From positions 1 to 33,011 of the forward strand of contig NZ_WSTA01000040.1 of the NCBI RefSeq assembly GCF_009789225.1: 33,011 nt of DNA, given 5' to 3'. Origin of the DNA: Agromyces seonyuensis. Lineage in GTDB: Bacteria; Actinomycetota; Actinomycetes; Actinomycetales; Microbacteriaceae. The notes under the pieces were generated by a model. That model did not search any database and was not told where the DNA came from. It was given only the letters and a program-made list of their open reading frames with translations. Positions 1 through 33,011 of the stretch are shown here, piece by piece. Position numbers and translations under genes: made by a program. Position 1 is the stretch's first letter. Each line of letters starts with the position of its first letter.

Positions 1-272
1 CGTTGCCTAAGTGCCTGGGCTCCGGACGTGTGCCCTCCCGGTCCGGCCGCGAGCGCGGCGGCCTGGGCGAGGGAGCGCTCGGTTCGGCCGGGGGCGCGGC
101 CGACGGCGGTCACGAGCACGACGGGCAGGGCGCGGGCGCGGAACGCGTCGGCGAGGCGGGCGGCGTTGGCGACCACGGCATCCGCGTCATGGGCGGCCGG
201 GAACGAGGTGATGCCGTTCTGCAGGTCGATGACGACGAGGGCGGGGCGGGCGTCGAGCGGGGTGATGGGCAT
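1..272 (-). CDS. Isochorismatase-family cysteine hydrolase (3' end cut by window edge)
   Basis: Only the first 90 codons lie inside the window; the gene runs off the left edge. Read from the ATG at 272 the protein begins MPITPLDARPALVVIDLQNG. The ALVVIDLQNG block, with Asp16, is the hallmark first strand and catalytic Asp of the isochorismatase-like hydrolase superfamily, and is followed by a helix (AADAVVANAARLADAFRARALPVVLV type). The Lys and Cys of the usual Asp-Lys-Cys triad would lie beyond the edge and cannot be checked. It follows the MarR gene on the same strand after about 60 nt, so the two are probably one transcript controlled by the palindrome at 782-811. The substrate is unknown; such enzymes act on isochorismate, nicotinamide or other amides. 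No strong ribosome binding site precedes the chosen start. Confidence 0.8.
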   Translation of the reverse strand, partial: MPITPLDARPALVVIDLQNGITSFPAAHDADAVVANAARLADAFRARALPVVLVTAVGRAPGRTERSLAQAAALAAGPGGHTSGAQALRQ

Positions 273-331
273 GTCGTGGCTTCGTTCTGTCGAGGGGATG
301 CGGGTGGGTTGCGCCGGCGGGCCGGTCGGGC

Positions 332-763
332 TCAGGGGGCGAGGAGGCGGTCGAGGAGCGGGATGACGCCGGCCAGGGCCCGCTGCTCGTCGGCGTCGAG
401 GCGTTCGGACATGCGCTGCACGAACCAGCGGGTCTTGTTCGCACGAGCGCGCAGGATCGCGGACTGGGCGTCGTCGGTGAGGAAGACGAGCCGAGCGCGC
501 GCATCGGCGGGGTCGGCCTTGCGGCCGACGATGCCGAGCCGTTCGAGCTCGGCGACGGTCGCGCTCATGGACTGCGGGCGCACGTCCTCGAGGCGCGCGA
601 GCTCGGCGACGGTGATCTCCCCGACGTCGGCGAGGTGGCGCACCGCGGCGGTCTGGCTCGGGGTGAACTCCTGGAGCCCGCCCTCGGAGCGGAGCTTGCG
701 CGCGAGTCGGTTCGTCGTCACCCGCAGCGCGGCCGCGACCTCTTCGAGTTCGACGTCGTCCAT
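332..763 (-). CDS. MarR-family transcriptional regulator
   Basis: A 143-residue winged-helix repressor of normal MarR length. Residues 30-95 carry the domain: a recognition-helix region with ELARLEDVRPQSMSATVAELERLGIV, followed by the wing with the basic DPADARARLVFLT stretch (the D-x-R-x..L-T signature of MarR wings). Flanking helices 5-25 and 100-140 form the dimer interface. The ATG at 763 is chosen because it gives a full-length family member and lies 18 nt from a 30-bp palindrome at 782-811 that is the likely autoregulatory operator. It is divergent from the EamA transporter and upstream of the isochorismatase-like gene, so it probably represses both. Its ligand cannot be told. The same frame stays open far upstream, but that part is antisense to the transporter and is not gene sequence. 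Confidence 0.92.
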   Translation of the reverse strand: MDDVELEEVAAALRVTTNRLARKLRSEGGLQEFTPSQTAAVRHLADVGEITVAELARLEDVRPQSMSATVAELERLGIVGRKADPADARARLVFLTDDAQSAILRARANKTRWFVQRMSERLDADEQRALAGVIPLLDRLLAP

Positions 764-781
764 GTGGCCACGGTAGCACAT

Positions 782-811
782 AGACAGGCAGACTGTGCAG
801 TTTGCCTGTCT
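782..811. promoter_or_regulatory. 30-bp palindromic operator between marR and the transporter
   Basis: Near-perfect dyad: outer arms AGACAGGCA (782-790) and TGCCTGTCT (803-811) are exact reverse complements, and an inner ACTG-TG-CAGT dyad sits at the centre; 13 of 15 positions pair overall. It lies 18 nt upstream of the MarR start and 99 nt upstream of the transporter start. MarR proteins usually bind such dyads in divergent promoters, so this is the predicted MarR site. Seen directly: the symmetry. Inferred: the binding protein. Confidence 0.75.
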
Positions 812-910
812 GAATCGGCGAGGATACGCCGGCTGCCGCGCTTGCGCGAGAAAGCGCCACGCTGCCGCGGCCGGGATCCGAGCGTCACCGGGGGCGCATA
901 GCCTTGCGAG

Positions 911-1912
911 GTGAATCGCCGTCCCGCCCCCGCCCCCGCCGCTCCCGCCACCGGGCTGACGACGACCACCGCGCTCTCGGCGTGGGTGCAGTTCCTCGCC
1001 ATGGGGCTCGTCTGGGGCGCGTCGTTCCTGTTCATGAAGGTCGCCCTCGAAGGCGTCTCTTTCGGCCAGGTCGCCTGGAGCCGCACCGTGCTCGGAGCGC
1101 TCGCGCTCGCCGTGGTCGTCGCGATCACGCGGCCGCGAGTCACGGCGTCCGACGGCTCGCGCGGCCCGGTGCTGCCGAAGGAGCCGATCGTCTGGTTCCA
1201 CTTCCTCGTCGTGGCCTTCGTGAACTGCGTGATCCCCTACCTCTGCTTCGCGTGGGCCGAGCAGCACGTCTCCTCGAGCCTCGCCTCGATCTACAACGCG
1301 ACGACGCCGATCATGACGGCGATCATGGCGACCCTCGTGTTCCGCGTCGAGAAGCTCGGGCTGAGCCGCTGGGTCGGCGTCGGCGTGGGCATCCTCGGCG
1401 TGGTCGTCATCATCGGCCCCTGGCAGTACTCGGCGCTGACGGGCTCGCTCGCCGGCCAGCTCGCGTGCCTCGTCGCGACCGCCTGCTACGGCATCAGCTT
1501 CGGCTACCAGCGGCGCTTCCTCACCGATCGGCCGATCGCGCCGGCGACGTTCGCGGCCCTCTCGATCGGCGTCGCGGGCGTCGTCATGCTCGCGCTGACA
1601 CCGCTCGTCGCGACCGGTCCCGTCACGCTCACCCTGCCGGTCGTCGGGTCGTTGCTCGCCCTCGGCATCCTCGGCACGGGCTTCGCCTACATCTGGAACA
1701 TCTCGGTGCTGCGCGCCTGGGGGCCGACGAACACGTCCACCGTCACGTACGTGACCCCGGTCGTCGGCGTCGTGCTCGGCGTCGCACTGCTCGGCGAGAC
1801 CTTCTCGTGGCACGAGCCGCTCGGCGCGCTCGTCGTGCTCCTCGGCATCCTGCTGGCCCAGGGCCGACTGCGCCTCGGCGCGCGCCGCCGCACGGTCCCG
1901 CTGGTCGAGTAG
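911..1912 (+). CDS. EamA/DMT-superfamily drug/metabolite transporter
   Basis: A 333-residue inner-membrane protein with about ten hydrophobic helices arranged as two EamA repeats. The first begins at AMGLVWGASFLFMKVAL (residues ~29-46), the second at about residue 190. The AWSRTVLGALALAV and PTNTSTVTYVTPVVGVVLGVALLGE segments are typical of the family, the latter being the conserved end of repeat two. The GTG at 911 is used; a CATAG-like -10 element at about 896-901 lies so close that the mRNA may be leaderless. The gene is divergent from the MarR regulator, with a shared palindrome between them, so it is probably derepressed by the MarR ligand as an exporter. The last codons and the TAG stop (1910-1912) lie inside a GGTCGAGTAGCGAC repeat unit, so the final L-V-E residues are repeat-derived. 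Confidence 0.9.
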   Translation: MNRRPAPAPAAPATGLTTTTALSAWVQFLAMGLVWGASFLFMKVALEGVSFGQVAWSRTVLGALALAVVVAITRPRVTASDGSRGPVLPKEPIVWFHFLVVAFVNCVIPYLCFAWAEQHVSSSLASIYNATTPIMTAIMATLVFRVEKLGLSRWVGVGVGILGVVVIIGPWQYSALTGSLAGQLACLVATACYGISFGYQRRFLTDRPIAPATFAALSIGVAGVVMLALTPLVATGPVTLTLPVVGSLLALGILGTGFAYIWNISVLRAWGPTNTSTVTYVTPVVGVVLGVALLGETFSWHEPLGALVVLLGILLAQGRLRLGARRRTVPLVE

Positions 1913-2136
1913 CGACCCCCCGTCGGTCGAGTAGCGACGAAGTCGCGTATCGAGACCCGGTACGTCAGTCTCGATACGGCGCTGCGCGCCTACTCGACCG
2001 GCGGTGGGGGGTCGCGATACGGCGCTGAGCGCCTACTCGACCGGCGGTGCGGGGTCTCGACACGGCGCTGCGCGCCGACTCGACCGGCGGTGGGGGGTCG
2101 CGATACGGCGCTGCGCGCCTGCTCGCGCTCGCGAGC
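1903..2136. repeat. Microbacteriaceae-type dispersed repeat array (43-nt period)
   Basis: This non-coding stretch holds GGTCGAGTAGCGAC at 1903 and again at 1925, then a CGTATCGAGACCC arm, followed by the inverted form (GTCTCGATACGGCGCTGCGC...CTACTCGACCGGCGG) starting at 1968. That form is repeated with a period of exactly 43 nt at 2011, 2054 and 2097 (the last copy diverges after about 25 nt). The first forward and inverted arms can fold as a long hairpin. The end (2121-2136) is a short GCTCGC-GCTC-GCGAGC hairpin just before the P450 stop and may act as its terminator. The same repeat family recurs at 26237-26538. Confidence 0.85.
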
Positions 2137-2159
2137 TCATCGGAGGCTCGTCCGACTCG

Positions 2160-3380
2160 TCACCGGTCCGGCGTCAGTCGCACGGGCAGGGTCTCCCACG
2201 CCCGGAGCGTGTTGTTGAGGTGGCGTGTCGGGGTGCCGGCCGGTTCGATCGTCTCGACTCGGGCTGCAAGGGCGGTCAGCAGCGCCACGGCTTCGAGGCG
2301 GGCGACGTGCTGGCCGACGCACTGGTGGATGCCCATGCCGAAGCCGACGTGTCCGGACGGGTCGCGGTGCAGATCGAATCGGCCCGGGTCGCTCCAGCGG
2401 CGAGGGTCTCGATTCGCAGATCCGAGGAACATCAGGATCTTGCGTCCCTCGGGAATGCGCACACCGTCGATCTCGACGTCGCGGGTGGTCGTGCGGAAGA
2501 AGGTCTGCACGGGGGACTCGAGTCGGATCGCCTCATCGAATGCGACGCGGGCGAGAGCGGGGTTCGAGCGGAGCGCGGCCCACGCCTCAGGGGTGCGGGC
2601 GAATGCCGCCAGGATCGCCCCGAGGGCGTGGATCGTCGTGTCGACGCCGGCCGACAGCAGCGATCGGACCATGAGCGGGGCCTGCGCTTCGGTGATGTCG
2701 CCGCGGTCGGTCGCGGCCCAGATATCCGCCCCGAACCCGGTCGGAGCGAGCGCGTCGCGGGCGCACTGCTCATTCACCCAACCGGCGTGCTCGGGGAGCG
2801 ACGGTGCGCCGTGCTGCACGAGGAAGTTCTCCGGACCGAAGGTGTTGAAGAGGTGGTCTCCATAGGGCAGGAGGTGTTCGCGGCCTTCCTGCCGGAGGCC
2901 GACGGCGTCCGGGAAGACGCGGAGCGGGAACGCTTCGGCCAGTTCGGTGACGGCGTCGAACTCGGTGCCGCGCGCGAGGACCTCGTCGACGAGCGCTGCG
3001 GCGTCCGCGCGCCACTGCGGCTCGAGCGCCCGCAGCGCGCGGGGCCCGAGGATCTTCTGGAGCACGGCGCGCGGCGCATCGTGGTGCGGCGGATCGGCCT
3101 CCAGCAGCAAGCTCGGCGGCCGCCACGGCGGTTCGCGACGGAAGTCCGAGATGCCGACGCCGGCCGAGGATTCGAACGACTGCCAGTCGGTGAGCGCCGC
3201 GTGCACGGTGTCGTAACGGCCCATCGCGTCGACGTCGTAGCGCTCGAGGTGGACGACCTCGCCCGCCTCGCGGAGCGCCTCATGGAACTCATGGGGATCG
3301 GCGAGCAGCTCGGCGGAGAACGGGTCGGCGCTGGAGGTGGGACGGGTTCGGTGCACGGGGCCGTGAAGCGTTTCGGTCAT
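2160..3380 (-). CDS. Cytochrome P450, CYP199A-like (para-substituted benzoate O-demethylase type)
   Basis: A 406-residue soluble bacterial P450 of full length. Seen: I-helix SAGVDTT (residues 243-249, acid-alcohol pair Asp247-Thr248), ExxR Glu283-Arg286, and heme loop FGMGIHQC with the axial Cys354. The whole chain resembles CYP199A2/A4 as I recall them, including DPHEFHEALREAG, SDFRREPPWRPPS, QEGREHLLPY, ESPVQTFFRTTTR and FLGSANRDPRRWSDP. Positions equivalent to those holding the substrate carboxylate and ring in CYP199A4 are kept: Arg87, Ser90, Phe178, Phe181, Arg239, Ser240, Ser243 and Phe294. CYP199A enzymes remove the methyl of 4-methoxybenzoate and veratrate, so para-O-demethylation or para-hydroxylation of a benzoate or cinnamate is the likely reaction. 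A GAAAGG site precedes the ATG. It lies 61 nt downstream of its reductase in one operon, under the IclR-side palindrome at 4533-4551. Confidence 0.93.
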   Translation of the reverse strand: MTETLHGPVHRTRPTSSADPFSAELLADPHEFHEALREAGEVVHLERYDVDAMGRYDTVHAALTDWQSFESSAGVGISDFRREPPWRPPSLLLEADPPHHDAPRAVLQKILGPRALRALEPQWRADAAALVDEVLARGTEFDAVTELAEAFPLRVFPDAVGLRQEGREHLLPYGDHLFNTFGPENFLVQHGAPSLPEHAGWVNEQCARDALAPTGFGADIWAATDRGDITEAQAPLMVRSLLSAGVDTTIHALGAILAAFARTPEAWAALRSNPALARVAFDEAIRLESPVQTFFRTTTRDVEIDGVRIPEGRKILMFLGSANRDPRRWSDPGRFDLHRDPSGHVGFGMGIHQCVGQHVARLEAVALLTALAARVETIEPAGTPTRHLNNTLRAWETLPVRLTPDR

Positions 3381-3441
3381 GATGGTGCCTTTCGCAGGTG
3401 CGTGTGCCGGCGGCGCGAAGCCCATGCCGGGCAGGAGCGGG

Positions 3442-4434
3442 CTAGAGGGCGATGACGAGGCGGTCGCTGCGCGATCGGGATACGCACGGGAAGAAGCAGT
3501 TTCCGCGGGCGCGTTCCGCATCATCCAGGAGCGCATCGCGGTGGTCGGGCTCGCCGGCGAGCACCTCCGTCTCGCACGTGCCGCAGACGCCGCGTGCGCA
3601 CGAGGTGAGCACATCGAAGCCGGCGATTCGGAGTGTCTCGACCACGGTGGTCCCGGGCTCGACGATGAGCGTGCGGTCGGTGCCCGCGATCTCGAGCGCG
3701 AACGGCGTCGCGCGGGCCGGGCCGGATGCCGTGGCGGTGAAGCGCTCGACGCGCACCCATCCTGCGCGCCGGTTCGCACCGGCACGGACGACGGCGTCGA
3801 GCAAACCGGCGGGGCCGCAGGCGTATACCTTCGCGTCGCTGGGCGACTCGGCGATCCAGGCGTCGATGTCCGCACGGGCGCCGCTCGACCCTGAGCAGTG
3901 CAGCTGCACCCGATCACCGTGCCCGGCGAGCTCGGCCAGGTATGCGAGCGCACCGGGGCTGCGGCCGAGATAGAGCAGCCGCCAGTCGATGCCCAGCACG
4001 GTCGCAGCACGCAGCATCGGCAGGATGGGCGTGATCCCGATGCCGCCGGCGACGAAGGCGTAGGACGTCGCGGGCACGAGCCGGAAGTTGTTGCGCGGCC
4101 CGCCGAATCCGACCATGTCGCCGACCTCGAGCCGGTCGTGGACGAAGCGGGAGCCGCCATCGCCGTGCTCCTCCCGCTGCACTGCGATGCGGTAGCTGGA
4201 AGCGTCGCGCGGGTCTCCGAGCAACGAGTACAGGCGAGTCAGGCCGTTCGGCAGCATCAGGTCGAGGTGCGCGCCCGGCGTCCAGTCCGGGAGTCGGCCG
4301 GCGTCCGGGCGCTGCAATTCGAGCTCGACGACCTGGTCGGCAACGACGCGGCGCGCAGCGACGACGAGTCGGTCGACCGGCGAGGCGGCCGCCGGGTCGG
4401 CCGACACCGGGGACCGAGGCGAATCGTTGGGCAT
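3442..4434 (-). CDS. Phthalate-dioxygenase-reductase-type oxidoreductase (FMN, NAD(P)H, C-terminal 2Fe-2S)
   Basis: A 330-residue electron-transfer protein. Domain order: flavin domain (about 20-115, with RLYSLL at 67-72, the R-x-Y-S/T flavin signature), nicotinamide domain (about 120-235, GGIGITPI 130-137 and CGPAG 206-210), then a C-terminal plant-type ferredoxin domain with Cys279, Cys284, Cys287 and Cys317 (C-x4-C-x2-C-x29-C). This order is that of phthalate dioxygenase reductase and the VanB group. It should pass electrons from NAD(P)H directly to the downstream P450. The ATG at 4434 is chosen because a GAGGAGG site lies 6 nt upstream. It is first in the operon, divergent from the IclR gene. 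CYP199A enzymes described so far use a separate ferredoxin and reductase, so this fused partner is noteworthy. A Rieske oxygenase partner is the usual alternative, but none is present here. Confidence 0.92.
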   Translation of the reverse strand: MPNDSPRSPVSADPAAASPVDRLVVAARRVVADQVVELELQRPDAGRLPDWTPGAHLDLMLPNGLTRLYSLLGDPRDASSYRIAVQREEHGDGGSRFVHDRLEVGDMVGFGGPRNNFRLVPATSYAFVAGGIGITPILPMLRAATVLGIDWRLLYLGRSPGALAYLAELAGHGDRVQLHCSGSSGARADIDAWIAESPSDAKVYACGPAGLLDAVVRAGANRRAGWVRVERFTATASGPARATPFALEIAGTDRTLIVEPGTTVVETLRIAGFDVLTSCARGVCGTCETEVLAGEPDHRDALLDDAERARGNCFFPCVSRSRSDRLVIAL

Positions 4435-4532
4435 GGGACCTCCTCGTCCGCATGACGGATGCTCCGACCGCACGCCATCGTCGGCTGCGGCATCGAGCAA
4501 CCTAGACGCGTGCGATCCGTCGCCGCGACGGT

Positions 4533-4551
4533 TCTCCATTTGAAATGGAGA
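4533..4551. promoter_or_regulatory. Perfect 19-bp palindrome, predicted IclR operator
   Basis: TCTCCATTTGAAATGGAGA: two exact 9-nt arms around a single G. It lies 43 nt upstream of the IclR-family start and about 100 nt upstream of the reductase start, in the only intergenic space the two divergent units share. IclR-family sites are commonly short AT-rich dyads with a TGGA/TCCA outer part. Symmetry is seen; binding by the adjacent regulator is inferred. Confidence 0.75.
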
Positions 4552-4594
4552 TGCAGCGGCAATCTGGCTAGGCTCGGCGCGATCCGGAGGTCCG

Positions 4595-5494
4595 ATGGCG
4601 CGCTCATCCGATGGCCGCTCGACGCTGAGCCGCCAGTTGCAAGTGCTCGACGCATTCAGCGTCGAGGCGCCCTTCCTCACGGTCGCCGAGATCTCCCGGC
4701 GGACGGGTCTGCCGGTCTCCACCACGCATGCGCTGGTCCGCGCGCTCGCCGACGTCGGCCTCCTCGAGTTGCACGAAGCGCGCCGCTACCGGCTCGGAGT
4801 CCGCCTCTGGGAACTCGCTGCCCGGACTCCTGGTGCGCTGGGCCTGCGCGAGCTCGCCGGCCCGCACCTCCATGCGGCGCACGCGACGGTCGGGCAGCAC
4901 GTGCAACTCGGCATCCTCAACGGCGCCGACGTGCTGTTCCTCGAGCGCCTGTCGGCGCGCGATGCGGTCGTCAACGCCACGGTGATCGGTGGCCGGTTGC
5001 CGCTGACCTCGTCGTCCTCCGGACTCGTGCTCCTCGCCGACGCCGATCCGAGCAGTCGGGAGACCGTGCTCGCCGGCCCGATCCCCGCCTACACCGAGCG
5101 AACGCCGAGAACCTCCGCGGAGGTCCGTCGCCTCCTCGCGCAGGTCCGACGACAGCGTTTCGCGATGACGGAAGGATTCATCCACCCGGATGCGCGAGGT
5201 ATCGCAGTTGCGGTGACGGGAGCTGCGGGTGAAACGGTCGCGGCCATCGGCGCCGTCGTCCCCAACGATCGAACTCCCTGGGAGCCGGTGCTGGCCGTGC
5301 TCAGGTCGACGGCGACGGCGATCTCGGCCGACCTGCGTGCCGCGGCCCTGCCGCAGTCGCATCCCGATGCGAGCCCCGGCGGCTCCTTCCGAGCACTGGT
5401 GCACTCGTCAGACGACTCGATGTCCTATCTCGCGAGTCGCCGGCTGCGCGCCCGCGATGCGTCGGACGAATCGGTTCAGTCGCCGCGCGGATGA
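4595..5494 (+). CDS. IclR-family transcriptional regulator
   Basis: A 299-residue regulator. The N-terminal winged HTH spans about 12-75 (LQVLDAFSVEAPFLTVAEISRRTGLPVSTTHALVRALADVGLLE), followed by the GAF-like IclR effector domain to about residue 255, with the typical signature GLVLLAD, and DARGIAVAVTGAAGETVAAIGAV near the end. A roughly 40-residue polar C-terminal extension follows, longer than in most IclR proteins. The ATG at 4595 gives the standard HTH position. IclR proteins often control aromatic catabolism (PcaR, PobR type). Divergent placement and the 19-bp palindrome suggest that it controls the reductase-P450 operon and perhaps itself, with a benzoate-type acid as a plausible effector. 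Its 3' end overlaps the convergent LysR gene by 19 nt. Confidence 0.9.
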   Translation: MARSSDGRSTLSRQLQVLDAFSVEAPFLTVAEISRRTGLPVSTTHALVRALADVGLLELHEARRYRLGVRLWELAARTPGALGLRELAGPHLHAAHATVGQHVQLGILNGADVLFLERLSARDAVVNATVIGGRLPLTSSSSGLVLLADADPSSRETVLAGPIPAYTERTPRTSAEVRRLLAQVRRQRFAMTEGFIHPDARGIAVAVTGAAGETVAAIGAVVPNDRTPWEPVLAVLRSTATAISADLRAAALPQSHPDASPGGSFRALVHSSDDSMSYLASRRLRARDASDESVQSPRG

Positions 5495-6441
5495 CGGGCG
5501 GCGACGCCGGCGATGAGGTCGCGCAGCCAACGATGACCGGCGTCGGCGCCGTAGGTCGCCCCGTTCCACCAGAAGGCCTGGCGGATCGGCGGCAGCGGAA
5601 GCGGGCTGTCGACGACTGAGACATCGGTGCGATCCGCGAATCGGGCGGCAGCGGAGGCCGGCAGGAACGCCACCCGGTCCGTCCCGGCGACCATGTCCGG
5701 CAAGGTGAGGAAACTGCGAGTCGTGACCTGGGTGCGCGGATAGATGCCTCGCTGGTGCAGTTCGCGGCTGGCGGCGATGACGGCGGTGCGACCGCTGAAG
5801 GTCGTCGCCCACGGTCGCGCGCCGAGGGCTGCGATGTCGAGTTCCGGTGCGCCTTCGCCGCTGGCTGCGACGAGGCAGCACCAGGCGTCTTCGAAGAGGT
5901 CCAGGTAGTCGGTGTGCTCGATGAAGCCGTGCGGAAGGATCAGCCCGTCGATGCCGCGCAGCGAGTCGGGAGCCTCGTCGACGAGCTCGTCGCGCAGGTG
6001 TTCGATCCGGAGCATCGCGCGAGGCGCGGCGATCGAGACCGCCTTCGAGAGCCGGGCTCCGAAGACTGCCGCGACGTAGTCGGAGCAGACGATCCGGAAC
6101 TCGCGCTCGCTCGTCCCAGGATCGAACTCCGTTTGGGCGCCGAAGAGCTTGGCCAAGGCCGACGCCGTCGATTGCACTTCGGGGAGCAGTTCGACGGCGA
6201 GTTGACTGAGCACGTATCGGTTTCCGGAGCGAACGAGCAGCTCATCGTCGAAGTGCCGGCGAAGCCTGCCGAGGGCAGAGGACAAGGCGGGCTGGCTCAT
6301 GAAGAGTCGATCCGCCGCCCGACTGACGCTTCGCTCTTCGAGCAGCGCCTGGAGGGGGACGATCAGGTTGAGATCGACGCCCGAGAGCCTGCCGCCCCCG
6401 ACCGGGGCCGACGGCTCTCGCGCGGCTTCATCATCGACCAT
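5476..6441 (-). CDS. LysR-family transcriptional regulator (NodD/FdeR-like N-terminus)
   Basis: A 321-residue LysR regulator. After a roughly 20-residue polar leader, residues 21-80 carry the HTH: GVDLNLIVPLQALLEERSVSRAADRLFMSQPALSSALGRLRRHFDDELLVR. The LDLNL-x-x-L start and the spacing to the LxPxA-like tail resemble the NodD/NahR/FdeR branch that senses aromatic compounds. Residues ~105-315 form the periplasmic-binding-like effector domain. The ATG at 6441 has a GGAGGG site upstream. The gene starts 13 nt after the LacI gene on the same strand, so the two are probably co-transcribed, linking sugar control with an aromatic sensor. Its target is unknown; candidates are the promoters near 16545-16792 and 23149-23462. 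It shares this family and domain layout with the LysR at 15600-16544. Confidence 0.88.
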   Translation of the reverse strand: MVDDEAAREPSAPVGGGRLSGVDLNLIVPLQALLEERSVSRAADRLFMSQPALSSALGRLRRHFDDELLVRSGNRYVLSQLAVELLPEVQSTASALAKLFGAQTEFDPGTSEREFRIVCSDYVAAVFGARLSKAVSIAAPRAMLRIEHLRDELVDEAPDSLRGIDGLILPHGFIEHTDYLDLFEDAWCCLVAASGEGAPELDIAALGARPWATTFSGRTAVIAASRELHQRGIYPRTQVTTRSFLTLPDMVAGTDRVAFLPASAAARFADRTDVSVVDSPLPLPPIRQAFWWNGATYGADAGHRWLRDLIAGVAARHPRGD

Positions 6442-6454
6442 CGCGCCCTCCGTC

Positions 6455-7510
6455 CTATCGTTCCGTGCTCCGTCGAACGACCACGGTCGGATCGAGACGC
6501 ACGGCTTGATGCCGGTGGGTCGGATCGTCACTCTCGGCGACGAGAAGCCGCACGCCGGTTTCCCCGAGTGCTTCGCCCGGCTGGGCGACCGTCGAGAGTG
6601 GAACCGGAGCATCCCACGCGGCCTGGTTGTTGTCGTACCCGATGACTCCGACATCCTCAGGGACTCGGATGCCGGGCGTCTCGGCGAGGGCTTGGACGAT
6701 CCCCGCAGCGAGCAGGTCGGATGCGGCGACGACGCCGTCGATCTCGCCGGCGGCGATGCGGGGAGCCAGCATGCGGCCCACCTGCCAACCGTCTGCTCGA
6801 TTGATCCACTCGGGTCCGATCTCGGCGACCGCGGCCAGGCCCGCGGACGCGAGTGCTCGGCGGACTCCGGCGCGCCGGTCGGCGATCGGCTGGAGGCTGT
6901 CGGGCCCGCCGACGAAGGCGAGCCGGCGCCGACCGGTGGCGAGCAGGTGCGCTGCAGCCAAGGCACCGCCGGCCTCGTTGTCGATGGAAACGGTGCAGAA
7001 GCGGCCGTCGTCGGCGTGCAGGTTCAGGAGGATCAGCGGCCCGCGCTGTCTCGAGCGTGCGGCGATCTCACGAAAATGCGACTCGTCGTTCAGGGTGAGC
7101 AACAGCCCTCGCACTCGCGACTCCGTGAGGAGTTCGACGTATCGGTCTTCGCGTTCGAGGCGGCCGTCGCTATTGGCCAGCACCACCGACAGCCCGAGTT
7201 CGTCCGCGGCGCGCTCGGCGCCACGGGCGATGTCGACGAAGAGCGAGTTCCCGAGGTCGGAGAGCACCAACCCGATCGAGCGCGAATGGCCGGCGACGAG
7301 CGAGCGCGCCGCGCCGTTCGGGACATACCCGAGCAGCTCGATGGCCCGTTCGACGCGCTCGATCGTCGCAGCGGCCACGCGCTCCCGATGGTTCAGGACG
7401 TTCGACACCGTCGACGGCGAAACTCCCGCGAGCGCCGCGACATCGGTGATGCCGACGCCGTCGACGGCGCCGCGCTTCGTCGCGCCCGGCGCGGTCGTTG
7501 CGGAGGTCAT
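6455..7510 (-). CDS. LacI-family transcriptional regulator
   Basis: A 351-residue LacI/GalR repressor. The HTH and hinge occupy residues ~20-75 (GITDVAALAGVSPSTVSNVLNHRERVAAATIERVERAIELLGYVPN), followed by a periplasmic-binding-like sugar domain (IGLVLSDLGNSLFVDIARGAERAADELGLSVVLANSDG, later DGVVAASDLLAAGIVQAL and VGVIGYDN, the standard effector-domain landmarks). An in-frame ATG at 7561 would add 17 residues, but it would put the LacI-type operator at 7529-7542 inside the coding region, so the ATG at 7510 is preferred. No good ribosome site is visible. It is divergent from the sugar-type importer and rhamnosidase genes and probably represses them, responding to rhamnose or a rhamnose-containing sugar. 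It is followed after 13 nt by the LysR gene. Confidence 0.9.
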   Translation of the reverse strand: MTSATTAPGATKRGAVDGVGITDVAALAGVSPSTVSNVLNHRERVAAATIERVERAIELLGYVPNGAARSLVAGHSRSIGLVLSDLGNSLFVDIARGAERAADELGLSVVLANSDGRLEREDRYVELLTESRVRGLLLTLNDESHFREIAARSRQRGPLILLNLHADDGRFCTVSIDNEAGGALAAAHLLATGRRRLAFVGGPDSLQPIADRRAGVRRALASAGLAAVAEIGPEWINRADGWQVGRMLAPRIAAGEIDGVVAASDLLAAGIVQALAETPGIRVPEDVGVIGYDNNQAAWDAPVPLSTVAQPGEALGETGVRLLVAESDDPTHRHQAVRLDPTVVVRRSTER

Positions 7511-7528
7511 GCCGCGAGTGTACGCGGC

Positions 7529-7542
7529 TTGCAGCGATGCAA
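7529..7542. promoter_or_regulatory. LacI-type operator, regulator side
   Basis: TTGCAGCGATGCAA: a 14-bp dyad with the central CG typical of LacI-family sites, arms pairing at 6 of 7 positions. It lies 19 nt upstream of the LacI gene start, placed for autoregulation. A related element is found at 7651-7664 in the same intergenic region. Confidence 0.65.
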
Positions 7543-7650
7543 CCGAACCCACCTTGTCCATTCGCTTCGTCGATACCGGCTATTCGGCACGCGATAAGCC
7601 AATTCGAGGAATCCGCGAGTGCCGCTCCCGAGCGCCACGTAGCATCCCCG

Positions 7651-7664
7651 TTGCAACGCTTCAA
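7651..7664. promoter_or_regulatory. LacI-type operator, importer side
   Basis: TTGCAACGCTTCAA: a weaker 14-bp dyad (5 of 7 pairs) with a central CG that matches the element at 7529-7542 in 11 of 14 positions. It follows a TAGCAT -10-like hexamer (7640-7645) and precedes the GTG start at 7690, so bound repressor would cover the transcription start of the importer operon. The promoter elements are weakly supported. Confidence 0.55.
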
Positions 7665-7689
7665 TCGAGGCCGCATTCAAGGAGGAACT

Positions 7690-8991
7690 GTGACCACAGC
7701 ACGTAACGGGGCGCGCCGCATCGTCCCGATCATCGCCGGCATCGGAGCCGCAGCGCTCGCATTGACCGCTTGCTCGAGCGGTGGCGGCGAAACCGCGGCG
7801 CCCACCGAGTTCAGCTACCTGTCGTTCGCCGAGAACACGTCGATCCAGGACACGCTCACCTCGCTCAGCGAGGACCAGTGCGCGACGGAGAACGAAGCAC
7901 TGCCGCTCAAGGTGACGACGCAGCCGCAGGCCAGCTACGACCAGCAGCTCCAGCTGCTCGCGGGACAGAACGCGCTGCCGGTCCTCTTCGCGAGCGGCAA
8001 CACGCCGCAGGTCGCGAAGGACCTGCAGCAGGGCGGCAAGCTCGTCGACGTCGAGCAGGCCCTCGAGGACCTCGACAAGTCGGACGCGATCATCCCGGCT
8101 GCGAAGTCGACGATCGACGCCCTCTACGACGGCGAGCAGTACGTGCTTCCGACGGAGTTCAACGTCGAAGGCATCTGGTACAACAAGCAGCTCTTCGCCG
8201 ACAACGGCATCGAGGTCCCCACGACGTGGGACGAGCTGGTCGCCGCGGCTGACACGCTCAACGCCGCCGGCATCATCCCGTTCTCGGCGGACGGCCAGGA
8301 CGGCTGGCCGCTCACGCGTCTGGTCGGCAACTACCTCTACCGCGACCTCGGCCCCGATGCGCTGCAGAAGGTGGCCGATGGCGAGGCCAGCCTGACCGAC
8401 CCCGAGTACGTCGAGGCCGCCGCCGCGGTCGCCGACCTCGGCGAGAAGGGCTACTTCGGCCCCTCCGTCACCTCGATCGACTACATGACGGCCGTCAACC
8501 AGTTCCTGACCGGCCAGGCCGGCATGTTCTACATGGGCAGCTGGATCCTCGCGAACTTCAACGACCCGAGCCAGAACCAGATCGGCGCCGAGAACATCGG
8601 CTTCATTCCGTTCCCCGCGGTCGAGGGCGGGGCCGGCTCCGCCGACCAGCTCGCCGCGAACGTCGGTGTCCCGCTGGCGCTCTCCGAGGCGTCCTACGGC
8701 GACGACGTTGCCGGCTGGCTGGGCTGCTTCGCCGACAACTTCGGATCGAGCTCGCTGCAGAACCAGGGCGTCATCACCGGCTTCAAGGTCAACACGCCGG
8801 TCGAGGACCTGCCCCCGCTGACCCAGACCGTCCAGGACCAGATCGACCAGACGACGCAGAGCGTCCTCTGGTTCGAGGCGCTCTTCAACGCCAAGGCCGC
8901 AACCACCAGCCAGACCAACGCCTCCCAGCTCGTCACCGGTGCCATCAGCCCGGAGGAGTTCATGGAGATGGTCCAGGCCGACCTCGGCTGA
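7690..8991 (+). CDS. ABC transporter extracellular substrate-binding lipoprotein (CUT1 sugar type)
   Basis: A 433-residue family-1 solute-binding protein. It starts with a basic region and a hydrophobic stretch ending in the lipobox LTAC, with Cys28 as the lipidated residue, then a Ser/Gly-rich linker. The body has the usual landmarks: YDQQLQLLAGQNALPVLFASG, FNVEGIWYNKQLFADNGIEVPTTWDELVAAADTLNAAGI (the strongest family signature, about 155-195), and FLTGQAGMFYMGSWI. The GTG at 7690 is chosen because of the AAGGAGGA site 4-11 nt upstream. It should capture an oligosaccharide or glycoside on the outer membrane face for the two permeases that follow. The coupled rhamnosidase and glycosidase suggest a rhamnose-containing ligand. 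Confidence 0.93.
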   Translation: MTTARNGARRIVPIIAGIGAAALALTACSSGGGETAAPTEFSYLSFAENTSIQDTLTSLSEDQCATENEALPLKVTTQPQASYDQQLQLLAGQNALPVLFASGNTPQVAKDLQQGGKLVDVEQALEDLDKSDAIIPAAKSTIDALYDGEQYVLPTEFNVEGIWYNKQLFADNGIEVPTTWDELVAAADTLNAAGIIPFSADGQDGWPLTRLVGNYLYRDLGPDALQKVADGEASLTDPEYVEAAAAVADLGEKGYFGPSVTSIDYMTAVNQFLTGQAGMFYMGSWILANFNDPSQNQIGAENIGFIPFPAVEGGAGSADQLAANVGVPLALSEASYGDDVAGWLGCFADNFGSSSLQNQGVITGFKVNTPVEDLPPLTQTVQDQIDQTTQSVLWFEALFNAKAATTSQTNASQLVTGAISPEEFMEMVQADLG

Positions 8992-9004
8992 ACGAACCCG
9001 TGAG

Positions 9005-9042
9005 GGCGGTGCGGCGGCTTCCCCCCGAGCCGTCGCACCGCC
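9005..9042 (+). other. Intercistronic hairpin after the binding-protein gene
   Basis: A 14-nt arm at 9005-9018 (GGCGGTGCGGCGGC) pairs with 9029-9042 (GCCGTCGCACCGCC) with one G/T mismatch around a C-rich 10-nt loop. Such structures between binding-protein and permease genes commonly protect the upstream mRNA or partly terminate transcription, giving more binding protein than permease. No T tract follows. Confidence 0.65.
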
Positions 9043-9070
9043 TTCCTCCGCTCGACGAAAGAACTTTGCT

Positions 9071-9955
9071 GTGAATCGCGTACTCGGTGACTGGCGGGCC
9101 GTCACCACCCTCTTGGGGCCCGCACTGCTCGTCTACACCCTCGTCATGCTCGTGCCCATCTTCTGGTCACTCGGCTACACCGTCTTCGAGGGCAACCCGA
9201 TCATCGGCTTCACCTACGTGGGCTGGGACAACATCGCGGCGCTCTTCACCGACCCGAAGGTCGCAGACGCGCTCGTCTTCACGATCAAGTACGCGGTCGT
9301 GCTCACCATCGGGCAGGTTCTCGTCGGCTACCTGCTGAGCCTGCTCTACGTCTTCTGGCTCAAGAAGGCGTCCGGCCTCATCCGCACCCTCGTCTTCTTC
9401 CCGGTCGTGCTGCCGACGGTGGCCGTCGCGCTCCTCTTCCAGGCGCTCTTCGCGATCGCCCCGCAGATCGGCCCGGTCAACTCGCTGCTGAACCTCGTCG
9501 GCATCGACTCGATCGACTGGTTCGCATCGGGCGCCACCGCGTTCTGGGTCATCGTCATCATGGACATCTGGCGATCGATGGGCTTCTACGCCGTGCTCCT
9601 CTACGCCGGCCTCGTCGACATCCCTGAAGAGCTTTTCGAATCCGCTCGCATCGACGGCGCATCCGGCTGGAGGCTCGTGCGCCACATCGTGATCCCGCTC
9701 TCCCTGCCCGTGCTCTTCTCATCGATCATCTTCAGCATCAACGGCACCTTGAAAGTCTTCGACTCCGTGCTGGCGTTGACGAACGGCGGCCCCGGAAACA
9801 CCACCACGCCGCTCACGCTGTACATGTACCAGACGTCGTTCACCTACGGCGAGTACGGCTACGGGAGCTCGATCGCGCTGCTGCTGACGATCCTCTGCCT
9901 GCTGGTCACCTTGTTCATCTTCCGTTCCTCGCGCCGCGACCTCACGAAGGGGTGA
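9071..9955 (+). CDS. ABC sugar transporter permease (MalF-type)
   Basis: A 294-residue permease with six predicted membrane helices. The first is near residue 12 (TTLLGPALLVYTLVMLVPIFWSL), and a conserved cytoplasmic EAA loop lies around residues 185-210 (EELFESARIDGASGWRLVRHIVIPLSLP), the docking site for the ATPase. The GTG at 9071 is chosen: it puts the first helix at the N-terminus and has a GAAAG site 10 nt upstream, whereas a longer reading frame would run back into the binding-protein gene. It pairs with the second permease, which begins 5 nt after this stop. No ATP-binding gene is in the operon; actinobacterial CUT1 systems often borrow a shared MsiK-type ATPase, which is expected here. 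Confidence 0.92.
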   Translation: MNRVLGDWRAVTTLLGPALLVYTLVMLVPIFWSLGYTVFEGNPIIGFTYVGWDNIAALFTDPKVADALVFTIKYAVVLTIGQVLVGYLLSLLYVFWLKKASGLIRTLVFFPVVLPTVAVALLFQALFAIAPQIGPVNSLLNLVGIDSIDWFASGATAFWVIVIMDIWRSMGFYAVLLYAGLVDIPEELFESARIDGASGWRLVRHIVIPLSLPVLFSSIIFSINGTLKVFDSVLALTNGGPGNTTTPLTLYMYQTSFTYGEYGYGSSIALLLTILCLLVTLFIFRSSRRDLTKG

Positions 9956-9960
9956 CGACA

Positions 9961-10866
9961 ATGACGCACACCACCACACTCGACACCGTCGCCCGGCCGA
10001 GCGTCCAGGCACCCGCTCCGGAGCAGCGCAGCCGCGCCCGCTGGTTGCGTCGCGTCCCCGGTTGGGTCGTCGTGACCCTGCTGATGATCGCCGTCGTCTA
10101 TCCGCTCTTCTGGCTGCTGACGGGATCGTTCAAGACGCAGAACGAGTTCCTCAACAACCCCACCTGGGCGCTCCCGGAGGACTGGACGAACCTCGACAAC
10201 TACATCGAGGCATTCACGACCGGCAATCTGGGCACCTACATCAAGAACAGCGTCCTCGCGACCCTGCCGGCGCTCTTCTTCACCATCGTGTTCGGCGTCG
10301 CGGCGGGCTTCGCGCTCGAAGTCATGGTCTGGAAGGGCCGCGGCACCGTACTGCTGCTCTTCCTCGCCGGCATCATGGTGCCCGGCCAGATGATCCTGCT
10401 GCCGCTCTTCACGATCTACTTCCAGACCGGTCTCACCGGCTCGCTCTGGCCGCTCATCATCACCTACACCGCGATCGGGCTCCCGCTGACGGTGTTCATG
10501 ATGGCGACGTTCTTCCGAGGCGTGCCGCGGGAGATCTTCGAGGCCGCAACGCTCGACGGCGCGAGCATCTATCGCCAGTTCTGGTCGATCGGGTTCCCGA
10601 TGGTCAAGAACGCCATCTTCACGGTTGCGCTGGTCCAGTTCTTCTTCATCTGGAACGACCTGCTCATCGCCCTGACGTTCACGAACCGCGATGACCTGCG
10701 CACCATCCAGGTGGGCCTGCTGAACTTCACGGGGCAGTTCGGGCAGGTCCAGTACGGGCCGACGTTCGCGGCGGTCTGCGTCAACGTCTTCGGCACGCTC
10801 GTCATCTACCTGTTCCTGAACCAGCGGGTCATGAAGGGCATGACCGCCGGGGCGGTCAAGGGATGA
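9961..10866 (+). CDS. ABC sugar transporter permease (MalG-type)
   Basis: A 301-residue permease. A roughly 30-residue polar N-terminus is followed by six helices, beginning with VPGWVVVTLLMIAVVYPLFWLL. The EAA loop lies at about 191-212 (EIFEAATLDGASIYRQFWSIGFP), and the protein ends in LFLNQRVMKGMTAGAVKG, the standard MalG/CUT1 C-terminus that contacts the ATPase. An in-frame GTG at 9952 overlaps the previous stop, but the GAAGGGG site at 9946-9952 is correctly spaced for the ATG at 9961. The gene overlaps the rhamnosidase start by 4 nt (ATGA), indicating translational coupling of uptake and hydrolysis. Confidence 0.92.
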   Translation: MTHTTTLDTVARPSVQAPAPEQRSRARWLRRVPGWVVVTLLMIAVVYPLFWLLTGSFKTQNEFLNNPTWALPEDWTNLDNYIEAFTTGNLGTYIKNSVLATLPALFFTIVFGVAAGFALEVMVWKGRGTVLLLFLAGIMVPGQMILLPLFTIYFQTGLTGSLWPLIITYTAIGLPLTVFMMATFFRGVPREIFEAATLDGASIYRQFWSIGFPMVKNAIFTVALVQFFFIWNDLLIALTFTNRDDLRTIQVGLLNFTGQFGQVQYGPTFAAVCVNVFGTLVIYLFLNQRVMKGMTAGAVKG

Positions 10867-13256
10867 CCTCGTACGACACCGTCGACTGGGCCGTCCATTG
10901 GGTCTCTCCTTCGCCCGAGGACCGCAGCGGACCGTCGCTGACGCCCGGCACCGGCCGACCGGCGCACCTGCTCCGTGCCGAGTTCGTCGTGCCTGCGCTC
11001 GCCTTCGACGAGGGCCTCATCGAGGCGCGGCTCCACGTGGCCGCTCACGGGGTCTTCGACGTCGAGCTCAATGGCCGCCTCGCCTCCGACGAGCTCCTCG
11101 CCCCGGGCTGGGACACCTACCGGCACCGGCTTCGATCGCGCTCGTACCCAGTCGGCCGGCTCCTTTCTCCCGGCCGCAACGCGATCGGCATCCGACTGGC
11201 CGATGGTTGGTATCGCGGGCGACTCGGGTTCAACGGCGGAGTCTGGAACAACTACGGCGACGACATCGCCGTACTCGCTCAGCTCGAGCTCACCGCGGGC
11301 AACGGATCCGTCCAGGTCGTGCCGCTCGAATGGAGCACGGCGCTCTCCGAGATCACGGCGACCGGCCTGTACGAAGGCGAGTCCCACGACGCCCGCCTCG
11401 AGCAGGACGGCTGGTCGCAGCCCGGCTTCGACGACTCCAGCTGGCGTCAGCCGCGACGGATCAGCCGATCTGCGTTCCCGGCGAAGATCGAACCCCCCGT
11501 CACCCCACCGGTGCGGGTCATCGAAGCGCTCGCCCCGGTCTCCATCGAGGCGCTGGGCGGAGGACGGTTGCTCGTCGACTTCGGTCAGAACATCGCCGGC
11601 AAGGTCCGATTCCGGGCACGGGGCGCTGCGGGCCGCACGATCACGATTCGACACGCCGAGGTGCTCGAGGACGGCGGACTCTCGCTCCGCCCGCTCCGGT
11701 CGGCGACCTCGACCGACCGGTACACCTTCGCCGGAGACGACGAAGTCCAGTGGACGCCGCGATTCACCATCCACGGCTTCCGCTTCGCCGAACTGGACGG
11801 CTGGCCCGACGACCTCGACCCCGCCGCGCCCGGCGCGATCGAGGCGCTCGTCGTGCACTCCGACATGCGTCGTACCGGCTGGTTCGACTCCGACAACCCT
11901 CTGCTCAACCGCTTCCACGAGAACGTCGTGTGGAGCATGCGCGACAACTTCGTCGACCTGCCCACCGATTGCCCGCAGCGCGACGAACGACTCGGCTGGT
12001 CCGGCGACATCCAGGTCTTCGCGCCGACGGCCGCCTTCCTCTACGACGTCGACGGCGTCCTGCGGAACTGGCTGCGCAACCTCGCCGCCGAGCAGGCGGA
12101 AACCGGCTCCGTCCCGAACTTCGTGCCATGGATCGAGTGCGGGTTCCCCACCGAACCCGCGGCAGCCTGGGGCGACGCCGCCGTGATCGTGCCATGGACG
12201 CTCTATCGCCGCACGGGTGACGCGAGCATCCTTCGCGAACAGTTCGCCAGCATGCGCGCCTGGGTCGACCAGGTGTGGGAGCTCACCGGACGCACCGGCC
12301 ACTGGGACCGCGGGTTCCAGCTCGGCGACTGGCTCGACCCGGCAGCTCCGCCGGACCGGCCCGGCGACTCCCGCACCGACCCGCGACTGGTCGCCACCGC
12401 TTACCACGCGCTCAGCGCGCGGCTCGTCCGCCGGACCGCCATCGTGCTCGGCGACGCGGCAGCCGAGGCGCACTACGGCGAGATCGAGCGGACGGCGACC
12501 GACGCCTTCCGCGCGCACTACGTCGCCCCGGCCGGGCGGATCGTCGGCGACACGGTGACCTCCCTCGCCGTCGCGATCGCCTTCGACCTGCTCGAGACGG
12601 ATGACCAGCGGCGCGAGGCCGGCGGTCGTCTTGCCGAACTCGTCGCCGACGGCGAGTACCGCATCCAGACCGGCTTCGTCGGCACCCCCATCGTGTGCGA
12701 CGCGCTCGCCGCCACCGGGCACCTCGACGACGCCTACCACCTGCTCCTGCAGACCGACGCCCCGTCGTGGCTGTACGCCGTGACCATGGACGCGACCACG
12801 GTGTGGGAACGCTGGGACAGCATGCTGCCCGACGGCAGCATCAACCCGGGCGAGATGACCTCGTTCAACCACTACGCACTCGGCGCGGTCGCCGATTTCC
12901 TGCACCGCGTCGTCGGCGGGCTCGCCGAGCTCGAGCCCGGGTATCGGCGGGTGCGCATCGCCCCGCGACCCGGTGGCGGCCTCACCCGTGCCCGAGCAGC
13001 GTTCGACAGCGCGTTCGGCCGCATCGAATCCGCTTGGGAACGACGCCACGGCGGGCTCGTCCTCGACGTCACGATTCCCGCAGGAGTCGAGGCCGAGATC
13101 GACCTGCTCGGGTCGTCGCCGTTCACCGTCGGGGAGGGGAACCACCGGTTCGAGACGGCATACCGCGGCGCCGAGGAGGATCCGGCGCGACCGCGCCGCT
13201 GGAACGTCCACAACCCCGACGAACGGCTCGAGATGATCGAAGCGGGCATCCTGTGA
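10863..13256 (+). CDS. GH78 alpha-L-rhamnosidase
   Basis: A 797-residue enzyme that releases terminal alpha-L-rhamnose. N-terminal beta-sandwich modules (about 1-330) include the lectin-like HGVFDVELNGRLASDELLAPGWDTY motif. The catalytic (alpha/alpha)6 barrel (about 340-690) carries the signature DCPQRDERLGWSGD, with Asp369 through Asp382 containing the general acid and partner Asp/Glu, and the conserved Glu649 in TTVWERWD, matching the essential Glu of GH78. A C-terminal beta domain closes the chain. There is no signal peptide, so it acts in the cytosol on imported substrate. The start overlaps the permease stop (ATGA) and the end overlaps the GH3 start (GTGA), so transport and hydrolysis are coupled. 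The substrate could be flavonoid rutinosides/neohesperidosides or pectin fragments. Confidence 0.94.
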   Translation: MTSYDTVDWAVHWVSPSPEDRSGPSLTPGTGRPAHLLRAEFVVPALAFDEGLIEARLHVAAHGVFDVELNGRLASDELLAPGWDTYRHRLRSRSYPVGRLLSPGRNAIGIRLADGWYRGRLGFNGGVWNNYGDDIAVLAQLELTAGNGSVQVVPLEWSTALSEITATGLYEGESHDARLEQDGWSQPGFDDSSWRQPRRISRSAFPAKIEPPVTPPVRVIEALAPVSIEALGGGRLLVDFGQNIAGKVRFRARGAAGRTITIRHAEVLEDGGLSLRPLRSATSTDRYTFAGDDEVQWTPRFTIHGFRFAELDGWPDDLDPAAPGAIEALVVHSDMRRTGWFDSDNPLLNRFHENVVWSMRDNFVDLPTDCPQRDERLGWSGDIQVFAPTAAFLYDVDGVLRNWLRNLAAEQAETGSVPNFVPWIECGFPTEPAAAWGDAAVIVPWTLYRRTGDASILREQFASMRAWVDQVWELTGRTGHWDRGFQLGDWLDPAAPPDRPGDSRTDPRLVATAYHALSARLVRRTAIVLGDAAAEAHYGEIERTATDAFRAHYVAPAGRIVGDTVTSLAVAIAFDLLETDDQRREAGGRLAELVADGEYRIQTGFVGTPIVCDALAATGHLDDAYHLLLQTDAPSWLYAVTMDATTVWERWDSMLPDGSINPGEMTSFNHYALGAVADFLHRVVGGLAELEPGYRRVRIAPRPGGGLTRARAAFDSAFGRIESAWERRHGGLVLDVTIPAGVEAEIDLLGSSPFTVGEGNHRFETAYRGAEEDPARPRRWNVHNPDERLEMIEAGIL

Positions 13257-15493
13257 CCGCCGCGGAACTCCGGCTCGACGAGGCGGTATCGCTGCTCTCG
13301 GGAGCCGACATGGCGACCACCGAGGCGCTGCCTGGCCGAGGCATCCGCTCGGTGTCGATGACCGATGGCTCGAACGGCCTCGCGATGAACCTGCCGGACT
13401 TCTCGGGCAAGGTGCCGGCGACGTGCTTCCCGACCTCGTCGGCGCTCGCCGCGAGCTGGGACCCCGAACTCGTCTCGCGGGTCGCCGCGGCGATCGCCGC
13501 CGAGGCGCGAGCTGCAGGAGCCGACGTGCTGCTGAGCCCCGGCATGAACCTCAAGCGGGATCCCCGCGGCGGCCGCAACTTCGAGTACTACTCGGAGGAC
13601 CCGCTGTTGACCGGCGAGTTGGCTGCAGCCTTCGTGCGCGGAGCCCAATCCACCGGCATCGGCGCGTGCGTGAAGCACTTCGCGGTCAACAACCAGGAAA
13701 CCGATCGGATGCGCGTCAGCGCGGAGGTCTCCGAGCGGGCACTGCGCGAGCTCTACCTGCCCGCTTTCGAGACCGTGGTGCGCCGGGCGAAGCCGTGGAT
13801 GGTCATGGCGGCGTACAACCGCATCAACGGCGCCTACGCGACGGAGGACCGTCGCCTGCTGACCGGGATCCTCCGCGACGAGTGGGGCTTCGACGGCGTC
13901 GTCGTCTCCGACTGGGGCGCCGTCGACGACCGCGTTCGCGCGCTGCGGGCGGGAACCGATCTCGAGATGCCGTCGACGTCCGGCGCCTCCGACGCGCAGG
14001 TCGCTCGTGCGGTCGAGGACGGCGAGCTCGACCGCTCGGTCGTCGACGTCTCGGCCGACCGGCTCATCGGGCTCGCCCACCGAGCGGATGCCGCCGGCCC
14101 GGCACCGGCGGTCGATGCCGACGCCGCCGGCGAACTCGCCGTCGAGGCAGCACGCCGCTCGGCGGTACTGCTGACGAACCGCGATCACGCGCTTCCACTC
14201 ACTCGTGGGCAGCGAGTCGCGGTGCTCGGCGGCATGGCCGCCTCCCTGCGGTACCAGGGCGGCGGCAGCGCCGCGGTGAATGCGCGAACGACACCCGAAC
14301 CGCTCGCAGCGGCACTCACCGCGGCGCACGGAAACGCGGTGCCGTTCGCTCAGGGATATCGCTTCGACCTCGACCCCGATACGCCGGAAGCGGAAGCCCT
14401 GATCGCCGAGGCGATCGCGGTGGCCGAGGAGCTCGACGTCGCGGTCGTCGTCGTCGGCCTGCCCGACGCAGCGGAGAGCGAAGGCTTCGACCGGGCCGAC
14501 CTCGCACTGCCCGCGTCGCAGCACCGACTGATCGAAGCCGTTGCGGCCGTCGCGCCGCGCACCGTCGTGGTCGTGGTCTCCGGCGGCGTCGTCGAACTCG
14601 GCGAATGGCGTGGGCGAGTCGACGCGATCCTGTTCGCCGGGCTCGCCGGGCAGGGCGTCGCGACCGCCATCGCCGACCTCCTCACGGGGGCCGCCTCGCC
14701 GTCCGGCCGACTCTCCGAGACCTGGCCGGTACGACTCCAGGATGCGCCGTCCTTCCTGTCCTTCCCGGGCGAAGCCGGCCGGAGCGTGTACGGCGAAGGC
14801 GTGTTCGTCGGGTACCGCGGCTACGACGCAGTGGATCGCGACGTCGCCTTCCCGTTCGGGCACGGGCTCGCGTACACGACCTTCGAGTACGAGTCGATGA
14901 GGGTCGTTGCGGATGCAGCCGACGGGACCTGGAACGTCGATCTCCGGTTGCGCAATTCCGGCCGTCGCCCTGGACGCGAAGTCGTCCAGATCTATCTGGA
15001 GCGACCGCACGGCACCCGAGCGGCTCCGGTGCGAGCGCTCGCCGGATTCGCCGCGCTCGAGCTCGAAGCCGGTGCGAGCGGTTCGGCGTCGATCTCGGTG
15101 CCTCGTCGCGCACTCGAGCGTTGGGACGAAGCGACCGGAGGGTGGGTGCTCGACCCGGGCGCGTACCGGTTCGTCGCCGCCGCGTCGTCGCGAGATCTTC
15201 GACTCGGTACCGCGGTCGACATCGACTCGGCGGTACCGATGCAGCCCCTCACTCCCGAGTCGACGCTCCAGGAGTGGCTGGCCCACCCCGTGCTCGGGCC
15301 CGCCCTGCTCGAGCGAGTCAGTGCGAGCGACGACTCCGGACGCACCATCGGCATGCTGACCAACCCGCACGCCCTGCTCATGATCGGCGGCCTGCCGATC
15401 CGTCGACTCGCCGTCGACGCGGGCTCGGCGCTCACCGACCACCTGCTCGATGACGTGATCGCCCGCTTCGCCCCGCAGGATTCCACGACCTGA
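13253..15493 (+). CDS. GH3 beta-glycosidase (probable beta-glucosidase)
   Basis: A 746-residue family 3 glycoside hydrolase. The N-terminal barrel (about 1-280) has the order LLSPGMNLKRDPRGGRNFEYYSEDP, VKHFAVNNQE (Lys141-His142) and VVVSDWGAV with the nucleophile Asp220. The alpha/beta sandwich domain (about 290-500) includes RSAVLLTNRDHALPL and LPASQHRLIEAVA, and a fibronectin-III-like C-terminal domain is seen around 570-690 (REVVQIYLERPHGTRAAPVRALAGFAALEL). The GTG at 13253 overlaps the rhamnosidase stop by 4 nt. There is no signal peptide, so it is cytosolic. With the rhamnosidase it would strip a rhamnosyl-glucose unit stepwise from a glycoside. GH3 members can also act on xylosides or arabinosides, so the sugar is inferred from context. 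A strong hairpin follows at 15539-15574. Confidence 0.93.
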   Translation: MTAAELRLDEAVSLLSGADMATTEALPGRGIRSVSMTDGSNGLAMNLPDFSGKVPATCFPTSSALAASWDPELVSRVAAAIAAEARAAGADVLLSPGMNLKRDPRGGRNFEYYSEDPLLTGELAAAFVRGAQSTGIGACVKHFAVNNQETDRMRVSAEVSERALRELYLPAFETVVRRAKPWMVMAAYNRINGAYATEDRRLLTGILRDEWGFDGVVVSDWGAVDDRVRALRAGTDLEMPSTSGASDAQVARAVEDGELDRSVVDVSADRLIGLAHRADAAGPAPAVDADAAGELAVEAARRSAVLLTNRDHALPLTRGQRVAVLGGMAASLRYQGGGSAAVNARTTPEPLAAALTAAHGNAVPFAQGYRFDLDPDTPEAEALIAEAIAVAEELDVAVVVVGLPDAAESEGFDRADLALPASQHRLIEAVAAVAPRTVVVVVSGGVVELGEWRGRVDAILFAGLAGQGVATAIADLLTGAASPSGRLSETWPVRLQDAPSFLSFPGEAGRSVYGEGVFVGYRGYDAVDRDVAFPFGHGLAYTTFEYESMRVVADAADGTWNVDLRLRNSGRRPGREVVQIYLERPHGTRAAPVRALAGFAALELEAGASGSASISVPRRALERWDEATGGWVLDPGAYRFVAAASSRDLRLGTAVDIDSAVPMQPLTPESTLQEWLAHPVLGPALLERVSASDDSGRTIGMLTNPHALLMIGGLPIRRLAVDAGSALTDHLLDDVIARFAPQDSTT

Positions 15494-15538
15494 GACGGTC
15501 GTGCCGGTCAGGACGAGGCGAAGACCACGTACTGGACC

Positions 15539-15574
15539 GATCGGTGCCCCGGAGTGGCCTCCGGGGCACCGATC
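15539..15574. terminator. Bidirectional terminator hairpin
   Basis: A perfect 15-bp stem (15539-15553 with 15560-15574, arm GATCGGTGCCCCGGA) with a 6-nt loop lies between the convergent GH3 and LysR genes. It has no T tract, as is usual in high-GC actinobacteria. It probably ends transcription from both sides. Confidence 0.8.
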
Positions 15575-15599
15575 ACCACCTCGAGTCCCCGTTCCCGAA

Positions 15600-16544
15600 T
15601 CAGGATCGCGACGGCGGTGCGGAGTCGGCGAGATCGGCGGCCGCGTCCTGGAAGAGCTCGCGCATCCACAGGTGTTCCGGGTCCCGGTTGTGGACGGGAT
15701 TCCACCAGAGGGCGTTGTGGATCGGAGTCGCATCGAACGGCACCCGATGGACGGCGACGCCCGCGGCGCGCTGGATGGCCGGTGCGACGGCGGCCTGGAC
15801 GAGCGCGAGCCGCTCGGAGCCGGTGATGAAGTGGCCGATCGCGAGGAAGCTCTCGACGACGGCGTCGACGTGCGGTTCGAGGCCGAGCTGTTGCAACTGC
15901 CGGTTCGCCGACGTGAACGCTTCGCGGGACTGGTAGGTGAAGACCCAGGGCAGACGGCCGAGGTGCTCCATGGTGACGCCGTCGGCGAGGTCGGGATGGT
16001 CCGGGTCGGCGATCAGCACCCAGTCGTCCTGCCAGAGATCGTCGTAGGGCAGTTCGGTGAGGAACCCATGGGGGATGAGCATCGCGTCGGCCGAGCGCAG
16101 TCGGCCGGCCGCATCCGCGACGACGGTCGGGTTGTGCAGCATGAACCGGAACCGCACCCCGGGCGCGCGCACGCGCGCGAGGCCGCTGACGCGGGTCCCG
16201 ATCGTGGCGAAGGCGTAGTCGGAGCCGTAGACCGAGAACTCGCGGGTCGAGCGGCTCGGATCCCAGGTGGCTTCGCTTTCGAAGACGCGTCGCGCGGCCT
16301 CGAGCGCGGTCGTCGTGTGCTCGCTCAGGCGGATCGCGAGCGGGGTGAGCTCGTAGGAGTTCCCGCGTCGCGCCAGCAGCGGGTCGCCGAAGTGGGTGCG
16401 AAGCCGCGAGAGCGAGGCGCTGAGGGCGGGCTGGCTGAGGTGCAGGCGCTGCGCGGCGCGCGTGACGCTGCACTCAGAAAGCAGAGCGTCGAGGGAGACG
16501 AGCAGGTTGAGGTCGAGGCGGGCGAGTGAGGGCTGGTCGGTCAC
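15600..16544 (-). CDS. LysR-family transcriptional regulator (NodD/FdeR-like), divergent from ring-cleavage operon
   Basis: A 314-residue LysR protein. The HTH lies in residues ~8-70: ARLDLNLLVSLDALLSECSVTRAAQRLHLSQPALSASLSRLRTHFGDPLLARRGNSYELTPLA, close in layout to NodD-type regulators (LDLNLLVALDAL...SAA/LSQPA-x-S). The effector domain covers ~95-300. The GTG at 16544 is chosen because a GGAGGA site lies 9 nt upstream; longer readings cover the promoter region. It is divergent from the dioxygenase-cyclase-monooxygenase-FAA operon and is probably its activator. Two ATC-N9-GAT elements lie in the shared intergenic space. By analogy with FdeR, the co-inducer may be the aromatic aglycone, but this is not shown by the sequence. 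Confidence 0.9.
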   Translation of the reverse strand: MTDQPSLARLDLNLLVSLDALLSECSVTRAAQRLHLSQPALSASLSRLRTHFGDPLLARRGNSYELTPLAIRLSEHTTTALEAARRVFESEATWDPSRSTREFSVYGSDYAFATIGTRVSGLARVRAPGVRFRFMLHNPTVVADAAGRLRSADAMLIPHGFLTELPYDDLWQDDWVLIADPDHPDLADGVTMEHLGRLPWVFTYQSREAFTSANRQLQQLGLEPHVDAVVESFLAIGHFITGSERLALVQAAVAPAIQRAAGVAVHRVPFDATPIHNALWWNPVHNRDPEHLWMRELFQDAAADLADSAPPSRS

Positions 16545-16604
16545 GTCGGTGTGTCCTCCGGTACGGCGCTCGTCGTCGAGCGTGCGGCGATGGTAGCACC
16601 ACGC

Positions 16605-16694
16605 ATCATTCGCGTCGATTCGTGCGTTCAGGACATCACTCGAACGGATTCGGCAGCGCGAGATCGCGCATCCATGGCCGTGATGCGCTGCATC
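16605..16694. promoter_or_regulatory. LysR/NodD-type binding region with two ATC-N9-GAT boxes
   Basis: Within the 248-nt divergent region: box 1 is ATC (16605-16607) - 9 nt - GAT (16617-16619); box 2 is GCGCATC (16666-16672) - 9 nt - GATGCGC (16682-16688), a perfect 7-nt inverted repeat. Box 2 overlaps GATGC-GCT-GCATC (16682-16694). ATC-N9-GAT is the recognition pattern described for NodD. Related elements occur upstream of the MFS gene. The dioxygenase start follows at 16793 with an AAAGGG ribosome site. Confidence 0.6.
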
Positions 16695-16792
16695 GCAAAA
16701 GACGGATTCCCTGATGTCCCGACGGCTCGCAGACTCGGTATCGGTCGGCCACTTCCTCAGAACCGCACGCCGACCCCGAGAAAGGGTCAACG

Positions 16793-17812
16793 ATGATCAA
16801 GCTGCTTTCCCACCTGTCCTACGTGGCGGTGACCACCCCCGATGTCGAGGCGTCCGTCAAGTTCTACGAGGAGCAGGTCGGCCTCCAGGTCGTCGACCGC
16901 ATCGACGGGGCCGTGTACCTCCGGTGCTGGGGCGACTACTACCGCTACTCCGTCGTGATCGTGCCGGGCGTCGAGCCCGCGCTGGAGACGATGGCCTGGC
17001 GCACGTCGAGCGCCGAGGCGCTCGAGGAAGCCGTGCGCCGGCTCGAGGCCGAAGGCGTCGAGGGCGAATGGATCGACGGGCACGCCATCGGCCGCGCCTA
17101 TCGATTCGTCGGCCCCCAGGGCCACCCGATGACGCTGCACTGGGACGTCGAGCACTACGTCAGCGGCGCCGACCAGGCATCCAGCTACCCCGACCGTCCC
17201 GCCCGTCGCTCCTCGCACGCCGGCGCACCCCGCCAGCTCGACCACGTCACGATCGCGGCCGCCGATGTGGACGAGTTCGGCAAGTGGTACGAGCGGGTGC
17301 TCGGCTTCCGCATCATGGCGCGCACCGAGCTCGACGAGGCTCCCGTTTCGATCTTCACCGTGCTCACCACCAACGAGAAGTCGCACGACCTCGGCGTCGT
17401 CCTCGACGGCTCGACCCGTGCCGGCCGAGTCAACCACTTCGCCTTCTGGGTCGACACCCGCGAGGAGCTGCTGATCGCCGCCGACGTGCTGATGGAGAAC
17501 GGAACGCACATCGAGTACGGCCCCTCGATCCATGGCATCGGGGAGCAGACGTTCCTCTACTACCGCGAGCCCTCGACGCTGCGCATCGAGCTGAACACCG
17601 GCGGCTACCGCAACTACGTGCCGGACTGGCAGCCGAACACGTGGAAGCCCTCGCTCGGCTCCAACAACTTCTACCGCAACGGCCAGATGCCCTGGTCGAT
17701 GACCGAGTCGTTCCCCGCCGCCGACGGCCCCTCCACGACCGAGGAAGGCGTCGTGCCCGACGAGATCCGCGCGGCGCTGCTGAACCCCTACGCCGTCCAG
17801 GGCCGCGGCTGA
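16793..17812 (+). CDS. VOC-family extradiol (catechol 2,3-type) ring-cleavage dioxygenase
   Basis: A 339-residue type I extradiol dioxygenase made of two VOC halves (about 5-130 and 145-285). The Fe(II) ligands expected in the second half are present: His151 (LDHVTIAA), His215 (VNHFAFWVD) and Glu266 (LRIELNTGG), with the catalytic-region Tyr pair in TFLYYREP nearby. The tail, NTGGYRNYVPDWQPNTWKPSLGSNNFYRN..., is typical of actinobacterial catechol 2,3-dioxygenase-like enzymes. It should open a catechol ring next to the two hydroxyls using O2. It is first in the operon with a cyclase-family hydrolase, an FAD monooxygenase and an FAA hydrolase, so the catechol is probably made by that monooxygenase. 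Whether the ring is a monoaromatic or a flavonoid A-ring cannot be read from the sequence. Confidence 0.92.
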   Translation: MIKLLSHLSYVAVTTPDVEASVKFYEEQVGLQVVDRIDGAVYLRCWGDYYRYSVVIVPGVEPALETMAWRTSSAEALEEAVRRLEAEGVEGEWIDGHAIGRAYRFVGPQGHPMTLHWDVEHYVSGADQASSYPDRPARRSSHAGAPRQLDHVTIAAADVDEFGKWYERVLGFRIMARTELDEAPVSIFTVLTTNEKSHDLGVVLDGSTRAGRVNHFAFWVDTREELLIAADVLMENGTHIEYGPSIHGIGEQTFLYYREPSTLRIELNTGGYRNYVPDWQPNTWKPSLGSNNFYRNGQMPWSMTESFPAADGPSTTEEGVVPDEIRAALLNPYAVQGRG

Positions 17813-17819
17813 AACGGCC

Positions 17820-17852
17820 GAAGCGGGCCGCCCGAGCCGGGCGGCCCGCTTC
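17820..17852 (+). other. Perfect intercistronic hairpin between dioxygenase and cyclase-family genes
   Basis: A 15-bp perfect stem (17820-17834 with 17838-17852, arm GAAGCGGGCCGCCCG) and 3-nt loop. An outer AACGG/CCGTT pair (17813-17817 with 17855-17859) extends the structure. It starts right after the dioxygenase stop and could stabilise that message or partly terminate transcription within the operon. Confidence 0.7.
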
Positions 17853-17892
17853 CGCCGTTGCACCGAAACCCGATCCGACTGAGGAGACGACG

Positions 17893-18918
17893 ATGACGTC
17901 GAACCCACCCACCGCCCAGCAGGATGTCCTGCCGTCCGAGCATCCCGGCGACCTCGACCGCCACGACCCCGAACGGGAGATCGCGGCTCGCGCGGTCGCC
18001 TTCCGCAATTGGGGACGGTGGGGCGAGGACGACCGACTCGGCACCCTCAACCACATCGACGACGCCAAGCGGGTCGCGGCCGCAGGCCTCGTCCGCACCG
18101 GCCGCACGATCTCGCTCTCGATGGCCTTCGACATGTCGGGCCCTCAGAAAGGCTGGCGGCGCCGCACGAATCCGGTGCACACCATGCTCGACACGGGCAC
18201 CGACGCCGAGCGCGGCCAGGGCTTTCCCCACGGTCTGGGCGGCGCCGACGACGTGATCGCGATGCCGCTGCAGTGCGCGACCCAATGGGACGGGCTCGGG
18301 CACATCTTCGACCACGGGTTCGCGTGGAACGGCCGTCGTGCCGGCGACGTCGTCACCAGCGAAGGCGACCTCGTCACCGGCATCGAGCACGCCGCGTCCG
18401 TGATCGTCTCCCGAGGCGTCCTGCTCGATCTGGGTCGGCATCTGCGGCCCGAAACCGGCGAACTCGAGGACGGCTACGCGATCTCCGTGGCCGATCTCGA
18501 GCGCTGCATCCAGGCGCAGGGCGCCTCGAGCGCCGTCGGGCGCGGCGACATCGTGCTCGTCCGCACCGGACAGTTCGGGCGCGCCCGACGCGAGGGCTGG
18601 GGCGACTACGCCGGGGGGCCCGCGCCCGGACTCTCCCTCACGACGGCCGGCTGGCTGCACCGGACCGAGATCGCCGCGATCGCCACCGACACGTGGGGCT
18701 TCGAAGTCCGCCCCAACGAGTTCGACGTGCCGGCCTTCCAGCCGCTCCACCAGGTCGTCATCCCGAACCTCGGGCTCACGATCGGCGAGATGTGGAACCT
18801 CGAAGAGCTCGGCACGGCGTGCGCCGAGAGCGGCCGCTTCGACTTCCTGCTCGCCGCTCCGCCGCTGCCGATCACCGGCGCAGTCGGGTCACCCGTCAAC
18901 CCCGTGGCGGTGCTCTGA
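17893..18918 (+). CDS. Cyclase-family (KynB-like) metal-dependent hydrolase
   Basis: A 341-residue member of the putative cyclase family (Pfam PF04199 type), longer than kynurenine formamidases (about 210). The metal motif that is usually H-x-G-T-H-x-D-x3-H reads QCATQWDGLGH here (Gln127 to His137): the first and second His are Gln, while Thr130, Asp133 and His137 are kept. I recall this Gln variant as a subgroup often seen in actinobacteria. The surrounding DDVIAMPLQ..., DIVLVRTGQFGR and IATDTWGFEVRP segments fit the family. Family enzymes hydrolyse amides or lactones; here it may act on a lactone or cyclic ring-fission product. A GAGGAGA site lies 6-12 nt before the ATG. It sits between the dioxygenase and the monooxygenase in one operon. 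Confidence 0.85.
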   Translation: MTSNPPTAQQDVLPSEHPGDLDRHDPEREIAARAVAFRNWGRWGEDDRLGTLNHIDDAKRVAAAGLVRTGRTISLSMAFDMSGPQKGWRRRTNPVHTMLDTGTDAERGQGFPHGLGGADDVIAMPLQCATQWDGLGHIFDHGFAWNGRRAGDVVTSEGDLVTGIEHAASVIVSRGVLLDLGRHLRPETGELEDGYAISVADLERCIQAQGASSAVGRGDIVLVRTGQFGRARREGWGDYAGGPAPGLSLTTAGWLHRTEIAAIATDTWGFEVRPNEFDVPAFQPLHQVVIPNLGLTIGEMWNLEELGTACAESGRFDFLLAAPPLPITGAVGSPVNPVAVL

Positions 18919-18987
18919 CCCGGTCGAACCCGCCCGCCGGCGTACCGCCGCGACGGGCATCCATCTGAGAACAAGGAGGTTCCTCAC

Positions 18988-20121
18988 ATGACCGCAGTAT
19001 CCAAGGTCGCGATCGCCGGCAGCGGCGCCGCCGCGCTCGCCGCCGCCATCCCGCTCGCCGAAGCCGGCGTCGCCGTCGACGTCTTCGAGCTCAAGACCGA
19101 GACGTCCACGCTCGGCTCGGGCATCACCCTGCAGGGCAACGCCCTGCGCGCACTGCACCGCCTCGGCGTCTGGGACGCCGTGCAGAAGCGGGGCTACACC
19201 TTCGAGGGCCTCACCCTCCGCGCCCCCGGCCCCGGCGCCCCGGTGATCGCCGAGCTGCCCGAGATCAAGACGGGCGGCGCCGACTTCCCCGCGTGCATGG
19301 GCATGTACCGGCCCGACCTCGCCCGCATCCTCGTCGACCGCGCGCTCGAGGTCGGCGTGCGCATCCACTACGGGTCCAAGGTCACCGGCGTGCGCCAGAC
19401 CGACACCGGCGTGCTCGTCGACGTCGGCGGTGCCCCGGTCGGCGAGTTCGACCTGCTCATCGGCGCCGACGGCCTCCACTCGACGGTGCGGCACCTCATC
19501 GGCATCGAGACGAAGCCGGAACCGACCGGCATGGGCATCTGGCGGGCGTTCGTGCGCCGCCCCGCGGAGGTCACCCAGTCGCAGCTCTACTACGGCGGCC
19601 CGATGTACATCGCCGGCTACACGCCGACCGGCGAGGACACCTGCTACGCCTTCCTCGTCGAAGACGCCCAGGACCGCTTCGACGTCCCGACCGAGGACGC
19701 CGTCGAACTCATGCGTGCGGCGTCCGCCGCGTACGGCGGCCCGTGGGAGGAGATCCGTGCCTCGCTCGGCGCCGACTCGCGCGTGAACTACACCTGGTTC
19801 ACCTCGCACCTCGTCGAGGGGGCGTGGAACCGCGGACGCACCGTCGTCATCGGCGACGCCGCCCACTCCTGCCCGCCGACCGTCGCCCAGGGGGCCGCCC
19901 AGGCGCTGGAGGACGGCACGGTGCTCGCCGAGCTCCTGCTCGCCGCCGACGCCGTCGACGAGGGACTCTGGGCCGAGTTCCACGCGCGCCGAGTGCCGCG
20001 TGCCAGCGCCGTCGTCGAGGCGAGCGTGCAGCTCGGGAAGTGGCAGCTCGAGCACAACCGCGACGCCGACGCGGCCGGCCTCATCTTCGGCATCTCGCAG
20101 CAGATGGCGGTGCCCGCGTGA
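18988..20121 (+). CDS. FAD-dependent aromatic monooxygenase (class A flavoprotein hydroxylase)
   Basis: A 377-residue flavoprotein hydroxylase of the PHBH fold. Seen: the Rossmann dinucleotide motif VAIAGSGAAALAAAIPLAEAG with Glu at the end of strand two (residues 7-34), the DG motif GADG (Asp161-Gly162) in FDLLIGADGLHSTVR, and the GD motif VVIGDAAHSCPP (Gly289-Asp290), which binds FAD ribose. It lacks the C-terminal thioredoxin-like domain of larger phenol hydroxylases. It should hydroxylate a phenol to a catechol using NAD(P)H and O2, supplying the dioxygenase encoded upstream. AAGGAGG sits 7 nt before the ATG. In Herbaspirillum the monooxygenase FdeE hydroxylates naringenin at C8; a similar role is inferred here. 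The stop overlaps the FAA hydrolase start (GTGA). Confidence 0.9.
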   Translation: MTAVSKVAIAGSGAAALAAAIPLAEAGVAVDVFELKTETSTLGSGITLQGNALRALHRLGVWDAVQKRGYTFEGLTLRAPGPGAPVIAELPEIKTGGADFPACMGMYRPDLARILVDRALEVGVRIHYGSKVTGVRQTDTGVLVDVGGAPVGEFDLLIGADGLHSTVRHLIGIETKPEPTGMGIWRAFVRRPAEVTQSQLYYGGPMYIAGYTPTGEDTCYAFLVEDAQDRFDVPTEDAVELMRAASAAYGGPWEEIRASLGADSRVNYTWFTSHLVEGAWNRGRTVVIGDAAHSCPPTVAQGAAQALEDGTVLAELLLAADAVDEGLWAEFHARRVPRASAVVEASVQLGKWQLEHNRDADAAGLIFGISQQMAVPA

Positions 20122-22307
20122 GGATCGGGCGCTGGATGCTCGCCGGCGCGCCGGGCGAGGGCTTCATCGAGGATGACGGCGTCGTGCCGTTCCCCGATGG
20201 GCTCGCGGTCGCAGACGTGCTGCGGCTCGGGCTCGCCGCCCTCCCCGGCATCCGCAAGCGGGCCGGCGACCCGGTCGCCCGGCTGGACGAGGTCGTCCTG
20301 CGCGCGCCGCTCGTTCCCGCGAGCGTGCGCGACTTCGTCGCGTTCGAAGAGCATGTCGCAGGCGTCAGCGCCGGCATCGAGGGCACGTCGGACGTGCCGG
20401 CCGAGTGGTACGAGGCGCCGACGTTCTACTTCACGAACCCGCACACGATCCTCGGCCCCGGCGAGGCCGTCGCCCCTCCCGTCACCGAACGGCTCGACTA
20501 CGAACTCGAGGTCGCGGCCGTCATCGGCGGCCCCGACGGAGCGAACCTCGACGTGGCCGGCGCGGCCGAGGCGATCTACGGGTACACGATCATGAACGAC
20601 TGGTCCGCCCGAGACCTCCAGGGCCGCGAGATGAAGGTGCGCCTGGGGCCCTGCAAGGGCAAGGACTTCGGCACGTCGCTCGGTCCCTGGATCGTCACCG
20701 CGGACGAACTCGAGCCGTATCTCGATGCGGACGGCTTCCTCGCACTGCACGCGGAGGTGTTCGTCAACGGGCAGCGCTACGGCGAGGACCTCCTCTCGAA
20801 CATGGGCTGGCCGTTCCCCGAACTCGTCGCCTACGCCTCGCGGAACTCGCGGGTCGTCGCCGGCGACGTGCTCGGCTCCGGCACGGTCGGCAACGGCGGA
20901 TGCCTCGGGGAGCTCTGGGGCCTCGCGGGCGGACTCACGCCGCCGCCGCTGCAGGTCGGCGACGAGGTGCGGATGCTCGTGGAGGGGATCGGCGAACTCG
21001 TCGGCACGGTGGGGGATCCGGTCGCCTCCCCGTCGCTGCCCGCGGCCCGAGCGCGTTCGCGTCCACTCGCGGGCCCGGCCGGCGCTGTTGCACCGACCGG
21101 GCGCCCGTCAGGCGGTCGCTGCCGCGCGTTCGGGGAACGCCCCGGTCGCGAGTTCCCCGAACGTCTCCGCGACCCAGTCGGCGATGATGCTCGCCACGTA
21201 GGCCATGTGGTCGATGGAGATGTGCTCGGTGCCGCCCTCGGGGTCGTCGAAGATCCGCAGTTCCCGTTTCGGCGAGTCGACGGCCTGCTCGTAGGTCTCA
21301 TGCGCGTACTTCACGGGGATCTGGCGGTCGTTCGCGCCGTGCGTGATGAACAGCGGGGCGGTGATCCGCTCGGCGACGCCGTTCAGGTGCATCCCCTTCG
21401 TCTTCTCGAAGAAGTCGTCGAGGTCGGCGGCGCCCCAGACCCACTTGACGTGGTCCCAGTAGTGCGGAACCGGGTTCTCGCCCTCGCGGTTGCGACGCGC
21501 CTGCTGCACCGCGGCCCAGTCGTGGTTGGCGCCCCACGCGACGCCGAGCTTCAGCCGCGGTTCGAAGGCGAGGGCGCGGGGCGCGTAGTAGCCGCCGAGC
21601 GACCAGCCGACGATTCCGATGGCGTCGGGGTCGACTGCGAGGGCCTCGGCGTTCGCCTCGAGCCAGTCGATGATCGCACCCGCCCACACCTCGGTGTCGT
21701 AGCGGGCGGTGAGGCCACGGAGCCGGAGGGCTTCGCCCGAGCCCGGGGTGTCGACCATGAGCGTCGAGACGCCGCGCTCAGCGAGCATCCGTGGGAAGCC
21801 CGAGTAGAACATCATCTCCTTCGTCGAATCCAGGCCGTTCCACTGGATGACGACCGGGTGCGGTCCCTCGCCTGGCGCGCGGTAGAAGTAGCCGGGGAGC
21901 GAAGCATCCTCGAACGGGATCTCGACCGTCGTGAGCGGGACGCCGCTCAGTTCGACGTGCTTGAGCAGCAGGTCGATCGACTTCTGATAGGCGGCGTTGC
22001 GTCCGGGCCAGAACGGCGACTGGAGGCGCTCCGCCTGGGAGGTGTAGAGCGAGGCTCGGTAGTAGGTCTCGCCGGCGCCGATGCGACGGCCGCGGGCTTC
22101 GTCGTCCTCGGCCTTCGCGACGAGTCGGTCGGCGACGGCCTCCCACGCCGCGTAGAGCTCTTCGGTGCCGGCGTCGTCACCCCGCTGCGAAGCCAGGAGG
22201 ACGGGCTTGCAGGCCCGGTCGACCTCGTCGATGAGGCCGCCGCAGTTGAGCGCGGCGACGGGCGCCATGCTCCACACGTAGTTGTCGGGGAAATACATGA
22301 ACACTGA
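20118..22307 (+). CDS. Fumarylacetoacetate-hydrolase-family protein; reading frame lacks a stop after the domain
   Basis: The start GTG (20118) overlaps the monooxygenase stop. Residues 1 to about 305 are a complete FAA hydrolase: metal ligands Glu129 and Glu131 in LDYELEVAAVIG, Asp161 in NDWSARDLQ, then CKGKDFGTSLGPWIVT, VFVNGQRYGEDLLSNMGW and VLGSGTVGNGGCLGELWG. It should hydrolyse the C-C bond of an acylpyruvate-like ring-fission product. The domain ends near 21030, but no forward frame has a stop before the convergent hydrolase gene begins at 21108. The true frame runs on to TGA at 22305-22307, giving 729 codons, of which roughly 420 are antisense to the alpha/beta hydrolase. The tail is almost certainly not a domain. 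A C-to-T change at 21048 would turn CGA into TGA. Either the stop was lost, there is a sequence error, or a tail is really translated. The conserved part is 20118 to about 21050. Confidence 0.75.
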   Translation: MRIGRWMLAGAPGEGFIEDDGVVPFPDGLAVADVLRLGLAALPGIRKRAGDPVARLDEVVLRAPLVPASVRDFVAFEEHVAGVSAGIEGTSDVPAEWYEAPTFYFTNPHTILGPGEAVAPPVTERLDYELEVAAVIGGPDGANLDVAGAAEAIYGYTIMNDWSARDLQGREMKVRLGPCKGKDFGTSLGPWIVTADELEPYLDADGFLALHAEVFVNGQRYGEDLLSNMGWPFPELVAYASRNSRVVAGDVLGSGTVGNGGCLGELWGLAGGLTPPPLQVGDEVRMLVEGIGELVGTVGDPVASPSLPAARARSRPLAGPAGAVAPTGRPSGGRCRAFGERPGREFPERLRDPVGDDARHVGHVVDGDVLGAALGVVEDPQFPFRRVDGLLVGLMRVLHGDLAVVRAVRDEQRGGDPLGDAVQVHPLRLLEEVVEVGGAPDPLDVVPVVRNRVLALAVATRLLHRGPVVVGAPRDAELQPRFEGEGAGRVVAAERPADDSDGVGVDCEGLGVRLEPVDDRTRPHLGVVAGGEATEPEGFARARGVDHERRDAALSEHPWEARVEHHLLRRIQAVPLDDDRVRSLAWRAVEVAGERSILERDLDRRERDAAQFDVLEQQVDRLLIGGVASGPERRLEALRLGGVERGSVVGLAGADATAAGFVVLGLRDESVGDGLPRRVELFGAGVVTPLRSQEDGLAGPVDLVDEAAAVERGDGRHAPHVVVGEIHEH
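21073..21102. terminator. Hairpin between convergent FAA-hydrolase and alpha/beta-hydrolase genes
   Basis: A 10-nt arm at 21073-21082 pairs with 21093-21102 (CCCGGCCGG against CCGACCGGG, one mismatch, plus a closing G-C) around a 10-nt loop. It lies in the 60-80 nt between the end of the FAA domain and the alpha/beta-hydrolase stop, where a bidirectional terminator is expected. This supports the view that the FAA gene originally ended before it. Confidence 0.5.
21108..22304 (-). CDS. Alpha/beta hydrolase, 2,6-dihydroxypseudooxynicotine-hydrolase/FrsA-like
   Basis: A 398-residue serine hydrolase. A roughly 140-residue helical N-terminal region (LIDEVDRACKPVLLASQRGDD..., YYRASLYTSQAERLQSPFWPGR) is followed by the alpha/beta fold from about residue 140. 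The nucleophile elbow is GWSLGG (Ser235), with probable acid Asp326 in THGANDRQIPV and base His366 in SIDHMAY. This architecture is that of 2,6-dihydroxypseudooxynicotine hydrolase and related DUF1100/FrsA proteins, which cleave C-C bonds next to a keto group. A role in cleaving a diketone-like ring-fission product is inferred. A GTG at 22304 is chosen because AGGAGA lies 8 nt upstream; an ATG two codons in (22298) is the alternative. It is second after the SDR in a two-gene operon and convergent with the FAA hydrolase gene. Confidence 0.85.
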   Translation of the reverse strand: MFMYFPDNYVWSMAPVAALNCGGLIDEVDRACKPVLLASQRGDDAGTEELYAAWEAVADRLVAKAEDDEARGRRIGAGETYYRASLYTSQAERLQSPFWPGRNAAYQKSIDLLLKHVELSGVPLTTVEIPFEDASLPGYFYRAPGEGPHPVVIQWNGLDSTKEMMFYSGFPRMLAERGVSTLMVDTPGSGEALRLRGLTARYDTEVWAGAIIDWLEANAEALAVDPDAIGIVGWSLGGYYAPRALAFEPRLKLGVAWGANHDWAAVQQARRNREGENPVPHYWDHVKWVWGAADLDDFFEKTKGMHLNGVAERITAPLFITHGANDRQIPVKYAHETYEQAVDSPKRELRIFDDPEGGTEHISIDHMAYVASIIADWVAETFGELATGAFPERAAATA

Positions 22308-22341
22308 GGTCTTCTCCTGGTGCGTTGAAACGGTGATCTGG

Positions 22342-23148
22342 TCAAGCTGTGGGGGATGACGCGGCGATGCGGTCGGCGAGATACTTCGCACCGGCCGACG
22401 ACGCGAAGCCGCCGTCGACCGGGATCTCGGCGCCGGTGAGGTAGCTCGCGGCATCGGAGAGCAGGAACGCGACGAGGGTTGCGACTTCATTCGCGAGCCC
22501 GGTGCGTTCGAGGGGCGTCAAGGCGATCTGCGCCTCGCGCATCACTGCAGGTGCGGTCGCCGTCATGTCGGTTTCGATGAAGCCGGGATGCACGATGTTG
22601 ACGCGGATGCCGCGCGGGCCGAGCTCGGTCGCCGCCGAATGGGTGAGGCCGCGAAGGGCCCACTTCGAGGTCGTGTAGGCGACCGGGTAGTGGCCGTTGA
22701 GCGCGGCGATCGACCCGATGTTGACGATGGAGGATCCGGCTGCCATCAGCGGCGCGAGCGTGCGGATGCCGAGCATCGCACCGCTCACGTTGACAGCCAA
22801 CACGCGGTTCCAGTCGCCTTCGTCGACCTCGAGGATCCGAGAGCGCCACGTGATGCCGGCGTTGTTCACGAGACCGCGGAGCGGGAGGGACTCGCGCTCG
22901 AGCTCGCCGGCGAGGTCCCTCCACGCACGGGAGTCGGTGACATCCAGGCGGCGGTATCGCAGTCCCGTCCCGCGGAGGGCGGCCGGGGTAGCTGCACTCA
23001 GATCGGTGGCGACGACCCGAGCCCCGGCCGAGTCGAGGAGGAGCGCTGCGGCCGCTCCCTGGCCGCCGGCGGCGCCGGTGACCACGATGGTGCGACCAGT
23101 GAGTTCCGGAATCGCGCGGGTCGAGTCGGCGAGGTCAGATTCCGACAT
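22342..23148 (-). CDS. Short-chain dehydrogenase/reductase (SDR, classical)
   Basis: A 268-residue classical SDR. The cofactor motif TGAAGGQG is at 24-31 (T-G-x3-G-x-G), Asp69 in the adenine-ring LDV motif, NNAG 95-98, and the catalytic Ser146, Tyr158 and Lys162 (NIGS...YTTSK), ending in the PVDGG motif. Asp49 at the end of the second strand (VVATD) favours NAD(H). It should oxidise or reduce a hydroxy/keto group of a catabolic intermediate; the exact substrate is unknown. The ATG at 23148 has a GGAGG site 6 nt upstream. It is first in a minus-strand operon with the alpha/beta hydrolase (37 nt gap) and is divergent from the MFS transporter. Confidence 0.9.
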   Translation of the reverse strand: MSESDLADSTRAIPELTGRTIVVTGAAGGQGAAAALLLDSAGARVVATDLSAATPAALRGTGLRYRRLDVTDSRAWRDLAGELERESLPLRGLVNNAGITWRSRILEVDEGDWNRVLAVNVSGAMLGIRTLAPLMAAGSSIVNIGSIAALNGHYPVAYTTSKWALRGLTHSAATELGPRGIRVNIVHPGFIETDMTATAPAVMREAQIALTPLERTGLANEVATLVAFLLSDAASYLTGAEIPVDGGFASSAGAKYLADRIAASSPTA

Positions 23149-23462
23149 TCGCGCCTCCGTCCGATACGGCGACGGCGCCGTACCGGATTCGACGCTAAGC
23201 GTGCCGTGCACATCAGGGAACGTGAGATGAATGATGCCGCGCATCGACCGCATTTGTATGCGAGCCGGACTGCAACCATCCATCCCGATCAGCAGCAGAG
23301 GCCAAGGGAGTGGTGGACATCGACGCCGTCGATGCGCGCATCAGCGATGCGCGGTTTCCGGACGGGCGCCCCACGGCTTCACTGAGCGTGCCGCGTCCCG
23401 GAGGCGCGCCGCGGTCGCACCGTCGCGATCGCGCCACGACGAACTCGATGGAGAGACACGTC
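23149..23462. promoter_or_regulatory. Divergent promoter region (SDR/MFS) with LysR-type dyads
   Basis: This 314-nt non-coding stretch carries several related dyads. GATGC-CGC-GCATC lies at 23233-23245, with the same arms and spacing as 16682-16694. CGCAT-N4-ATGCG lies at 23249-23262. An ATC-N9-GAT box spans 23319-23333, immediately followed by GCGCATC-AGC-GATGCGC (23336-23352). The half-site GCGCATC is the one found in the dioxygenase promoter, suggesting control by the same LysR regulator. No clear -10/-35 pair is assigned. Confidence 0.55.
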
Positions 23463-24686
23463 ATGACCGAAACGTCCGTCGCCGCCCCCGCCGGCACCCG
23501 CCGAGCCGGCGTCTGGCAGGCCGTCCTGCTGCTCGCCGGCAGCTGCATGCCGGTGCTCGGCTCAGTGCTCATCACCCCGGTGCTGCCCCAGCTGTCGGAG
23601 CACTTCGCCGCCGTGCCGGGCGCCGAGGTGCTCGTGCCGATGATCGTCGCGATCCCGGCTCTGATGATCGCGCTCTTCGCTCCCTTCGCGGGCCAGATCG
23701 TCGACCGGCTCGGCCGCAAGACGCTGTTGATCGTCGCGATGATCGCGTACGCCGTCGTCGGCACCGCTCCCGCGTGGCTCGACGCGCTGCCGGCGATCCT
23801 CGTCAGCCGCGTGTGCGTCGGCGTGTTCGAGGCCGCCATCATGACGGTCTGCACGACGCTCATCGTCGACTACTTCCACGAGGAACGCCGTCGCAACCGC
23901 TACCTCGGGATCCAGACCGTCGTGACCACGCTCGCCGCCACGGTGTTCATCGCGCTCGGCGGCGCGCTCGGCGTCGGGGGCTGGCACACGCCGTTCTGGG
24001 TCTACGCCATCAGCCTCGTGATCGCGGTGCCGATGATCTTCTCGCTCTGGGAACCGAACCCGGTCGAGACCGGCGAAGCGAAGGCGGGCGAGCCGGCCGC
24101 GACGGTGCGCGTCCCGTGGGGCCGCATCGGGGTTCCGCTGCTCGTCACCCTCTTCGGCGGCTTCACGTTCTACGTCCTCATCATCGAACTCAGCTATCTC
24201 ATCGTCGGCACCGGCGTCGCCGCGACCGACACTGCCGTCATCGGTGGCGTCGCGGCCATCGCCTCGCTCGCGACCGCGATCGGCGGTCTGCTCTTCGCGC
24301 GACTCATCCGATTCCGACACGGTGTGCTCATCCCGGTCGCGTTCGCACTCCAGGCAGTCGGCATGCTGACGATCTGGGCGGCACCGGTCGTGCCCGGCAT
24401 CGTCGCCGGCGCGATCATCGCCTCGTTCGGGTCGGGCCTCCTGCTGCCCTCGCTCGTGACTTGGGTGATCGCGGCTGCGCAGTTCGGAGACCGCGGGCGT
24501 GTCACCGGATGGTGGACCTCGGCGTTCTTCTTCGGTCAGTTCCTCACGCCGATCCTCATCGGCATCCTGGCTGCGGCACTCGGCGGCCTCCCCGCTGCCG
24601 TCGGCGTCGTCGGCGTCGCGGCGGTCCTGGTGGGTGCGTGCGTCCTCGTCGCCCTTCGCCGTCCGGTCGCCGAGCCGGTCGCCTGA
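23463..24686 (+). CDS. MFS transporter
   Basis: A 407-residue major facilitator with twelve predicted helices. Motif A between helices 2 and 3 reads GQIVDRLGRK, and the first helix begins near residue 18 (QAVLLLAGSCMPVLGSVLITPVLPQL). A cytoplasmic loop with a charged stretch (EPNPVETGEAKAGEPAATVRVPWGR) separates the two six-helix halves. The ATG at 23463 is preferred over an in-frame start 51 codons upstream, because that extension would run through the dyads in the promoter region and GGAGAG lies 8-13 nt before this ATG. It is divergent from the SDR gene. It probably imports an aromatic acid or aglycone for the pathway, but export cannot be excluded. Confidence 0.9.
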   Translation: MTETSVAAPAGTRRAGVWQAVLLLAGSCMPVLGSVLITPVLPQLSEHFAAVPGAEVLVPMIVAIPALMIALFAPFAGQIVDRLGRKTLLIVAMIAYAVVGTAPAWLDALPAILVSRVCVGVFEAAIMTVCTTLIVDYFHEERRRNRYLGIQTVVTTLAATVFIALGGALGVGGWHTPFWVYAISLVIAVPMIFSLWEPNPVETGEAKAGEPAATVRVPWGRIGVPLLVTLFGGFTFYVLIIELSYLIVGTGVAATDTAVIGGVAAIASLATAIGGLLFARLIRFRHGVLIPVAFALQAVGMLTIWAAPVVPGIVAGAIIASFGSGLLLPSLVTWVIAAAQFGDRGRVTGWWTSAFFFGQFLTPILIGILAAALGGLPAAVGVVGVAAVLVGACVLVALRRPVAEPVA

Positions 24687-24701
24687 CGCCATACGAAGCG
24701 T

Positions 24702-24731
24702 GAACGCGGGGGCGTCGCCGTCCCCGCGTTC
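24702..24731 (+). terminator. Terminator after MFS gene
   Basis: A 10-bp perfect stem (GAACGCGGGG 24702-24711 with CCCCGCGTTC 24722-24731), extending inward by three more pairs to a TCGC tetraloop. It lies 15 nt past the MFS stop and separates it from the CoA-transferase unit. Confidence 0.8.
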
Positions 24732-24765
24732 GCGATCGCGACCGTCAGGATCGCGAATCCGGATG

Positions 24766-24780
24766 CGCGGTATCACCGCG
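24766..24780. promoter_or_regulatory. Palindrome upstream of CoA-transferase genes
   Basis: CGCGGT-ATC-ACCGCG, a perfect 6-nt dyad with a 3-nt centre, lies 69 nt before the CoA-transferase A start. It is framed by GATGC (24762-24766) and GCATC (24785-24789), echoing the arms of the LysR-type dyads elsewhere. It is a likely operator for the CoA-transferase pair; the binding protein is not identified. Confidence 0.45.
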
Positions 24781-24848
24781 ACGAGCATCGATTCAACCGC
24801 CCGAGCCGACGGGCGTGGGCAGGCTTGAGCACGACACGAGGGAGTGAG

Positions 24849-25586
24849 ATGACGGACAAGACCCAACCGAGTGCGGCCGACGCGCTCTCCGGCTTGGTCG
24901 CCGACGGCATGACGATCGCGGTCGGCGGGTTCGGGCTGTCGGGCATCCCGACGAACCTGATCCGGGCGCTGGCCGACACCGGGGTTCGGGACCTCACGGT
25001 CGTGAGCAACAACATGGGCGTCGACGGCAAGGGCCTGGGCATCCTGCTCGAGAACGGGCAGGTGCGCAAGGTGCTCTCCTCGTACGTGGGGGAGAACCGG
25101 CTGTTCGCCGAGCAGTACCTCTCCGGCGAGCTCGAGGTCGAGTTCGTGCCGCAGGGCACGCTCGCCGAGCGGCTGCGTGCCGGCGGCGCAGGCATCCCGG
25201 CCTTCTACACGCCGACCGGCGTCGGCACCCCCGTCGCAGACGGCAAGCCGGAGGCGGACTTCGACGGCACACGGGCGATCCTGGAGCGTGGCATCGTCGC
25301 CGATCTCGCCCTCGTGCGCGCCTGGCGGGCGGATCGGGCGGGCAACCTCCGCTACCGGCTCACGGCCCGCAACTTCAACCCGCTCGTCGCGGCCGCGGGC
25401 CGGCTCACGGTCGTGGAGGCCGAGGAGATCCTCGACGAGCCGATCGCCCCCGACGACATCCACACCCCGGGCATCTTCGTGCAGCGGCTCGTCGCCGTCG
25501 CCGACCCCGTCAAGGACATCGAACAGCGCACGGTCCGCCCCCGCGCGATCGTCGAGGACAAGGAATCCGCCCATGTGGACGCGTGA
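24849..25586 (+). CDS. 3-oxoacid CoA-transferase, subunit A
   Basis: A 245-residue family I CoA-transferase alpha subunit. The family signature [13 protein letters not shown] is at about 26-39, followed by [36 protein letters not shown] and [19 protein letters not shown], characteristic of ScoA/PcaI-type subunits. With subunit B it moves CoA from succinyl-CoA to a 3-oxoacid such as acetoacetate or 3-oxoadipate. The ATG at 24849 follows a GGAG site by 4 nt, with GAGGGAG just upstream. It overlaps the subunit B gene by 14 nt, so the two are translationally coupled. Sequence alone does not separate acetoacetate from 3-oxoadipate as substrate; the location at the end of the aromatic island favours a ring-derived 3-oxoacid. 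Confidence 0.92.
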
Positions 25587-26217
25587 CGAGATGGCCGCCA
25601 TCGCGGCCAGGGACCTGCAGGACGGCGACTACGTCAACCTCGGCATCGGCATCCCGACCCTGGTGGCCAACAACCTGCCCGACGGCGTCCAGGTGACGCT
25701 GCAGTCCGAGAACGGCATCCTCGGCATGGGGCCCTTCCCTCTCGAGGGCGAGGAGGACGCCGACCTCATCAACGCCGGCAAGCAGACCGTGACGCTGCTG
25801 CCGGGCGCCTCCGTGTTCGACTCGGCGACGAGCTTCGGGATGATCCGCGGCGGCCACGTCGCCACCGCGATCCTCGGCGCGCTGCAGGTCTCGCAGTTCG
25901 GCGACCTCGCGAACTGGCAGATCCCCGGCAAGCTCGTCAAGGGCATGGGCGGCGCCATGGATCTGGTCGCCGGCACTCCGCACGTGATCGTCGTCACCGA
26001 GCACGTCGCCAAGGACGGCACCCCGAAGATCGTCGCCGCCTGCGACCTGCCGCTCACCGGCGTCGCCTGCGTGGACCGCATCGTCAGCGATCGCGCCGTC
26101 TTCGACGTGGATGCCTCGACGGGGCTGACCCTCGTCGAGCTCGCACCCGGCGAGAGCGTCGACGGGCTCCGGGAACTGACCGGTGCGACCTTCGCAGTTG
26201 CGAGCCGGCTGACGTAG
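25573..26217 (+). CDS. 3-oxoacid CoA-transferase, subunit B
   Basis: A 214-residue beta subunit. [20 protein letters not shown] (21-40) is followed by the active-site motif [11 protein letters not shown], with Glu46 as the residue that forms the CoA thioester. Then come [53 protein letters not shown] and [15 protein letters not shown], all hallmarks of ScoB/PcaJ proteins. The ATG at 25573 lies inside the last codons of subunit A (14-nt overlap). The TAG stop at 26215-26217 is 19 nt from the first unit of the downstream repeat array. This is the last gene of the catabolic island. Confidence 0.93.
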
Positions 26218-26236
26218 GGTCCGCTGCTCGCTCGCC

Positions 26237-26538
26237 GGTCGAGTAGCGACGCAGTGCTGCGCGCTCGTTGGTCGAGTAGCGACGCAGTCGCGTATCGAGA
26301 CCCGGTGCCCCGGTCTCGATACGGCGCTGCACGCTCGCTGGTCGAGTAGCGACGCAGTCGCGTATCGAGACCTGGTACGTCGGTCTCGATACGGCTGCGC
26401 GCCGACTCGACCGGCGGAGGGATGGACGTTCGGCGGCGCCCGTTTGCGGGGTCTCGATACGGCGCTGCGCGCCGACTCGACCGGCGAACGCGCCTACTCG
26501 ACCGGCGAACACGCGCCGACTCGACCGGCGAACGCGCG
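26237..26538. repeat. Second dispersed repeat array of the same family
   Basis: Forward units GGTCGAGTAGCGACGCAG begin at 26237, 26270 and 26340; the latter two start 70-nt direct repeats, each with a CGTATCGAGACC arm, a short spacer and the inverted GGTCTCGATACGGC...CTCGACC arm, able to fold as long hairpins. From 26450 on, inverted-form copies with ACTCGACCGGCGAACGCGC ends recur. No open gene is seen. It matches the array at 1903-2136 and lies directly after the last catabolic gene. Confidence 0.85.
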
Positions 26539-26569
26539 GACGATCGGCGCGCCCGCGTCCGGGCGGGGG

Positions 26570-26620
26570 TTGACACGTGCGCTCAAGGATGGTTGGTTAG
26601 TCAGTGAAGTAACTAACCAA
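26570..26620 (+). promoter_or_regulatory. Promoter with overlapping GntR operator
   Basis: A consensus -35 TTGACA lies at 26570-26575. At -10 spacing lies TTGGTTAGT (26593-26601), the left arm of a perfect 9-nt dyad whose right arm ACTAACCAA is at 26612-26620, 10 nt away. The dyad covers the expected -10 and start of transcription, so a bound repressor would block it. The GntR start follows at 26639. Confidence 0.75.
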
Positions 26621-26638
26621 TGAACCGGAGGACCAGGC

Positions 26639-27001
26639 GTGGACGAATCGCGACCGATCTTCCTGCAGATCGCCGAATCGATCGAGAACGACATCATCTC
26701 GGGCGAGCTGGCCGAGGGATCCCAGATCCCCTCGATCAACGAGTTCGCGGCGTTCCATCGCATCAATCCGGCGACTGCGTTGAAAGGGGTGACGAGGCTC
26801 GTGGATGACGGAACCGTCGAGAAGCGACGCGGCATCGGGATGTTCGTGACGGTCGGGGCCAGATCCCGGCTCGTCGCCCGGCGCCGCGACGGCTTCGCCG
26901 CCGAGTACGTGCGACCCCTGCTCGTCGAGGCCGACAAGCTCGGCATCGACATCGACGAACTCGCGGGCATGCTCCGCGAAGAGAGGACCAAGGCATCATG
27001 A
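26639..27001 (+). CDS. GntR-family regulator, YtrA subfamily
   Basis: A 120-residue protein: the N-terminal winged HTH (PIFLQIAESIENDIISGELAEGSQIPSINEFAAFHRINPATALKGVTRLVDDGTVEKRRGIGMFV, residues 6-70) plus a roughly 45-residue helical tail. This short form without a large effector domain is the YtrA subfamily, which regulates adjacent ABC genes. The GTG at 26639 has GGAGGA 7 nt upstream. Its stop overlaps the ABC ATPase start (ATGA). The 28-bp dyad at 26593-26620 is the predicted autoregulatory site. The signal sensed is unknown; YtrA-type operons are often induced by cell-envelope-active agents. Confidence 0.92.
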   Translation: MDESRPIFLQIAESIENDIISGELAEGSQIPSINEFAAFHRINPATALKGVTRLVDDGTVEKRRGIGMFVTVGARSRLVARRRDGFAAEYVRPLLVEADKLGIDIDELAGMLREERTKAS

Positions 27002-27900
27002 CCACCGTGGCCCGAACCCGCGGCCTCACCAAGCGCTACGGGAGCTTCACCGCGCTCGACTCCGTCGACGTGTCCTTCACCGAGCACCGCATCTACGGAC
27101 TGCTCGGCCGCAACGGCGCCGGCAAGACCACGCTCATGCAGCTGCTCACGGGGCAGCTCTTCGCCTCCGAGGGCGAGATCGAGGTCTTCGGCCGCACGCC
27201 CGTCGAGCACTCCGACGTGCTGCGCCGGCTCTGCTTCATCGCCGAGTCGCAGCGCTACCCCGAGGACTTCAAGCCCTCCCACGTGTTCAAGATCGCGCCG
27301 TCGTTCTTCGAGCACTGGGACGCCGAGTTCGCCGAGCGGCTCATCGCCGACTTCCGGCTGCCGCTGAACCGCCGCATCAAGAAGCTCTCGCGCGGCCAGC
27401 TCTCGGCGGTCGGCGTCATCGTCGGCCTCGCCTCGCGTGCACCGGTCACGTTCTTCGACGAGCCCTACCTCGGTCTGGACGCGGTGGCACGCCACCTCTT
27501 CTACGATCGGCTGCTCGAGGACTATGCCGAGCACCCCCGCACGATCGTGCTCTCGACGCACCTGATCGACGAGGTCGCCAACCTCCTCGAGCACGTCGTG
27601 CTCATCGACGAGGGGCGCATCATCCTCGATCAGGATGCCGAGGAGCTGCGCGGCTCGGCCACCACGGTCGCCGGCCCCTCCGCCGCCGTCGAGCAATTCG
27701 TCGACGGCCGGGAGGTCATGGCGCGCGACCGCATCGGGGGACTCGCGTCCGCCACGATCGACGGCCGTCTGACGGCGCCGGAGCGCGCCGAGGCCGCCCG
27801 CCTCGGCCTCGAGCTCGCCCCGGTGTCGCTCCAGCAGCTCGTCGTCCACCTCACCGGCGGCGCCCTCGCCGCCGAGCAGCAGAAGGAGGCTGCAGCATGA
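26998..27900 (+). CDS. ABC transporter ATP-binding protein
   Basis: A 300-residue nucleotide-binding subunit: Walker A GRNGAGKTT (37-45), Q-loop near Gln85 in AESQRYPE, signature LSRGQ (130-134), Walker B VTFFDEP (150-156) with Glu155, D-loop near LGLDA, and switch His188 in STHL. The signature has SRGQ in place of SGGQ, a common variant in this exporter group. A further ~80 residues follow the core and probably form the C-terminal helper domain. The start overlaps the GntR stop and the end overlaps the membrane-subunit start (both ATGA). It pairs with the next gene to form an export-type transporter of unknown cargo. Confidence 0.93.
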   Translation: MTTVARTRGLTKRYGSFTALDSVDVSFTEHRIYGLLGRNGAGKTTLMQLLTGQLFASEGEIEVFGRTPVEHSDVLRRLCFIAESQRYPEDFKPSHVFKIAPSFFEHWDAEFAERLIADFRLPLNRRIKKLSRGQLSAVGVIVGLASRAPVTFFDEPYLGLDAVARHLFYDRLLEDYAEHPRTIVLSTHLIDEVANLLEHVVLIDEGRIILDQDAEELRGSATTVAGPSAAVEQFVDGREVMARDRIGGLASATIDGRLTAPERAEAARLGLELAPVSLQQLVVHLTGGALAAEQQKEAAA

Positions 27901-28667
27901 CCGCCGTACCGATCTCCGCCGCCGTCGTCCGTGAGGACCGGTTCCGGTTCTCCGACGTCGCGCGGGTCGTCAAGCTCCACTTCGTGAACCCCTCGATCTA
28001 CTTCGGGGTGCCGTGGCTCATCCTCGGCGGCGCGTGGGCGCTCTCCGTGCTCATCACGCTCATCATCCGCGGCGCGAGCCCGGCCGTCACCGCCGAGGAC
28101 ATGGAGGGGATGCGCAACAGCTGGGCCGTGATCTCGCCCCAGTGGTATCTCGTCGTCGTCGGCGTCCAGGCAGTCGCTTTCACGTTCAACTTCGCCCTCG
28201 GGCTGGGGTCGACCCGGCGTGACTACTGGCTCGGCACGTCGCTCGTCTTCCTCGTCGTCGCGGCCGAGATGGCCACCGGCATCGCGCTGCTCGTGCAGCT
28301 CGAGCAGGCCACCGGCGGCTGGTGGCTCGGCGCGCACATGTTCGACGCGCTCTGGTTCGGCATCGACGGATTCTGGGTCGACTGGTTCTCCGCGTTCGCT
28401 CTGCAGCTCTTCGTGCTCTTCGTCGGCGCGGCGGCGACCACGATCTACCTCCGCTGGCGGATGGCCGGCATGCTCGTCTCCGGCGCCGGCCTGCTCCTGC
28501 TCGTCGTCGGCGGCATCGCGATCGCGACCTTCACCGAGACCTGGCCCGAGATCTTCGCCTGGCTCGGAGAGATCGGCATCGTCGGCGTCTTCACCCTCGT
28601 GCTCGGGCTGGCCGTCGTCTCGGCCGCGCTCGGCTACGTCGTCATCCGGCGGGCCACTCCGCGCTGA
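27897..28667 (+). CDS. ABC-transporter membrane subunit (YtrA-operon type), hypothetical permease
   Basis: A 256-residue integral membrane protein with about six hydrophobic helices (for example YFGVPWLILGGAWALSVLITLII, VVVGVQAVAFTFNFALGLG, GTSLVFLVVAAEMATGIALLV and two near the C-terminus). No domain is recognised from sequence alone; its 4-nt overlap with the ABC ATPase gene makes it the transporter's membrane partner. The FALGLGSTRRDYWLGTSL segment between helices resembles conserved loops in similar actinobacterial proteins. A terminator hairpin follows at 28681-28714. Confidence 0.82.
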   Translation: MTAVPISAAVVREDRFRFSDVARVVKLHFVNPSIYFGVPWLILGGAWALSVLITLIIRGASPAVTAEDMEGMRNSWAVISPQWYLVVVGVQAVAFTFNFALGLGSTRRDYWLGTSLVFLVVAAEMATGIALLVQLEQATGGWWLGAHMFDALWFGIDGFWVDWFSAFALQLFVLFVGAAATTIYLRWRMAGMLVSGAGLLLLVVGGIAIATFTETWPEIFAWLGEIGIVGVFTLVLGLAVVSAALGYVVIRRATPR

Positions 28668-28680
28668 TCGACGGATGCCT

Positions 28681-28714
28681 CGAGGCGCCGGACCCGTTCG
28701 GGGCCGGCGCCTCG
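28681..28714 (+). terminator. Terminator after the GntR-ABC operon
   Basis: A perfect 11-bp stem (CGAGGCGCCGG 28681-28691 with CCGGCGCCTCG 28704-28714) around a 12-nt loop that itself can pair CCC with GGG. It lies 14 nt past the membrane-subunit stop. Confidence 0.8.
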
Positions 28715-28771
28715 TCGTCACCCCCCCCGAACGGGAGTGACGGGTCCGGGGCGCGCACTAGGCTCGGGACC

Positions 28772-29110
28772 ATGCCTGACGAGTCACCCGAGGCGACCGC
28801 CCTCGCGATGGAGCAGCTGCTGTCCATCCGCGGCAGCATCGACAACATCGACGCCGCGCTCATCCACCTCCTCGCGGAGCGGTTCAAGTTCACGCAGCAG
28901 GTCGGCCGGCTCAAGGCGGCCTACGGCCTGCCGGCGAGCGACCCGGCCCGCGAGCAGCGCCAGGTGGCCCGGCTCCGGGAACTCGCGATCGACGCGCACC
29001 TCGACCCGGCCTTCGCCGAGAAGTGGTTCAACTTCGTCGTCGCCGAGGTCATCCAGCACCACGAGGAGATCGCGGCGGAGGAGTCCGGCGCGGACGGCGC
29101 CCGCTCGTGA
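28772..29110 (+). CDS. Chorismate mutase (AroQ class)
   Basis: A 112-residue all-helical AroQ-fold protein. It has the family layout IRGSIDNIDAALIHLLAERFKFTQQVGRLKAAYGLPASDPAREQRQVARLRELA, with Arg near the start of helix 1, the basic Lys in GRLKAAY, and the D-x-x-R-E-x-x-Q helix that lines the active site. It converts chorismate to prephenate for Phe/Tyr synthesis. The ATG at 28772 is preceded by TAGGCT (28759-28764), so the mRNA may be leaderless. It overlaps the next small gene by 4 nt (GTGA). It looks like housekeeping gene content outside the island. Confidence 0.88.
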   Translation: MPDESPEATALAMEQLLSIRGSIDNIDAALIHLLAERFKFTQQVGRLKAAYGLPASDPAREQRQVARLRELAIDAHLDPAFAEKWFNFVVAEVIQHHEEIAAEESGADGARS

Positions 29111-29346
29111 GCGAACTGCGCGACTCCGCCCGGCGGAGCATCCCGGCCCTCGCGCGATTCGCCCTCGCGGTGGGCCTCATCCTCGGCGCCACGGGCCTCG
29201 TGACGGCCCGCTGGGGCATGCTGCTCGTCGGCGTCGTGTTCGTGGTCCTGTCGCTCGCCGCGGGCTTCCGCGCCAAGGCCATGGCCCGTCGGCGCGCAGC
29301 CGAGCAGTCGGCGGCGGCCGCGCAGCAGGCCGCCATCACGCGCTGA
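29107..29346 (+). CDS. Small membrane protein, function unknown
   Basis: A 79-residue protein with two hydrophobic helices (ALARFALAVGLILGATGLVTA and GMLLVGVVFVVLSLAAG), a basic stretch (RAKAMARRRAAE) and an Ala/Gln tail. The GTG at 29107 overlaps the chorismate mutase stop, so it is co-translated with it. No family is recognised. The two-helix/basic-tail form is common for small actinobacterial membrane proteins. It is convergent with the antiporter gene 27 nt away. Confidence 0.7.
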   Translation: MSELRDSARRSIPALARFALAVGLILGATGLVTARWGMLLVGVVFVVLSLAAGFRAKAMARRRAAEQSAAAAQQAAITR

Positions 29347-29373
29347 GTCGACGCCCGGAGCCGCGGCCGCAGA

Positions 29374-30552
29374 TCAGCGGCGCACGAGCGCGCGCTGCCG
29401 CATCCGCGCCTTGAACCACTTGGTGTCGGTGATGCGCGCCGCGAACGAGCCGACGAGGATCGTGATGAGCACGTACGCCGTCGCGAGCGGCGCCAGTTCG
29501 GGCACGGCGCCCGCGCCGACCGCGAGCCCCGCGATGACGACCGAGAACTCGCCGCGCGCGACCAGCACGAGGCCGGAGCGCCAGCGGCCCGGGACGCCGA
29601 TGCCCGCGCGCCTCGCGGCGAGGTAGCCCGTCAGCACCTTCGTGGCCATCGTCACGATCGCGAGCACCACGGCCGGCAGCAGCACGGCGAGGAGCTGCCC
29701 GGCATCGGTCGTGAGGCCGAAGAAGACGAAGAACATCGCGGCGAAGAGGTCGCGCAGCGGCGTCAGCACCGACTCGGCCTCGCGGGCCACGCGCCCCGAC
29801 AGCGCGATGCCGACGAGGAACGCGCCGACCGCGCCCGAGACCTGCGCGCCCTCCGCGAGGCCGGCGACGAGCATCGTGAGGCCGAGCACGCCGAGCAGCA
29901 GCGACTCCTGGTGCTCGGCCGAGAACAGCCGAGAGACGACGTGCCCCCACTTGAAGGCGACGAAGAGGATGAGCAGCACGACGCCGACGGCGATGCCGAC
30001 GCTGATCGCGCCCTGCCAGAGGCTCACGCCGACCGCGACGGCGGTGAGCACGGGCAGGTAGAACGCCATCGCCAGGTCTTCGATCACGAGGATCGACAGC
30101 ACGGCGGGCGTCTCGCGGTTGGAGACGCGGCCGAGGTCGCGCAGCACCTTCGCGATGACGCCCGACGACGAGACCCACGTCACGCCCGCGAGCGCGACGG
30201 CGCCGAGCGGACCCCAGCCGAGGAGGAGCGCCATGACGGCGCCCGGCAGGGCGTTGAGGAGGAAGTCGATCGCGCCCGCGTACTTGGACTGGCGCAGGTT
30301 CGAGACGAGCTCGGCCGGGCTGTACTCGAGTCCGAGCAGGGCGAGCAGCAGCAGCACGCCGATGTCGGCGCCGGTCTCGAAGAACTCGTGCGCCTCGTGC
30401 AGCGGCAGCAGCCCGCCCGTGCCGAAGGCGAGGCCGAAGAGCAGGTAGAGGGGGATGGGCGAGAGCCCGATCCGGGCCGCGAGCCGGCCGAGGAGGCTCA
30501 TCCCGAGCAGCACGGCGCCGATCTCGATGAGGATCAGGGTGCCGTCGTCCAT
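29374..30552 (-). CDS. Cation:proton antiporter, CPA2 family (KhtU-like)
   Basis: A 392-residue membrane protein of about 12 helices with the CPA2/KefB-type core (LLGMSLLGRLAARIGLSPIPLYLLFGLAFGTGGLL at the N-terminus; ADIGVLLLLALLGLEYSP, a family signature; later AMFFVFFGLTTDAGQL and GEFSVVIAGLAVGAG). It lacks the C-terminal TrkA-N domain of KefB; the regulatory part is encoded separately by the gene immediately upstream, 19 nt away. Together they resemble KhtU/KhtT-type K+ or Na+/H+ exchangers. The likely cation is K+, inferred from the partner. Confidence 0.9.
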   Translation of the reverse strand: MDDGTLILIEIGAVLLGMSLLGRLAARIGLSPIPLYLLFGLAFGTGGLLPLHEAHEFFETGADIGVLLLLALLGLEYSPAELVSNLRQSKYAGAIDFLLNALPGAVMALLLGWGPLGAVALAGVTWVSSSGVIAKVLRDLGRVSNRETPAVLSILVIEDLAMAFYLPVLTAVAVGVSLWQGAISVGIAVGVVLLILFVAFKWGHVVSRLFSAEHQESLLLGVLGLTMLVAGLAEGAQVSGAVGAFLVGIALSGRVAREAESVLTPLRDLFAAMFFVFFGLTTDAGQLLAVLLPAVVLAIVTMATKVLTGYLAARRAGIGVPGRWRSGLVLVARGEFSVVIAGLAVGAGAVPELAPLATAYVLITILVGSFAARITDTKWFKARMRQRALVRR

Positions 30553-30571
30553 GCGGTCGGGGAGTCTCGGT

Positions 30572-31066
30572 TCAGTCGGGGCCGTTGGAGAGCAGTCGAC
30601 CGGCCGCTTCGAGTCCGTCGCGGGTGCCGACTGCCACGATGATATCGCCGCCGCGGAGCACCTCGGCCGGCGTCGGCGACGGGACCACTCCGCCGTCGCG
30701 CACGATCGCCACGATCGAGACCCGCGTGCGCGTGCGCACCTTGGTGTCGCCGAGGGGGCGGTTCAGGTACGGGGAGTCGGGTGCGAGCTCGAGCTGCTCG
30801 GTGTAGAGGCCCGAGGTCGAGTCGGTGAGCGCGGTCAGCCGGCTGACGGCGACCGAGGTGCCGAGCAGGTCGGCCAGGGCCTCGGCCTCGTCCTCGGTGA
30901 TCGCGATGGAGTCGCGGCAGGCGTCGGGATCCTCGACGTCGAAGATGCCGAGATTGCGCTCGCCGTCGCGGTACGCCACGACGCTGAGGCGTCGTCCGCT
31001 CTCGGTCACGAGGTCGTGCCGCGTGCCGATACCAGGCAGGTCGACCTTCTCGATTCGAATCGTCAC
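30572..31066 (-). CDS. Antiporter regulatory subunit with TrkA-C domain (KhtT-like)
   Basis: A 164-residue soluble protein. Its N-terminal half (MTIRIEKVDLPGIGTRHDLVTESGRRLSVVAYRDGERNL) is of the type seen in KhtT-like regulators, and the C-terminal RCK/TrkA-C domain runs from about 85 (LAPDSPYLNRPLGDTKVRTRTRVSIVAIVRDGGVVPSPTPAEVLRGGDIIVAVG). TrkA-C domains bind c-di-AMP or other ligands and gate transport. It is first in the operon with the antiporter, 19 nt upstream. A cytoplasmic gating role is inferred from the pair. Confidence 0.9.
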   Translation of the reverse strand: MTIRIEKVDLPGIGTRHDLVTESGRRLSVVAYRDGERNLGIFDVEDPDACRDSIAITEDEAEALADLLGTSVAVSRLTALTDSTSGLYTEQLELAPDSPYLNRPLGDTKVRTRTRVSIVAIVRDGGVVPSPTPAEVLRGGDIIVAVGTRDGLEAAGRLLSNGPD

Positions 31067-31111
31067 GAGCGTCCACCATACGCCGATTTCCCGGGGGCTG
31101 AGGATGCCTCG

Positions 31112-31183
31112 GGCTTCACGTTCGGCGAGCGTGAAGCCGGCGCTCAGGATGCCTCGCGGCGACGCGCGCGCTCGCCGCGAGGC
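31112..31183 (-). terminator. Tandem terminator hairpins after the MurE-like gene
   Basis: Two perfect stems: 31151-31162 with 31172-31183 (12 bp, arm GCCTCGCGGCGA), and 31112-31120 with 31130-31138 (9 bp, arm GGCTTCACG). Both lie between the MurE-like stop and the KhtT-like start; reading leftward, the 12-bp stem comes 15 nt after the stop. AGGATGCCTCG occurs twice nearby. Confidence 0.75.
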
Positions 31184-31198
31184 AACCGTCGGGACGGT

Positions 31199-32776
31199 TC
31201 AGTACGCCGTCGCCGTCGCGAGGTTCTCGCTCGCGCCGAAGCCGTGCTCGACGAGCGCGGCGCGCGCCTCGGCCTTGGCCGAGTACGGGGTCTTGACGCC
31301 CTCGATGTCGCGGTAGTTCTGGTGACCGGGGCCCGCCCAGAGGATCGAGTCGCCCGGCTGCACGTGGCGCATCGCCTCGCGGATCGCCTGCTTCGGGTCG
31401 GCGACCTCGAGCACCGGGAAGCCCGGCTTGTGCTCGCGCGCCGCGCGCACCAGGGTCGCGCGGATCGACGCCGGGTCCTCGAAGCGCGGGTGGTGGTCGG
31501 TGACGATGAGCAGGTCGCTGCCGTCGACGGCCGCACGGGCCATGTCGGGGCGCTTGATCTTGTCGCGGTCGCCGTCGGCGCCGAACACCATGACGACCTT
31601 GCCCGGCGTGACCGCGCGCACGGCCGCGAGGGACTTCGCGAACGCGTCGGGCGAGTGGCCGAAGTCGACGTAGACGCCCGGGCTCGCGTCGTCCGAGACC
31701 TTCTCGATGCGGCCCGGGAGGTACATGCGGATGCCGCCGTCGCGGCCGAGCGCCGCGGCGATGCCGGCGCCGTCGACGCCGCCGGCGATGAGCATCGCGA
31801 TCGCGAGGCCGGCGTTGGCGGCCATGTGGTCGCCGAGCACCGGCACGCTCGACTCGACGACGGTCTGGCCGGAGCGCGAGAGGCGGAAGCCCGTGCGGCC
31901 CGGTTCGCGCGAGACGACCTCGATGAGCCAGTCGGCCGCGGCGGCCGGGTCGGCCGAGATCGATTCGGCCGGGATGCCCGAGGTGGCGAACAGTTCGGCG
32001 CCGGCCGGGGTGTCGAGGGAGACGACGGCGCGGGAGCCGTGCTGGGGGGTGAAGAGCGGCCGCTTCGCGTCGAGGTAGGCCGTCATCGTGCCGTAGTCGT
32101 CGAGGTGGTCGTGGCTGAGGTTCGTGAAGCCCACGACGTCGAAGACGACGCCGTCGACCCGGTGGCGGCTGAGCGCCTGCGCGCTCACCTCGACGGCCGC
32201 GGCCTCGACGCCGGCCTCGTTCATGAGGGCGAGCAGGGCGTGCAGCTCGCTCGCCTCGGGCGTCGTGAGCCCGCTGACGACCTCGAGGTCGCGCACGTGC
32301 CGCTCGGCCGTCGAGCTGAGGCCCGAGGGGATGCCGAGCTGGCGCAGGATCGCCTCGATCATGTGCACGACCGACGTCTTGCCGTTCGTGCCGGTGACGG
32401 CGAACAGCTTCGGACGGTGCACGTCGGTGCCGAAGACGGCCGCGGCGACGTCGCCGAGACGGTCGCGGGGGCTGTCGACGATCAGCACGGGCAGGCCGGT
32501 CGCGCTCGCGAGCTCGAATCCGGCCTCGTCGGTGAGGACGGCGCCGGCGCCGGCCGCTGCGGCCGCGGCCGCGAACTCGGCGCCGTGGCGGTTCGCGCCG
32601 GGGATCGCGACGAAGAGCTCGCCGGGACGGAGATCCTTGGTCGAGACCGCGACGCCGGAGATCGTCGTGTCGAGGTCGCCGCGCACCTGGATGGCGGGCA
32701 CGGCGGCCGCCAGCTCGCCGAGTGAGCGAGGGCGGACGGACTCCGGGCGGAGCCCGTGCGTTTCAACGGGGGGCAT
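31199..32776 (-). CDS. MurE-like Mur ligase (UDP-MurNAc-tripeptide synthetase type)
   Basis: A 525-residue three-domain Mur ligase. N-terminal UDP-binding domain (about 30-115, with DLRPGELFVAIPGANRHGAEF), central ATPase with P-loop GTNGKTS (129-135), TTPEASEL, and FTNLSHDHLDDYGTM carrying the ATP/carbamate region, then the C-terminal amino-acid domain. Departures from typical MurE: DFGHSPDAF replaces DYAHxPD, and TDHHPRFEDP stands where DAP-type MurE has DNPR. Stem-peptide residue 3 in Microbacteriaceae varies (Lys, Orn, Dab, Hse), so a different amino acid is likely. It adds an amino acid to UDP-MurNAc-dipeptide, or a related substrate. It stands alone, far from a dcw cluster, so it may be a paralogue. 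TAATCT lies 6 nt upstream of the ATG, suggesting a leaderless mRNA. Confidence 0.85.
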   Translation of the reverse strand: MPPVETHGLRPESVRPRSLGELAAAVPAIQVRGDLDTTISGVAVSTKDLRPGELFVAIPGANRHGAEFAAAAAAAGAGAVLTDEAGFELASATGLPVLIVDSPRDRLGDVAAAVFGTDVHRPKLFAVTGTNGKTSVVHMIEAILRQLGIPSGLSSTAERHVRDLEVVSGLTTPEASELHALLALMNEAGVEAAAVEVSAQALSRHRVDGVVFDVVGFTNLSHDHLDDYGTMTAYLDAKRPLFTPQHGSRAVVSLDTPAGAELFATSGIPAESISADPAAAADWLIEVVSREPGRTGFRLSRSGQTVVESSVPVLGDHMAANAGLAIAMLIAGGVDGAGIAAALGRDGGIRMYLPGRIEKVSDDASPGVYVDFGHSPDAFAKSLAAVRAVTPGKVVMVFGADGDRDKIKRPDMARAAVDGSDLLIVTDHHPRFEDPASIRATLVRAAREHKPGFPVLEVADPKQAIREAMRHVQPGDSILWAGPGHQNYRDIEGVKTPYSAKAEARAALVEHGFGASENLATATAY

Positions 32777-32876
32777 CCCACCAGATTACCGAGTGCGCCT
32801 CGGCTCCGGTGCGCCGAAGGGCGGATCCGTGGAGGGCGCGGCCGCGGCGGCGGACGACGGGATGCAGGATGGGGGG

Positions 32877-33011
32877 ATGAGCGAGCCCGACGAGCCCCCG
32901 GCGACCGTCCCGGCGACCGCCGGCGGGGCCGACGCCGCGCCCGAGGCCGCTCCCGTCGACGCCGCCCTCGCACTGGCCCGGGAGGCCGCCGCGCGGCTCC
33001 GCGAAGCCGGC
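32877..33011 (+). CDS. Unidentified protein, 5' part only
   Basis: An open frame of 45 codons runs off the right edge from ATG 32877. It begins with a Pro/Ala/Glu-rich disordered segment (MSEPDEPPATVPATAGGADA...) followed by a helix-like ALALAREAAARLREAG. A second in-frame ATG lies 15 nt upstream at 32862. It is divergent from the MurE-like gene. Too little is visible to name a family. Confidence 0.5.
   Translation, partial: MSEPDEPPATVPATAGGADAAPEAAPVDAALALAREAAARLREAG

Follow-up and report, generated by a model that had tools for sequence, protein, structure and literature searches.

A candidate catabolic island for O-glycosylated flavonoids in Agromyces seonyuensis

A block of genes at positions 2160..26217 of a 33,011-nucleotide stretch of the Agromyces seonyuensis genome (the window) probably serves the catabolism of O-glycosylated flavonoids by a ring-opening route; flavone rhamnosyl-glucosides are the likeliest substrates. 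We observed the gene content of the block, the conservation and linkage of its genes and, among related loci, the mutual exclusion of two cleavage branches. The sequence-only reading of this DNA had named a set of transport, glycosidase and aromatic-degradation enzymes together in one block, and Pfam scans of 47 window ORFs, with NCBIfam scans in addition, located each of them there.

The sugar unit comprises a LacI regulator (6455..7561, − strand; PF00356, PF13377; longest ORF, start uncertain), the solute-binding lipoprotein (SBP) of a CUT1-type importer (7690..8991, +; PF01547), which carries a lipobox-like LTAC, two ABC permeases (8939..9955, +, longest ORF with an uncertain start, and 9952..10866, +; both PF00528), a GH78 alpha-L-rhamnosidase (10863..13256, +; 644 bits to PDB 6gsz) and a GH3 glycosidase of the beta-glucosidase or alpha-L-arabinopyranosidase type (13253..15493, +; PF00933, PF01915, PF14310; NF041610 at 710 bits, below the cut-off of 1300). 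All four rhamnosidase domains of GH78 (N-terminal, concanavalin-like, six-hairpin and C-terminal; PF08531, PF05592, PF17389, PF17390) scored above cut-off; for GH3, the arabinopyranosidase model outscored the beta-glucosidase models, both being below cut-off. No signal peptide was seen by eye in GH78 or GH3. The importer-GH78 unit is joined to the aromatic core described below in Microbacterium aoyamense (L105) and in two Streptomyces (L072, L178). Comparison of the window importer with the core-linked importer of M. aoyamense shows 79% identity for SBP and 81/82% for the permeases, whereas identities to two stand-alone importers of its own genus are 56-58% for SBP and 72-73/71-75% for the permeases; the contrast is small for GH78 (63% to M. 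aoyamense vs. 58-60% to the own-genus stand-alone copies). GH78 was found in 5 of 83 core loci (6 with L178), two of which (L153 and L168) have no importer, and the core was found in none of the 20 GH78 neighbourhoods examined. The sugar unit and the core are therefore separable, and their coupling could be opportunistic. The earlier reading had named, as a result that would speak against it, gene groups that do not stay together in related genomes; this was found for the 20 GH78 loci examined, and not for the aromatic core.

The aromatic core consists of a two-domain VOC extradiol dioxygenase of type I (EDO; 16793..17812, +), a PF04199 'cyclase' metal-type hydrolase, predicted to act on a lactone or ester (17893..18918, +; QWDGLGHIFD conserved in 58 rows), a group A FAD monooxygenase (FMO; 18988..20121, +; PF01494; NF005313 at 386 bits, above the cut-off of 372), predicted to hydroxylate the flavonoid A ring at C8, and an FAA hydrolase, predicted to be an acylpyruvase (20118..21080, +; PF01557). 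EDO contains two PF00903 stretches, and H151, H215 and E266, conserved in 68 alignment rows, are by motif the putative 2-His-1-Glu ligands of a type I extradiol enzyme. Its nearest model was catechol 2,3-dioxygenase (TIGR03211, 247.6 bits), with a score below the curated cut-off of 320.2. Assignment of FMO to the PobA or salicylate type was rejected. The alignment of FAA hydrolase relatives ends near residue 320, where the window frame has no stop; it stays open to 22307 and overlaps an antisense DHPON-type hydrolase gene. Among core loci collected via PF04199 (n = 83), FMO was present in 80 and FAA hydrolase likewise in 80. The EDO/PF04199/FMO/FAA core is retained in many genera, which argues that it is more than a chance association; 5 of 26 EDO loci (L040, L060-L062 and L064) had no PF04199, FMO or FAA orthologues within their 20 kb. 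A LysR regulator (LysR 2; 15600..16553, −; PF00126, PF03466) is a recurrent neighbour, often kept beside the core.

One step is interchangeable. A second FAA hydrolase (FAA2) and an amidohydrolase co-occur in 57 of 75 long loci; none of these 57 carries a DHPON hydrolase, compared to 16 of the 18 other long loci. The two cleavage branches are thus mutually exclusive, and 5 to 10 changes between them were counted on the FMO tree. The window has the DHPON-type alpha/beta hydrolase (21108..22301, −; PDB 2jbw, E 2.7e-26), a predicted beta-diketone or pyrone C-C hydrolase whose S234, D325 and H360, kept in all rows having the column in an alignment of 19, form a putative catalytic triad, read from motifs, that agrees with the DHPON family. 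Daidzein degradation is described as unaffected in Variovorax when the DHPON-like gene 59470 is deleted (PMC11069340), which counts against our best explanation.

Linkage to CarA-type (C-glycoside oxidase-like) genes suggests a connection of the core to glycosides. Such genes occur in 37 of the 83 core loci, 21 of which also have a CarB- or CarC-like match; the three sampled CarB-like proteins all match the Pfam 'C-glycoside deglycosidase beta subunit' (CGDB), two of them above cut-off. In 299 genomes of the family, an EDO orthologue was found in 26, CarA in 22 and both in 18, and 24 of 37 CarA matches lay ≤40 kb from EDO (raw counts, uncorrected for kinship). In the PDB, the CarA-like query matched a pyranose oxidase best (8qve), so some CarA-like proteins may not be C-glycoside oxidases. 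The genome of the window itself (G000) gave no CarA match at E 1e-80 and no PF19906 (CGDB) match at 0.001, the latter a weak test, given that control genomes gave none either. Together with the importer-GH78 units found with the core, the CarA-type neighbours uphold the earlier proposal that a glycosylated phenolic is deglycosylated and its ring hydroxylated and cleaved.

The P450 (2160..3380, −; 617 bits to PbdA, PDB 9g9q, and 481 to CYP199A4) is a CYP199A and is predicted to be a 4-methoxybenzoate/isovanillate O-demethylase. It keeps the WRPPS and RSLL motifs; RPPS and RSLL, aligned unchanged with PbdA, can be read as holding the carboxylate-contact residues Arg84, Ser87 and Ser237. The expectation that the P450 handles 4-methoxy B-ring products thus gains ground, in the form of a predicted action on 4-methoxybenzoates. 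Its probable PbdB-like partner is a PDR/VanB-type reductase with a C-terminal 2Fe-2S domain (3442..4434, −; C-terminal PF00111 match; scores under the cut-offs of the NCBIfam reductase models). CYP199A and reductase lie beside the core in G102, L152 and L175, and by coordinates in L173; a P450 is near the core in 3 of 83 loci and linked to it in 2 of 9 family matches. The 3-oxoacid CoA-transferase (subunit A, 24825..25586, +, TIGR02429 at 245.7 bits, above the cut-off of 128.5; subunit B, 25585..26217, +, TIGR02428 above cut-off) has SCOT enzymes as its nearest PDB chains (259 bits for subunit B), in a list without any chain named PcaIJ, and 10-11 of the 83 loci have CoA-transferase genes close to the core. 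A separate pca locus elsewhere in the genome encodes a CoA-transferase of its own, along with a thiolase, PcaH and a PobA-like enzyme. The block also includes an MFS transporter (23463..24686, +; PF07690).

From these genes we infer the substrate, the regiochemistry and the order of steps. The ABC importer would take up the glycoside, or its sugar part, and GH78 and GH3 would act in the cytosol to strip off rhamnose and glucose. FMO would hydroxylate the A ring at C8, adjacent to the 7-OH, and EDO would cleave between C8 and C8a to yield a 2,4-diketo acid (acylpyruvate), from which FAA hydrolase would release pyruvate. The remaining beta-keto acid would lose CO2 to give a 4-hydroxy-6-aryl-2-pyrone; the PF04199 and DHPON-type hydrolases would then open the lactone and split the 3,5-diketo acid, yielding acetoacetate and a benzoate from the B ring, with a carbon balance of C15 = 3 + 1 + 4 + 7. 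Acetoacetate would be activated by the CoA-transferase. 4'-Methoxy flavones would yield benzoates with a 4-methoxy group, which CYP199A and its reductase would demethylate, and the benzoate would proceed via the PobA-like enzyme and pca genes. The predicted best substrates are of the linarin, diosmin, fortunellin and rhoifolin type. The SDR dehydrogenase (22342..23148, −; PF13561) has no step in this scheme and was counted against our best explanation.

More broadly, we tentatively propose, at somewhat less than even confidence, a modular flavone mineralisation in actinobacteria: a fixed EDO/PF04199/FMO/FAA core leading to pyruvate, CO2, acetoacetate and benzoate; one step performed by either the DHPON hydrolase or the unrelated amidohydrolase with FAA2; swapped sugar front ends, with CarABC serving C-glycosides and importer-GH78-GH3 serving rhamnosyl-O-glycosides; and CYP199A as an added back end for 4'-methoxyflavones. 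Plant litter and roots are rich in flavone glycosides, C-glycosides among them. If true, the proposal would give actinobacteria a full aerobic pathway, with genes assigned, that leads from the glycoside into central metabolism, explain the clustering of CYP199A, CoA-transferase and C-glycoside genes with one core, exemplify how unrelated enzymes have repeatedly replaced one another at a C-C cleaving step, and leave every step open to testing with purified enzymes.

Several other explanations were weighed. The aglycone could be another glycosylated plant phenolic (a xanthone such as norathyriol, a chromone, anthraquinone, isocoumarin or dihydrochalcone) undergoing the same hydroxylation and extradiol chemistry, which we consider unlikely. 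CarA has further substrates besides carminic acid. It comes itself from carminic acid metabolism (PMC12724307), and CarA linkage therefore does not single out flavonoids; FMO and EDO are, moreover, only 22-45% identical to the compared Pseudomonadota cluster proteins, with no close characterised flavonoid enzyme among those compared. Conversely, the predicted 4-methoxybenzoate demethylase by the core and the 3-oxoacid CoA-transferase match the C6-C3-C6 balance of a flavone, and benzoate plus acetoacetate would not be expected from xanthones or anthraquinones. It is also unlikely that a general rhamnoside unit (LacI-SBP-permeases-GH78-GH3) was inserted beside an aromatic pathway with which it shares no substrate. 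Such independence would fit 8 of the 20 GH78 loci examined, including two from the genus of the window, in which LacI, SBP, two permeases and GH78 stand together and the 20 kb covered contain no core, and Rhodococcus erythropolis R138, where GH78-GH3 lies alongside rhamnose catabolism genes; it is opposed by M. aoyamense and two Streptomyces, in which unit and core are joined, and by the closer identity of the window importer to the core-linked one than to stand-alone copies of its own genus.

A flavanone pathway like that of the Herbaspirillum fde operon, in which naringin or hesperidin undergoes 8-hydroxylation and A-ring cleavage with a cinnamate end product, appears rather unlikely. The fde operon includes an FAA hydrolase and LysR, and the kinds of enzymes match (FMO, VOC dioxygenase, FAA hydrolase, LysR). 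FdeE is reported to accept flavanones, flavones, isoflavones and flavonols (PMC11303751). However, the 47 ORFs scanned contain no 4-coumarate-type degradation genes, and the family of the P450 is described as acting on benzoates (PMC11530827). A flavone fits better than a flavanone because of the benzoate-specific P450 and the 3-oxoacid CoA-transferase, as a flavanone should give a cinnamate. Flavonoid glycosides are thus supported, with naringin and fde the weaker fit, and the low FMO and EDO identities to the Pseudomonadota cluster proteins compared do not show the fde naringenin layout, to which the earlier reading had likened part of the block, to be the closest. An ordinary monoaromatic (lignin-type) pathway, in which the P450 demethylates 4-methoxybenzoate and a meta-cleavage set follows, is improbable. 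Among models, EDO comes closest to catechol 2,3-dioxygenase, and a CYP199 relative (63-64%) in G014 and G291 adjoins another, distant EDO (31-34%) instead of the core; against this, EDO falls under the curated catechol cut-off, FMO is neither of the PobA nor of the salicylate type, the PobA-like/pca locus is separate, and glycoside genes are frequent among the core neighbours. Catechol breakdown is not known to need DHPON, FAA2 or amidohydrolase.

Comparison to known systems places the proposed flavone route beside several partial counterparts. The ifc cluster of Variovorax sp. V35, for which the isoflavone pathway via 8-hydroxylation and a pyranone is described as proven, shares the FAD monooxygenase, VOC dioxygenase and DHPON-hydrolase-like alpha/beta hydrolase (PMC11069340). 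The window additionally has the PF04199 and FAA hydrolases, CoA-transferase, P450 and sugar genes, and no IfcD-type cupin was found among its 47 ORFs scanned; the ifc account places IfcA homologues only in Proteobacteria (PMC11069340). The Herbaspirillum seropedicae fde operon, likened by description, shares the FMO 8-hydroxylase and oxidative A-ring cleavage (PMC11303751, PMC11069340) and differs in its flavanone substrate. CarABC/PurABC of soil actinobacteria (PMC12724307, PMC8563793) correspond to the CarA-type genes by the same core, and Arthrobacter globiformis NBRC 12137, the source of AgCGD, is among the 37 CarA-bearing loci; GH78/GH3 stand in the window in place of CarA/CGDB. The C-glycoside deglycosylation accounts in these sources stop at the aglycone, and those sections do not treat its breakdown (PMC12724307, PMC8563793). 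PbdA/PbdB of Rhodococcus jostii RHA1 (PMC11530827) share the P450-reductase pair and binding motifs, the window pair differing in that it adjoins a flavonoid-type core. The lumichrome pathway of Nocardioides simplex shares with our proposal extradiol cleavage, a pyrone hydrolase and acetoacetate and pyruvate ends, but uses Rieske, xanthine-oxidase-like and thiamin enzymes and starts from another compound (PMC12746152).

The LysR regulators had been called 'NodD-like', a label that found no support, as their best curated LysR models were BsrA and LeuO/LelA, far below cut-off. LysR 1 (5476..6441, −; PF00126, PF03466) is 37% identical to LysR 2, and the IclR regulator (4595..5494, +; PF01614, PF09339) is nearest to the PcaR/PcaU/PobR subfamily (TIGR02431 at 113.8 bits, below the cut-off of 284.75).

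Pfam scans of 47 ORFs, together with NCBIfam scans, recovered all the enzymes named in the sequence-only reading and added a P450 reductase to its gene list; the window is a whole contig (assembly 3.92 Mb; G+C 70.3%). The closest solved rhamnosidase to the GH78 protein is 6gsz, and the alpha/beta hydrolase is kin to the DHPON C-C hydrolase (2jbw). The AlphaFold model of the PF04199 'cyclase'-type hydrolase has a mean pLDDT of 67.8, with residues 81–140 below 50. The frame of the FAA hydrolase (20118–22307) has no stop where its relatives end (approximately residue 320); it is 729 aa long in all and runs across the antisense hydrolase gene. Since the SDR and hydrolase genes of Microbacterium aoyamense lie in the same orientation as the FAA gene, an inversion in the window may have taken away this stop. 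After the block, at positions 26639–29414, Pfam identified a GntR-type regulator, an ABC ATPase, a type II chorismate mutase and a weak DUF4395 match, which apparently have no relation to the block.

An orthologue of the extradiol dioxygenase (EDO; at least 62% identity) was found in 26 of 299 Microbacteriaceae genomes, the window counted. We fetched 20 kb round each of the 26 EDO orthologue matches outside the window (25 genomes), of which 21 had PF04199, 21 had the FAA hydrolase and 20 had the FAD monooxygenase (FMO) beside the EDO, and five (L040, L060–L062 and L064) had no orthologue of any of the three within 20 kb. In L060–L062 (genomes G274, G073 and G188) the EDO orthologue (69%) adjoins IclR genes and the other core genes are absent from the 20 kb, so that the EDO may have a use elsewhere too. 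In a scan of named genomes, PF04199 had 347 confirmed relatives. The best 80 of these make up, together with two plasmid loci and the window itself, a set of 83 loci, all of which contain PF04199 by construction. In this set, which includes the best 80 of 347, 81 loci are titled actinobacterial, the non-actinobacterial titles among the best 80 being Planococcus sp. (L112) and Candidatus Melainabacteria (L157). FMO and FAA hydrolase were each present in 80 of these 83 loci, the EDO orthologue in 63 and the SDR in 48. At least nine of the 83 (L072, L112, L146, L160, L167, L171, L175, L177 and L178) carry another EDO lineage, 21–24% identical to the window EDO, which replaces the window type in seven and is additional to it in two (L112 and L146); its three best members share 42–46% identity with the VOC dioxygenase encoded in a plasmid cluster of Sphingomonas sp. 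R1. The core is a conserved, mainly actinobacterial module, and its substrates are probably flavonoid aglycones. Among the papers listed by a literature search that covered few subscription papers, none described it or a flavone ring-cleavage cluster in actinobacteria.

Most relatives also encode an additional FAA hydrolase (FAA2), whose gene usually falls between those of EDO and PF04199, and a PF04909 amidohydrolase. Among the 75 of the 83 loci that span at least 14 kb (best 80 of 347 included), FAA2 and the amidohydrolase were both present in 57 and both absent in 18. The DHPON hydrolase occurred in none of the 57 and in 16 of the 18 (Fisher p = 1.8 × 10−14, a value that ignores kinship). 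Two short loci outside this test (L157 and L170) have FAA2 with no amidohydrolase in view. In the 26 family-sample loci, whose genomes are partly shared with the 83, there were 14 FAA2-type matches, six DHPON orthologues (at least 71%) and no locus with both. On an FMO tree of 75 of the 83 loci (73 labelled), built by a quick method without a mixture model and carrying a long-branch warning, the branch state changes 10 times, at least five of them on well-supported branches; four of five independent pairs were opposite and none the same (p = 0.125), too few for significance. The window is of the DHPON type, whereas its closest FMO relatives are of the FAA2 type. The simplest reading is a single conversion with two unrelated enzyme solutions, FAA2 plus amidohydrolase or DHPON hydrolase.

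For the window's enzymes we propose steps predicted from general chemistry. A 5,7-dihydroxyflavone would be hydroxylated at C8 to a 7,8-catechol, and extradiol cleavage between C8 and C8a would then yield HOOC-CO-CH2-CO-R, an acylpyruvate. Acylpyruvates are typical substrates of FAA-fold acylpyruvases, and loss of pyruvate and CO2 would leave a 4-hydroxy-6-aryl-2-pyrone. Because LigI-type amidohydrolases open pyrones, the amidohydrolase and FAA2 would fit a lactonase and a diketone hydrolase, to which a DHPON-type enzyme would be the alternative. Acetoacetate and the B-ring benzoate would be the final products, and 4'-methoxyflavones would give 4-methoxybenzoate or isovanillate, both substrates of the Rhodococcus enzyme PbdA. 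The Variovorax isoflavone route, in which 8-hydroxydaidzein is converted to 2-hydroxy-5-(4-hydroxyphenyl)-4H-pyran-4-one, is a proven precedent for such chemistry; according to the accessible text of the same source, the DHPON-like gene of Variovorax is dispensable in daidzein degradation (PMC11069340).

Riboflavin/lumichrome catabolism, the first part of which is known in Microbacterium, likewise ends in pyruvate and acetoacetate according to the excerpts available; the route outlined there depends on Rieske, xanthine-oxidase-like and thiamin enzymes. No such enzyme was seen among the window ORFs scanned, and we rejected this reading. The resemblance to the fde naringenin operon of Herbaspirillum seropedicae that had been proposed for the window holds in kind, and extends to the Variovorax isoflavone cluster (ifc), but the window gene set is a separate variant.

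In the window's genome the core module has a predicted rhamnosyl-glucoside front end of importer, GH78 and GH3. In Microbacterium aoyamense DSM 19461 (L105), importer, GH78 and GH3 genes precede the same core as in the window (identities: SBP 79%, permeases 81 and 82%, GH78 63%, GH3 58%); in Streptomyces sp. NBC_01237 (L072), importer and GH78 precede the core. S. clavifer (L178) has both with the core, its GH78 at coordinates that continue the locus, from which contig identity was inferred, and two loci (L153 and L168) have GH78 near the core without an importer. Counting against coupling, 20 GH78 neighbourhoods in other genomes (the top of the match list with G373 and G429, ranked in between, omitted; approximately 9 kb viewed on each side) contained no PF04199, FMO or EDO within their 20 kb, and eight of them had a LacI-SBP-permease-permease-GH78 unit. 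Plasmid pLRE138 of Rhodococcus erythropolis R138 (L186) carries a GH78-GH3 pair in the window order alongside genes for L-rhamnose isomerase, rhamnulokinase and an aldolase, flanked on both sides by IS3 and other transposase genes.

Other core loci have genes of the C-glycoside type. Of the 83 loci (best 80 of 347 included), 37 have CarA-like oxidases close to the core, and 21 of the 37 also have a CarB- or CarC-like match. CarA-type genes adjoin the core in Arthrobacter globiformis NBRC 12137 (L159) and on a plasmid of Deinococcus aetherius (L070). One CarA-like protein matched 8qve (pyranose oxidase), 7qf8 (GMC oxidoreductase) and 7dve in the PDB, the last two of which we take to be C-glycoside oxidases. 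Pyranose oxidases and C-glycoside oxidases occupy one common sequence space, according to the available portion of PMC11673046. All three CarB-like proteins sampled matched the Pfam family CGDB ('C-glycoside deglycosidase beta subunit'), with two scores over the cut-off and one under it. In the family sample, CarA was present in 22 of 299 genomes, 18 of which are among the 26 EDO genomes (hypergeometric p = 3 × 10−19, ignoring kinship), and 24 of 37 CarA matches lie at most 40 kb from an EDO. The window's genome had no match to CarA or to CGDB, and control genomes likewise had none to CGDB. Genes for ROK regulators, Gfo/Idh/MocA, AP_endonuc_2 and ThuA recur near many core loci (e.g., L100–L147), perhaps for 3-keto-sugars released from C-glycosides. 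Outside actinobacteria, plasmid pDAETH-1 of Deinococcus aetherius (L070) combines C-glycoside-type genes with the core: a sugar importer, GH3, isomerase, DUF6379, GMC oxidase, EDO, cyclase family protein, FAA, DHPON-type hydrolase and FAD oxidoreductases.

The window P450 is a CYP199A, scoring 617 bits against PbdA (PDB 9g9q) and 481 against CYP199A4; PbdA is a proven demethylase of 4-methoxybenzoate, veratrate and isovanillate, according to the accessible part of PMC11530827. G102 (L073) and Agromyces salentinus (L152) have P450, reductase and IclR genes next to the core, where Gordonia polyisoprenivorans (L175) has P450 and reductase. Geodermatophilus amargosae (L173) has reductase and IclR inside the locus and the P450 just outside it by coordinates, from which contig identity was inferred. 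Two of nine P450 matches in the family sample are core-linked, both of them among the five at 63% identity or more and one of them the window's. The P450 search beyond the loci covered 14 genomes, picked partly because linkage had already been seen. A close P450 lies on a different contig in G212 (75%) and in the genome of L160 (69%). The window's genome has a second CoA-transferase (48–53% identical) that adjoins a thiolase, with PcaH and a PobA-like enzyme on the same contig within 15 kb, so the window's pair may act on another 3-oxoacid.

Two proteobacterial clusters, on plasmid pAtK84c of K84 (L071) and plasmid pR1a of Sphingomonas sp. R1 (L187), are leads, not proof. Their DHPON hydrolases are 47–51% identical to that of the window, their FMOs are distant (31–34%), and their EDOs show 45% (K84) and 22% (R1) identity. 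The R1 cluster (65140–94189) encodes a TonB receptor, an FMO, a VOC dioxygenase, the DHPON-type hydrolase that is 51% identical to the window protein, a cupin and an FAA hydrolase. It is ifc/fde-like and adjoins pobA and protocatechuate 4,5-dioxygenase genes, neighbours that suggest a 4-hydroxybenzoate product.
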